64,000 nucleotides of DNA from Tetradesmus obliquus (lineage: Eukaryota > Chlorophyta > Chlorophyceae > Sphaeropleales > Scenedesmaceae): positions 1,674,001-1,738,000 of the forward strand of contig CP126202.1 of the NCBI GenBank assembly GCA_030272155.1, given 5' to 3'. Under the pieces are notes generated by a model. That model saw nothing but the letters and a program-made list of their open reading frames with translations. It was not told the DNA's origin and made no database searches. Positions 1-64,000 of this stretch are shown here, in pieces (position 1 is the first letter of the stretch; the number at the start of each line of letters is the position of its first letter). A program made the translations under genes and the position numbers.

Positions 1-1919
1 TCCTTGCCTCCTGCCCATTCACAGAAGATGTGAATGCATGCCGGCAGCAGCAGGCAGATGAGGCCGCCGCAGCAGGCTTGTACTGCCTGCGGCTTCCCGC
101 CAGCGGCAGCAGCAGCAGCACCAGCGGCAGCAGCAGCCCTTTTGCCAGCTGCTCCGGCAGCAGCACAGTGCCTGTCTCCAAGCTGTGGGACGGCAACGCA
201 CGCTGCTCAGCTGCCGCAGCAGCAGTAGATGCAGCAGCAGCGCCGCGGATCTATGTGGGAGCTCAGCCAGCTGATGTGTTGTACTCGGATGATATGGGCC
301 TCACTTGGGAGAGCTCAGGCCTTGCAGCAGCACCGCCAGCCGGCGGCTGGTACCGTATGCTGCCTCCGTATGAGCCTTCTGTGCGCAGCATCTGCCTCAG
401 CAACGGCCGCAGCGGCAACAGTGTCAGCAGCAGTGGCTGCGCGATGCAGGCAGAGGTGCCAGAGCAGCAGCAGCAGCAGCGGGTGCTGGTTGGCGTAGAG
501 GTGAGGAAGCAAAGGTTTTGCAGCGACAGCTGCAGCTGGATGTAGCAACTGCGCTGATCTGGCAGTTGCCTGCTGCTACTGGTGCAGCAGCAGCAGCGGC
601 AGTTGCTACAACCTCCTACAGTAAACCACACACTCCAATGCAGCTACTGAGCAGCTGCCGGCAGCCTTCATGCGGCACCTGAATCACACACATTTTTTCC
701 ACACACCACTTCCTCGTGACCATCATTATTCCTGCAAAGCCTTCTACCATTTCATCAACCATATCCTTCCTTCCTTCCTTTCTTCGCTTTCTTATTTCGT
801 GTTCTGCTCTTGCTCTGTCTTCTCATCTTGCAGGTGGGAGGTGCACTGGCCCACACCCCAGGCTCGCCATCCAGTTCTAGCTCTGATTCCGACTCCCTCA
901 GCAGTGCAGCATGGGACGATTGCAGCCAGGGGCTGTGCAGGGACGTGCAGGCGCTGCAGGCAGACCCCTTCACACCCTCTAAGCTGTATGCAGTGGCAGG
1001 CAGCGGCAGCCTGCCTGGGGGCCTGTACCGCTGCAGGGGCAAGGGCCAGAAATGGAGGCGACTGTTTGGCTACAGGTGCGTGCAACAGCAGAAGCAGTGC
1101 CGATGTTATGTTGCAGGGTTGCAGGGGTTTTGCTGGATTTGTGGGTGGTAAGCGGCAAATGGTCCATCATGATGCTGGAAGCAGGTAGAGCTCACAGCTT
1201 TCACCGCCGACTGCTTGCGACAGCAACAGCCACTTGATGTATAAAACTTGCACACAAAGAGACTTGCAGTACCAATGCATCACACCTGCCCCCTGCCTTT
1301 TTTGTGGCTGCAGGTACTCTGTGGGCATGGCAGTCTCTCCCTACAGCAAGGGGCGGCTGATGCTGGTGTCAGCTGACAAGCCGCCTGAGATCGGCTGCTC
1401 CCTGTTCGAATCAGTCGACGGCGGCCGTCATTTTGTGAATGTAACAGACTACATCGCAGAAGCCACCGCCAGCATCACAGAGTATGCTCCCGGCCTGCTG
1501 GAGCACTGCCCAGTCGTCACATACGTGCCAGGTGCGTTACGTCATGTAACAACTGTGTAACAAACGTGTCACATGTGGCATGCATTCCTCATTGCTTGCA
1601 GCTTGCTCCCAAATCATGTTTGTCGGAAATCCGGCCGTGCTCCTCGTATCACAGTTTGCTCCCTTGATGAGCTACGCTTCAGACCCCCCTTCATTCCTTC
1701 AAACCATCACCTCACACTTTGCTTCACCCTGCTGCTGCTGCTGCTGCTCCTGCAGGCGGGCTGGTGCTGGGCTGCGTTACCGGCCACGTGTTGATGGGCA
1801 CAGCGCTGCCAGGCGGCGGCTTTAGCAGCTGGCAGCTGCTGGCAAAGCTGCCCACTGCCGTGCACAGCATGTGCATGACGCAGGACGGCGCAACACCCGC
1901 TTCCATCCAGCGCGCATGA
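1..1919 (+). CDS. Asp-box (BNR repeat) beta-propeller protein, 5' end outside window
   Basis: Four exons read in one continuous frame: about 25-500 (acceptor ending at 24), 834-1075, 1314-1531 and 1756-1919 (stop TGA), giving about 365 visible residues. The first exon has a clear Asp-box, SDDMGLTW, after YVGAQPADVLY. The second carries KLYAVAGSG...GGLYRC, the third a weaker Asp-box ESVDGGRHF. This pattern (IYVG-LYSDDG-W, then an LYA-G-GGLYR strand) is that of the sortilin/sialidase-like BNR or YCF48-like propellers; such proteins bind partners or glycans, and the fold alone does not give an activity. No catalytic sialidase Arg triad is recognisable. Homopolymer insertions (Ser/Ala/Gln) sit in loops. 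The last intron ends in a (CTG)n run directly before its acceptor. Function is unassigned; the fold call is fairly firm. Confidence 0.7.
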
Positions 1920-4900
1920 GATGGTGTTGTGGGTGGGGTGTTTCAGGGTGTATTAGGCAGTCTGGAGTCTTGTGGTATAATAGGCAGCCTGGAGTCTCGG
2001 GATGTTTAGGTTGGAGAAGGAAGGATTTGAAGATTGATAGGTGCATTGTGTTGTGTACGGCTCTGCTGATACGGCTGGCAGTACAACATGCTGGCACAGT
2101 AAGCTGAGCCGTGCTTGCCTGTGTATCAAGCTCTTGGCATTGGCGGCATGTGGCATGGTGTGGTGAACGCAATGACAAGGTGATATGCATCCAACCTTTT
2201 GGGTGGAGCATTGCATGTGCCGTTTGCCAAGGCGTACATGCTGCAGGCATGTATGGCCACAGGTTGGGTCGTAGTGCATGCAGGTTGGTGTTGCACACAT
2301 GCGTGAACAGCCCTCAAAGCGGCTGCTGCTGCAGGCTGCATTGCCAGTGCAGCCATTCAGCATGCGCCGTTTATTTGATTTGCTGGCAGCCTGTCTGCTT
2401 AGGCAGGCCTGCTGGCAATGGCATTGATTTGGCTTCCAGGCAGCAGTAGCAGCACCGGCCGGTGCTCTGCTGCTGCCGGGGAAAATGACATGTGGAGCAG
2501 TATTAGGAGCAAGCATGGGGCGCAAGCGATTGAATGCATTGCAACCAATCCTTAGCAGCTAAGCATTTGTGTCTACTATTGGTGGCTCTTTCATATCCTT
2601 TTCTTGCAGAAACGGCGCCTACAGCCGCTGCGCCACCCACCATACTCTTAAGTTGGTGTGCTGTGACAAAATGACGCTTTGACCTACTATGACGCGTATT
2701 CTGCAGCAGTGTTTAGCAACCCTTGGAATGTTGGGCTTGGCAGCTGTGGCAGCGCATGCAGTTGTACAAGCGTGCTATGTGACATCCAGATTGGCTGCAG
2801 ATTGTGCATGCATGCTACTTGCCTCCTGCCAGTGCTCGACAGGGTGGCTTGGTGTTGGCGCTATGGCGCGGGTTGCTGCTCTGCTGCTATACATGACAAG
2901 ACGAAAGCATAACTTGTGCCAGCTTGCTGGCTGTGTCAGGCGCACGTTGGTGCGATGTGCTGTGGTTGGTTGGCTGCTGTTTGGTTGCTGGCTGTGCCAG
3001 CAGAGTCGGCTCTGTTGTATAAAGCAGAGCGCTGCCGGCAAATGTTATGTCTGTTTGTGGGCATGTTGTGGCAGGGCAACAGTAGCGGCAGGGGCTGCAC
3101 ACCAAAGCTGTGTGAATGCAGTCAACTGCCACGCGCAGCTGCTGTAACATGCCGCAGGCCCTGCTGTTGCTGCTGGTGTGCTTGGTGCTCGTTGTACGCT
3201 ACAGCTCGCGTGCCTTTCGCATGCGCGGCTGACAACCCAACACAATATCTGTGTGGATTGGTGTTTGGTGGCGGCCGGGTGCATGGCGGGTGTGCTGGCC
3301 CGCAGGCTGCGCACTGGCTGCAGCAGCAGCGCATGCTCTGCTGTGTTTGTGCAGGCCCTGTTTCTTACAAATATGTGCGACCGGCAACCAAAAATTGTGT
3401 TGGAAGGCATGTACCTGTTGAAAGGGCATGCATGCGTGTGGGGTCCCTTGCAGTCATTGGACCTTCACTTTTCGACAAGGCTACTTGAATTTGTTGGTGT
3501 GGTGGGTGCACGTGGAACGCTTGTCTTCTTTTCCTCGTCATCTGCAGTGCGGGTGGATGCACTGGCTGCGGGATATTGTGTGCACAGTGGTGTAGATGCA
3601 TAGCTGCTTCGGCAGCAGCATTTAGGCCTGCACGTTGTATGCGCATGCTGCTGTGATGTGATATCCTGGTTTGAATGGTGTGGGCAGCAGGAGTTGTGCT
3701 TGGCTGTTTCACAGGCGCTGCTGCAGCGGTTGCTGGTGCCAGCTGGGTCGTGCAAACTGGGCTGCAAGGACACCCTTTGGCATGCATGCTGCATCAACCT
3801 CAACGTGGCATTTGCATAAGAGGCATACATAATCTTAAGTATGCACACTCTTTGTTGCTGTATAATCGTTGGTGCGGTTGCCGCATGCGTTGCCTCTTGC
3901 TTTCAAAACACAGCAAAGGCATCAAAAGTGGCTCCGTTACTGAAGGCATCCTACAAGGCGTTGTCTGTTGTGGTGGCAAGGCAGACAGCAGGTGCTCAAC
4001 ACAGGTCAGGGCTTCATATTGCGCCCTCGTAATAGCAGCCGGGCCAGGTCAGCTGCTAGGGCTGTTTGTTGTGGTGATGTGGTTGCTGCTTTGGAATTCA
4101 CTGCGCTACTCCCAGCACGCGCGTTTTGCTACTGGTAGACAATGGCATGTGGCATTTAGTCAGTACACGTGGCAAGCGTGATTTTTGCAATTGCTTGGCA
4201 ATGGATGCAACGCACAGCGGAGGGTCCAGCCCAGTCAGTGGAAGGCCTGACACGGCTAGGTAGGAGCTTCACATGCGTGAGGTACCATGGGCTGAGTTGC
4301 CAGACTACAGCCGCTGTTGTTTTGCCAGCTGCTAGCGTGCATGCATGCAGCACCCGATGTGGTCCATAGCACCAACAGTAAGTGCTGCCTGGGTATTACA
4401 ACACTTGTGGCGGCGCCTGCAGCTGCTCAGACAGGGCTGGGAGTGCGGCTTGTGTGTGCAGTTCATCGGCTGCTGCCTTGCTGCGTGGTCGAATGGGTTT
4501 GAGCCTGCATCTCGTCGTCCCTAATCCTGCAAGGCATCGACTGTGCCTGGCTTTGTGTGTGATTCCGTCGTGTGGAGCAGCAGTGCACGTGGTGTTTGCT
4601 GCATTGTTAAAGCTCCTGTGCCACTGCATTACAGACATTGCAGTGGATGCCTGAGCAGCGCATGTCTTTTGAAACATGCTACTTGCTGTGCTGAGGTCAC
4701 CTCTTGGGTGTGAGGCACGTCATACGGTTGGTGCACTGCTTTGCGTGCACTGCCGTTTTCATGTTGGCAGCAGTGCACGCATGTTGCCCTTCCCTACTAC
4801 CTTATTGCCAGGCATGGCTGCATGCATGTGGTCTGCTTCCGCCCTTTCTTTCAACCGGGTGTCATTGCCATTGCTTGCCAGCATGCTGGCCTGGCTAGGT

Positions 4901-5734
4901 AGGTCTCCTGCTCTTACGAACTGATGGCAGTTCTACGAGGAGCCGCAGCTGCTGCGATTTGCACCCGAGCAGCTGGCACATGCTGCGGCTGTTGCTTCAC
5001 GTGTTGTGTCTAGCCTCTGTAGACTGGGGCTTTGGCATTTGGATGGGCAATTGGTTTTGGGCAGCCGCGCAACTGGGAGCATGCAGCTGTGCATGGAGAA
5101 GCGCTGGTGTACATGTGTGCACCAGTTGCGAGAACCCCCATCTCACCCACTGCCTCTCTTTACCCTGGGCACACTTGCCTTGCGCCTTGCCTCCTGCAGT
5201 CATGGCTGCAGTCATGATTGATTTGCAGCACTGTTACTATGATGGATGTGATGGATGCCACTTATGGGGTGGGCAGGCAGCAGCAGCCACATTGCGGCTC
5301 TTTTTTGCAGGCAGGCTGAAACCGTGGGCGCCTGGGATACATACAACTGCACTGCACACTTCTTGGCACAGCATTTGTGCCGCAAGCCGAACGTTTAGAC
5401 GACTGGTAACACTCTTATTTCTCGGCTGTGACAGGACTGTCCGCTTTCAAAACGGTTGAGGTTTGGGGTTCAACCACATGCCTAACAGTGCAACTGTGGC
5501 GCGGGTGCCATTGTCCTACAGAGACAGCACAATGCTCTACAGTAACCAGCATTCAGGGTTGTGAAAGCTTTGCCCGTATAATCATGTCCAGAACACCCTC
5601 TGACATCTACAACTGCTCACACAGCTCCTGGTGTCCCAGGGTGGGACCACTGTTCTCCAGCAGCTGCTCGTATGGAAGCAGCACGATCGTAGAACTTGTG
5701 AGCATTGTAATGTAGTGGTGACTGCGACGTCAGC
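1920..5734. other. Gene-poor G/T-rich stretch
   Basis: About 3.8 kb with no open frame that reads like protein, apart from the short candidate at 4931-5221. The plus strand is rich in G and T, with many TGCATG and TGTGTG words. It probably holds the 3' UTR of the BNR gene and the promoter of the golgin gene. No tandem array or terminal repeats were seen. A splice-acceptor-like TTTTCTTGCAG ends at 2610, followed by a short open frame, but nothing connects to it. Confidence 0.4.
4931..5221 (+). other. Possible exon or gene remnant
   Basis: After an acceptor-like GATGGCAG a frame stays open for about 96 codons. Its first third looks protein-like (FYEEPQLLRFAPEQLAHAAA, then VASRVVSSLCRLGLWHL), with helical and acidic character unlike the shadow frames around it. 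The later part is compositionally ordinary. No family is recognised, no partner exon was found on either side, and the neighbouring genes do not need it. It could be a decayed exon or chance. Confidence 0.2.
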
Positions 5735-8700
5735 ATGGCGTCGGAACAGGAGCTACAAAAGGCGAAGGCCAAGCTCGCGGCACTCAATGCGATTAATAGC
5801 GCCCTCACCAAGGAGAATGAGGAGCTCAGAGATCAGTTGGAAGACCTCAGGGACCAGTTAGACCATGCGAGCGAGCCTAAGAGCGCCTCAGGTGCGTACT
5901 GCAGCAGCAACAGTGTACAGCAACAGGGGCCAAGCTGTTCCAGTGGTTGCCTGGAACTGCAGCAGCAGTTGATGTACCCTGTCGAGGTAAACTTCATCGC
6001 CAGAACGTTTGGTTAATGGTTATTGTTGCTGCTTGCAGAGGCGGAAGCCTTGGAACTCAAGGAGGAGTTTGCCAGGCGGTTGGGAGAGCAGCAGCGCACG
6101 ATTGATATCCTCAAGGTAATGTTGGCAGCAACTGCAGGCTTCCACTTCAATATATGCTGGAAGGTCTCACAACTCAGGCATGCGGCACTATCTTACAGCA
6201 GCGCGTGCTCTTGAAATGCTTGTATCTGCTGGTCAACAGATTGCAGGCCCTTGCAGGACTCAGCATGCAGGGCAGCAGCATCTGCTGCACATGCCGTATC
6301 AACACCCCAAACTACATACTATGCATTCCACTGGTGTATGCTTGCAGGACACCAACCAGAAGCTTCAGGCAAAAGTCAGGGATGCAGCTGCAGGCAGCAA
6401 TGCCACAGAGGCACAGCTGGACTCCTTGCAGGCGAAAGTTGCCAAGCAGCAGTAAGTAGCAGCAGCGGCAATCACAGAGAGTGCCAGATCATCCCTTGCA
6501 GGAAAGCTTGAATGCTCGCAGCTGCACCCTTGCTTAGTGTCTGCTGTACATCCTGGCGTAGTGACCGCGTGGCACGCCAATGCCTGCATGCTTAGGCTTG
6601 CCAGGTCACGACATTCGCATCTAGCGCTGCAGAGGCAAAAGACAGTTTGGTCATTCTGTCATACCACCCAGAGCCTCTGAGTACACTGGGAAAGCAATAT
6701 TGCCTAGTTGCCACAGTTGCACAAGCTCTTCTGCCAGCCGCTTCTCTACATTGCTCCACCGCCCGCCTTTGCATTCCTGCAGGCAAGAGAACAGCCAGCT
6801 GTCTTCAAAAGTCAGCGAGCTTGAAAAGAGCACCCGCAAGCTCAACCAGCAGATCAGGGCACTTGAAAGCGAGCGTGATAAAGCAGCCAGCAGGGCACAG
6901 GTGCTAGAAGCACAACTCTCAGAGGCGCAGCAGCTGCTCACAGCAGCAGACCAGGCAGCAGCACTGCAGCTTGCAGCGCAGCAGCAGGAGCAGCAGCACG
7001 CCCTTGCTGCACAGCAGCAGCAGCATGCTGAGCTGCAGGCCCGGCTGCAGCAGGAGCTGGACGCAGCCAGGAAAACTGCAGCAGCTGGGAGCGAGGCGGC
7101 AGCTGCTGCGGCAGCTGATAGGGAAGCTGCACTTGCTACTGCCTTGCAGGAAGCACGGGCTGAGGTGCAGGCGATGCAGGCGCAGCAAGCAGAGCACGAG
7201 CAGCGGCACAAGCGAGCACTGCAGAGCTTGCAGGAGCAAGTGCGGCAGCTGCAAGCAGAGAAGCAGGAGCTGCTGTCAGACTCGGGGGATGCAAGCAGCT
7301 CTCTCATGCGGCAGATCCAGGCGCTAGCAGCTCAAGCCGCTGCTGCGCAGGCCAATGCAGCAGAGCAGGAGCAGCAGCTGCTGGCGCGGCTGCGGGCAGC
7401 AGAGCAGGCCGCTGCAGAGGCAGCTGCTGCTGAGCGGGATGCTGCAGGCAGGTCTGCCGCAAATGAAGCTGCGCTGGAGGCAACACGGGAAGCAGCAGCA
7501 GCTGCTGTACAGGTGGGTTGCGCCGCCAGTTGCTTTGCTGCAGTGATGCAATATATACGCGTGCAAGTTTGCGTGCGTGCATGCCTGCTTGTGTGGCTGC
7601 ATGTAGGCAGGCGTGGTGGATTCGCTGGTGCACACGCAGTTTGCGCGCAGTGATATGTTGGTGGTACGCTTGCGTGTGTGCATGCGTGCGCGGTGCACGT
7701 GCATGTGCGTGCGTGCATGCTCGCGCAATAATGTTGTGTCTGTGTACGTATGAGGTCCGTGTGCGGGTGCGTGTGCATGCATGTGTGCAAGCCCACACTG
7801 TATGAGTCACACATTATGTCCTGCTTGTGTCTAGCTGCGCGCGCAGCGCGGCACGCATGGTGTGTGAGTTTTGTGTTTCTGTATGCATATGTGCTCGTGT
7901 GTGCAGGAGTATGTTCAGTGTACTGCGTGCATGTGTGCGTTTGCGGTGCGTGCATGCATTTTGTTTGTGAGCGTGCACACCGGCATGCGCAGTGCGAGTG
8001 TGCATGTTGTGTGTGCTCTGTGTGTTGTGCGCATAAGTGCGCTCGGCATGCGCATGCAGAGTGTTTTGGTGTGCGTACAGGCGCAGTGCGTCTGCGAGCT
8101 TTACGTGCAACCTGTGCACGCGTACGCGTGCAATGCACGCGTGTGTTCCATGTAATTGTTTCCTGCTGATGTGTGGTTTGCGCGCACGCGTGCTTAAAGT
8201 GTGCTTGTGCATGCGCATTATATGTATGTTTGTATGCGTTTGTATGCGCGCGGTGCGCGGCGCACGTGTTGTGCATGCTGTGTGCCTGCATGCATAGGTA
8301 GGAGCATGCTGCGTGCGTGCATGCGTGCTTGCGTGTGTACGCATGTGTGCGTGCTTGCTCTTTGTCAGCTTGCGTGCATCTTGTGTGTTTGTGTGCGTAC
8401 GTGTGCTTGCTGCGACGCGTGCGCATGTCTTGTGTGAGTGCGCGTTCTGAGTGTTTGTGTGCTTACGCGCGCACCCGCTGTGCGCTGCATGTTGTGCACG
8501 TGTTATGTGTGGGTACATGCGTGCACGCGTGGCGTGTGCGTGCGTGTGTATGTGCGTGTCTTTTTGTGTTTCAGGTGTACGCGCGCACGTGCACTGCGTG
8601 TTGTTTCCGTGCGTGTCTTGACGTGTGCATACTCGCGCGCGTGCGGTGCGTGTGTGCACACGTGTGTGCGTGCTCTATGTGTGTCTGCATGCGTGAATGC

Positions 8701-11468
8701 TTACACGTTGCGCATTGCGTGTTGTGTGTGCGGTGCGTGTCCGCGTGCAAATGTGAAGCACACACGTGTGTGGTGACTGTCTGACCATAAAACGCGTCTG
8801 TGCTGTGCTGCAGGTGTGTGCCAGCCTGCGCTCCAGGCTGGAGGCTGCTCACTGCTCACCAGCAAACCACACCGCACGTGGCCAGCACACAATCGCTTTT
8901 GTCAATGTTGATCCAGACAGCCTGGCTGTGCTGTGTTGTACTGCAGGAGTGTGCTGGCCTGAGGTCTAGGCTTGAGGCTGCTCACTGCTCACCAGCACAG
9001 CACACTGTGCGTGGCCAGTGCACAACCGCTCGTGTCAATGGTGTCAATCTGAACCTCAGGACGCGTTTGTGTGCTGTGCTGCAGGAGTGTGCCGGCCTGC
9101 GCTCCAGGCTAGAGGCTGCTCGCGCCTCACCAGCAAAGCACACCGCACGTAGCCAGCCCACAACCGCTTGTATCAATGTAACACAGGAAGCGTGTTTGTG
9201 CTGTACTGCAGGAGTGTGCCGGCCTGAGGTCTAGGCTGGAGGCTGCTCACTCGTCACCAGCAAAGCTCACCGCGCGTGGCCAGCTCACAACCACTTGTTT
9301 CAATGTTTATCCAGACACCTTGGCTGTGCTGTGTTGTACTGCAGGAGTGTGCTGGCCTGAGGTCTAGGCTTGAGGCTGCTCAGCGGCACAGCAGGACGCT
9401 GGAGGCTGAGCGAAACGGCGCGCAGGATCGGCTGGCAGCAGCACAGGCCCGCGAGCAAGCGCTGCAGCAGGTGCGCCACTGCGGCCGGGAACTGCGGGCT
9501 TGCTGTTGGGGCTCTTGAGTTTAATTGTCACCCTTGATATCTACAGCACATGGCTTTCAATCAGTTGCAGCCGTTTGCACTAGGCCACAGGCTTGGCTGT
9601 GCCACGGCATCTGCAGGTGCTGATCATGCTGAAGCTTGGGTGCTGCGAAGGCAGCAACAAGAGCCAGATGCAGAATGAATGAATGAATGAGTGAAAGAAC
9701 GAATGAGCTACGTGTGGTGTGTTGAGACTCGCCATCCGCGTAAGTTAAGGGAGGAGGTGCGTGTGACGATGAGGATACCCCATGCGCCTTCACACCTCCT
9801 ACCATTGATGCAGAGTGATGTGCATGCCGGCTTGCCATGCGCCGCAGCCCATGCATCTCCAGTTGCGTCAGCCTACCTGCCATACTGCTCATGAGCGTCT
9901 GCTGGCCAGCTATAACACCGGCTCTGCCATGCGTTGCTGAACGTCACATGCACTTGCCTTGCTGCTGCTGCTGCTGCTACTGCAGGAGCTGCAGCAGCAG
10001 TCTCGCCAGGACCAGGAGCGGCTGTATGAAGCCAGCCAGCAGGTGCAGCAGCTCAGCAGGGAGCGGGAAGACCTGCAGCAAAAGCTAGAGGCCCTGCAGC
10101 AGCTGTATGCAGCTGCCGCTGAGAGGGCTGACCATGCTGCTGCTGTCGCAGCAAACGCTGCTGGCAGAGGGTTGACGGCTGCTGCAGGTGACTTGGAAGC
10201 AGCAGCAGCAGCAGCGGGAGGTGGGATGGCTAGAGGTGACAGTAGAGGGTTTACGTTACGCTTGGATGGCGTGTCCAGCTTGAGCATTGATGATGGTGTT
10301 GCCGAAGGCGCAGCTGGCTCCTCGCAGCAAAGCTTGTCAAGCCTAGCCTCAGGCACAGGTAGCCAACAGCAGCAGCAGAGTCAAGGCAAGCCCAGCACGA
10401 ACGGTGTAAGCTTGCAACAACAGCAGCAGCAGCAGCAGCAGCTAGCCAGATCGATGTCGAGGGTGTCCTCCTCTGGCAGCAGCCCCTCTCATCATAGCAA
10501 CTGGGCCCGGCAGCAGCAGCAGCAGCAGTGGCTGCACGGCAACAGCAACAGCAAGCTGTCAGGCGACGCAGTGCTGCAGCTGCAGCGCTCGCTGCAGCAG
10601 CTGCAGCAGGAGCTGGCTGCAGCAGTGCAGGAGCGGGACGCTGCTCAGGAGCAGCTGTACCAGGCTGTGACGCGGGCGGATGCTGCTGCAGCAGCGCTGC
10701 AGGATGCTGAGAACTGGAAGCAGGGGCAGCAAGACGCGGAGAGGAAGGTAAGGCTGCTGCTGCTGTTGTGTGGCATGGCTTACACTGGCAGCAACTCGCA
10801 CCGCCTAGATGCAACTTGGCAAGTGCCGTATGATTCTGGCGGGATCTGTGCTGGACGGCCGTGTTGTTATGACAGCAGCACAGGCATGTTCAGGCCATTG
10901 CTCGGTTCTGGTTCCTCTCGTCTGCTTGTTGGTAAAGAGCATGTGGTAGCGAATTTCCTGGAGACAGGCACAGTAAGAGGTGGAAAAGAAGGTGAGGTTG
11001 CTGCTGTGGGTTGGCATGTACTGGCAGGCAAGCTTGGCTTTAGAGCAGCGGCAGCGGCAACAGCCTGGTGGCACGAAGCAAGCCACAGCAATAGCGTAAG
11101 TGGCTACTACAGTGTTTTATTACTGTTTGCCCTGCTTGCTGTAGCTTGCTGCAGCTGCAGGTGCAGCCTTGGACATCATAGCGGAGCACTCTGACTGTGA
11201 CTTTCTGCATGTTTTTGTTTGTTTGCCTGCTGCTTGCCTGCCTGCTTGCTTGGCTACTGGGGCCTGCTGTGTGCTGCTGCAGCTGGAGGTGGCCATGGAG
11301 ATCATCGGGGAGCGTAGCATACGCATAGAGGAGCTGGAAGCAGACATCATAGACATGAAGGCCATCTTTCACTCACAGCTAGAAGAGGCAGTAGGTCAAG
11401 TGACGGCACTGACGCAGCAGCTGGCTGGCGGCAGCGAGGCAGGTGCATGCGCTGACGCAGCGGCTTGA
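5735..11468 (+). CDS. Long coiled-coil protein with TMF/golgin-candidate-5-like C-terminus
   Basis: Seven exons: 5735-5891, 6039-6115, 6348-6451, 6783-7512, 9345-9470, 9986-10747 and 11283-11468; 2142 nt, 713 residues, all phases consistent. ATG 5735 opens an immediately heptad-like MASEQELQKAKAKLAALN. Residues 1-400 are almost pure coiled coil (LKEEFARRLGEQQRTIDILK; LSSKVSELEKSTRKLNQQIR), then Gln/Ala-rich. About 400-650 is low complexity, then coiled coil. The last exon (653-713) reads EIIGERSIRIEELEADIIDM followed by KAIFHSQLEEAV, resembling the conserved C-terminal TMF domain (GEK...VEEL..D..D.K..Y..Q...L) of Golgi-tethering TMF1 and plant golgin candidate 5. By family it would be a peripheral Golgi tether binding Rab6-type GTPases; that role is inference. 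Intron 4 holds a Z-DNA-like tract and a splice-acceptor array, intron 5 a retroelement fragment. Confidence 0.6.
7555..8770. repeat. 1.2-kb alternating purine-pyrimidine tract in golgin intron 4
   Basis: Almost unbroken GTGC, GCAT, GCGT, TGTG and CGCG words on the plus strand, so purine and pyrimidine alternate for over a kilobase. There is no fixed repeat period. The long minus-strand frames full of His, Thr, Arg and Cys here are artefacts of this composition. Confidence 0.75.
8780..9400 (+). repeat. Five-fold tandem array of splice acceptor plus exon start (golgin exon 5)
   Basis: Five units of about 127-138 bp, each with TGTRCTGCAG followed by exon-like sequence starting at 8814, 8947, 9085, 9212 and 9345. 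All encode a version of CAGLRSRLEAA. Only the last runs on into the full exon (QRHSRTLEAERNGAQDRLAA) and ends at a donor after 9470. The others lose exon homology after about 40 bp and run into a shared spacer. Confidence 0.85.
9667..9814 (-). mobile_element. 132-bp 5'-truncated non-LTR retrotransposon insertion with 8-bp target duplication
   Basis: Sequence 9675-9806 matches the 3' terminus of the element at 21934-23870 (21934-22046 on the plus strand) with only scattered substitutions. It starts on the plus strand with (ATGA)n, the reverse complement of a (TCAT)n tail, so the element lies on the minus strand. GATGCAGA flanks both sides (9667-9674 and 9807-9814). A tetranucleotide tail, extreme 5' truncation and a target duplication are standard marks of target-primed reverse transcription. 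It lies in golgin intron 5. Confidence 0.85.
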
Positions 11469-11720
11469 AGAGGAGTACGGCAGGTGAACGTGCTGACACA
11501 GATGTTAGGTGCTCCTATAGTACAGAGGGCAGTGATCACCTCAAGAGGCACATATCGCGCTGACGCAGCTGGGAGATGCAGCGGGGCAGGTGATGGTGCT
11601 GACACAGCCAGCTGGAAGAGGCAATGGGGCAGGTGGCCGCGCTGATGCAGCCGATGGCTTGCGCCAGACAGGCACGTGCATGCCCTGATGCAGCCGCAGA
11701 CTTGCAGCAGGGTGGCAGCT
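11380..11720. repeat. Degenerate minisatellite spanning the golgin stop codon
   Basis: Diverged copies of a unit built on GCAGGTG..GCGCTGACGCAGC.GCT recur from the end of the coding region (GQVTALTQQL) through 11700. Copies beyond 11468 are out of frame or carry stops. It looks like a heptad-encoding repeat that spread into the 3' UTR and decayed. Confidence 0.6.
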
Positions 11721-13039
11721 CCTCCTGAGGCGACGTTTGCGGCCTTTTGGGGCAGCGCAGCACCATTGCAGGCTCACCCTGACGCCAGACCATGCGGTGT
11801 GAATGTTGCCATGCAGCACTGCATGCGTACGCACAGCGCGTGCTGTTGCTTTAGTGCTGCTGCCCAAGTTGTTGACTCACAGAAATGTGGCATGCTGAAT
11901 TAATGATGCTGGCATGATCTGCATCAGTACATGCACAGTTTCAGGGATTGTTTGTGTCGGCACTGTATATGTGGCTGATGACGGTCAGTGACCCGGCGAA
12001 AGGCTTTGAACCTGGAGGGTTACATGCACGCCATTCGTCAACCACGATGGATACGTCCTCTGATGGTTACATGATGTAAGGCTACAGATAAATGCTGGCA
12101 GCATCAGAATATGATGTATAGCATGCCATACATGCCAAGGTGGCATATCACAGCCACTGCCAGCGTCCGCCCAACATGTAACTGCAGCTCAAAAGGGCCG
12201 TGGTACCATTGACAGCACTGTCACTGCACAAAGTTAGTGCGTGGCAGAACAGCTGCTGTACAGTGCTACTGTATCACACAGCGTTTGACACCATGCAATC
12301 ACTAACGGCATGCTAGTCCGCTGGCTGTTGCACGCAGCTGCCTGTGCTACACCGCATTGCTGAGTTGGTTGTCCATAAGCAGGGACTCCAGCATTTTAGC
12401 TGTGCCGGCTGTACACTGGATGCCTGGCGCACATGGAGGCACCTGCAGCAGCGCAGAAGTATGACGCAAGCAGCAACACACAACTTTGACTTATCAAGCC
12501 AATCAGCATCCTACCTAGGTGCTGATGATGCAATGGACAAGCATGTGCTTCGCGCACAGTTCTGCTTGTCGCAGGCGACTGAAAGAAGCAAACGATTGTT
12601 ATGCTAAATTCCTGTGCAACGTCTGCATGCTCTGCTGGCTGTTCGAGTCAGCATCTCACAAATTGTTCTTCTAGTCCCGCACTTGCTGCAAGGCAGAGCA
12701 GCTGCCACACTGCAGTGACCATGATTGCTCACCATTGCTGCCTGCCTGTAGAGTGTGCCTCTTCCTCCTTGCAAGATCCTTGCCACCATGACCAGGCTGA
12801 ACGAGCCACCTTCATGAGCCAAGAAACGGGTTTGAACTCACTGGGCTGGTGCCTCAATCATGGGAGTCATGCATACTGTTGTGTTATAGCGTATGATGGC
12901 AGGTCCTGAATTGGAGCTGCTGCTGCTGCTGCTGCTGCTGCTGTACTCAGCTGCACAGTCACTACGACGAGGGAGCAAGCGGCAGCACAGAAGGCCATGC
13001 CACAGCTGACTGAACTTTCATATGGATCCTGATCCTTGC
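11469..13039. other. Convergent intergenic region
   Basis: Between the ends of the golgin gene and the minus-strand gene. Apart from the decayed minisatellite at its start and a (CTG)9 run at 12917-12944, I see no coding or repeated structure. TGTAA, the usual green-algal polyadenylation word, occurs on the plus strand near 12075 and 12176, but neither can be assigned with confidence. Confidence 0.4.
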
Positions 13040-13629
13040 TTAGGTGTCTGCTGGCGCTGCCGCAACTGCTTCTGCAGCCGCATCCCAGACTGCCGCTACT
13101 GCTGCTTCATCTGTGAAGGGCTGCAGCTGCCACAGCGTACTGAAAGTGCTCAGGTCATCTGGGCTGCTGTCAAGGCTGATGCTGCCTGCTGCCAGCTCCT
13201 GCAGGCATGCGTCCAACGCAGCAGACGAGAAGTCAACCCGAGTATATGTGTCGCAACAGAGACTGATGACAGCGGGAGGTGGTGCTGAGACATGCAAATG
13301 GCAGCTGAAACTGGTGCTGTGGCAAGAACACAGCACATTGCATAGGCCAGTACTGCAATGCACATGTTCTGATGGCACAAAATCGTGATGATGCCAACAC
13401 AAGTACCTGTTGCATGTGCAGCTGCCCGCTGGTTCGTGCAGGTGCTGTGTATGACTCTGACAGCTTCACACATGGGATAGACACTTGATCCAGATCTGTT
13501 CACTTACCATCCATTCCAAGTCACGCTGCAGGCCAGCGGCAACGCCTGACAGCAGCAGCGCAACTTCCTCGCCACTGCTGCTGAGCACTGCCGGCTCTGC
13601 CGCCGCTTGACACCCTTGCTGCTCCTGCT

Positions 13630-13660
<31 letters not shown>

Positions 13661-15346
13661 TCCCTCCTGCTGTGCAGCCTGCAAGCACGGGCCCTCCAGC
13701 CCTGAAGGGCAAACAGACACACAAGATGGCTCAGCACAAGATGGCTCTGGACATGATTGCTGCAGTGCAAAACAATCAGATCCCAGCTTGGTAAAGCCAA
13801 CACCGGCAGCTGCATGTGACTGTTGTATGTTGAGTAGCTGCACTACTACAGATGCATTTCAGGCAGTAGAACACGCAGCTTGCATGCCCGGCATAGGGAA
13901 CAGCGTGTTGCATCTTGAACAGCAGCAGCCGGGCTCACCTGCTGGCATCTGCTGCTGTTCCTGCAATGGCACTGCAAGCGCTGCAGCAGCACACTCATCA
14001 GCCAGCTGCTGCATGCCGTCCAGCTGCTGCCGTGCTGCTGCAACTGTTTCCTGCAAGGCAGTGAATGCTGTATGCATGCCTGAAGCAAGCTGCGGGTCGC
14101 TGCTGCTGGCAGTGCCTTTTTTCAGGCTCGCCAAGTACTCGTCCAAGCCAAATGACGGTGCCTGCAGGTGCAGAGGAAGTTATGATAGGCCTTGGTGGTT
14201 AAGCTGAAGAGTCAGGAGGTCAAAGAAAAGGATGCCTGCTGCTGTACTGCTGCTGCTGGCTGTGTAGGGCAACTGCTTGCTGCAGCTGTGGCGATTAAGG
14301 CTCGCTCACCAGCTCTTTCAGCTTTCCTAGTATGCGTGGCGTGTCTTGCTGCGTGCCATTCGGCTGTAGATCGCCGAAGGCTTGCTGCAAGGCAGCAAGG
14401 GCTGCTGCTCCACTGCCTACCAGCTCGTCCCATGCCTGCATGCCAGAGCATACGTAGTACAACAAACTAATAAGAGAGTGTCAATTGATGCTTCTTCGCC
14501 GCTTCGTGGATTCAGCTTCACCTGCAAATGCTCGCAGAAGAGCTGCAAGGATACTGCGAGCTTGCTCATGGTTGCGCAGCTCGCAAGACGAGTTATTGAG
14601 TAAGAGACGTAAGTTTCACCACAGGTGTCGCCCTTCTTCTCAGCTAGAGGGATGGGAGTGAAGTAATACAGGTGGAGTTCAACAGTCAGCAGCATGTACG
14701 GGACAAGCTACCTGTCGCTGATGTCAGACGTCTACGCCGCCGCGTACGCTGAATGCACTACATGAGTGTGAGACAATACCATGCAACGTGGCACGGGCCA
14801 GTCACAGCCCTCAGCTACTGACAGCAGTACCAAGCAGCTGCATGAGCAAGGACCCAGTCGCTGAGGTCGGACCTCAGAGGCTACACTTTCATGAGAACAT
14901 GAAGAGCAATTGATGTCAATGGTTGCACTGCAGAGCGTGCTGTACTATGCTTTGTCGTGTACAGTTGTTCAGAAGGGGGGTTGGGTGTTGCCAGTGGCAT
15001 GGGTCAGGCCTGCCAGGCCATGCCACACTGGCAGTTGAGTGAAGAGACACAGCGAGCACCGGCGCTGTCCGTGCTGCTGTATGGCGACCTATTGCTTGTG
15101 AACTGTTTGTTGATTAGCAGATCTGCGGTCCGAGCAGCGGCTCGTGTCGTGCTATGGCGCGAGTGCCTGTGGTTCGCATCTCGAGTGACACTGATGACAA
15201 GCATGGCATGGCAAAGACATCAGCAGAGATAGGCTGCAATTGCCTGTTGTGTGAAAGGTTCTGACAAAGGCGTACTGCTGCATGTCTGCGTCCGTGAAGT
15301 GCTGATACTCAGAGGCAGGGATCTCCCCTCCCTGCCTGCCGCCCAT
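13040..15346 (-). CDS. Unrecognised protein, at least six exons
   Basis: Reading the minus strand, well-supported exons are 14643-14522, 14435-14310, 14161-13939, 13701-13508 and 13198-13040 (stop TAA at 13042-13040); junction phases agree. A 5' exon beginning at ATG 15346 (MGGRQGGEIPASEYQHFTDA, then DMQQYAF) and perhaps a small one near 14736-14713 belong upstream, but the joins there are not settled. Readable stretches include SKLAVSLQLFCEHLQ, AWDELVGSGAAALAALQQAF, APSFGLDEYLASLKKG and a C-terminal STFSTLWQLQPFTDEAAVAA. The protein is mostly helical, with a Gln-rich segment from a CAG run at 13634-13668. I recognise no family, signal peptide or membrane segment. The tail-to-tail neighbour is the golgin gene. 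Confidence 0.55.
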
Positions 15347-15366
15347 GGTCGTCCGCAAAAAGTAAA

Positions 15367-18300
15367 ATGTTGACTATCTCACAAACATCAAGCTCACGTG
15401 GCTTCTGCACTCCACGAGCGAGCTTCGCAGGAAAGCATGGGGTCAGCACTCAGAGCCGCCCGCAGCTCGCATCGCTCATGCAGCAAGCGTCTAAGCCTTT
15501 GTTTATAAGGCCAGTAGCAGAGGTGAGCCTGCCGAGGCAGCTAGCCCTACAATTCGCCGTGCTACAGCTCCCTTCACCGTGGAAGATAGTAGCCCCTTGA
15601 TCACTGCACAATCTCGGCGAGCGCAGCTAACATAAATACTTTTAAGTTGTTTCAGGTGTCAGACGTGGCCGTTGTACGCGATGATGCGTGCCAGGCTGGG
15701 CAGCATGACACCAGCAGTGCCGGGCAAGTGCTGCCTGACAGAGGCAACGAGAACAGCTCGCCCAGCGTATCTTCAGGAGCAGCGTTTGCCGCTCTGCACA
15801 GCACTGCTACTGATGTCGTGAAGGTGGTGGAACTGAGAGCAGCAACAGCAGCAGCAGAGGGTGCTGTTGATGCAGCAGCAGCGTCACCGGCAGCGGCAGC
15901 AGGAGTGACACTGCCGCTGCCAGCTTCAGCGGTGCCTAAAGAAGCAGAGCAGCAGCATGGGGCACTCCTCACTCAGGTGCGTGTTGACTGTATTCCAGCT
16001 GCACACAATGTTTGGTCTTTCTATTGCTGCTATCATAGCTACAGAGCTGGTTACTCGCTGCTGTTGGCTAGGGTGCCACTGACAGTCCTACAGACGATTA
16101 GCTCACACGTATACGTCAGCGCAGAGTACAGCGTGGTACTGCATCCATGAAACTTGCAGAGCTAGCTGTGCACACTCGTTGCTGTTCTTGGCATCAAATC
16201 CTGGTCTGGTGCGCCTGTCCCTGAATTTCTACCTGAGGTCCCACCCACACACATTTCACGCAGCTGTGCAACTTGGGACGCTGTGCTAACTCCATGCAAT
16301 GTTCACTGTGCAGTTCTCGCCGAGCTGCGGCTGCTCCTTTGGATGCTGTCACTAGCAGCAGCGGAGCCCTCCAATCGTATGCACTGAGCCCACATAATGG
16401 TAACCTGACACTCTCTACTTGCCCACTGTGCAGTTCTCGCTGAGCTACGGCTGCTCTTTTGGGCAGCATGTAGCCGTCACCGGCAGCAGCGCCCAGCTGG
16501 GCTGCTGGGACCCATTGAAGGCAGTGCCACTGACCTGGCACGCCGGCGACACCTGGAAGGGCCGATTGCACCTGCCCATACCCAGCGACAGGTGAGCCCC
16601 TGCAGTTGTTGTTACGGTCGATCATGTAAAGCATGGAGAAGTCTACCTTGCAAATTGTGGTGCGGAATGTTTGGAGTACGTCAAGTACGTGACACTTGTT
16701 TCTTGTGAGTTCTGCGGTTGTGAGCTGCATGTGTTTGTGAAGCCCCAAGCTGGGCTGCTGGGACCCTCTGCAGGCAGTGCCGCTGACCTGGCACGCTGGT
16801 GACACCTGGAAGGGGCGCCTGCAGCTGACCATTCCCACCGACAGGTAAGCCTTGTAATCTGAGCGGACACGTGTGTGTTGCAGTTCATGTTGCAATGTAT
16901 CTGCTGCTGACCTGGCACGCGGTGGCACCTGGAAGGGGCGATTGCAGCTGACTACACCAGCTGACAGGTGAGTTTGACTTGCAAATTTGTCTTGCACTTT
17001 ATACGCAATGTGTCTGCCGCTGACCTGGCACGCGGGTGACACCTGGAAGGGGCGATTGCAGCTGACCATCCAGAGCGACAGGTGAGCCTCGTGGGATGTC
17101 ATGATTCTCAACACTTTTGCACATTGCGCAGCCACCATTCACCCGTGCATGTTGCCCATACCCTGCAACATCTGCTGCTGCCGCACAGGCCCTTGGAGTA
17201 CAAGTTCATAATCCGCAACGCAGACAACAGCGTGCATCGCTGGCAGGACGGCCCAAACATCACACTAGCTAAGCCTGGGATGGCCCTGGCAGCAGTGGCA
17301 GGTGCTGCTGCAGGCAATGCAGTGCTGCAGCAGCTGGTGCTTGATGTGAGGGACTCCTGGGACCAGGCCTTGCACTCGCAGCGGCTGCTGCCGGGGCTGC
17401 GGCAGCAGCAGCAGCAGCAGCAGCAGGAAGCGGTAGTGCAGCAGCAGGTGCCGCCTGTTCCGGACGTGCTAGCTGCTGATGTTGAGGCAGCTGTTCCTGC
17501 AGCAGCAGCTGCAGCAGCTACTCCTACTCCTGCTACTGCTGCTGCTGCTGTAGCAGCTAGCCAGTCACAGCGCGTGCAGTTCAGCACGCAGCTGAAGCTG
17601 GACTTTGGGCAGGCTGTAGCTGTGCTGGGCAGCTGCAGCAGCCTGGGCGAGTGGCAGGCCAGCAGGGCAGTGCAGCTGCAGTGGAGTGATGGCCACAGGT
17701 GGAGCGGCACTGCAGAGCTGCCTGCAGGGTGAGTGGTATGTAGTACATAGTAATATGAGGGTTACACAGTGATAGTAAATAGTGTGTGTTGTTTTCGGGT
17801 GCAGTGGAGTGACGGCCACAGGTGGAGCGGCACTGCAGAGCTGCCTGCAGGGTGAGTGCTATGTAGTACACAGTGACATAGTTTGTTTTGAGTTTTTTTG
17901 GTGCAGTGGAGTGACAGCCACAGGTGGAGCGGCACGGCTGAGCTGCCTGCAGGGTGAGTGATATGTAGTACACGGTGACATTGTATATTGTGTGTTTTGG
18001 GGGACAGTGGAGTCATGGCCACAGATGGAGCGGCACTGCAGAACTGCCTGCAGGGTGAGTGTTGTGTGGTACACAGTGATGTGAGGTATTGTATGTTGTT
18101 GTCGGGTGTCTGGTGTAGTGCTTCTGTGCTCTCCATGCAGAGCTGCCTGCAGGGTGGGTGCTGAGCAGTGACATGAGCTGCAATGTGCTGTTGATTGGGT
18201 CCCATGTATGGTTGACTTGCGGTCATTCCCAAAGCAACATATGTTATAGGTACAGCTGGCTTTGCAGATACAGTTCGGCAGTGGCATGACTGCCTTTCTG

Positions 18301-19611
18301 CGTTGGCATTGCAAACCATGCCACTAACAAACTGCTCCTCTGCCTGCATTTGTACTGCCTGCCAAACACCTGTGGCCGCAGTGAGGCAGTACAGTACAAG
18401 TGTGTAGTGCTGAACGTTACATGGTCCAACATCAGTGTAGCACAGCGAGCTGATTTTCAATGCTGCTGCTCTGCCTACATTCTGTACTGACTGGCCAAAC
18501 ACACCGTTTCCACCGCAGGGAGGCAGTACAGTACAAGTATGTAGTGCTGAGCCCTGATGGCTCAGTGTGCCGCTGGCAGCCAGGTGACAACCTCTCACTG
18601 GAAGTACCACCAGTACAGGCAGTACAACAGCAGGCAGTACAAACTGAGGCAGTACAACGGCAGGCGGTACAGCAGGATGCAGTACCACTGAGTGTCGAGT
18701 ACAGCTGGGCGAATGGCTCCAGCAGCAGCAGCAGCAGCAGCAGCGGCATTTTGGGTATGGTGCGGAGGCTCAGAGTGACGCGCAAGCCCGCTGCTGCTGC
18801 TGCTGCTGCTGCTACAGCTGCGGCTGCTGCTGCTGGCATGGCTGCAGCTGTAGCAGGTGCTGCTGCCAAATCAGCTGCGCACATTAGCAGCAGTGTTGCT
18901 GGTGCTGGCGCATGGGGCAGTAAGGCAGCAGCAGCAGGAGGTGCGAGTGAGCTGCATGCTGAGCAGGTGCTCAATGCAAGCGCAAGTGGCAGTGAATTCA
19001 ACAGCAGTGCAGCAGCAGCTGATTATGTACCCTTCAATCAACAGGAGTCTACCTCCACATCAGCAGCAGCAGCAGCCAAAGGATTGGCTGCATCTGCAGC
19101 TGATGCTGGCACAGATGCTCCTCAAAAAGAGTCAACAGTGACTGGCAGCAGCAGCAGCATCAAAGCTGCTCGCTACAATGCAAGCAGCCGCTTCAACAAC
19201 AAGAAGAGCAGGAGCACTCGCAGCAGCACACGGACAAGCGCTGAAGCTGGTGATGCTGAGTTGGCGAGCTCTAGCGTCTATGCAGCTGCGGCAGCAGCAA
19301 AGGGGCAGGAAGTGGCCAGCAGCACTGCAGCCAGCAGTGTTGCTGCCAGCCAATTCAGCAGCGGCGGCAGCAGCAGGAGCAGCAGCACGCAACAGTCGCC
19401 CCTGGCGCAGACGTCAGCAGCCGCAGCAGTCATGTGGGCAGATGCCGCAGCAAGGCTGTCACGAGCTGCTGCTGGTGCTGCTGCAGCTGCAGCTGCGGCT
19501 GCTGCTGTAGCACTTGGATCGCCAGCAGCAGCAGCTGAGGCTTCCAACAGCAGCAGTAGCAGCAGCTCACCTGCAGGAAACAGTATGAACATGAGCAAGG
19601 ATGAGTCTCAT

Positions 19612-19650
<39 letters not shown>

Positions 19651-20012
19651 GCGAGTGGCAGCCGCAGGCGGGCTCCAGTGCAGAAGAGGCCTGCTCAGAC
19701 TGGGCTGCTCAGTGGCTGGCAAGGACTGACAGCAGCTGTTGCAGGAATGGCTAAAGCAAGCCCTGCAACCAAAAGCAGCACCAGCAGCAGCACAGAGGCC
19801 GCAGTAGCAGGTGTGGCAGCAGCGGCAGCGGTTGCAGCTGCAGCAGCTGCTGCTTCGCAGCCTGGCTGGGATGCATCCACTGCAGCAGCAGCAGCAGCCA
19901 AGGGCGGCTTGAGCCACAGCATCTCTATGCCGGGTGCTGGTGCATTCAGGGCGGCTGTGGTGGCAGCAGCATCAGCGGCAGCACTGGCCTACAGCGGCCC
20001 TGCCGCCTCAAC

Positions 20013-20051
<39 letters not shown>

Positions 20052-20403
20052 CGGCCGCCGTGGGCGAGTTAGGGCACGCAAGGCTCAGGGTGGTGGCTTA
20101 GTTGTATCAGGACCCTCATCATCATCAGGCCTGTCAGGACCAGCCGCCAGCCTGGCGGCTGCACAGCAGCAGGAGGCCCTGCAGGGAGTCCTGCAAGCGG
20201 TTGACCAGTCAAACAGCCTTGCAGGAATCTTGCAGGATCCGTGCGATCCATTCATGCTGGCGGCTGATCGGCGGCTGGCGGCGGCTACTGCTGTGCTGCG
20301 TAGCTGCAGCGGCCAGGGGTTGCTACAGCCAGGGCCTGGGGGCCAAGCTGGCAGCAGGCAGCAGCGGCTGTCAGGGCCGGCTGGCAATGCAGGTGCTGCT
20401 TGA
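15367..20403 (+). CDS. Plastid-type protein with two CBM20 starch-binding domains and a low-complexity tail
   Basis: Five exons: 15367-15522, 15656-15976, 16434-16591, 17189-17728 and 18519-20403; 3060 nt, 1019 residues, phases consistent. The N-terminus (MLTISQTSSSRGFCTPRASF) is Ser/Thr/Arg-rich with no early acids, as in chloroplast transit peptides. CBM20-1 spans about residues 160-245: SYGCSFGQHVAVTGS, LGCWDPLKAVPLTW, TWKGRL, then EYKFIIRNADNSVHRWQDG across the intron. CBM20-2 spans about 341-430: LKLDFGQAVAVLGS, LGEWQASRAVQLQW, EAVQYKYVVLSPDGSVCRWQ. The paired Trp residues that stack on glucan are present in both. From about 430 to the stop the chain is Ala/Ser/Gln low complexity without an enzyme domain. 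The double CBM20 recalls DPE2, but its GH77 domain is absent. A starch-granule or pyrenoid-sheath adaptor is likely; the start codon is the least certain part. Confidence 0.75.
15502..15511. promoter_or_regulatory. TATA-like element between divergent genes
   Basis: GTTTATAAGG reads TATAAG on the plus strand and CCTTATAAAC on the minus strand. On the minus strand it sits about 160 bp upstream of ATG 15346, a plausible TATA position for that gene. It lies inside the proposed first coding exon of the plus-strand CBM20 gene, so the two assignments compete. A motif match only. Confidence 0.25.
16300..17085 (+). repeat. Splice-junction copies around CBM20 exon 3
   Basis: A damaged copy of the acceptor and start of exon 3 (GTGCAGTTCTCGC...) lies at about 16311-16370, upstream of the true one at 16434. 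Three copies of the exon end plus donor lie downstream of the true donor after 16591, ending at 16844, 16967 and 17081. They keep CTGACCTGGCACGC and ACACCTGGAAGGGGCG and end in GACAGGTRAG. Confidence 0.85.
17660..18420 (+). repeat. Donor array after CBM20 exon 4 and acceptor copy before exon 5
   Basis: The end of exon 4 (GTGGAGTGATGGCCACAGG to CTGCCTGCAGG, then GTGAGT) recurs with exon-copy ends at 17728 (true), 17851, 17953, 18054 and a decayed 18153; spacing is 123 bp and then about 100 bp. At 18380-18410 an acceptor plus the start of exon 5 (GAGGCAGTACAGTACAAG) appears once before the true exon at 18519. Confidence 0.85.
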
Positions 20404-20700
20404 GGCAGTACAATGCAGATGCTGCTGCGTAGCGCAGTACAGTGCAGGTGCTGCTTGAGGCAGTACAGCGCAGGTGCTGCTTGAGGCAGTACAATGCGGG
20501 TGCTGCTTGAGGCAGTACAGTGCAGGTGCTGCTTGAGGCAGTACAGCGCAGGTGCTGCTTGAGGCAGTACAGCGCAGGTGCTGCTTGAGGCAGTACAATG
20601 CTGGTGCTGCTTGAGGCAGTACAATGCAGGTGCTGCTTGAGGCAGTGCAATGCAGGTGCTGCTTGAGGCAGTGCAATGCAGGTGCTGCTTGAGGCAGTAC
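20386..20700 (+). repeat. 26-bp minisatellite at the CBM20 stop codon
   Basis: About twelve units of CARYGCAGGTGCTGCTTGAGGCAGTA type. The first unit contains the gene's TGA stop at 20401-20403, so the array begins in coding sequence and continues in the 3' UTR. At 20701-20815 a diverged second copy of the coding block 20300-20400 (GCAGCGGCCAGGGGT...) follows, showing that a larger duplication came with the array. No spacers, so not CRISPR-like. Confidence 0.85.
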
Positions 20701-20815
20701 TATGCAGCTGCAGCGGCCAGGGGTGGGGGGGCCAGGCTGGCAGCAGGCAGCAGCGGCTGTCAGGGCCGGCTGGCAATGCAGGTGCTGCTCGAAGCAATGC
20801 AATGCAGGCGACAGG

Positions 20816-21933
20816 CATCCCGCTGGTGTAGATTGTGGACTTATGGCAACTGTACGGAAACATCCATTGATTGCAACGCGTATGCGTACGTGTGCTGATG
20901 CGAGTATGTGTGGTCATGGATATCACTAACATAATTGTTTCGTGCCAGCTTGCTTGGTGTGGCTGACAAGTAGGGCTTGCAGCATCTGCAGGCAGCGTGC
21001 TGTGTACACGGGCAGGGGGGCTTCTGGTCCAGCATTGCTTGCAGGTGCGCAGTGGTGCATTTACCATGCCTGAAACTGTCATATTACAGTCCAGTCAGCG
21101 CACCCCACAGGCATCCGCTGCACAGGCATCCGCTGCAAAGGACTTCTGAGTTGCCGCCTGCAGCAGCATCGAAGCAGGCAAAAATTGTCTTCTCCCTATG
21201 AGCCATTGTACACTGCGGTGCAGTGCTATGTGTATGGCTCTTCTGTACAATATGTGAGTGTCTGCTGCAGCAGCAACATATGTGTGATTGCGGCACTGAT
21301 ACTAGTAGCTTGGGTGTTTATGCAGGTGGTGTGGTGCAGTGGTGTGATGCATTGAGTAGGCTGGATGCTGCGTATCTGCAAAGCAGCCCTTGTGTAGGCA
21401 GTCAAATCAGATACTTGCGTGTTGCTGACAGAGATATTGCATTTGCATGTAGATGTTTGCTTGTTGTATGCATATGCAGGAGAGAGTGCGTGGATGTGCT
21501 GGCTACTTGTTGGCGTTCTTCATTGCCACAAGCAAGCACGTTGCGGTGCATTGTGCCATGAACAGTCTGCCCTGTAGAGCTTGCACAGTGTGTGTGTTGT
21601 TGATGTATACATGGTGGGTTGGTTTATGTTTGCTTGTTGTTTTAAAGTTGTCTGTGTGTGCTGTGAGCAGCTGCCAGGAACGTGTTGTCTTAGTGTTTTA
21701 ATTGATTGACTAGTCCAATGCATGAACCATTTGATGTTGCTGTTGATGCTGAGCATTGTATCGTTGAGGTGTACAGTTGATCAGACAGAACTGGAACAGG
21801 AATGACACGGCTGGAGCTGCTGCTCTGCGTCCTACGGTTCGCAGCACAGGCATGAGATTGTTTGTTGTTTGATTGGTGTTGCAGCCGCCGCGGCATTCAA
21901 CGTTTAATGTGAGTGTATTCCGCTGCAGCATGT
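20816..21933. other. Intergenic region without recognisable genes
   Basis: Nothing coding was recognised. A short direct repeat of ACAGGCATCCGCTGC occurs at about 21106-21136. The stretch ends at the 3' tail of the retroelement on the minus strand. Confidence 0.4.
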
Positions 21934-23870
21934 GAATGAATGAATGAGCTACGCGTGGTGTGTTAAAACTCGCCACCCGCGTAAGTTAAGGGAGGGTGTG
22001 TGTGTGACGATGAGGATACCTCATGCGCCTTCACACCTCCTACCATCCTCACTGATCCCTAGGGCTCAGCAAGGTACCCGTGGGGCCATTAGGTTTTGTC
22101 ACTTCTTCCTTTCGACTGTGGTTCTGTGGTGTGGAGGAAAACCATGGCAGGGGCGTTTTAGCCCTGTAACCTTAGGCTTGGTGCCAAGCTTGTGCTGCAG
22201 TAGAGCGCGCCGGTGTTTCCACATGTCTCCCACTGCTTCTACTGACTTAAAGTGAAGTCGTCGGAGCAGACTGTCTAGAGAGTGTCCTTTCACGCCGAGA
22301 TTTTCTGATAATTGCTTGCCAACGTCCTTGTAGATCACGCCGCCAACTCCCAGCAGGAGAACGCAGTGCTTCACGTCCGCCCCCGGGTCATACTTCTGGA
22401 GGTTTTCTATTAGGTTCCTGTGCTGCTGAATGGCTCTCGCTTCTTGGTCCTCAGGCTTGGTGTCCCTGCAGTACTTGATTTCCACAACAGTATATTCCCG
22501 ACGACGGGCCTTGCGATTGTAATCGTAGAGAAACGCATCTGGTATGCTTTGTTTTTGTAGTTTCTGTCTGACCTTTTTGGGTATGTCCGCTGGTAGCGCC
22601 GATGCTGGGATGGTTCGCGTCACTTCCAAGGTTTCCTTGCCTTCAGCTCTTCTTCGCTTGTTGAGGCCCACATCTGCAGCTATGAGCTGGTGTCCTTTCT
22701 CTCCCATGTAAATGGCTTCCACGATAAGCGATCCGGCGTTGTTATGCCGCAACGTGGCTTTCTTCAGCAGTTTTGCGCACCCGTTCAGTGCGTGATGTCC
22801 TCCGTCCTCCTGTCCGCACAAGGGGCAGAGGTGAGCGTCGGACTTTTTGTACCGTTTCAGAAGCTTGTAGGTCGGAAGTAACCCATATCTGTACTGCAGA
22901 ACGAGCTTCCGGAGGTGACTGGCCACAGTTGTGCTGGTCATGAACAGGTGACTATACTGATGGTCGACTTTCTCAGCCATTCTCTCCCAGCTTGCGTGAT
23001 ACACTGTGTTGGTGTTGGATTGCCCCAGCTTGCACATGTTGTGGATGCGGGCCTTTAGGGACTCTTTCATGTTTGGTTCCGGCACAAGGATCGTGTTTGG
23101 TGGGTCGTCGTTCTCCTCACCCCCCATAGCGGCCATGGCCGCAGTAGACGCCGCTGTTTTAATGGTCGGCGCCTCCGCTTCGGTGTAGAGCCAGTACATG
23201 TCATGTCTGTTGTTGCTTGGATCTTTGTATTCGTCCTTTGCCACGCCGTCATCTCGGTCCATCCCTTTAGAGACGGCTACTGCTGTTGCATCGGCTATTT
23301 CGTTTTCAACAATGCCAGTGTGGCTTTTCACCTTCCAAAAGTGGATCGTGTATATAGAGTGTGTTATACGGCTTACTATATCTTGTATCAGCGTTAGATG
23401 CCTGTGCTCCCGCATGTCTTGAGGCCGGGTCGTTGCCTTGCGCACTTGGAAGATGGATGCTAAGCTATCCGTTGCTATGTGCACTTCAGTGTCTCTGGTC
23501 GTCTCACAATTTTTCAGTCCAATCTTCACCGCGACTTTAATCGCCGCCAGTTCCGCCCTGTTGATTGTATTGACACACGCTGGTGCACCTGGTTCGCTCA
23601 AACATGCAGTCAATTGACTGGGCGGTTGCAACCGCCACTGTCTGTTCTTGTTGTTGTTTGTCCGGGTGTGCTGGGACGTGCACGGCCGCCCCAATCCCAG
23701 GAAACGCGTTAGAATCTTTGTCAAGCACACTCCCGTCTGTGTAGATGAACTCCCGCCATTCATATCGGAGAGGGGGTGGTGTTGGGTGCAAGGCAAGTAA
23801 AGCGCTCCTAGCTGCTCTCTGTGCCCTGGGTTGGGCACCTATCAGGGTTGAGTTTTGACATGTTAGGCTG
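21934..23870 (-). mobile_element. 5'-truncated non-LTR retrotransposon, Dualen/RandI-like (RNase H plus REL endonuclease)
   Basis: Minus-strand coding runs from about 23860 down to 22099. First comes an RNase H domain with FIYTDGSV (catalytic Asp), NRAELAAIK (Glu) and HIATDSLASIF (Asp). Then LVLQYRYGLLPTYKLLKR and a Cys/His cluster CPLCGQEDGGHHALNGC. Last is a restriction-like endonuclease signature, PDAFLYDYN followed by TVVEIKYCRDT (PD...E.K). RNase H together with a C-terminal REL in a non-LTR element is characteristic of Dualen/RandI, described from Chlamydomonas. Reverse transcriptase and any APE domain are missing (5' truncation). The first RNase H Asp is in a different frame from the rest, so one frameshift lies near 23560-23640 and the copy is dead. 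The 3' end carries a (TCAT)n tail at about 21934-21948. Confidence 0.8.
22099..23838 (-). pseudogene. Retrotransposon ORF fragment: partial RNase H, Cys/His knuckle, REL endonuclease
   Basis: This 579-codon open frame is the main surviving part of the element's polyprotein. It starts in the wrong frame for the first RNase H strand (YTDGS, read at about 23740-23770 in the neighbouring frame) and enters the right frame at NRAELAAIK. The REL region lies at about 22460-22560. The C-terminus is basic and likely nucleic-acid binding. It lacks reverse transcriptase and cannot move itself. Confidence 0.8.
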
Positions 23871-24314
23871 GCCAGGCTTTGTGATCGAGGACCGCGTTTG
23901 GTGTCAGCCGGTCGCTTGGTGAAGGTATTGCTGGCTCTATTGGTGAATTTGTTGTAGTCAGTCCCCCGCGCGCATGATGGAGAGCTGGTGCTTGTGAATC
24001 AGTCCCCATCTCGTGCTGGTGCAGCGTGGAAGAACGCGGAAGGCTGTGTGTCACTGCCAGTGCGGCAGCAACCGTCACTGCCCTCTGTGAGTGTTGGCAG
24101 AGTTTTACAAATCCACATATTTGAACCCGCCTCCTAGGACGTGTAAAATCTTTCACTCTCAGCCATGGTGCCTTTGGGGGCCCCCTTCTAGATATGTGAG
24201 TGAGCAATATGTTGCATGCTATTGCAGAATGTATTGTCGTCCCTGCAATCCTTTATACAGCTACCAGGCAGGTAACAGCCTGATATTTAGGCTACAGTTA
24301 CCATGCTGTTTTGT
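23871..24314. other. Intergenic region between retroelement and aldolase 3' flank
   Basis: No coding sequence recognised. The minus-strand frame at 23863-24207 does not resemble the missing reverse transcriptase. A TGTAA on the minus strand near 24095 could be a distant polyadenylation word for the aldolase gene, but it is about 700 bp past the stop. Confidence 0.3.
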
Positions 24315-24359
24315 ATTCAAGTAGACCGATGGCGTTGATGCTATGGCTTGATGAGTAAC

Positions 24360-24404
<45 letters not shown>

Positions 24405-24415
24405 CAAGTAGACCG
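24315..24415 (+). mobile_element. 73-bp insertion with (ATG)n tail and 14-bp target duplication
   Basis: ATTCAAGTAGACCG occurs at 24315-24328 and again at 24402-24415. Between them are about 30 bp of unique sequence (GTTGATGCTATGGCTTGATG...) followed by an (ATG)n run to 24401. A unique head, a simple 3' tail and a perfect direct repeat fit an extremely 5'-truncated non-LTR or SINE insertion. The source family was not identified in the window. Confidence 0.7.
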
Positions 24416-24793
24416 CCTTCAAGAAGAGACGTAATCATTCAAGTGATCTACCAGGCAGTGGTTATCAAGTGGGTCGGTGGTGTTGCTCCAACGGTTCTGC
24501 TCCTTACTTCCTGGCCACGACCAGCCACCTGCAACAGCGCCACCACCACAGCATCATCCCACATAGTGCAAGGCCGCATGTGCTCTCGTGGCGCGGGGCG
24601 CAGCACCGCTCTTGTGCATATAAACAAGGGGCAGACGTCTTTGACATGAAAAGGCTTGACACAGCGGGAGACTGGCGGCCAGGTTACCACAGGCCAGGCC
24701 AGGGCACGCCGCTCACAGGTCATAACACTCTTTCATGCGGCCACTGGCAGTCCCCTAGTTGGGGACTTGTAAGTAAACTGTACAGCATGCTGC
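24416..24793. other. Aldolase 3' flank
   Basis: No open frame of interest on either strand. This is expected to include the 3' UTR of the minus-strand D-threonine aldolase. Confidence 0.35.
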
Positions 24794-25131
24794 TCATAGG
24801 CCAGGGCCGCGGCCAGCCACTGGCCACACCGCCACCACTGTACCCTCCCGCACCGCCACAATGCTGTCATACATGTTGACAGTTGGGTCGCAGTGCCCCG
24901 GCTGCAGCAGCAGCTTCGTGCCGAGGGAAGGGAGCTGCGGAGGCAGCTGCGGGATGGCCTGCAGCCGCAGCCGCAGCAGCAGCAGCAGCAGCAGCAGCAG
25001 GGAAGAAACGTGAGCTGGGCATTAGCTGACGAAATGCAGGTAGCAGAACATCACTTGGTTGAGGCTGCAGCAGCAGCTTTGTGCCTAGGGGAGGGAGCTG
25101 AGGCGGCAGCTGCGGGATGGTCTGCACACAT

Positions 25132-25166
<35 letters not shown>

Positions 25167-25533
25167 TGAGCGCTGGTCATGCTGTTGCACTTGGTTCAGG
25201 CTGCTGCAGCAGCAGCTCAGGCTCCAAAGAGCACAAACGCACATGTCATAACCTGCTGCGTGGCTACAGCAGCACACTACATCTCCAATCAGTCATAGCG
25301 GCTCTCCTCAACGTACAAGGCATCACACATCAGCGTGCTACCATATGCTTTGAAATCTTCGCTCCTACCAACCAGCACAACACCGAAAACGCCGTGTCCC
25401 CGGCCCTCATGTGGGGCCGAGAAACAATCAACACCTCACCTGGGGCCACAGCAGCTTGCCATGTTCATCCCCTCCATTCTGGAACTCCACACCTTCGAAG
25501 GACACAGCAGGCAGCTGCCCGCCTGCATTGTCA

Positions 25534-25565
<32 letters not shown>

Positions 25566-28500
25566 GGGTGGGGCCACTAGCCCAGCTGCTACGTTGGGTG
25601 TCTCCAGTAGCACTGGCGGGCCGCTGTCAAGGCTGACTGCTTTCAGGCCAGCGTCAACAACAGCACATGCTCTGGCTGCTGACACACTCATCACCTGGCA
25701 GCAGCAGCAGCACAAGCAGCAAATGCATTAACAGCAGCACTGGAGGGTCGCTGTCAAGGCGGACAGCTTTCAGGCCAGCATCAACAACAGCACAGGCCCT
25801 GGCAGTGGACGCACTCATCACCTGGCAGCAGGAGCAGCAGCAGCGGCTGTGTTTGCTCTCGTCGTACTCGATTGTTGATAATCTTGTGATGGTTACAACA
25901 GCTCAAATTGTACATGCACGACTCATGGACTGCACAGCAGCATGCACCGTGTGTTGGCTCTTGCCTGTGACCACCCGCAGAGACTGCAGGTTCAAGCTGC
26001 TGGCTGTGCACAACCCTGCAACAGCTCACGCACCTATTGATAGCCGGCTTGCAGATAATGTACACCTGAAGCTGTACCTCACCTGTGTGAGCACCCACAG
26101 CGACTGAAGATTGATGCTGCTGGCTGCTCACAACCCTGCAACATCTCAGGCACCTATTGATAGCCGGCTTGCAGATAATCCACACCAAAAGCCATATCGT
26201 ACCTGTGTGAGCACCCACAGCGACTGCTGCCACTCGCCCTGCTGCCCACCCAGCTGCAGGTTCCTCGCATAATCTGCATCACCGAAGGCAAAGGAGCCTG
26301 CAGCAGCGGCAGCAGCAGCAGTAGCATGTGGCAGCACAGTGTCAGCCGGCGCGGTTGACAGCAGCATTTCAATAGTATCCTATTGCCTACTGCCTTGATG
26401 AAACTTAACTTCTGGCACCTGTCGCCTGGCTGTACCAGACTGCCTCCTCAAGCAGCAACTAGTTGCAGAAATGTGCTCAGTGAATCCGAGGGTGACAGTT
26501 GCCCCAGCTTACACAGCCCTAGGGCGCAAGCGGATGGGTAGAGGGTGTGGAGCCCAGGGGCGCCGCCCCTGGCCACACACGCCCTCTTACCCAGGAGCTG
26601 CAGGGCTGCCTGGGTAGTCACTCACTCACTCACTCACTCACTCACTCACTCACTCACTCACTCACTCAGCTTACACGTGTCTACTCACCTGGCTGCACTT
26701 CGTTGAACACTCCACTGGCTGCCTCCAGCTGATACGTGCTTGACGTGCCACCAGACACCAGCTGGCACTGCAGCCCAAACTGACCATCAGCTTTGCAACC
26801 CACTGGCCAGGCTGCACGTCAGCAGCCCAGCCACTGAACATGTGACCAAGCAGATGAAGCGCTGCACCAAACTGGGCACCGTAAAGGCAATGTTCCAAGT
26901 CCACATGTCAACCACAGCCAAGCTCAACAATCAAACGATAACACTGTATCACTCACCTGGCTGAACTTCGTTGAACACCCCACTAGCCGCCTCCAGCCGA
27001 TACGTGCCAGAGCCGCCACCAGTTGCTCACGCACTCACACGCAACAGTTGCATTATGACATAAATAAACACCGACATCGGCCATGCAAAAACCACCAGGC
27101 AGCGCATACACGACTTCAAAGCAGCACCACGCTGTGCACTGTCAACGGCACAGCTACGAATATTCAAGGCGGTGAGTGACAAAATAGCTCACCTGGCTGC
27201 ACCTCGTTGAACACGCCACTGGCTGCTTCCAGCCGATACATGCCATGCCTGAGCCGCCGCCAGTCGCCAGCAGGAAGCTCACTCGGCCACTGTCCAGGAC
27301 AATTCGGTGCACAGCATAGTCCCTGCAAGCCAATTCCTGGCTGCTTTTGAGCCAACACACCAGTGCAGAGCTGCACACGGCCCACACAACAGCACACCCA
27401 ACATTTGAAAACGTAACAATGTTTCTCTAGAACACACCTGGCTGCACTTCGTTGAACACGCCACTAGCCGCCTCCAGCCGGTATGTGCCAGAGCCGCCAC
27501 CAGTCACCAGCTGACATTTCAACCCAGCCTTGCTGCTGATTGCCTCCACTGCTGCTGCTGCCTTGTCAACCACTTTTTGCACTGCTGCTGCTCGCTGCTG
27601 CGGGTCTCGCACGTGCTGCAGCCCTCCGTGGTAAGCTTGAATGCCCTTGAAGTTCACACTGCCGTTCTGCTGTGAAGACAGGCGTGAAATATGTTCTGCC
27701 AGCCTAGCTGCCTCTTCAGGAGTGTCCACGCCACACCTGGCAGGGAGCGGCAAGCAGAAAAGCCAACCAGAGCAGAAAGAGTGAGGTGAAAGTCAGAGCC
27801 AGAAGAGAGGATCCATGGAAGCAGAAACAGTGAGGTTGCACATGCTGCAAACTTGCGTGGTAGGTTTTATGCCCTTGAAGTTCACACTCCCGTTATGGTG
27901 TGAAGATAACCGTTGTGCTCCACCAGACTGGCTGCCTCATGACAAGTGGCCACACCACACGTGGCGGAGGTGTGGAAAGGAGTGAGGGGAAGCAGGAGGA
28001 GTAAGAACAGGCACAAAGAGCAACACCAAGCGAAGGAAGTGAGCACAAGCCGTTACCATTACCTTGTGGCCAAACGCGCCACCATTTACTGACAATTCTG
28101 CATGACACTGCACCCACGGCACTGCAGCACAGAGAGCCCTCCGCACCTGTCCTGTCCTGCGTTGATCTCCACCAGTACGTCAACGCGGGCGCCTCACTGC
28201 GCCGCCCAGGCCCCCAACCTGCTGTCACACTTCAGACTGCAACACCAACACCAACACAGCACGGTATATTTCATCACCTGTCCTGTCCTGCATTTATCTC
28301 CACCAGTACGTCAATGCTGGTGCCCCACTGCCGCTCCCCACCCCACCCCACCTCACCCGCACACCGCCTCAAAGTTCAGCTGCGTCGCAAACAACAATCT
28401 GTTACCTGTCCTGACCCGCGTTGATTTCCACCAGCATGTCAATGCTGGCGCCCCACTGCCGCTCCGCACCCGCAACCCCACACTGCCTCACATTCTCAAC

Positions 28501-30174
28501 TGCGTCGCAACGACGTAAAAGCACAGTACAACTTGTCACCTGTCCTGTCCTGCATTGATCTCCACCAGTACGTCAATGCTGGCGCCCCACTGCCGCGCTG
28601 TCGCTGCCAGCTGCTCCAGTGGTTGCAGGGCGTCCACCACCACTAACACGTGGGCACCTGCAGCCACAAACAGTGATAAGGACGATTACTCGGCAAGCAG
28701 ATATGACATTAATATCTGACGCGATGAGAATGAGTGACGCAGTGCGCTGTTGCTGCCAGCATTTCCACCGGTTACGCAGCCACCACCACAGACACGCGGG
28801 CACCTGCAGCAGCATTGCAATTGCAACAGGCAGTGAGTTAGCGTGCATACAGGACTGCAGCACTTGGCACAAATCTGCTTCTGCCAGCTGCTGCAGGGAC
28901 TGAAGCGCATCCACCACGACTGACACGCGGGCACCTGCAGGCACATTCGCGACAGTGTTCACACCTTCTTTTTTTGTTCACACCTGTTACGCATGGAGTA
29001 CGTTGACACATGATACAGCCACAAGGCTGCAGCACATCCACCACCACAGAGGTGCAAGTGCCTGCAGCCGCATTGCGGCAATTATGGTTCTTGATTGGCG
29101 TCAGCATGCATGCATGCAGTAAAGTTGGCACATGACGCGCTCCACATGTGACGCACGCCAGTGACAGTTGGCGGCAAGCGGGCATGCATGCATCGAGAGT
29201 GACGTACCCTGAGCGTCATTGACAGCAAAACCATGCGTATGCACACAGCAGTAGCAGCAGCAGCTGCAGCAGCAGCTCTGCTGCAGTGTGATGCACGATT
29301 CTGCCGACCTGCGCTAGCGCCACCAGCCGCATGATCTTTCTTGGCGCATGCCACCACCTCAAGAAAATACAGCAGTTTTAACAGGTGCCGCCACCCGTAA
29401 ATAATGCTGTACCAAAATGAACCTCAAACCAGTGCCTACCTTGTGCAGCTAGCGCCACCATGCGTGTTATCTTTGAGGGTGCCACTACTTCGTTGCTGAT
29501 GAACACATCCTGAATGCCGCCAGACACCATCGCCTCTGCCTCCGCCACCTGCAATGGGAAGCAGCGTTTACATAAAAATTGTGCTGCGCGCTGCCTAAAA
29601 GGCTGTGCAGTGTGCCGTTCTCCGCGCTGTACTCATCAACAGCTTGTACTCGTGGATTAGTATGTCATGTCGGATGCGCCCACTTCCTGACAGCACACGC
29701 CCACTGCAGCACGTCCCATGTGATGGCCGCTTCACTTCACAAGTCCATCAATAGGATGGCGATGTCGTAAATCACAGGATGGTGATATAACAAACAAGCT
29801 GCTGCGCCCACCTTCTGGCAGCACACGCCCACCGGAGCGGGCCCTATGTACTTGTTACCTTTTTTCTATGTTTTTAATGATGTCGTGTAACAAACAAGCT
29901 GTTGAGCTTACCTTCTGGCAGCACACGCCCACTGCAGCGGGCCCAACATACTTGTCATCGATTCAAAATGATGAAGTAACCAACAAGCAGCTGCGCTCAC
30001 CTTTTGGCAGCACACGCCCACCGCAGCGGGCCGCATGTAAACGTCATTTTGTTGGAAGAGAAAAACAACAAACCAAGCTGCTGTGCCCACCTTTTGGCAG
30101 CACACGCCCACCGCAGCGGGCCCCAGAAGCCGCAGCTGCATCTGCGCCAGCTGAGGGCACTTGTGCGCCTGCAG

Positions 30175-30213
<39 letters not shown>

Positions 30214-30432
30214 AGAAACCATATCAGGTGCGCGTCTTGTTGAAGCAAGGCAACAGCAGCAGACAACCGGTGTTGAATACTAGGAGCTTCCATAATGTAT
30301 ATCATGTCCAGAAGTTGCAAGCGGCCAGTACAGAGCTAGCAGGCGATTTCAGCGAGGATGCAGCAGCTGTTTGCTGTACCGCCATACAGCCAATACGGTA
30401 TGCTGACTGGTGCTGCCGCCACATGCGCACAC

Positions 30433-30478
<46 letters not shown>

Positions 30479-30545
30479 ATGGCTCCGCTGACGCTGGTTC
30501 TGTCACTAAAGCTGCAATGAGTACTCCTGCTCGTGCCGTCCCTAG

Positions 30546-30581
<36 letters not shown>

Positions 30582-31278
30582 GCTGTGTGTGTCACCTTTG
30601 CGTGCGGGCGTATGCTAACGGAAGGGTACCCCTCCATGACGGACCTCAGTTTCAGGCAATTGCGCTCAAACACTGCAGATAGGCACAGATAGAAAGCAGC
30701 AAACAAGGCTGAGTCACGGTCCTCTTAGGCCACAGCTGCCCGGCTGCGATGGCGCTTGATGTGTCTGTGTGGGTGCTTTTGTGACAGCAGCAGAGCGGCA
30801 GGTGCTTGCAGCAGAGCGGCAGGTGCTTGCAGCAGAGCGGCAGGGATTGACAAACTCACAACTACGGCAAAGCTGTTCATATCAGACAGGAGTGTCTTCC
30901 AATCAACCTACCATCCAATTCTACGATCAGCGAGGGGGTTTCAACACTGTGCAGGGGATCGCCCAGGCGCGCAGGTGCTGCTGCTGCTGCTGCTGCTGCT
31001 GCAAGTGCTTGGCTGTGGAGCGCCGATGATGGAAAGGCAGCTGCAGCGCGCAGAGCAGCTGCAGGGGGTACGTGCCTGCAAGCGATGTGTCAGGGAGAAA
31101 AGTCAATGCTGGTTTTGCCAGTAAGCTGTACCGTACCGCATGAGCTGTACCGTATGTGGCATGCTGCTGCTGACTGGGTGTGCAGCAGCAGCGGCAGTAG
31201 TGTAAAGCACGCAACTCGTAGGAGATGCTGAGGACCAAGACAGATCTTGCATGCACAGCCATTCTGCATGTTTAGCAT
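24794..31278 (-). CDS. D-threonine aldolase (PLP, fold-type III, alanine-racemase-like)
   Basis: Ten minus-strand exons: 31278-31151, 31075-30912, 30672-30596, 30168-30091, 29548-29440, 28657-28540, 27736-27438, 26297-26203, 25694-25440 and 24958-24794; 1488 nt, 495 residues, every phase closes. Landmarks in order: VETPSLIVELD; IRPHAK/AHKC, the PLP-lysine motif split by intron 3 (Lys about 123 is the last residue of exon 3); GGIQDVFISNEVV; VDVLVEINAGQDR/CGVDTP; IQAYHGGLQH; VTGGGSGTYRLEAASGVFNE; FGDADYARN; AVVDAGLKAVSLDSG; GGDEHGKL; PGHCDPTVN. The final His-x-Asp matches the metal ligands of D-threonine aldolase; D-serine dehydratase has His-x-Cys. Expected reaction: D-threonine to glycine plus acetaldehyde with PLP and a divalent metal. 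A Ser-rich loop precedes GGDEHG. The first exon (a hydrophobic/basic possible organelle presequence) is the least certain. Confidence 0.9.
24950..26235 (-). repeat. Splice-junction copies around aldolase exons 8, 9 and 10
   Basis: Upstream of exon 10 (true start 24958) an acceptor plus exon-start copy begins at 25121, encoding the same TIPQLPPQLPPLGTKLLLQP. Upstream of exon 9 (true start 25694) a copy begins at 25821. Downstream of exon 8 (true end 26203) the exon end plus donor recurs at about 26083 and, decayed, near 25968; units are about 120 bp and share GCACCTATTGATAGCCGGCT. Confidence 0.8.
26617..26668. repeat. (TCAC)n microsatellite in aldolase intron 7
   Basis: About twelve uninterrupted TCAC units directly beside the outermost donor copy of exon 7. 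Confidence 0.9.
26685..27540 (-). repeat. Four-fold donor array of aldolase exon 7
   Basis: The exon end encoding TGGGSGTYRLEAASGVFNE plus its donor occurs with ends at 27438 (true, contiguous with the full exon), 27193, 26957 and 26689, spaced 236-268 bp. Copies keep GTTCAACGAAGTGCAGCCAG then GTGAG, but contain substitutions and deletions (the 27193 copy disrupts the TGGGSGTY segment). Confidence 0.85.
28140..29075 (-). repeat. Arrays on both sides of aldolase exon 6
   Basis: Downstream, the exon end encoding VLVEINAGQDR plus donor recurs: true end 28540, copies at 28406, 28278 and 28147 (spacing 128-134 bp). Upstream, the acceptor plus exon start encoding GARVSVVVDALQ recurs: true start 28657, copies at 28803, 28934 and 29061 (spacing 127-146 bp). 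The 118-bp exon thus sits between two mirror-placed arrays. Confidence 0.9.
29670..30125 (-). repeat. Donor array of aldolase exon 4
   Basis: The exon end encoding GPAAVGVCCQK plus donor has its true end at 30091 and copies at 30001, 29912 and 29812, with a decayed one near 29678; spacing is about 90-130 bp. Conserved core on the plus strand: GGCAGCACACGCCCACCGCA. Confidence 0.85.
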
Positions 31279-31837
31279 AGAATGTATTGTGTCAGTCTAT
31301 GTTCACCTGGATGCAGGCTGCATGGTCCTGGAGCAGGTGCTGCTGTAGCAAGTCCTCATATGTACTGCTGCCCTGCTAACCAGTCGCAGCATCGACGGTC
31401 CCCTTAAACACTTCGATAACTGCAAGCAATAACCTGCGCTTGATTAACAAGAAAGCTTTCGAGCAAGGCACCGTCAATGCCGGGTGTGGAGATGTGACTG
31501 TACAGCAGTCACTACCATGAACAGGTCACCCCGACCGTTCGCATTAACGGTACTTATTCGTGTTTATAAAGGACCTTTATTCGCTGTTGCGTGCCTCTGC
31601 TGCATCACAGTACGGGGATGCACCAGGTATCTGTAGGTTTCCTGTTCTAGGTTCCGGAGGTAACATCTGCATATATTGGCACGTCCACAACCTGATTCAC
31701 GCACCAGGAGAATTATTTGACTTAAGATTATGCTTTGTACTCTAGTCTTTCAATGCTTACATGCCTGCCGGTTGCCTTTCGTGGATCACTGGCGCGCTTG
31801 CTGAAGAACTTCCGTAGAAGTGCATGACCTGCATCCG
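31279..31837. promoter_or_regulatory. Divergent promoter region of aldolase and nucleoside hydrolase
   Basis: About 560 bp between two start codons facing away from each other. No clear TATA box or other named element. Both 5' UTRs and core promoters must lie here if the two start calls are right. Confidence 0.4.
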
Positions 31838-32955
31838 ATGAGCATGAATCCACTTCAATTTGCGTGTGTTCTGTTGTTTCTGGCTGTCATACATGCTGCG
31901 GCTCCCAGCAGCCATGCTGTGCTTGACAGCAGCAGAGACACTGCAGCAGAGCCTACAGCAAGTAGCCTGCCTACTCGTGTAATATTCGATCATGACGGGG
32001 GAGTTGATGACTTTATTACTCTGATGCTGTTGCTGTCCCAACCCAGCAAAGTGGAAGTCGTGGTGAGCAGCAGCAGACAAACCCAGAGCGGCAGCGCACC
32101 GCTGCAAGGAAGCAGCAGCAGCAGCCCCAGCAGCAACAAACACGCAAGCCGTCTTACAAGTGCACCAGATAAACAGCAGCTAGTCTGACCCAATAAAATA
32201 AGCGGCAAACCACCATTCGAAATGCTGGATGTGAGTGCGTTGCTTACAGAGTTGAGTGCTGCCCGCAGGCCATCACCATTGTTGAAGGCGACTGCATTGC
32301 AGACATAGCAGTGAACAGCACAGTCAAGCTGCTGCACCTGCTGGGACACCACAACATACCAGTGGCACTGTCAACACTGAAAGCAGCCAACCCCTTCCCG
32401 GACCGCTACAGGCAAGGCTGCAGTTTGCTGGCATTGTTAGGCGTTCATCTCTGCACAGCCAGGCGTAGTGTGCAATGCAGGTCACAGCAACCGCTGCAGC
32501 TGGCGATCATTTGCTGCTAGGCTAACTAGTTGCCACAAGTGCCAATCCCTTCCCGGACCGATACGGACGGATATGGGCCAGAGACCAGGCTGTAGTCCGC
32601 CAAAAAGTTGATGTCTGCAAAATGCAAAAAGGTGGTTCCACCATATTGAATCAATATGCTTGATTTTCACTACTGTCTGTGATGCAGGGCGCAAGGCCTG
32701 TCTATTGTTGTACTGCCCATGCTCAACCATTCATCACAATCGACTAGGAATAGTGCCGAGTATTGCATGCGTTGCATTGCCTGTCTTGCAGGGCGCAAGG
32801 GCTGTCCATTGATGTACTGCCCATGCTCAACCACCACGCACCAACAGACGTGGCAGCGCTGAAGCAGCGGCTGCTGGTGCAACAGCAGGGGCAGGAGTAC
32901 CTGCTGCAGCTGCTGCTGCAACAGGAGGAGCCTGTGACGCTTGTGATGACAGGTG

Positions 32956-32993
<38 letters not shown>

Positions 32994-34643
32994 CTGCTTC
33001 TGCTGCTGCTGCTAGTGGTGCTGCTGCTGCCAGTGGCGCTGCTGCAGCACGAGGGGCTTGTGACGCTGGCTTCGACACGTGAGCTGCTGCTGCTGCTGCT
33101 GCTCCTGCTGTCACTGCTGCTGCAGATGACAGGTGCGCAGGGAGTTGCGCAGAGCAGCATGGTTGCACATACCATCTACAACGGCCGGCTTGCCGCGGCG
33201 ATCAATTCCCTCTTGCCGGCCTGCGTCACCTACTTGCCTGCCTGCCTGCCTGCCTCACCTGGTGGATGGCCGGGGCGCTGCGCGTCCAATAGTTTTCCAA
33301 CAAACCCAGCTTGCCTCATCTTTCTGCCTGCTTTCTCGGCAGCTTATGTGTTGAGGCTATGCATCCGTGCTTATGCTTGCTGAAAGCTTTCACCCCGCCC
33401 GCTGAAAGCTTTCACCCCGTCCGCTCTTTGTACATGCCCGGCTGGCCACATAGGGCCCTTGAGCAACTTGGCGTATGCGCTGGACAAGCGGCCTGATGCA
33501 CTGTTTTACTCATGTATTTGTCTTTGCTGTCTGCTGCAATCCTCTCCAGGGCCCCTCAGCAACCTAGCGTATGCGCTGGACAAGCAGCCGGAGGCAGCAG
33601 CAAAGGTGGCGCGAGTGTGGTGGATGGGCGGGGCGTTGCTCGTGCCCGGCAACGTGTATGAGCCGCAAAGCGATGGCAGCGCGGAGTGGAATGCGTTCTG
33701 GGTGAGCCGCCCATCATTGCAAGAGTTGGTGTTCTTAACAAAGCAGCTTGGCCTCTGCTCAGTCGCCTCTTGTACTGTCCGATGCATGCATGTAGCAGTG
33801 TTTCCACAGTCGTTGCTGTCGTTTGCTGCATGCCTGCTTGCGCAGAACCCTGCCGCCATGGGCCTGGTGTGCAGCAGCAGCCTCACACTGAGACAAACAA
33901 AAAAGCAGCTCAGCATCCGGCCAATTGCATGCCGTACTGTTCAACATAAGCATGCAGCAGTGTTGCACAGTCCTCGTTGTCAGGCATGTGGATGTCTGCT
34001 GCCTGCATGTGCAGGACCCTGCCGCCATATGAGTGGTGTGGAACAGCAGCCCACACTGAGACAAACAGAAAAGCAGCCCAGCCACCCGCCAAGTGCCTGC
34101 CGTACTATTGGAACCTAGGCATGCAGCAGCATGCACACAGTCCTTGCTGTCAGGCATGTGGATGTCCGCTGCCTGCACACGCAGGACCCTGCCGCCAGGG
34201 GCGTGGTGTGGAACAGCACCCCACGCTGTGGAAGACAGAACAGCAGCTCAGCGGCCAGCAGGTCGCCTCCCTACTGTCTATCATGAGCATGCAGCAGTGC
34301 TGTCACTTTTTTTTCTGCCATGTCTGCTGCCTGCATGTGCAGGACCCTGCCGCCATGGGCGTGGTGTGGAACAGCAGCGTACCTCTTACCCTGGTTCCCC
34401 TGGACGCAACCAACAAGGTGGGCGCCATCAGTTTGTTGTACTTTTGATGTTTTCTGGGGTTGCATTGCCACATGTGTTGCCTGTGGCATGCCACCCCAGG
34501 AACAGAAAGCTGTGTGCATTGCCGCTGCTCCTAGGAGCAGGCCTGCTGTTGCTGCTGCTGCCGCCGCAGGCGCCCATCACGCCTGATCTGCTGTACAGCT
34601 TCGGGCTGCAAGCTGGCTACGCTACACATACATCTGAAGTTCT

Positions 34644-34674
<31 letters not shown>

Positions 34675-34859
34675 GCCGCAGGTGCCCATCACACCTGACC
34701 TGCTGTACAGCTTTGGGCCGCAAGCTGGCTACACCTACTCGGCACTGGCAGGCACACTGTACGCGCCTGTTGTGAGCTGGGTGTTCAACACCCCGACTGC
34801 CAGCGACCCCTACTTTGCCTGGGTGAGCATCTAGGGCCGCTCTTGGCTGTGCAATCTTC

Positions 34860-34891
<32 letters not shown>

Positions 34892-35892
34892 GCGTGCCTG
34901 GTCTGTCATCCTGCTTCGGATCTACCTGCACTGTGACAAGGCATGCTGGACGACTTCCGGCAACCATCTATACGTCGTGTGTGCTGCTGCTCTCAGCATA
35001 TGCCGTGCTGCTGTCTTTGCATGCCTTGCATGACGTGTTGACAGCTGCCTGCATGCTGGACAGTTCATGGTGACAATTTAACCGCCGTGTGTGCTGCTGC
35101 TGTCACCGTATGCCATGCCGCTGTCCCCGCATGCCTTGCAGGACGTGTTGACGGCCACCTGCATGCTGGACGGCTCGCAGCTCTGCCAGATTCAGCATGA
35201 CCTGGATGTGGCAGCCGTGCTGGCATTTGTTTACAACGATCGCACATGCATGCTTTTGCCCCTCTTCAGTCTGCTCCTGACCATAGTGTGTGCTGCTGTC
35301 AGCACATTCCGTGCAGGATGCGTTGGGCAGCTGCCGGCCCAGCACACGATAACCATCTGAGCGTTGTGTGTGCTCCCTTCTCCAAAAACAAATGTAGTGA
35401 CTGCATGCCTTGCTGCTGCCATTGCATGCCTTGCAGGACGTGTTGACGGCCGCCTGCATGCTGGACGGCCCGCAGCTCTGCCATATTGAGCATGACCTGG
35501 AGGTGGCAGCTGCTTGCATTTGTTGCAAATGCATGCTGACGTTCTTTGTTCGGCCTGCACCTGACTATTGTGTGTGCTGCTGTTACCGCATCTATGTTGC
35601 AGGATGTGTTGACGGCCGCCTGCATGCTGGACGGCTCGCAGCTCTGCCACATTCAGCATGACCTGGATGTGGCAGCTGCTTGCATTTGTTGCAAATGCAT
35701 GCTGTTGTTCTTGTTCAGTCTGAATCTGACTAATGTGTGTGCTGCTGTTACCGCATCTATGTTGCAGGACGTGTTGACGGCTGCCTGCATGCTGGACGGC
35801 TCGCAGCTCTGCCAACTTCAGCACGACCTTGATGTGGCAGCCGTGCTTGCGGGACCAGGCCAGGGGGCCACTGTGCTGGTGGAAGCTGCAGC

Positions 35893-35942
<50 letters not shown>

Positions 35943-36394
35943 GGCATGATGATGAGGAGCTAGGTTCAAAGGCTAGGCAGCTGACTGCAGGTGACGATGC
36001 AGAAGTTCTCAGTCAGGTTCAGGGTAAAGTTCACGGTCAAGCTCAGGACGGAATTTCAGAAATGCAGGAGGAGTTCCTAGCGCTGCTGGAGGAAGGGCTG
36101 CAGTTTGATGTTCAGGGTGCATCTGCGGAGCAGCGCATTGCTGCTGCAGCAGCATTGGCTGCAGCATCTGCAGCACGAGGCAGCAGCGGCGAAATCCTAA
36201 GCACCGTCACCACCAGCGGCAGCAGTGCCAGCAGTTTGAATGGTGGGCATTTCCACTATAGAGGAGGTGTGCTGCGGGATAAGGCTGGCGTGGATGTTTC
36301 GAAGCACTTGTCGGAAGTCAAACGGGTGTCTGCGGTCATGAATGTTGACCCGCAGGAGTTCAAACGGTACCTGCTGGCAGCTTTCAGGCAGTGA
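31838..36394 (+). CDS. Secreted nucleoside hydrolase (inosine-uridine-preferring type)
   Basis: Seven exons: 31838-32062, 32269-32411, 32792-32952, 33550-33701, 34343-34417, 34682-34822 and 35768-36394; 1524 nt, 507 residues, all phases close. Starts at ATG 31838 or 31844; then a signal peptide, LQFACVLLFLAVIHAAAP. The calcium-binding N-terminal signature reads VIFDHDGGVDDFITLMLLL. Later family blocks: NIPVALST...FPDRYRAQGLSIDVLPMLN, PVTLVMTGPLSNLAYALDK, VARVWWMGGALLVPGN, AEWNAFWDPAAMGVVWNSS, LTLVPLDATNK, then DVLTAACMLDGSQL. The family cleaves the N-glycosidic bond of ribonucleosides; with a signal peptide it would act outside the cell or in the vacuole, for nucleoside salvage. Intron 2 has a GC donor (TACAG/GCAAGG). 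The C-terminus carries a Gln run and about 150 extra residues of no known family. Confidence 0.88.
33430..34400 (+). repeat. Acceptor arrays before nucleoside hydrolase exons 4 and 5
   Basis: A copy of the start of exon 4 (GGGCCCTTGAGCAACTTGGC) lies at about 33450-33497 before the true start at 33550. Before exon 5 (true start 34343) three acceptor plus exon-start copies begin at 33846, 34015 and 34185, spacing 158-170 bp, each with GCAGRACCCTGCCGCCA. Confidence 0.85.
34560..34690 (+). repeat. Acceptor copy before nucleoside hydrolase exon 6
   Basis: CCGCAGGCGCCCATCACGCC begins a copy at 34570, running through CTGTACAGCTTCGGGCTGCA before diverging. The true exon starts at 34682 after a (CTG)n run. 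Confidence 0.85.
35020..35800 (+). repeat. Acceptor array before nucleoside hydrolase exon 7
   Basis: Acceptor plus exon start encoding DVLTAACMLDGSQLCHIQHD recurs at 35142, 35436, 35603 and 35768 (true). Degenerate members lie near 35032 (the AG is lost: GCATGACG) and 35317. Several copies keep an open frame through LDVAA. Confidence 0.9.
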
Positions 36395-36621
36395 GGCATG
36401 TTGGCGCTGCAGGCACCTGCTCATGCGGCACGGAGCATCAGTGACCGTTGCACATATGACTCTGCTTGTGATACCATCACGCAGTGCTTGGGTTGATCTG
36501 TGTGGATGCTGCATGCCGCCAATGACTACAAGCACGCGTCTTCGTGGGTTTGCTGCAAGCCATGGCAACACTGCAACTTTGCCCTGCACCCACCCACATC
36601 AGTCGCGAGCACATGTAGCCG

Positions 36622-36626
36622 TGTAA
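36622..36626 (+). terminator. Putative polyadenylation signal TGTAA of nucleoside hydrolase
   Basis: TGTAA within GCCGTGTAAATGCG, about 230 bp past the stop codon. TGTAA is the usual poly(A) word in chlorophycean algae; a five-base match is weak evidence. Confidence 0.35.
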
Positions 36627-36815
36627 ATGCGCCCTTCTACATGTGTTGCAATGTAGCGGGCATGCTGGGTGTGGGTGGCCTCAGGGCGGCTGGTGTTGCA
36701 CAGGGTGCGAACAGCAGCACAGCCTGGCCCAGCCTCTTATGCTGGCGGGCTGCACTCTGCACAACCAGCAGCTTGCACCAGCAGATGCACTGCGACGATG
36801 CACAAAACAGTCAGC

Positions 36816-36887
36816 ACCCGACGCAGGGATCGAACCTGCGACCCTCGCCTTAGGAAAGCGATGCTCTATCCGCTGAGCTAGACGGGC
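36816..36887 (-). tRNA. tRNA-Arg (anticodon CCU)
   Basis: The 72-nt minus-strand sequence folds as a cloverleaf. The D stem is GCTC/GAGC. The anticodon stem is TCGCT/GGCGA around loop TTCCTAA, so the anticodon is CCT. The T arm is GCAGG-TTCGATC-CCTGC. The acceptor stem GCCCGTC/GTCGGGT has a G-T wobble at position 1 and one T-T mismatch at position 6. There is no intron and no encoded CCA. A GTTTTG run follows as a weak Pol III stop. Internal A and B boxes are present (TAGCTCAGCGG; GGTTCGATCC). Confidence 0.9.
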
Positions 36888-36975
36888 TTTGAGCTGTGAC
36901 ACCCACGATTGCCGGATGCAGCCTGCCGTTAAAAGTAACATGATGAACGCAAAAGTGTTATTTTTGGCGATCTTC

Positions 36976-38069
36976 AAACTACACACGGTTGATGCAGCCG
37001 CCAGCTGGCCCTACTAAGCTCCGCAGGGGCGTTTGGAAGGTTGTCTGCCTAGCTGCTCTAAATGCCATGGATGTTGGCAGACGACATGCTAATAAGCTGA
37101 GCATCCCGCCGCCCGCCCTGGCCGTGCAGCAGCCACCGCCGCTGCCGGCGGGCCAGGCGCTTATTACTGATACACTACAGCATGCAGCTCTCACTGCTGC
37201 GCAGCAACAGCATAATCAGCTGGTAGAGCAGCGCCGACAGCAGCAGCAGCTGCATCAACAACAACAGCGACAACAGCTGGTAGCGCAGATGTTACAGGAG
37301 GCTAAGCAGCAAGCGGTGTTAAGGTTTTGGGAGTTGCTTGCTGATTTTGTGGCAACAGAGGCAGCGCCCGCTACTTGGCGGGTTGCGGTGCCTGGCAATC
37401 ACCCGTTTCTGTGCTCTGATCCAGCGCAGCTGCGCATTGTACTGGCGCCCCGCTCTGGTTGACCTTCCTGCCTCTGCATGTTGTGCTGTCAGCAGTTGTC
37501 GATTTTCCAGTTTCTGTCAAGGACATGTTGCATGTGTTGGGTGTCACAGCGCTGGTTTCTCAGCTCTTTCCTCCGTGCTGCGTGTTTCTGTCCTTGTCAG
37601 CCGTAAGGATTGCAGAAGCAGCAGAGCCCTAGTTTGCCTTAGTTTGCCTTAGTTTGCTTTGATTTGCCTGTCAGTCGTGCACTGCGTCAGTTATGCATGC
37701 TCCTGCTTGCTGCAGTCTGGTGAGTACAGCAGTGCCTTGATGCAATCATGCCAGACATTCATGGTGAGCAGCACCTTTGTGCACCCCGCTTACTGTTTGG
37801 ACCATGCTTGTCCTTCCCTGTGCGCTTTTTGCCTGGTGCGTGGAGCACATGCTGCTTTTCGTGCTGCTTTTCGCACTTGCTGCCCTGCATGTACATGTTC
37901 GTTTATGGGGAGATAGGGGCTGCGAGACGCCTCTGGAGTTTTCTTTGGTGGCGTCTTGTGGCTTGCTATCGAGTTCATACGATATGTGAGCTGAAAGTAG
38001 GGCGAGTGACTCACTCTCGGGTGATAGCTTGCCTTCTCCTGTAACAAGCCTCTCTCTTTACACACGCAT
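36976..38069 (+). mobile_element. Truncated non-LTR element, family d, at the edge of the retroelement bed
   Basis: Open from about 36980 to a stop at 37462. Readable parts are RGVWKVVCLAALNAMDVGRR and FWELLADFVATEA, aligning with the C-terminal segment of the elements at 44516 and 46116 (WDMVCLAAVHAFEKGRR; FWDALADFAAT). A Gln-rich insertion sits between. A 3' UTR follows to about 38057 and ends TGTAACAAGCCTCTCTC. TACACACG occurs at both ends (36978-36985 and about 38062-38069) as a possible target duplication. Its last 140 bp recur at 45979-46113. Confidence 0.6.
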
Positions 38070-38586
38070 TGTGTGGTGCGGCGGTGATGGCCTTCTTCTC
38101 ACTGTGTGTACGTGCTTTCTCTGTGAGCTTCTGACATGCCAGAGCTAGCCGTCTTGCTTTGCAGGAGCTGTGCGTTGCCGTATCGCTGCTGCAACATGTA
38201 GTTGTGCGGCCCTTGCAGCAGCTGGCTTGTTCTCTGCTCTCTCTCCCCAGTTTGTCGCCTCAGACCACCGCCTGCCAGGCTGTGTTGCTGCTGGTGGGTG
38301 TTGTTTCTGTGGGTTCAGCCCGCCCGCTGCACTGCATAAAGTGCAGCTTGCTGTCACTGACACTGTTTACACTAGTCCTGCCTTTGTTTAGCATCAACAC
38401 TGCGTGTGCTGTGACTGACGGCTTTGCCTGCAAGGCCATATGTCAAGTTACACACACAGAGAGACTTTCTGGGGTGAGTCTCCTTGAGTGACAGCCTGTT
38501 TTGCTGAGTCATCTGCGACGTTCCAGATTTTCGGGTGTTCGTTGCAACGTAGTTGCCTGTGCACACCGTGTAACCCCTCTTCTTCT
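38063..38586 (+). mobile_element. Truncated non-LTR element, family a (3' UTR copy)
   Basis: Starts inside the last codons of the element ORF (GTGTGGTGCGGCGGTGATGG, encoding VVRR then stop) and runs through about 500 bp of 3' UTR nearly identical to 44800-45320 and 50380-50889. It ends TGTAACCCCTCTTCTTCT, followed by AACTACACACACA, the target repeat of the array. Confidence 0.8.
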
Positions 38587-39908
38587 AACTACACACACAA
38601 TATGTATAGTGTGCTGTCACTGACACTGATTAGAAAAGTGCATTCATGTTCGGACACGAAAACTTTTTGATTGCACCAGAATTGCGTGTGATGGGAGAGA
38701 CGGTTATGCGTGCATGACCAAAGTTGATCTCACACACAGAGGTTTTTCATGGGGTTGAACCTCATTTGAGTGACAGCCCGAGCTGAGCTGTCTGCAGCTT
38801 CAAATCCTTTCAGGTGTTAGTGGTGGCGTATGCCGCGTGAGTACACCAGTGTAACCCCTCTCTCTCTAACTACACACACAGGGTGTTCGTTTCGGGTGTT
38901 CGTTGCAACGTAGTTGCCTGTGCACACCGTGTAACCCCTCTTCTTCTTCTTCACTACACACACAGTAGTAGTTGCCTGTGCACACCGTGTAACCCCTCTT
39001 CTTCACTACACACACAGCCCGAGCTGAGCTGTCTGCAGCTTCAAATCCTTTCAGGTGTTAGTGGTGGCGTATGCCGCGTGAGTACACCAGTGTAACCCCT
39101 CTCTCTCTCAAACTACACACACACCAGTGTAACCCCTCTCTCTCTCAAAAAAAAAAAAAAAAAAAAACTACACACACACTCTCTGGGGTTGGGCCTCACA
39201 TGAGTGACGGCCTGTGCTGAGCTTCCTGCAGTTTTCCTGTGTTTTCGGGTGTTCGTTGCAACGTAGTTGCCTGTGCACACCGTGTAACCCCTCTTCTTCT
39301 ACTACACACACAGTTTTCCTGTGTTTTCGGGTGTTCGTTGCAACGTAGTTGCCTGTGCACACCGTGTAACCCCTCTTCTTTTTTTCTTTTAACTACACAC
39401 ACATATGCCGAAACTTACACACGGGGGCCATTTCTCTGGGGTTGGGCCTCACATGAGTGACGGCCTGTGCTGAGCTTCCTGCAGTTTTCCTGTGTTTTCG
39501 GGTGTTCGTTGCAACGTAGTTGCCTGTGCACACCGTGTAACCCCTCTTCTTCACTACACACACACTGCATAAAGTGCAGCTTGCTGTCACTGACACTGTT
39601 TACACTAGTCCTGCCTTTGTTTAGCATCAACACTGCGTGTGCTGTGACTGACGGCTTTGCCTGCAAGGCCATATGTCAAGTTACACACACAGAGAGACTT
39701 TCTGGGGTGAGTCTCCTTGAGTGACAGCCTGTTTTGCTGAGTCATCTGCGACGTTCCAGATTTTCGGGTGTTCGTTGCAACGTAGTTGCCTGTGCACACC
39801 GTGTAACCCCTCTTCTTCAAAAAACTACACACACATTTTCGGGTGTTCGTTGCAACGTAGTTGCCTGTGCACACCGTGTAACCCCTCTTCTTCTTCACTA
39901 CACACACA

Positions 39909-41336
39909 GAATGCAGTGTCAGTAGTATGGTTTTCCTGGTGTGCTGCAGCGGGTGGCAGCAGCTGGAAGGCGGTACTCTTGTCGGCAGCAGCAGTAGCAG
40001 CTGCAGCAGTAGCAGCGCAGCGCACGTGCGCTGGCTTGAGTCCTGCAGTGTAGTTGGCAGTATGTGGAGGTGTGGCAGCAGCAGCCCCGTCTTGGGCTAG
40101 TTTGAGCTGGTGTTAGTGAGTGGCAGCAGCAGCATTGTGCAGCGTCTCTCCAGCGCTGAGCTCTTTGTGGCTCGCATGCAGCATTGTCATGCAGTTCTGC
40201 TACAGCAGTGTGACAGGGCATGGTGCGCTGCAGTGCCCGTAGTCATCATGGCGGCTCGCATGTGGCGCCTCGCAACCGCCCGTGCCCCGCCTGATTGCTG
40301 ATTTGCTGTTTTGGTGGTGGGATCCTGTCTCTTGGCGGAGCTAGCCGCTTTGAGGTAGGCCGGGGACTACGTGAGCCCTGGCAGCCACGCTGTTTTGTAC
40401 GTTGTATGATGCTGTGTGTTTGCAGCACAGACGTTGGCAAGGGCTACCTTTAGGCTGGTGGTGCTGGTTAGTTGCATGTCTGTGTGTTGACCGCTACACA
40501 CCTTTATATTCCTCTGATTGCCATGCAGTCTCCGTGTTGGGGCGGGCCGCCTACACATCTGTGCCAGCGTGTTTGGGGCGTTTGGTGTGCCTGGGCAGCA
40601 TGCCTGTTACTGCCTCTGCATCTCTTGTGAGCTTGGCTCGCACATGGTGTTTGCTGGGCAGCCTTTTGCGTGGTTCTTCTTGTTCTCACCAAAGGCTCTG
40701 CATGTTTTGGCCGAGTCTGTCTGCGCCTGTGCTGCATGCCTTGCCACTGCTTTTGGGGCCATGCCGTGTTTACACTGGCAGCCGAAGGTAGTGCATCATG
40801 TTTTGGCGCTGGCGCTGGCATTCTGCACAATAGTGCCTTGCCTTTGCTATTTGACCTGCCCGTTGGGTGGAAGCTTGTTTGGTCTGCTGAGTGGCTGCTG
40901 ACAAGCCGCTGTGACATGCGGTCCTGTTTGTGTGCCTTTGGGCAGCTCTGCATTTTTCCAGCCGTCTTCTCACTGCCCAAGCTGCGCTCCGCCCCAGGCT
41001 GAGCTGCGGCTTGGTGAGCTCAGCCCGCCCGCAATGCAGTTAGTGCATGGCGGCCCTGTGTTCTCTCTGCATTGCTTGCCGTCACTGACACTGCTGGCAG
41101 CACTTTATTTTCCACTTCGCGTATGCGGATACATTTTCTGGGGGCGAACTGTGTGGAGTAAGGAAGGCGGCTGTGCTAGCATGGCCATATGCCGAAACTT
41201 ACACACGGGGGCCATTTCTCTGGGGTTGGGCCTCACATGAGTGACGGCCTGTGCTGAGCTTCCTGCAGTTTTCCTGTGTTTTCGGGTGTTCGTTGCAACG
41301 TAGTTGCCTGTGCACACCGTGTAACCCCTCTTCTTC
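39909..41336 (+). mobile_element. Non-LTR family c, copy 1 (1.4 kb)
   Basis: Matches 41749-43179 essentially base for base. No convincing protein; the open frames are 3' UTR shadows. It ends in the shared roughly 90-bp terminus (TTTTCGGGTGTTCGTTGCAA to TGTAACCCCTCTTCTTC). Confidence 0.8.
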
Positions 41337-41348
41337 ACTACACACACA

Positions 41349-43179
41349 GCCGAAGCGCCCTGAGTAAGGCGTAAAACTGCTCCGGCTTGCTTTGCCCGCC
41401 TGGCTCTGGCTAGGCGCGGCCCGCGAGTCGCAAGCGGCGACACAGAAGACTACTGGCAGCTTAATTGGGCTGCTACTAGGGCAGTCAGTTGCTTAGAGCA
41501 GCGGGCAGCGCCTGGCGACAGCACCGAGGCAGCAGCAGTAGCTTCCCGTGTTCCGCTGGTGTCTTCCCTCGACACCGCCCATACGGACTCGACTGCTTCT
41601 CCTATGAAGGCTGGAGGTTTTGTGGTCAGCCTCGTGGGGCCTTCTCGCCTGCTCTGCGCCTGTGCAGGCTTGGTGTTGGAACAGTCTGGAAGGTCCACCA
41701 GCCCCCACTGTGGTTGACGCCTGGCATGGCGTGCAGCCTTTTCTAGTGAATGCAGTGTCAGTAGTATGGTTTTCCTGGTGTGCTGCAGCGGGTGGCAGCA
41801 GCTGGAAGGCGGTACTCTTGTCGGCAGCAGCAGTAGCAGCTGCAGCAGTAGCAGCGCAGCGCACGTGCGCTGGCTTGAGTCCTGCAGTGTAGTTGGCAGT
41901 ATGTGGAGGTGTGGCAGCAGCAGCCCCGTCTTGGGCTAGTTTGAGCTGGTGTTAGTGAGTGGCAGCAGCAGCATTGTGCAGCGTCTCTCCAGCGCTGAGC
42001 TCTTTGTGGCTCGCATGCAGCATTGTCATGCAGTTCTGCTACAGCAGTGTGACAGGGCATGGTGCGCTGCAGTGCCCGTAGTCATCATGGCGGCTCGCAT
42101 GTGGCGCCTCGCAACCGCCCGTGCCCCGCCTGATTGCTGATTTGCTGTTTTGGTGGTGGGATCCTGTCTCTTGGCGGAGCTAGCCGCTTTGAGGTAGGCC
42201 GGGGACTACGTGAGCCCTGGCAGCCACGCTGTTTTGTACGTTGTATGATGCTGTGTGTTTGCAGCACAGACGTTGGCAAGGGCTACCTTTAGGCTGGTGG
42301 TGCTGGTTAGTTGCATGTCTGTGTGTTGACCGCTACACACCTTTATATTCCTCTGATTGCCATGCAGTCTCCGTGTTGGGGCGGGCCGCCTACACATCTG
42401 TGCCAGCGTGTTTGGGGCGTTTGGTGTGCCTGGGCAGCATGCCTGTTACTGCCTCTGCATCTCTTGTGAGCTTGGCTCGCACATGGTGTTTGCTGGGCAG
42501 CCTTTTGCGTGGTTCTTCTTGTTCTCACCAAAGGCTCTGCATGTTTTGGCCGAGTCTGTCTGCGCCTGTGCTGCATGCCTTGCCACTGCTTTTGGGGCCA
42601 TGCCGTGTTTACACTGGCAGCCGAAGGTAGTGCATCATGTTTTGGCGCTGGCGCTGGCATTCTGCACAATAGTGCCTTGCCTTTGCTATTTGACCTGCCC
42701 GTTGGGTGGAAGCTTGTTTGGTCTGCTGAGTGGCTGCTGACAAGCCGCTGTGACATGCGGTCCTGTTTGTGTGCCTTTGGGCAGCTCTGCATTTTTCCAG
42801 CCGTCTTCTCACTGCCCAAGCTGCGCTCCGCCCCAGGCTGAGCTGCGGCTTGGTGAGCTCAGCCCGCCCGCAATGCAGTTAGTGCATGGCGGCCCTGTGT
42901 TCTCTCTGCATTGCTTGCCGTCACTGACACTGCTGGCAGCACTTTATTTTCCACTTCGCGTATGCGGATACATTTTCTGGGGGCGAACTGTGTGGAGTAA
43001 GGAAGGCGGCTGTGCTAGCATGGCCATATGCCGAAACTTACACACGGGGGCCATTTCTCTGGGGTTGGGCCTCACATGAGTGACGGCCTGTGCTGAGCTT
43101 CCTGCAGTTTTCCTGTGTTTTCGGGTGTTCGTTGCAACGTAGTTGCCTGTGCACACCGTGTAACCCCTCTTCTTCTTCT
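41349..43179 (+). mobile_element. Non-LTR family c, copy 2 (1.8 kb, longest)
   Basis: Extends about 400 bp further 5' than copy 1. That extra part has short open frames that could be the end of an ORF (PTVVDAWHGVQPFLVNAVSV in frame at about 41690-41760), but there is no recognisable domain. Confidence 0.8.
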
Positions 43180-43191
43180 ACTACACACACA

Positions 43192-44251
43192 ACCGCCCGT
43201 GCCCCGCCTGATTGCTGATTTGCTGTTTTGGTGGTGGGATCCTGTCTCTTGGCGGAGCTAGCCGCTTTGAGGTAGGCCGGGGACTACGTGAGCCCTGGCA
43301 GCCACGCTGTTTTGTACGTTGTATGATGCTGTGTGTTTGCAGCACAGACGTTGGCAAGGGCTACCTTTAGGCTGGTGGTGCTGGTTAGTTGCATGTCTGT
43401 GTGTTGACCGCTACACACCTTTATATTCCTCTGATTGCCATGCAGTCTCCGTGTTGGGGCGGGCCGCCTACACATCTGTGCCAGCGTGTTTGGGGCGTTT
43501 GGTGTGCCTGGGCAGCATGCCTGTTACTGCCTCTGCATCTCTTGTGAGCTTGGCTCGCACATGGTGTTTGCTGGGCAGCCTTTTGCGTGGTTCTTCTTGT
43601 TCTCACCAAAGGCTCTGCATGTTTTGGCCGAGTCTGTCTGCGCCTGTGCTGCATGCCTTGCCACTGCTTTTGGGGCCATGCCGTGTTTACACTGGCAGCC
43701 GAAGGTAGTGCATCATGTTTTGGCGCTGGCGCTGGCATTCTGCACAATAGTGCCTTGCCTTTGCTATTTGACCTGCCCGTTGGGTGGAAGCTTGTTTGGT
43801 CTGCTGAGTGGCTGCTGACAAGCCGCTGTGACATGCGGTCCTGTTTGTGTGCCTTTGGGCAGCTCTGCATTTTTCCAGCCATCTTCTCACTGCCCAAGCT
43901 GCGCTCCGCCCCAGGCTGAGCTGCGGCTTGGTGAGCTCAGCCCGCCCGCAATGCAGTTAGTGCATGGCGGCCCTGTGTTCTCTCTGCATTGCTTGCCGTC
44001 ACTGACACTGCTGGCAGCACTTTATTTTCCACTTCGCGTATGCGGATACATTTTCTGGGGGCGAACTGTGTGGAGTAAGGAAGGCGGCTGTGCTAGCATG
44101 GCCATATGCCGAAACTTACACACGGGGGCCATTTCTCTGGGGTTGGGCCTCACATGAGTGACGGCCTGTGCTGAGCTTCCTGCAGTTTTCCTGTGTTTTC
44201 GGGTGTTCGTTGCAACGTAGTTGCCTGTGCACACCGTGTAACCCCTCTTCT
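43192..44251 (+). mobile_element. Non-LTR family c, copy 3 (1.06 kb)
   Basis: Begins at AACCGCCCGTGCCCCGCCTG, internal to copies 1 and 2. One substitution was noticed against them (A at about 43881, where the others have G). Such near identity means recent insertion or recent duplication. Confidence 0.8.
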
Positions 44252-44263
44252 ACTACACACACA

Positions 44264-44515
44264 GAGAGACTTTCTGGGGTGAGTCTCCTTGAGTGACAGC
44301 CTGTTTTGCTGAGTCATCTGCGACGTTCCAGATTTTCGGGTGTTCGTTGCAACGTAGTTGCCTGTGCACACCGTGTAACCCCTCTTCTCCGGCGATCTTC
44401 AAAGCCCCCCTCATTGTTTTGCTGAGTCATCTGCGACGTTCCAGATTTTCGGGTGTTCGTTGCAACGTAGTTGCCTGTGCACACCGTGTAACCCCTCTTC
44501 TCCGCAAAAAAAAAA
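44264..44515 (+). mobile_element. Two short truncated copies with a second target word
   Basis: Copies at 44264-44389 and 44415-44504 both end in the shared terminus. The first tail is followed by CGGCGATCTTCAAAGCCCCC, the second by an A run and GCCCCCCTCAT. CCCCCCTCAT therefore sits after both, as a partial target repeat. It also matches the 5' edge of the next element, so the boundary is ambiguous. Confidence 0.6.
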
Positions 44516-45320
44516 AAAGCCCCCCTCATAACGCTGTACATCGGTTGGTGTGGGACATGGTCTGTCTTGCAGCAGTGCATGCTTTTGAGAAAGGCCGCAG
44601 GGCAGCGTGGGCTGTGTCAAGTGACCTTGGGGTACCCCAGCTGGTGGAGCAAGTGGCTGTGAGAGCAGCAGTAGGTTCTTTTTGGGATGCACTTGCGGAC
44701 TTTGCTGCTACGGCTAGGGTGCCGTCACGGTATAGAAATCGGCTGCTCACACAACAGCCTTTTATTGCCTGGCATACTGTGTTGCGTGGCAATGGTTTGT
44801 GTGTGGTGCGGCGGTGATGGCCTTCTTCTCACTGTGTGTACGTGCTTTCTCTGTGAGCTTCTGACATGCCAGAGCTAGCCGTCTTGCTTTGCAGGAGCTG
44901 TGCGTTGCCGTATCGCTGCTGCAACATGTAGTTGTGCGGCCCTTGCAGCAGCTGGCTTGTTCTCTGCTCTCTCTCCCCAGTTTGTCGCCTCAGACCACCG
45001 CCTGCCAGGCTGTGTTGCTGCTGGTGGGTGTTGTTTCTGTGGGTTCAGCCCGCCCGTTGCACTGCATAAAGTGCAGCTTGCTGTCACTGACACTGTTTAC
45101 ACTAGTCCTGCCTTTGTTTAGCATCAACACTGCGTGTGCTGTGACTGACGGCTTTGCCTGCAAGGCCATATGTCAAGTTACACACACAGAGAGACTTTCT
45201 GGGGTGAGTCTCCTTGAGTGACAGCCTGTTTTGCTGAGTCATCTGCGACGTTCCAGATTTTCGGGTGTTCGTTGCAACGTAGTTGCCTGTGCACACCGTG
45301 TAACCCCTCTTCTTCTTCTA
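44516..45320 (+). mobile_element. Non-LTR family a, copy with C-terminal ORF segment
   Basis: Contains an open frame ending at 44817: VHRLVWDMVCLAAVHAFEKG, VPQLVEQVAVRAAVGSFWDA and PFIAWHTVLRGNG, stop after VVRR. The same protein segment is the end of the fuller element at 46139-46702, where a zinc-knuckle-like cluster precedes it. About 500 bp of 3' UTR follow, ending TGTAACCCCTCTTCTTC. 5'-truncated; no reverse transcriptase. Confidence 0.8.
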
Positions 45321-45978
45321 AGCGGCACGGGTATATGTCAAGTTACACACACAGAGAGACTTTCTGGGGTGAGTCTCCTTGAGTGACAGCCTGTTTTGCT
45401 GAGTCATCTGCGACGTTCCAGATTTTCGGGTGTTCGTTGCAACGTAGTTGCCTGTGCACACCGTGTAACCCCTCTTCTTCTTCTAAGCGGCACGGGTATA
45501 TGTCAAGTTACACACACAGAGAGACTTTCTGGGGTGAGTCTCCTTGAGTGACAGCCTGTTTTGCTGAGTCATCTGCGACGTTCCAGATTTTCGGGTGTTC
45601 GTTGCAACGTAGTTGCCTGTGCACACCGTGTAACCCCTCTTCTTCTAGCGGCACGGGTGTTCGTTGCAACGTAGTTGCCTGTGCACACCGTGTAACCCCT
45701 CTTCTTCTTCAAGCGGCACGGGGCAGCTTGCTGTCACTGACACTGTTTACACTAGTCCTGCCTTTGTTTAGCATCAACACTGCGTGTGCTGTGACTGACG
45801 GCTTTGCCTGCAAGGCCATATGTCAAGTTACACACACAGAGAGACTTTCTGGGGTGAGTCTCCTTGAGTGACAGCCTGTTTTGCTGAGTCATCTGCGACG
45901 TTCCAGATTTTCGGGTGTTCGTTGCAACGTAGTTGCCTGTGCACACCGTGTAACCCCTCTTCTTCAAAGCGGCACGGG
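45321..45978 (+). mobile_element. Run of truncated copies separated by AGCGGCACGGG
   Basis: AGCGGCACGGG occurs at 45321-45331, 45486-45496, 45647-45657, 45712-45722 and 45968-45978, each right after a TGTAACCCCTCTTCTTC tail and before a copy truncated at a new point. The two copies following 45331 and 45496 start at the identical base (TATATGTCAAG), so that pair may be a unit duplication, not two insertions. Confidence 0.85.
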
Positions 45979-46113
45979 GCTGCGAGACGCCTCTGGAGTT
46001 TTTCTTTGGTGGCGTCTTGTGGCTTGCTATCGAGTTCATACGATATGTGAGCTGAAAGTAGGACGAGTGACTCACTCTCGGGTGATAGCTTGCCTTCTCC
46101 TGTAACAAGCCTC
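45979..46113 (+). mobile_element. Tail fragment of non-LTR family d
   Basis: Nearly identical to 37919-38057 (GCTGCGAGACGCCTCTGGAG to TGTAACAAGCCTCTCTC). It follows the last AGCGGCACGGG and is followed by a GCGGCAGG resembling it. Confidence 0.75.
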
Positions 46114-46115
46114 TC

Positions 46116-47165
46116 TCGCGGCAGGTCAGCTGCCTCTTTTGAGTCGGTGGTGGCGGGTTAGGGTTGCTAACACCTACAAGGAGGCAGCTTGGCGCCTGGC
46201 CTTGAATGCCTTCCCAACTGCGCAGCGAATGCAGCTGGCGACGGGTTGTGCAGCATGTTCAGCAGTGGGGCCAGGCGTGGAGCATCACTTTTGGACATGT
46301 CCAGTAGCTGTTGCTGTACGTGAGGAAGTGACAAGTCAACTTAGGGCTTGCCATATGTTGGCAGCAGGTGAAAGTCTGCCATGTAGAGCACTGTGGTTGG
46401 CATGTACCCCTCACCATGATGTACACCGACTGATATGGGACATGGTCTGTATAGCAGCTATACATGCATTTGAGCATGGTCGCCGGGTGGCATGGGCAGT
46501 GTCCCACAGACTAAACGTGCCTGTGCTTGTGGAGCAAGTAGCAGTACGAGCGGCAGTTGGCAGTTTTTGGGATGTACTTGCTGATTTTGCTGCTACAGCT
46601 AGGGTACCTAGTCGTTACAAAAACCACCTGCTCACACGACAGCCGTTTATTGCTTGGCACACTGTGTTACGTGGCAATGGCTTTCGTGTGATCCGCAGAT
46701 GAGACCTGTGCATATGCGTGTCTAAACATGCTCTATCTCCTCCTATACTTATCACATTTGGCAGGTGTTGTAGGATCCTTACATGTCTGCTGCAACATGC
46801 AGCCATGACTGACCCTCAACAGACAGCCTGCCTTCAGAATGCTGTCTTGCCATGATTTGCCTGCTCAAATCAGCGGCTTGAGTTCAGCCTGCCGTATTGT
46901 ACTGCAATATGTATAGTGTGCTGTCACTGACACTGTTTAGAAAAGTGCATTCATGTTCGGACACGAAAACTTTTTGATTGCACGAGAATTGCGTGTGATG
47001 GGAGAGACGGTTATGCTTGCATGACCAAAGTTGATCTCACACACAGAGGTTTTCATGGGGTTGAACCTCATTTGAGTGACAGCCCGAGCTGAGCTGATTG
47101 CAGCTTCAAATCCTTTCAGGTGTTACTGGTGGCGTATGCCGCGTGAGTACACCAGTGTAACCCCT
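46116..47165 (+). mobile_element. Non-LTR family b, with C-terminal Cys/His segment
   Basis: Open frame from at least 46139 to a stop at 46702, 187 residues. It has a zf-RVT-like cluster: CAACSAVGPGVEHHFWTCPV, a C-x2-C ... H-x4-C pattern as found after the reverse transcriptase or RNase H of plant-type LINEs. Then come HDVHRLIWDMVCIAAIHAFE, VEQVAVRAAVGSFWDVLADF and PFIAWHTVLRGNG. The 3' UTR runs to 47165 with a terminus ending TGTAACCCCTCTCTCTC; a 5'-truncated copy of this UTR lies at 38600-38867. Reverse transcriptase is absent. Confidence 0.75.
46139..46702 (+). pseudogene. C-terminal fragment of a LINE-type ORF (zf-RVT-like)
   Basis: The longest surviving piece of the protein encoded by the elements of this bed. 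The spacing of Cys and His and the RWWRVRVANTYKEAAWRLAL lead-in fit the domain following reverse transcriptase in L1-type elements. It is a fragment and non-functional by itself. Confidence 0.7.
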
Positions 47166-48048
47166 CTCTCTCTCTCCCTCTCTCTCTCTCCAGGCCAGAT
47201 GCACTGGCCAGGGGCAGAGGGAGATCAAATCTAATTACATTAAATGCTTACAGGAAAGGGCAGCAGCAGCGGTAGCAGACTGCTGCTGCTGCACCTGATG
47301 GGAATCAACATGCCACATACTGTTTATGAATATTTACAAGATTGATTATGGTTTTACCTTCAGCATATGTGACTGGTTTTACAGTTGGCTCTCTGCATGT
47401 CAAATGCTGGCTGCAGCACACTTGTTGCCTGGCAGCAGCTGCTGTCAGTGTTTGAATGCAGCAGAGATCTGCTGGTTTTACAGTCACAGGGTTTTGCAGC
47501 CATTGCTGCTGCTAAGCATATTTGGCCAGATGCACACCGCAAGGTGCTGCCATTCTACCATTATCAGCAGACGTCTGTGGTGTCAGCAAGGTGGCCACCT
47601 GGGTGAGGCAAGGGCGGAGCTCCAGCATGAGACGCTGAAATGCATGCCGGTCCCACTCTGTCGTTGCGCTGCAGCAACAGAGTTGCCGCTTGAGCCCAGT
47701 GCCTTGTTGAATGATACATGATGGAATGTTGCAGGCCCGAGTAACTCGACCTCAGAAACTGCGCACTGCGACTGTCTCCGGTCTGCCTCCTCGATCTGAT
47801 TATCAGCGGCAAGCATATATACATATATATGCTATAAAAGTAAATTGACGGGTCAGTAATGCACGAACTCCTGCGTGCACGAATGCAAGATGCGCCCACC
47901 AGAAGCTTCCAGCAGCAGCTGGCAGTGCCGGTGCAGAGCTTCCCCAGAACAAGTGACTGGGGCAGTGAAAGCCAGCAAAGACGGACGACATGATGAAATA
48001 CATTTGCAGATACGCAAAAATACAAGACTCTCTCTGCCACTCTCTCTT
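47166..48048 (+). repeat. 880-bp dispersed segment, copy 1
   Basis: From (CT)n and CCAGGCCAGATGCACTGGCC to ACAAGACTCTCTCTGCCACT. It matches 49147-50026 essentially base for base. Both ends are CT-rich. The frames inside have no recognised domain on either strand. It could be a non-autonomous element or a segmental duplication. Confidence 0.85.
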
Positions 48049-49146
48049 CGGGGTTAGGCAGGAAGGCCTGGAAGCCGCTTGGCGAAGGTGCGGTCTTGCT
48101 TGCCTCTGGTTTGAACTTAGCTTAGCCTTGCCTTCAATGACTGTGGATCCCACAAGCATTGATCAAGGAATGAGCTGGCTTAAAGCCTTATACATTCATG
48201 ACAACTCCAGAATGGCTTGCAGGGGTTACAGTACTGCGCTGTTACAGCAGATGTAACACTAGCACAGCAATGCTGGCAGGGCTGCTGTGATCCTCTGGCA
48301 TATGACATTTGACAGATGTAAAGCCCAATAGGGCAGATCCTATGACAGCCCCTCAGCTATAACACGCAGTTTCTTGAACTATGCTGACCTTCAGCTGTAT
48401 GCGGGCATGTGTATGGCACCACTTGCTTCGGCCTTGCCAGTAACCAGCTGATGCACTGCACCGCATTAGCTGACTGCCCCCTCAGGAGCATTGTCGTCTA
48501 CACCAGCCACGAAGCATGGCGAACAACGAGGATCTGCAGCAGCTTGGCGAGGATGGCGTTGAGCAGGAGGAGCAGCAGGGGCAGCAGGAGCTGAACAGGC
48601 GTACGCTTGAAGTGAGTGCTCTGGGCAGGAATTATGTGGCAATTGAACGCACCAGCAGCAGGCCAGCGACAATCAAAGCGCGGTACATATCACGCTGTTT
48701 GGAGCATGCACACCCGATGCAGATGCTGCATGAGGTGATCATAGCCCAACTGCAACCAGTACTGCTAAACGCACTGCCCGAATACCAGCTCACATGGAGC
48801 TATGAGCAGCAGCTAAAGCCAACAGCCATCAACGCACGCCAAGTGATAATTGGATGGTGCATGGCTGGCTGAGGGCTGCTGTGATATGATGGCTTTGTGT
48901 GCAGTCGGCGGTGAAGAATGATTGTTTAGGATATGGGATGGCTGGTGCAACTTGAATCTGATGATACGTGATGTGCACAGCTGTGCAGTATCAGCAGCAG
49001 ACTCCTGGCCTACCTGCTGGTGGCTCAGTGGCTGCTGTCTGATCTTCACACATGGTGCATGAGCACTGACAGTGCAGTGTATGTGTGTGAGGCAGCAGCA
49101 CCTGACTGCTCGCCGGTTTGTTGCCAGGAGGGGTGGACGGTGGGCC
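48049..49146. other. Unique segment between the two 880-bp copies
   Basis: About 1.1 kb of single-copy sequence holding one small candidate ORF (48516-48872). No element terminus was seen. If the flanking copies are one duplicated unit, this segment may have been carried between them. Confidence 0.4.
48516..48872 (+). CDS. Small ORF of unknown function (118 aa)
   Basis: ATG in a good eukaryotic context (GAAGCATGGCG). MANNEDLQQLGEDGVEQEEQ opens an acidic, Gln-rich start, then TSSRPATIKARYISRCLEHA and a Leu-rich middle (VIIAQLQPVLLNALPEY) ending near WSYEQQLKPTAINARQ. Composition is protein-like and free of triplet runs, unlike the neighbouring shadow frames. No domain recognised, no intron needed. 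It lies inside the retroelement bed, so it could be a host gene, an exon of a larger unit or an element remnant. Confidence 0.35.
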   Translation: MANNEDLQQLGEDGVEQEEQQGQQELNRRTLEVSALGRNYVAIERTSSRPATIKARYISRCLEHAHPMQMLHEVIIAQLQPVLLNALPEYQLTWSYEQQLKPTAINARQVIIGWCMAG

Positions 49147-50026
49147 TCTCTCTCCCTCTCTCTCTCTCCAGGCCAGATGCACTGGCCAGGGGCAGAGGGA
49201 GATCAAATCTAATTACATTAAATGCTTACAGGAAAGGGCAGCAGCAGCGGTAGCAGACTGCTGCTGCTGCACCTGATGGGAATCAACATGCCACATACTG
49301 TTTATGAATATTTACAAGATTGATTATGGTTTTACCTTCAGCATATGTGACTGGTTTTACAGTTGGCTCTCTGCATGTCAAATGCTGGCTGCAGCACACT
49401 TGTTGCCTGGCAGCAGCTGCTGTCAGTGTTTGAATGCAGCAGAGATCTGCTGGTTTTACAGTCACAGGGTTTTGCAGCCATTGCTGCTGCTAAGCATATT
49501 TGGCCAGATGCACACCGCAAGGTGCTGCCATTCTACCATTATCAGCAGACGTCTGTGGTGTCAGCAAGGTGGCCACCTGGGTGAGGCAAGGGCGGAGCTC
49601 CAGCATGAGACGCTGAAATGCATGCCGGTCCCACTCTGTCGTTGCGCTGCAGCAACAGAGTTGCCGCTTGAGCCCAGTGCCTTGTTGAATGATACATGAT
49701 GGAATGTTGCAGGCCCGAGTAACTCGACCTCAGAAACTGCGCACTGCGACTGTCTCCGGTCTGCCTCCTCGATCTGATTATCAGCGGCAAGCATATATAC
49801 ATATATATGCTATAAAAGTAAATTGACGGGTCAGTAATGCACGAACTCCTGCGTGCACGAATGCAAGATGCGCCCACCAGAAGCTTCCAGCAGCAGCTGG
49901 CAGTGCCGGTGCAGAGCTTCCCCAGAACAAGTGACTGGGGCAGTGAAAGCCAGCAAAGACGGACGACATGATGAAATACATTTGCAGATACGCAAAAATA
50001 CAAGACTCTCTCTGCCACTCTCTCCG
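49147..50026 (+). repeat. 880-bp dispersed segment, copy 2
   Basis: Same sequence as 47166-48048, inserted after a unique (CT)-rich stretch and followed by unrelated sequence (CGCTTCGCCTTG). Since the copies end in different flanks, the repeat unit really is the 880-bp segment. Confidence 0.85.
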
Positions 50027-50080
50027 CTTCGCCTTGTTTTGCATATAGAACCCCTAGAAAACATCTGCTGAAGAACAAGG

Positions 50081-50900
50081 AAGCTTTTGAAATCCCCCTC
50101 ATAACGCTGTACATCGGTTGGTGTGGGACATGGTCTGTCTTGCAGCAGTGCATGCTTTTGAGAAAGGCCGCAGGGCAGCGTGGGCTGTGTCAAGTGACCT
50201 TGGGGTACCCCAGCTGGTGGAGCAAGTGGCTGTGAGAGCAGCAGTAGGTGCTTTTTGGGATGCGCTGGCGGACTTTGCTGCTACGGCTAGGGTGCCGTCA
50301 CGGTATAGAAATCGGCTGCTCACACAACAGCCTTTTATTGCCTGGCATACTGTGTTGCGTGGCAATGGTTTGAGTGTGGTGCGGCGGTGATGGCCTTCTT
50401 CTCACTGTGTGTACGTGCTTTCTCTGTGAGCTTCTGACATGCCAGAGCTAGCCGTCTTGCTTTGCAGGAGCTGTGCGTTGCCGTATCGCTGCTGCAACAT
50501 GTAGTTGTGCGGCCCTTGCAGCAGCTGGCTTGTTCTCTGCTCTCTCTCCCCAGTTTGTCGCCTCAGACCACCGCCTGCCAGGCTGTGTTGCTGCTGGTGG
50601 GTGTTGTTTCTGTGGGTTCAGCCCGCCCGCTGCACTGCATAAAGTGCAGCTTGCTGTCACTGACACTGTTTACACTAGTCATGCCTTTGTTTAGCATCAA
50701 CACTGCGTGTGCTGTGACTGACGGCTTTGATTGCAAGGCCATATGTCAAGTTACACACACAGAGAGACTTTCTGGGGTGAGTCTCCTTGAGTGACAGCCT
50801 GTTTTGCTGAGTCATCTGCGACGTTCCAGATTTTCGGGTGTTCGTTGCAACGTAGTTGCCTGTGCACACCGTGTAACCCCTCTTCTCCTAAGCTTTTGAA
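50081..50900 (+). mobile_element. Non-LTR family a, solitary copy with 11-bp target duplication
   Basis: AAGCTTTTGAA occurs at 50081-50091 and 50890-50900. Between them is an 800-bp copy nearly identical to 44516-45320: ORF end (VHRLVWDMVCLAAVHAF to VVRR stop at 50390), about 490 bp of 3' UTR and terminus TGTAACCCCTCTTCTCCT. This copy defines the true ends of an insertion in the family. Its 5' break is at nearly the same base as the copy at 44516. Confidence 0.9.
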
Positions 50901-51970
50901 GTCGGCTGAACGTCCATACGAGCTTGGTCATGGGCCTTGCGAGTGGAGCACAACTCTGCCACGTCTCCAGCATCATCTACAGCCATTGCTAGACCTTGAT
51001 TCGGGCTGATATGCAATTTAGATTCCAATGTAATGTAATGTAATGTAATGCAAATTAGATTCCAATCTTAACACATTGATCTCACTTCATACTGTATGAA
51101 GTGACGTGTAACACGTCTGCTCATCCACGCCAACGACTGGTGCAAGACTTCTGCACTGTAGCTGTTCAGAGGCACAACAAGTGGAGCAGGCGCTAAGCAC
51201 GTACTGATCACGCACCATGTACTTGTAGAAGAGGAGACCGAAGGATTGGACATGCGTGCTACGTGAAACCTGCCATCATGACATGTCACGTCAGTTTCAG
51301 AATCAGTGGTTTGCTGTTGTGACTCACCTCATGACATGTGGCTTAGGGAGGTCATAGGTTGCACCCCGTGCTTGTCGAAACGAATGAGCCAGGGCAAGTG
51401 CTCGACCATGGCTCACTTTACAAGTGCCTGACCAACGTTAGGAGGCATCCTTGCAACTCCTACATGCAGCGGGCCCTGCAGCGGGCCCGGCCTGGCTGGG
51501 CCAGCCTGGCACTGCAAGATGATCCTGAAGCCTCTCATGCATGGAGCTCTCAAATTTGAGAGGCGATGGTTGCTCCTTTTAAAAGGCGATCGTTGCTGCT
51601 ACTGCGATGTGCTGTTGTTGCTGTTGCTGCTGCAGCGGCTGCAGCGGCTGTGGATGCTGAAGTGCGTGGGACAATGTCGCATGTTCAAACGAAGCATGCG
51701 CATGAACCCTGCGCTAGGGCCTGGGCCTGTGACACGCCTTGACCACCTGTCACTTTCAGGAAATACGGCTCCTCAAGAAGGTCACTGGCTGACCAAAATA
51801 TTTCGGCGGGTATTTGTACGCCTCAGACCTGTGTTTATCATGCAAGGACTTGCTGCAATTTCGGGTCCAGATCCTAAGGGAAGACATTGGCAAGGAAACC
51901 TGCCAAACGCACGCAGTGAGGACCTCTCAGAGCTCTGAAATCGAATAATACGCGAAGTACATCAACACGG
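50901..51970. other. Region upstream of the SWI2-like gene
   Basis: No convincing gene; the open frame at 51519-51938 is not protein-like. A (TAATG)4 run at 51028-51050 is bracketed by near-identical GCAATTTAGATTCCAAT and GCAAATTAGATTCCAAT, possibly a tail-only insertion. The last few hundred bases should hold the SWI2 promoter, but no core element was recognised. Confidence 0.4.
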
Positions 51971-52628
51971 ATGGAAGAGACTCCGCCACAACCTAGGAAG
52001 GTGAGAGCAGTCGACCTTCTTGCCTGCGTTCCGTGGTGAAGTTATCACGCTTCCTGGATCATTCATTCCAACAATGCACACGCCTTTACGTTTGCAGATA
52101 TCACTAAAAGCCTTTATCGAGCAGCGGGAGCGGCAGAAGGCAGCTGCTGGCCCTACAGCAGAGTCACCTGCTGCTGGGCCTGCTGCTGCTGCTGCTACTA
52201 CTGCTGCGCCTGAACAGCCTAAACGCAGACTTCCTGCGTTGGAACGGCTGGATGGTGAGAGTAACTTTTTTACTCTTAAGCGTGCTCGATTTTGCATGTT
52301 ATGTGCATGCACACTGGCTTGGCTTTGCAGCAGTAAAGTAAGATCAGTTGCAGTCAAATGAACATGCAAGCAGCAGGTTGAGTGCAGGCCCCTCAGCCAT
52401 GCATAAGCTTGCTACTTCCCGTTCACCTCAAACGTATACCTCTGTGGTTTTCCAGTGCTGCGTGTATCTGCTTTGTGGCTGCTTGCAGGGCACAATCAGG
52501 AGCCCAGCAGCAGTGGCGACAAGCAGCAGGGCCAGCAAGCAGCAGCAGAAGGAGACAGCAGGAAACGCAGAAGGTTGCCACAAGAACCTTCTGACGGGCA
52601 TGCACGCGATGCGCATGATGCAGATGGT

Positions 52629-52678
<50 letters not shown>

Positions 52679-53067
52679 TGCGGACACAGCAGCTGAGCAA
52701 GCAAATTCTGCAGCAGTGGTGCTTACATCCCCCGCTGCCGCTGCAGCCGCAGCTGGTGCAGCAGCTGGCGCCACTGCAGCAGCATCTGCAATCGCAGATG
52801 CCATCGCCTCCCCAGTTGCTGCCGCCAGTGGGGGTCATCCGCAGTGGGACAGGCGCTCCAGGGCTTTGCGGTTGCTGGACACCCTAGACCCTAAACCACA
52901 CAGCAGCAGCGCCAAACATCAGCGGCATGCTGGTGGCTCTAGCAGTGGCCGCTATGAAGCTGCAGCTGCAAGAGGTGCAGCAATTGGTGGTGCGGTGGCA
53001 CGGCAGCTGTCTGGTGGTGGAGGTGGTGCTGCTAGCAAAGGGACTGCTGCTGTTGATGACCAAGTGA

Positions 53068-53104
<37 letters not shown>

Positions 53105-53455
53105 TATCAGGTGCTTGTCTTGTACCGTGGCTGGTGCAGGCCTTGTGTATGGCATCCTCCAATGCTGCTTGCCCTGCTCAGCCAGTGACTGTTGCCTAAT
53201 TGCTGATTGTGTTACTTGTTCTGCGGGACAGCTGTACAATGCCATGACTCCAAGTACTACTGCTTTTGACACCCACTTTGCCTGTTTGTCCCTGCCAATT
53301 TACACTTGCACCTGCAGTGGGACAGGGACCTAGCAGACAGAGCAGCAGACATTCTTTGGGACGAAGAAGATGAGCAGCAGCAAGAGCAGCAGCAGCTGCT
53401 GCGTAAGCGGCGACATACTGCACAACAGACTGCAGCAAAGAAAGCATCCAAGGGT

Positions 53456-53487
<32 letters not shown>

Positions 53488-56400
53488 GGCAGAGGCTGAC
53501 TGTAGAGGGTTTGCAGAGGATGCAGAGATGCAGCACTCACAGGACAGTGAGGACGCTGAGGAGCATCAACAACCTGTTGCTGCTGCTGCACGCAAGGCTA
53601 CCCCACACAAAAGAGCTGCAGCAGCAGCAGCAGGGTCAGGTCGAAGCCGCAGTGCTGCTACCAGCGGCGGCAGGCGGAGGAGCAGCACTCAGCAGCAGCA
53701 GCAGCAGCAGCGAACACCCACGACCCCCAGCGGTGGCATCAGAGCCGCCGTGCAGCACAAGCGGCAGCAGCAGCAGCAGGCAGCCAGGGCTGCGGGGCTG
53801 GGTTTAGGGTTTGACCTGGAGGGCTTGCAGGATGTCCGTGACAACTTTGACCTGGCAGATCTGGAAGAGGGTTTAGGGGCTGGCCAGGGTTTGGGCCTTG
53901 CGGCGCCTGCAGGGCAGGGTGGTAGTGGGACTGCTGCGGCTGCTGCTGGTGGTGGGGGTCAGCTGCTGCCAGAGCCGCTGCTGCTGGAGGATGCCGGCAG
54001 TGGGCTGCGGCTGCAGGTGAGCGGCTGCTGAGCAACTTATACGTATGTACATGCACATATCAGGGACTCAAAACTCATGCCTACCAAGTTGACAGGTTCG
54101 TGACTCATTTCTGCTGAGAACCTTTTTTTACATGTTTGACCTGCTAGGATGCAATTTGTTTCCATTTTTCTGGCAGCAACCTCATATATGCTGCCAACAG
54201 CAGCTGCAGTGTTCTCTTAAATGTTGGTGGGGTCAGCTGCTGCCAGAGCCGCTGCTGCTGGAGGATGCCGGCAGTGGGCTGCGGCTGCAGGTGTGTGGCC
54301 TCTGATCATGCTGAACGTGCTTGCATGCCGCAATGCATGCCTACTAGTAGTGGCTTGCACATATGCACAGCACAGTGCTTGCCAGCTGACACGGTTGGCA
54401 GTGGCGGTTAACACACTAACACAGTGTGCAGAACACAATGACAGAAGCAACAATTCTTGCTGCCAGCAGCTGTTACAGCGTCCGCAAGATGCATACGCAT
54501 GCCTCCATGTGACTTGCCCACTGTGCTTCCTGTCCTCGCCCGTCAAGCCTGCTACAGCCAGCAACTTCAGTACTTATCGCCCCTCCAATAGCTACACCAC
54601 ATCTCGGGAGAGGTCTGTTACAGGGGTGGACAAGCTATCGTCTCTTCTGTGCACTGTGCGCAGGTGCCTGGCAGCATCAACAGGTGCCTGCATGCCTACC
54701 AGTGTCAACCGCTGCCGGCGCGCCAGGGGATTTGTCAAATACCTGTTATGCTCCATGTTTCTGTGTGCTGCGCAGGTACCTGGCAGCATCAACAGCCGTT
54801 TGCGCGCCTACCAGCGGGAAGGCGTGAGATTCTTGTTCAAGCTGTATGCCCAGGGCATGGGTGGCGTGCTGAGTGACGACATGGGGCTAGGGAAAACGCT
54901 GCAGGTGCGGCCTTCGAAACCCGCCAGGTGCAAGGTGTTTTCTGTTGGTGAGGCTGTATGCCCAAGATATGGGTGGCGTGCTGAGTCACAACATGGGGCT
55001 AGGGGAAACACTGCAGGTCCGGCCTTGCAACCCTGCAAGTTGCAAAGTGGTTTTGGGTTCAAGCTGTATACGCAAGGCATGAGTGGGGTGCTGAGTGACG
55101 ATATGGGGCTGGGCAAGATACTGCAGGTGCGGCCTTCGAACCCTGCAAGCTGCAAGTTTGTTGTTGTTTATGCTGTATGCTCAAGGCATGGGTGGCGTGC
55201 TGAGTGACGACATGATGAAGGGAAATTGCTGCAGGTGCGAGCTTTAAACCCTGCCAAGTGCAATATTTATTGTTGTTTGGGCTGTATGCCCAGGGCATGG
55301 GTGGCGTGCTGAGTTACGACATGGGGCTGGGCAAGACGGTGCAGGTGCGGGCTTCAAACCCTGTCAGGTGCAAGGTGTGTTGTTGTTTAGGCTGTATGCC
55401 CAAGGCATGGGCGGTGTGCTGAGTGACGACATGGGGCTGGGCAAGACGCTGCAGGTGCGGGCTTCGGAACCCTGCAAGGTGCAAGGTGCAAGGTGCAAGG
55501 TGCCTTTTGTTCAAGCTGTATGCGCAAGGCATGGGTGGCGTGCTGAGTGACGATATGGGGCTGTGCAAGACGCTGCAGGTGCGGGCTTCAAACCCGGCAC
55601 ACAACCTATGTTGTGTGTTGAGCTTTGGGCTGTGCAGTTGTTGGTCTGCAGTTGGTGGGTGGCATGCTGAGTGGCGACATGGGGCTGGCAAGTTGCTGCA
55701 GGTGCAACCCTTACCCAGCACGAAGGCCATTTGGCTTTTGCCTGTAGCACTTCTATCGGCTTCAGGTGCTGTGATACCTGCTTCTGCTGCCGGTTTGCCT
55801 GCAGGCCATTGCTTTCATCGCTGCCCTGCTGGAGAAGACTGGCACGCTCACAGATGGGTTACCCCGCAGCTTCAACGCTTACAAGCGGCAGCAGCGGCAG
55901 GTGCGGCGGCGGCAGCAGCAGCAGGGCGCAGGCAAGCCACAGCAACAAGAGGCAGATCATCCGCAGCACCCTGAGAAGGAGATCCTGCCACAGCAGCAGC
56001 AGCAGCAGCAGCATGAAGCAGATACGTACGATTTCCAGGACAACGACGGTGATGAGGAAGCAGCAGCAGCAGCTGGGGCTGTGGTGCTGCGCTGGCCTGT
56101 GCTGGTGGTTGCTCCCACCTCTGTGCTGGACAACTGGGTGGCTGAGTTCAGCAAGTGGGGCCTGTTCCAGGTGCGCGAGGGCTGTTTCTTTTTGTTTTGC
56201 ACTTTGTGAAAACAGGGACAGGGTACAGTCAACAGTGTGGTGATCTTGGGGTTGCGGAAAGTGTGCGACCCTGTTGTTGATGGCATGCTGCGACCAGCTG
56301 GGCTGCCTCTGCCCTCATGCTGCCTTTGATTCGCGCTGGCCTGTGCTGGTGGTGGCTCCTACCTCTGTGCTGGACAACTGGGTGGCTGAGTTCAGCAAGT

Positions 56401-58321
56401 GGGGCCTGTTCAAGGTGCGGTAGCGCTGCTATGTCCCACATCACGGATAGTAATATTCGCAGTTTTTTTTGTGTATCTCATCTTGTGGGATCCACCTGAA
56501 TACAGTCCTGCTTGACAGGTGACCAGCGCCAGCGCCTCCAGTGGTCTGCAGCAGGGGGCTCTAAGGAAGCTCGATGGTGTGCTGTGCGGCTGCCTGTGAC
56601 AGGTGGCCATCTTTGCCAGTGCCAATGCCTCTACAGTGCTGCAGCAGGCGGCTCAATGGAGGCTCGAGGTTGTGCTGTGCAGCTACGACCAGCTACGGCT
56701 GCATGGTGCAGAGCTGGCGCAGCGGCTGGCTCCACACATGGTCATCTATGACGAGGTGAGACGGATTCATGTGTGTATGCTGCTGGTGCTGTTGTGCAGC
56801 TATGGCCAGCTGCGGCTGCATGGGAACGATTTAGCGCAGCGGCTGGCACCACACGCGGTCATCTTTGATGAGGTTTGAAGCATCTAATGTTAAACGGTCT
56901 GAAGAGCTTGTGGAGTGGCCACTGCGGAGTGGCATTGCGGTTCACGAGAGCGGCGTTGTGCAGTTACGGCCAGCTGCGGCTGCACGGGGCTGATCTGGCA
57001 CAGCGGCTGGCTCTACATGCAGTCACATTTGATGCGGTGAGAGCTTGCGGCCTTACTACCATCTTGTCAGATCATTATAGCACGAGGTAACATGTTGGTC
57101 CCTACCTAGCATGCATGCAGTTCAGGGGTCAGGGTTTTGGTTCATTACTCTGCATTGAAACACTAAACCGCCCTCACCTTGCAGGTACACCGGCTGAAGA
57201 ACCCCAAGTCAGGCACCTACGAGGCTGCCAAGCAGCTGCGCACACGCTACAAGTACGGGCTGTCAGGTGGGTCAAACAATGGTCAAACACGGTCAAACTT
57301 GGCCGGATGGTGGCAGATCTGCACTCATTATCAATTTATATACTTTGCAACTTTGTTGGCTTTGTGCATGTGTACCTGCAAAGCCAGCAGCCAACCCAGC
57401 TTTGCTCTGACACACAACAGCTGCGCATACCCCTATGATTGCCCATTCCAACTTGCCACAGCTGGAGTACATGATCACAATCTGCATGCATGTGCTGCTG
57501 CAGGCACCATCATGCCCAACAAGCATGAGGAGCTGTGGGCGGTGCTGGATGCCCTGAACTCTTGCTGCCATTGTTGCCTCAAGGCACACGCTTGCTGTTG
57601 CTGCTGCTGCTGCTGCAGGCACCATCATGCCCAACAAGCATGAGGAGCTGCGGGCGGTTCTAGATGCCCTGAACCCCGGCTGCCTTGGAAACTGCAAAAC
57701 CACCTAATTCTGCTGCTGCTGCTCCTGCTGCTGCTGCTGCTGCATCACTTCAGGCACCATAATGCCTAACAAGCATGAAGAGCTGTGGGCGGTGCTGGAT
57801 GCCCTCAACCCCGGCTGCCTGGGGGACTTCAAAGCATTCTCAGACTTTTACAGCAAGCCTATCCGCAAGGGCCAGAGCAGCACGGCGTCGCAGTATGAAG
57901 TGCAGAAGGTGGGTACAAAAAAAGGTGCAAATACAGTGAGTCATGTCAGCTGGGCAAATTCAAGGCCTTCTCAGATTTCTACAGCAAGCCCATTCGCAAA
58001 GGGCAGAGCAGCACAGCAAGCCCATATGAAGTGCAAATGGTGAGTCATGTAACATGTTATAACAGATCAGTTAGGAGGCTTTTGAGCGGGAGGCTTTTGA
58101 GCGTTTGCAAAGTCTACAGCAATGTTGTGAACAGATGTGACATGTTATGAAATGCTGTGCCATGTTACAGCAGCTGATATGCGTACATTCGTCATGATTA
58201 TCATGCAGAGGTGGCTGCTACTGATCAGGGCAGCTGCGCAGACGTTGTTGCGCTCCTTTTGCAAGCCACAGCGCGTCGATGCAAGAAGATGCTGCTTCTG
58301 CTTCTGCTGCGCCTGCTGCTG

Positions 58322-58358
<37 letters not shown>

Positions 58359-59110
58359 TGCAGGGTGCAGAGCGGCTGGCGCGGCTGCAGCGTGCGCTGC
58401 AGCGCGTGTACCTGCGCCGCACCAAGGCCATCATTGCAGACCAGCTGCCACGCAAGCGGGACAACATCGTGTTCTGCCAGCTCAAGCCGCTGCAGTACAG
58501 GTAGGGTGTAAGATTCAATTCAGCTATTATCGTGACTGACACGTCAGCGGATTCATCAATAAGCGTCCCGATGAAGGGCTGCTGGCTTGAGTCAACGCTG
58601 CTGCTGCTGCCATTTTCATGCCCTCGCTGTTTCAACCCGCTAGCTGTCTCTCAAGCAGCAGTATCCCCAACTAGTGATGTGAAGTTATTTCGCTGCGGCA
58701 GCAGCAGCAGCAGCAGCAGAACGTGTGACCGCACCCTTGCCAGCCCTGACTTGCAGGCTGTGAACCACCCTGAAGTTTTTTCCTGACTTGAAGTCATGCC
58801 ATCGCTGCTGCTGCTGCCACTTGCTTTCCACAAATGATATACATTTGCAGGGCGTATGACCGCACCCTGGCCAGCCCCGATCTACAGGCCCTGCGGCGTG
58901 CCAAGGAGCCGTGTGACTGCGGCTCAGGCCTGTTCAGGGGCGCATGCTGCCACAGGTGTGGGGTTTAACGTGAAGGGGTTGGGTGGGGTTTTGCAGTCAA
59001 TGTTAGAATGTAGTAGAAACTATAGGTGAGTCATACCTGCATTTCAGCAGCATATATGGGTCACCACCTTGGAAATCATGCTTTCTTATCCCACCCTGCC
59101 ATTAGCAGCA

Positions 59111-59156
<46 letters not shown>

Positions 59157-62100
59157 AGCCAAGTCCCGGAGGAAGAAGGTGGCATGCTGTGGCCGCACCT
59201 GCATAGTAATGGCTGCTGCTGTTGCCCTGTTGTTAGTGACACCACTGCTGCTGCTTCCGCCGCTGCTGCTGCTGCAGCCAAGTGCCCGAGGAAGAAGCCG
59301 GAGTGCTGTGGCCGCACCTGCACTGCTGCGACTGCAGCGACCCTGACTGCAAGCGGCACAGGCCGGACGGCTGCGCGGAGTACTATGCAAGCATCGGCAG
59401 CCATGCTAGGTGTGCAGAAGCAGCTAAAACAGCATTTGACTGACTGTACAGATGTAGCTCCAGCGTCATTCTCAGGCGGAAAGCTGCAATACGTGGCAGC
59501 AAACTGACTGCTGTTCCGTGAAGGGATGCTCGGCTGCTGCCAAGCATTTCGCACTGACGCCTTACTTAGCATCAGCTGCTGCTGCTTGGTCGAGCTGCGG
59601 CTGCTGCTGCTGCTGCTGCTGCTGCTGCAGGACGACCTGCCCCAACTGTCTCAGCCTGCCAGCCATCAGCCTGCTGCAGAAGATCGCCAACCACCTAGAT
59701 CTTGTCAGGCCTGATGCCGCACTCAGGGACACCAACGAGCGTCAGGTGAGGGGTTGCAGGTTGTAAGGTCAGGACTTTGGATCTTAGAACTAAGCTGTGT
59801 GCAGGCTTCCAACTGCCTACAAACTGCGGAGTATGGTGCAGCCGCTGCCAGCGGCCATCAGCCTGCTGCAGAAGATTGCCAATGACCTTGACCTATTGCG
59901 GCCTGATGCCCAGCTGAGAGACACCAACGAGCGCCAGGTGATGGTTCAACAGTTGGGGCTTGGGCGTGTTTTCGGCGTTGGGATCGGGTTTTGTAGTTGT
60001 ACACCTAAACAACATCAGAGCTGAGCAGGCAGCACTAGTAGGCAGTGTTACACAAATCGGCAAACGTGGACCTGCCACTGCTGCTGCTGCTGCTGCTGCT
60101 GCTGCAGTTTGACTACGAGAAGCGTGTCGCTGAGATGGTGCTGGGCTGTGATGCTGCCGCGCTGGGCGGGCCAGTGGCCAGCAGCGGCGGCTGGCTGGCT
60201 GCATCTGATGAGGCGCACTGCGGCAAGATGGTGGCACTACAGGTGAATCATAACACAAGCTGTTGGGTCTTGCAACATGGGTGTGATACAGCGCTCAACC
60301 TGAAAGGCCGGCTGAATCTGCTCATCTCCCTCTATTTGCTGCCGTTTGACTCTCAACCTTGCAAGCCACGCACTGCGGCAGTATGCTGAGCAGGTTTTCA
60401 GATGAGGTTGGAGGTTGCATGCTAGGTGGCCAGCAGCGGCGGCTGGCTGGCTGCATCTGACGAGGCACACTGCGGCAAGCTGGTTGCACTACAGGTGCAG
60501 CTTGTTTAGTGCAACCCTTCAAATCAACAAACCAAACATGGCTACATGAGAAAGGTACAGCTGTTGTTGCTAAAGCCCTGCTGATTCGCTTGCCACCTGA
60601 GTTTTGCTTTCGAATGATGAACTGTGCAAGATACTTGCTGCCACAGTGCGGTGAGAAGTTGGGCAGGGTCCTTGGCTGAAGCATGCTCAACCTGCCTGCT
60701 GCGGCGTGCAGGGCCTGCTGTCCAAGTGTTCATGCTGAGTCATGGGCGGGACACAAAGTGCTGCCCAAAACAATGTTACATATCTGCTCACTTTCTTCGG
60801 CATCTGCGGTTCTGCGCTGCTTCCTGCAGGGCCTGCTGTCCAAGTGGCACGCGGAGTCATGGGCGGGGCACAAGGTGCTGCTCTTCAGCAGGACCCCGGT
60901 ATAGAGCTTCAAGCTCTAAGCAGTGCTGCCGGTTCAACGAGCGAAATGCTGAGATTACAGCATTGTGACTTGCTGTTCGCTGTGTGCAGGGCCTGTTGTC
61001 CAAGTGGCATGCTGAGTCGTGGGCGGGGCACAAGGTGCTGCTCTTCAGCAGGAGCACGCACTGCCTGGACCTGCTGGAGGTGAGCCAGCATGGACAATTA
61101 CTTATGTAGTCTGAAATATGACAACAGGTTATTACAGGACATGATGTTGAGGTTTTTTGTGAAACAAAGCAAAAGATATCATCTGAAGTAGTAGGATGGG
61201 TCGCTGTGACTGTGAGGGTGCTGCTCTTCAGCAGAAGCACGCGCTGCCTGGACCTGCTGGAGGTGAGGATGAGGGTTTGAGGTGTCGAATTGATAATTTG
61301 AAGTTGCACTATAAACTTGGACCATAAACTTGGGCTAGAGTAGATAGTGTGGTTGAACGGTGGTTCAAGCAGCATACACAAAGAATCTACTGCCTGCAGT
61401 CGTTGCAACAGCCACTGCATGTGCAGGTGCCGGCCGCAACTGCACGGCAGTGCAGATGATGAGTCGTTATCTCTCTGTTCCTGTTTCCTTGCAGGCCTTC
61501 GTGCAGCGAGCCGGGTACGACTATGTGCGCCTTGACGGCTCTACTCCCCAGAAGGCAAGGCAGCCGCTGGTAGACCAGTTCAACGGCCGGCATAGCATCT
61601 TCCTGTTCCTGATGAGCACGGTGGCTGGGGGAGTGGGCATCAACCTCACCGCAGCAAATAAGGTGGTGAGTTGACCTGGTATTGCTTTGTAGTTGAATTG
61701 CAGTTTAGAGGACCGTTCAACAGCAGGGCCAGCATATCTTTGTTTTCAAGGAAGGAAGTGGCCGAAAAAGGAAAAGGCGTCTCCAAGGCTCAATAGCCAC
61801 TTGCAAAGTTTTACAGCAGGCCCAGCATCTTCCTTCTCATATATGTGTACACAGATGTCGGTGTTTTCAGAAAAGCCACTGTTGCCGAGGTGATGTGTTG
61901 TGACTTTACTGTATGCCGCTTCCTGTAGAATGTGACTTTCCCTGAAGCGTTATTACTTGATGGAATTTTTCGCGTCATGCCAGGTCATGTCTCAAGCTAT
62001 GTTACCTGTAGAAGAGGCTCACGACCCTTCAAACCCTGAACCTAAACCTATCTGTTTTTGCACTGCAGGTGGTGTTTGACCCCTCCTGGAACCCAGCACT

Positions 62101-63577
62101 GGACCTGCAGGCGCAAGACCGGGCGTACCGCATGGGGCAGACACGTGACGTGGAGGTGTACCGCCTTGTGGGCACAGGTGGGCAGTACAGCTTGGTGCCT
62201 CCATGTACTGCCTGGGATACAAGCAGCAGCAGCTGCACTTGGCACAAGCCTTCCTGACCTGTTTTAATGAAGATATATTATGCCTTGAACACCTTTTGCA
62301 CGCTTGAGGAGATGGTGTACCGCCGCCAGGTGTACAAGCAGCAGCAGGCCGACATGGCGCACGCCAACCATGTGCTATGTTATATCCTTGAAACCTTCGT
62401 CAAAAATTCAACTGCAGGCACGCTGGAGGAGCTGGTGTACTGCCGCCAGCGTGTACTGCTGGCAAGCATAATGATCATAGTGAGAACATGATATTAGCTA
62501 GGAACTTTGCCGAGCTAAAAATAATAGCTTTAGCAGGCACCATCTCCCTGCACCTGCAAAGCGCCGCAAAGTGCCAACACATCACCGAAAAATTATTGTG
62601 CAGCACCAGAATCGGCCTGCTCGCTGTAATATATCAAATACTGTTTTATGTTGTTTGTGTTTGCGTGCAGGCACGCTTGAGGAGCTGGTGTACCGCCGCC
62701 AGGTGTACAAGCAGCAGCAGGCCAACATGGTGCTGGAGGGGCGCACGGAGGCACGCTACTGGGAGGGAGTGCAGGCGCGTTGCTTTAATATATATTATAT
62801 CATACAATATAATGCGAGTGAGAGATGAATTGGGAGCACTGAGATTGCATTGGATTGAGGTGCCTTACTATATACAATTAATTTGGGACATTTCACATGT
62901 CTTATGTTTAGGCCAACATGGTGGTGGAGGGGCGCACGGAGGCGCGCTACTGGGAGGGAGTGCAGGCAAGACACACTGCAGAAAGCTTTCCTTTGATCCT
63001 CATTGTGTTTGCTACACAGTTGTTGTAGCTGTGTGTGCTGGTGTATGTCACGCATGGTATGAGCGTCATTGCCAATCTTTGGCAGCCAGCAAGCTGCACA
63101 TCCGTGCGGTGTTTGGGCAATATATGCATGAATGGCTAGGTTGCAATTCATATGGCAGCCAGCATGGTGCTGGAGGGGCGGACGGAGGCGCGCTACTGGG
63201 AGGGAGTGCAGGCACGTACTGACAATCATTTTGCTACTTCAGCAGATTTCAACCATGTTTTGTGCTCACTTAGCCCAGTTCATGAGGCAGGCGTGCATAG
63301 TGCTGCACAAATTGCTCCTGTAGATGATGCGGATGATTGACCTGGCACATTGGTACAACAAGTCAGGAGCATTGCATCAGCCCATGCAACCAACTGCAAG
63401 TGACCTGCGGCAATGTTCCACAAACTAATGTGCAAATTAATGTGCAACAATGTACTTGTTGCTGCTGCTGCTCCTGCTGGTGCTGCTGCTGCTGCTGCTG
63501 CTGCTGCCAGCAGGGTGACAAGAGCAAGGAGGGGGAGCTGTGGGGCCTGGCCAACCTGCTGCACTTCAGCGTCCACC

Positions 63578-63654
<77 letters not shown>

Positions 63655-63734
63655 CAGGGTGACAAGAGCAAGGAGGGGGAGCTGTGGGGCCTGGCCAACC
63701 TGCTGCACTTCAGCGGCCACACTGTGGAGACCCC

Positions 63735-63802
<68 letters not shown>

Positions 63803-63913
63803 TCCTTACTGCTGTATGCATCCTTCATCAACGCAGGGTGACAAGAGCAAAGAAGGGGAGCTGTGGGGCCTGGCCAACCTGCTGCGATTCAGCGGCCACA
63901 CTGTGGAGACCCA

Positions 63914-63969
<56 letters not shown>

Positions 63970-64000
63970 CAGGGTGACAAGAGCAAAGAAGGGGAGCTGT
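51971..64000 (+). CDS. SWI2/ERCC6L2-like Snf2-family ATPase, 3' end outside window
   Basis: Exons: 51971-52000, 52098-52254, 52489-53063, 53318-54016, 54776-54904, 55805-56170, 56603-56755, 57185-57266, 57754-57908, 58364-58500, 58851-58955, 59278-59409, 59631-59745, 60108-60242, 60990-61079, 61495-61662 (or 61665), 62069-62177 and 62671-62774, then one beginning with [11 protein letters not shown]; 1147 residues so far, all phases consistent. Residues 1-480 are low complexity with KRRRLP. Helicase blocks: [26 protein letters not shown] (Walker A), [21 protein letters not shown] (DEVH box), [101 protein letters not shown] and [15 protein letters not shown]. Order and the Cys inserts match plant SWITCH2 and animal ERCC6L2, nuclear ATPases linked to DNA repair. 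Most introns carry junction arrays. Confidence 0.92.
52627..52680 (+). repeat. (GCA)n run coding poly-Ala in SWI2 exon 3
   Basis: About 17 GCA/CAG units within the exon; read in the gene's frame they give an Ala tract in the low-complexity N-terminal region. Confidence 0.9.
54230..54296 (+). repeat. Copy of SWI2 exon 4 end plus donor
   Basis: GGTCAGCTGCTGCCAGAGCC to GGGCTGCGGCTGCAG then GTGTGT duplicates the end of exon 4 (true end 54016) inside intron 4. Confidence 0.9.
54660..55710 (+). repeat. Eight-fold donor array of the Walker A exon, plus an acceptor copy
   Basis: The end of exon 5, encoding [20 protein letters not shown], plus donor recurs with ends at 54904 (true), 55016, 55126, 55234, 55344, 55454, 55578 and 55701; spacing is 108-124 bp. 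A copy of the exon 5 acceptor and start (GCAGGTGCCTGGCAGCATCA) lies at about 54661, before the true start at 54776. The next real exon starts at 55805. Confidence 0.92.
56330..57045 (+). repeat. Donor copies of SWI2 exons 6 and 7
   Basis: The exon 6 end ([20 protein letters not shown]) recurs at 56340-56413. The exon 7 end ([19 protein letters not shown]) has its true end at 56755, and recurs ending near 56872 and 57037. Each copy is followed by GT. Confidence 0.9.
57500..58045 (+). repeat. Junction copies on both sides of SWI2 exon 9
   Basis: Acceptor plus start (GCACCATCATGCCCAACAAG) at about 57505 and 57620, and at 57754 (true). Downstream, the exon end ([15 protein letters not shown]) plus donor recurs at about 57955-58038. 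Runs of (CTG)n precede the copies. Confidence 0.9.
58690..59280 (+). repeat. Acceptor copies before SWI2 exons 11 and 12
   Basis: The start of exon 11 (TGACCGCACCCTTGCCAGCC) recurs near 58725 ahead of the true start at 58851. The start of exon 12 (CCAAGTCCCGGAGGAAGAAG) recurs at 59159 ahead of 59278, after a (CTG)14-type run at about 59113-59155. Confidence 0.85.
59805..59937 (+). other. In-frame alternative version of SWI2 exon 13
   Basis: From an acceptor GTGTGCAG to a donor after GAGCGCCAG, 133 nt, same phase at both ends as exon 13 (115 nt). It encodes [20 protein letters not shown] and [12 protein letters not shown] against [20 protein letters not shown] in exon 13. It would replace CPNC by a Cys-free leader. 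It could be a mutually exclusive exon or simply another junction-array copy. Confidence 0.5.
60420..61270 (+). repeat. Junction copies around SWI2 exons 14 and 15
   Basis: The exon 14 end ([22 protein letters not shown] in two parts) plus donor recurs at 60426-60494. Exon 15 acceptor plus start (GGCCTGCTGTCCAAGTG) recurs at about 60710 and 60829 before the true start at 60990. The exon 15 end ([14 protein letters not shown]) plus donor recurs at 61217-61262. Confidence 0.9.
62290..63215 (+). repeat. Junction copies around SWI2 exon 18, with GC donors
   Basis: Acceptor-side copies (CACGCTTGAGGAGATGGTGT) at about 62301 and 62418 precede the true start at 62671. Donor-side copies of the exon end ([16 protein letters not shown]) follow the true end at 62774, ending near 62967 and 63210. 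All three exon ends are followed by GC, not GT (GCAGGCGCGT, GCAGGCAAGA, GCAGGCACGT). Confidence 0.88.
63458..64000 (+). repeat. Acceptor array of SWI2 exon 19 with expanded (CTG)n, cut by window end
   Basis: GGTGACAAGAGCAAGGAGGG-type exon starts follow acceptors at 63514, 63658, 63837 and 63973. All encode [16 protein letters not shown]. Between them lie (CTG)n runs of up to about 75 bp (about 63580-63650, 63736-63800 and 63917-63967). The copy contiguous with the complete exon is at or beyond 63973. Confidence 0.9.

Follow-up and report, generated by a model that had tools for sequence, protein, structure and literature searches.

Partial copies of exon edges and their splice junctions lie beside exons in Tetradesmus obliquus, on the side of the matching junction

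Why should introns hold partial copies of the exons that they adjoin? The question arises from a 64,000-nucleotide stretch of the Tetradesmus obliquus genome (contig CP126202.1, positions 1,674,001 to 1,738,000 of the forward strand; here called the window, with positions numbered from its first letter). A sequence-only reading of the window described tandem arrays of splice-junction fragments and offered slippage, or a role as decoy or alternative splice sites, as explanations. We found that the edge copies beside exons are a real observation.

The best-modeled gene of the window is an ERCC6L2-like SNF2 helicase gene (54776-62774, plus strand), supported by a closed frame and a homologue alignment. 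Our model starts at exon A and has 14 exons between 54.8 and 62.8 kb: A (54776-54904), B (55805-56170), C (56603-56755), D (57185-57266), E (57754-57908), F (58364-58500), G (58851-58955), H (59278-59409), I (59631-59745), J (60108-60242), K (60990-61079), L (61495-61665), M (62069-62177), and N (62671-62774, with a GC donor). Exon O begins at 63973 or past the window end. Exons A to N and the start of O form a closed 670-amino-acid frame, and A to N match the transcript-derived relative P0001 with 67% identity over 532 amino acids and 2 gaps. The claim that only the members joined to full exons give a closed protein frame thus holds for this gene. The exons of the SNF2 gene and of PRP8 align to homologues across junctions, and the copies are absent from those proteins; we found no segment repeats among the 120 SNF2 homologues listed of 1692 above the cutoff.

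Edge copies accompany 10 of the 14 SNF2 exons, the exceptions being D, F, L, and M. Upstream copies contain the acceptor and the exon start, and downstream copies contain the exon end and the donor; all lie on the plus strand. Exon A is followed by seven copies of its end and donor (54945-55705), in units of ~110 bp in which the intron part is repeated too, and is preceded by one copy of its start and acceptor (54645-54702). Single downstream copies of exon end and donor belong to exons B (56333-56428, 93.8% identical), E (57950-58045), I (59845-59944), J (60426-60497, 94.4%), and K (61217-61267, 96.1%), and exon C has two (56774-57042). Upstream, the start and acceptor are copied once for exons G (58716-58758) and H (59129-59203) and twice for exons E (57498-57698) and K (60701-60898). 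Exon N has two upstream copies of its start (62298-62456), the outer one without its AG, and two downstream copies of its end (62910-63217), both with the exon's GC donor. The start and acceptor of exon O are repeated after (CTG)n tracts (63457-64000); the last member of this array crosses the window end, and more than one member is a candidate for the exon. A few matches depart from this pattern: two interior matches, one weak and downstream of exon L, the other 23 bp long and upstream of exon N; an upstream match that starts 13 bp inside exon C; and microsatellite matches in the copy list.

When we compared the SNF2 region (54320-63440) with itself, we found 15 clusters of local repeats, all of which touch an exon. 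A member covers a real junction in 14 of the 15 clusters (mean of 7.6 and maximum of 12 in 694 shifted controls), and the clusters cover 14 of the 28 junctions (controls: mean, 10.4; maximum, 16). This bears out the claim that the duplicated units cross exon-intron boundaries. The same region contains no inverted repeat pairs up to 800 bp apart.

The same copy architecture recurs in the CBM20, nucleoside hydrolase, and putative D-threonine aldolase genes. We placed the exon edges of their families by hand, and the gene finder returned nothing for the aldolase gene, whose name comes from weak, subthreshold Pfam matches and the sequence-only reading. We compared 15 hand-set families, one of which (aldolase-4) gave no copy. 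On the plus strand, the CBM20 exon end at 16591 is followed by three copies (16488-17088; junctions at 16844, 16967, and 17081), as is the exon end at 17727 or 1 bp further (17677-18097; junctions at 17850, 17952, and 18053). The hydrolase exon start at 34343, also on the plus strand, is preceded by three copies (33826-34417), and the start at 33560 is preceded by one at 33452-33500 (33452-33701). On the minus strand, the putative aldolase gene has four copies downstream of the exon end at 30091 (29680-30123), two upstream start copies and three downstream end copies around exon 28657-28540 (28144-28945), and three copies downstream of the exon end at 27438 (26683-27526). By eye, exon 28657-28540 has a third, weaker upstream copy. 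In the coiled-coil gene (8.8 to 12 kb), two copies follow the side rule. Its tandem array of ~133-bp units (8790-9397, plus strand) is real, and the exon that it adjoins (9395-9470) is a prediction. The evidence for the coiled-coil gene comes from predicted exons.

We extended the analysis to 20 random 10-kb stretches with a gene finder trained on the SNF2 gene and the random loci; loci L034 to L037 alone were held out. Besides eight short loci, the sequence covered came to ~250 kb. The gene finder predicted 325 exons, of which we kept 294 and set aside 31 as copies of a better-scoring exon. The window and the random stretches together gave 95 matches, a count that excludes predicted genes scoring below 60, simple repeats with a period of 1 to 6, and matches that contain <20 bp of exon, lie past the neighboring exon, or are >1500 bp distant. 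In the window, 30 copies obeyed the side rule and 1 did not; in the random stretches, 45 did and 3 did not. The remaining matches were 9 whole-exon and 7 interior matches. Under an earlier gene-model setting, the random loci gave 37 versus 6. Intronic copies are therefore biased to the side of the matching exon edge (30/31 and 45/48), as the sequence-only reading proposed. By itself, the side rule is no mystery, since a tandem duplication that crosses a junction and leaves the exon whole produces this geometry.

Matches in adjacent introns lay on the plus strand in 77 cases and on the minus strand in 1, which favors the recycling proposed below. Nonadjacent introns held 5 plus and 5 minus matches, and sequence outside the gene held 8 and 7. 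Neighboring copies are mostly 72 to ~280 bp apart, with one single copy 487 bp off, and arrays have up to 8 members with the exon counted in. In 10 of 16 families, the nearest copy showed the greater similarity, an excess too weak to speak for or against an order in which copies are pushed outward.

The statement that almost every multi-exon gene carries such arrays fits the window but not the random loci. Among random loci with predicted genes, 10 of 19 had copies, as did 26 of 244 predicted exons; in the held-out loci, 1 of 57 exons did. Duplicate clusters in the random loci were exonic (32), genic but nonexonic (19), or intergenic (11), and some of the nonexonic ones may be missed exon edges. 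The window had 25 exonic versus 17 nonexonic clusters; of the 17, 3 lie in a repeat-rich stretch and 14 in genes for which the gene model failed (coiled-coil, CBM20, hydrolase, and aldolase).

We found that the identity of the exon part is flat (0.85 to 0.89; ~87%) from the junction to 80 bp inside and collapses outside the junction. The intron part is mostly unalignable, which equals 5 to 6 times the exon-part divergence under the indel rate assumed in our simulation, against an expected ~2 times. Simulated loss of intron similarity was 19% at 2-fold, 60% at 4-fold, and 77% at 6-fold divergence, and 73% of families lacked clear intron similarity. Residual intron homology was clear in 13 of 49 families, and in the other 36 the intron side was still above unrelated introns (p = 0.0002). 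Between two intronic copies (47 pairs, 21 of them from one array), the exon part was 0.845 identical versus 0.636 for the intron part, with unrelated introns at 0.48 to 0.58. This is not the even similarity along the unit of an ordinary minisatellite; the arrays nearest to even (exon/intron) were CBM20-b (0.90/0.77), hydrolase (0.84/0.72), and exon A (0.83/0.68). The copies group around the working exon: of the 12 families for which both values were available, 11 had an exon identity to the master copy that equaled or exceeded that between copies, the exception being the exon E start. Conservation of the exon part over the intron part goes beyond plain duplication and decay. The suggestion of a slippage by-product accounts for the birth of the copies but not for this contrast.

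Splice signals are mostly intact, as had been claimed. For these and the flank comparisons, we used start or end copies (68, 74, or 75) that had sufficient flank and a predicted splice site. Without re-registration, 57 of 68 splice dinucleotides were intact; in re-registered copies with an unrelated intron side, 21 of 25 acceptors had AG and 21 of 22 donors had their dinucleotide. The donor score at +3 to +6 was 1.14 in copies with an unrelated intron side, 1.55 in real donors, and -1.57 at random GT. Pyrimidine content before the acceptor was 0.635 in copies versus 0.519 at random positions of the same zone (p = 5.6e-6), a control that replaced random AG positions, which CAG repeats had biased. 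The copies thus have the strength of splice-site-like sequence expected of decoy sites. Real acceptors scored higher than those of copies with unrelated introns (p = 0.015; p = 0.054 for the pyrimidine part); for donors, p was 0.12. Genuine signals beside an unrelated intron side would fit junctions that were recently in use.

The explanation that we tentatively favor is junction-spanning duplication followed by exon-anchored recombinational recycling, with exon edges serving as anchors for tandem arrays that would expand and shrink. A direct tandem duplication of ~90 to 280 bp across an exon-intron junction, visible in outline in the arrays, would start the process. The member joined to the exon body would stay working and the others would be intronic and removed by splicing, which would yield the side rule. 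The exon-derived part would then stay near the exon and the intron part diverge far more, as we observed. Unequal exchange and gene conversion would probably continue through exon-derived stretches of ~25 to 100 bp, the array's only lasting homology because the exon is fixed by selection. Fresh copies would be reset to the exon sequence, and an occasional contraction could delete the inner unit, so that an outer copy would become the working edge. The copies would be spare junctions rotating in and out of use, and rotation would maintain the exon part and splice signals while intron flanks drift. Recycling would need no cellular function.

Substitution patterns speak on both sides of recycling. 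Copy-specific changes in 13 multicopy families were near neutral (53 nonsynonymous and 29 synonymous), which favors it. Against it, single-copy families have a synonymous excess (121/213; expected, 45.5%; p = 0.0009) that simple conversion does not predict, and mismatches cluster at p < 0.05 in only 4 of 54 tests and are thus unlike the remains of short conversion tracts. In 4 of 11 families (CBM20-a, p = 0.003; exon E start, p = 0.004; exon K start, p = 0.043; aldolase-3, p = 0.05), the copies have more differences from the exon in common than chance would give, so the copies there were not reset one by one recently. Frame-breaking length changes occur in copies of 5 of 34 single-copy families, and we saw no exchange events or role swaps directly; both also count against recycling.

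Three other ideas were rejected. Translated alternative exons under coding constraint had a first hint in 205 synonymous versus 159 nonsynonymous changes, which weakened to a smaller excess when each family was counted once and the exon's own synonymous changes were modeled, and weakened also when copy-specific changes were polarized. Complete skipped exons were set aside because, by eye, the interior ends lack a consistent donor or acceptor; whole-exon matches, as mutually exclusive exons with both splice sites would give, made up 9 of the 95. A full exon cassette inserted into and splitting a resident exon was rejected because, within long exons, the stretches copied upstream and downstream leave a gap between them; at locus L015, those of a 303-bp exon run up to position 71 and resume at 244.

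The main rival, which we consider unlikely, is that selection keeps the copies as decoy or auxiliary splice sites, whose exon-edge enhancers and splice signal would recruit or buffer the spliceosome near the real site. The AG and donor dinucleotides kept beside unrelated introns, the donor scores and pyrimidine content above random, and the conserved exon part would all be expected of such sites. However, exon identity holds steady over the 80 bp next to the site, exact matches of 94 to 100% exceed what enhancers need, and copied acceptors score below real ones. Moreover, without re-registration, the two splice letters (0.865) are no better kept than the exon part, and in random loci 218 of 244 predicted exons lack a copy. 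Neutral tandem duplication of junctions with independent decay, involving neither exchange nor function, would explain why the copies are direct and adjacent and keep to one side and why copy-specific changes are near neutral. It predicts ~2-fold intron divergence, whereas the data need ~5- to 6-fold under the assumed indel rate, and equal exon and intron identity between intronic copies, which is not what we saw (0.845 versus 0.636). Alone, it is already disfavored, and we regard it as quite improbable.

Two further rivals concern the origin of the copies. Diverged haplotypes or a hybrid partner, through real interallelic unequal exchange or assembly interleaving, seem very improbable to us. 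Similar exons next to intron ends that are genuine but unrelated are what a homologous allele could be expected to contribute, and so is a synonymous excess. Yet three copies at one exon can have mutually dissimilar intron sides, at the level of unrelated introns (CBM20-a, 0.50; aldolase-2, 0.52), so several haplotypes would be needed; copy-specific changes are mostly nonsynonymous (53/82); and several copies are 94 to 100% identical to the exon, and an assembler would be expected to align such sequences, not to insert them. We give the least credence to the view that the exon edge with 2 to 8 bp of splice signal is copied as such and inserted nearby, for example, from RNA fragments protected by splicing factors. 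Consistently with it, 19 of 33 downstream exon-end matches end 2 to 8 bp past the junction, and even close copies often have an unrelated intron side; the residual intron homology and the direct, adjacent placement of the copies (77 versus 1) point instead to tandem duplication. A scan for exon-exon junction copies gave output swamped by self matches.

Known systems resemble the arrays in part. Junction-spanning internal gene duplication is likewise tandem and intragenic and includes intron-exon boundaries, and the copies here are direct, adjacent, and boundary covering. Such a duplicate would alter exon-intron structure or protein, whereas the SNF2 and PRP8 proteins are unchanged; also unlike it, the arrays lie on both exon sides and preserve the exon part over the intron part. 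In potato RdRp, an intron was gained through tandem duplication of an intron-exon segment whose unit likewise has a branch site, polypyrimidine tract, 3' splice site, and exon start; there, the duplicate gave rise to an additional intron and exon piece, whereas the duplicates here stay intronic (PMC4974935). In the tandem genomic duplication model (Rogers 1989; ATP2A1), which explains intron gain, direct tandem duplication also yields extra splice sites, but an exonic AGGT segment is duplicated and supplies both splice sites of a new intron (PMC3443670, PMC4974935). Units here hold an existing junction and sit in introns. Introners, which are reported chiefly in lineages that evolve fast, green algae among them, likewise change introns on a large scale but are dispersed elements, whereas these copies are specific and adjacent to their own exon (PMC9860276). 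Copy adjacency speaks against introner-like dispersal. Among the listed titles and abstract openings of open-license PMC papers, none described the pattern.

The arrays are a warning for gene finders: 31 of the 325 predicted exons were copies of a neighboring exon, and in the SNF2 gene 10 surplus exons were predicted beside the 14 true ones. They would also offer a natural collection of competing, nearly identical splice sites with which to study how the cell chooses the correct one. Recycling would provide a concrete mechanism, open to testing, for the lengthening of introns and the complete change of intron ends beside intact exons. A bolder reading, which we think somewhat unlikely, is that splice junctions are a recycled stock, in which modules of exon edge, splice signal, and short intron end lie in introns as spares, are renewed from the exon through recombination, and are able to replace the working junction. 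If that were true, intron ends would turn over with the coding sequence unmoved.

We assembled the exon model of the ERCC6L2-like SNF2 helicase gene (54776-62774, plus strand) by hand, and its reading frame closed across exons A to N and the start of exon O. The alignment of exons A to N with a transcript-derived homologue spanned 532 residues, had 2 gaps, and showed 67% identity. Self-comparison revealed short direct repeats, clustered throughout, along the genes of the window. We found no repeated segment in the best 120 of the 1,692 SNF2 homologues passing the cut-off; thus, the copies lie outside the protein. Between 54320 and 63440, all 15 repeat clusters touched an exon and 14 contained a splice junction; 694 shifted junction sets averaged 7.6 such clusters and never exceeded 12. 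The number of junctions covered, 14 of 28, is unexceptional alone because shifted sets (mean, 10.4) reached 16. Exon by exon, 10 of the 14 had copies; D and M had none, F had microsatellite matches only, and L had a weak interior match. The junction-bearing clusters and the closed frame bear out the sequence-only reading, which had claimed arrays of splice-junction fragments in this gene.

Exon N has a GC donor (62774), which is present in both downstream intronic copies of that exon. At 57710, 58290, 59114, 59575, 60078, and 63460-63966, the place of the acceptor polypyrimidine tract is taken by (CTG)n or (GCT)n runs that finish with CAG, and such runs recur in some copies.

Across 74 copies, the exon part matched the exon at 0.85 to 0.89 identity throughout the 80 bp inward of the junction. 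Outside the junction, identity fell to the consensus level and then to 0.33 to 0.49, compared with 0.24 to 0.30 for unrelated introns. Between intronic copies, with no working exon involved, identity was 0.845 in the exon part and 0.636 in the intron part (47 pairs, 21 from one array; unrelated level, 0.48 to 0.58). Intron similarity was missing in 36 of 49 families. In simulations with an assumed indel rate, this required introns to diverge about 5 to 6 times as much as exon parts, whereas neutral decay would give about 2 times. These 36 families were still slightly above unrelated introns (P = 0.0002), and this residual excess argues for a common tandem origin.

Plain duplication followed by decay fails on this exon-intron contrast, and we consider it improbable. 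We tentatively favor recombinational recycling, in which exon-to-copy exchange would keep exon parts alike while intron parts drift. Exchange accounts for the contrast and for the grouping of copies around the exon in 11 of 12 families, but alone it leaves unexplained the differences common to copies in 4 of 11 families and why drifted intron ends still bear genuine splice signals. Signals approached real ones in strength and composition, with acceptors somewhat weaker, among the copies that had an intron side unrelated to that of the exon (25 at acceptors, 22 at donors). We infer that junctions may rotate, contraction making an outer copy the working edge, which would explain such signals.

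Selection of copies as decoy splice sites also accounts for the signals but not for the flat, near-exact exon identity, and we regard it as unlikely. An inter-haplotype origin, which we judge very improbable, would give unrelated yet genuine intron ends but explains neither the several copies with dissimilar intron sides nor the neutral changes. Copy-specific changes in 13 multi-copy families (53 nonsynonymous, 29 synonymous) were near the neutral expectation of 30% synonymous. Single-copy families had a synonymous excess (121 of 213 versus 45.5% expected; P = 0.0009), and SNF2 exons E and I supplied 25 of the 121.

Light-harvesting paralogues served as calibration. One pair had exons 98 to 99% identical and an intron 82% identical; in another, the exon was 98.7% identical and the adjoining intron alignable only by force (65%, 85 gaps). 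In these pairs (L032/L033 and L029/L031), exons 98 to 99% identical accompany diverged or barely alignable introns, as if the exons had been homogenized. Like exons with diverging introns therefore occur elsewhere in this genome, although light-harvesting exons are also subject to codon bias and purifying selection. Paralogues L030 (1527-1776) and L033 (182-426) each have an intron missing from the four other paralogues examined, which points to recent intron gain or loss.

The sequence-only reading had extended the architecture to other window genes. This held with hand-set edges for the CBM20, nucleoside hydrolase, and putative aldolase genes, and on predicted exons for a coiled-coil gene. 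Elsewhere, the window has a repeat-rich stretch (39000-50200) with a nearly identical 158-amino-acid frame three times on the minus strand (40504, 42343, and 43421), exact 165-bp tandem repeats (45168-45646), and a 158-amino-acid frame (47564-48040) repeated within 49542-50153. A 579-amino-acid open frame (22099-23838, minus strand) may encode a retroelement-like protein.

The SNF2 gene and 20 random 10-kb stretches supplied the training data for a simple gene finder, which returned 14 of 14 SNF2 exons exactly, all of them in the training set, and predicted 10 more. Recognized copies were removed before side-rule matches were counted. Matches with one exon edge lay on the predicted side (exon starts upstream, exon ends downstream) in 30 of 31 cases in the window and 45 of 48 in the random stretches (37 of 43 under an earlier gene-model setting), as had been claimed. 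Matches in adjacent introns were 77 on the plus strand and 1 on the minus strand, and those in nonadjacent introns were 5 and 5; the copies are direct and adjacent to their source exon. Tandem duplication across a junction, with the exon kept whole, would leave the spare copy on the intron side, so the rule is not mysterious; geometry and purifying selection are enough. Arrays flanking exons on both sides, exon-like inside introns, appeared in none of the titles and abstract openings among the capped lists of matches from an open-licence library.

The window, positions 1674001 to 1738000 of contig C12, comes from a genome of 104.66 Mb in 17 contigs, with about 56% G+C. It resembles, in G+C and intron-rich genes, the Tetradesmus obliquus entry in a published table (57% G+C; introns averaging 462 bp, 7.8 to a gene; PMC5966456); the source is probably a Scenedesmus-like green alga. 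The claim that almost every multi-exon gene carries copies did not extend to the random stretches: where genes were predicted, 10 of 19 stretches had them, as did 26 of 244 predicted exons and, in four held-out stretches, 1 of 57. Pfam family matches to six pieces from six loci partly verified the random-stretch gene models. The PRP8 part in random stretch L011 aligned to solved PRP8 chains over four exon joins, with only X marks misplaced. This PRP8 gene bears exon-edge copies, and thus a core gene of the spliceosome itself carries them.
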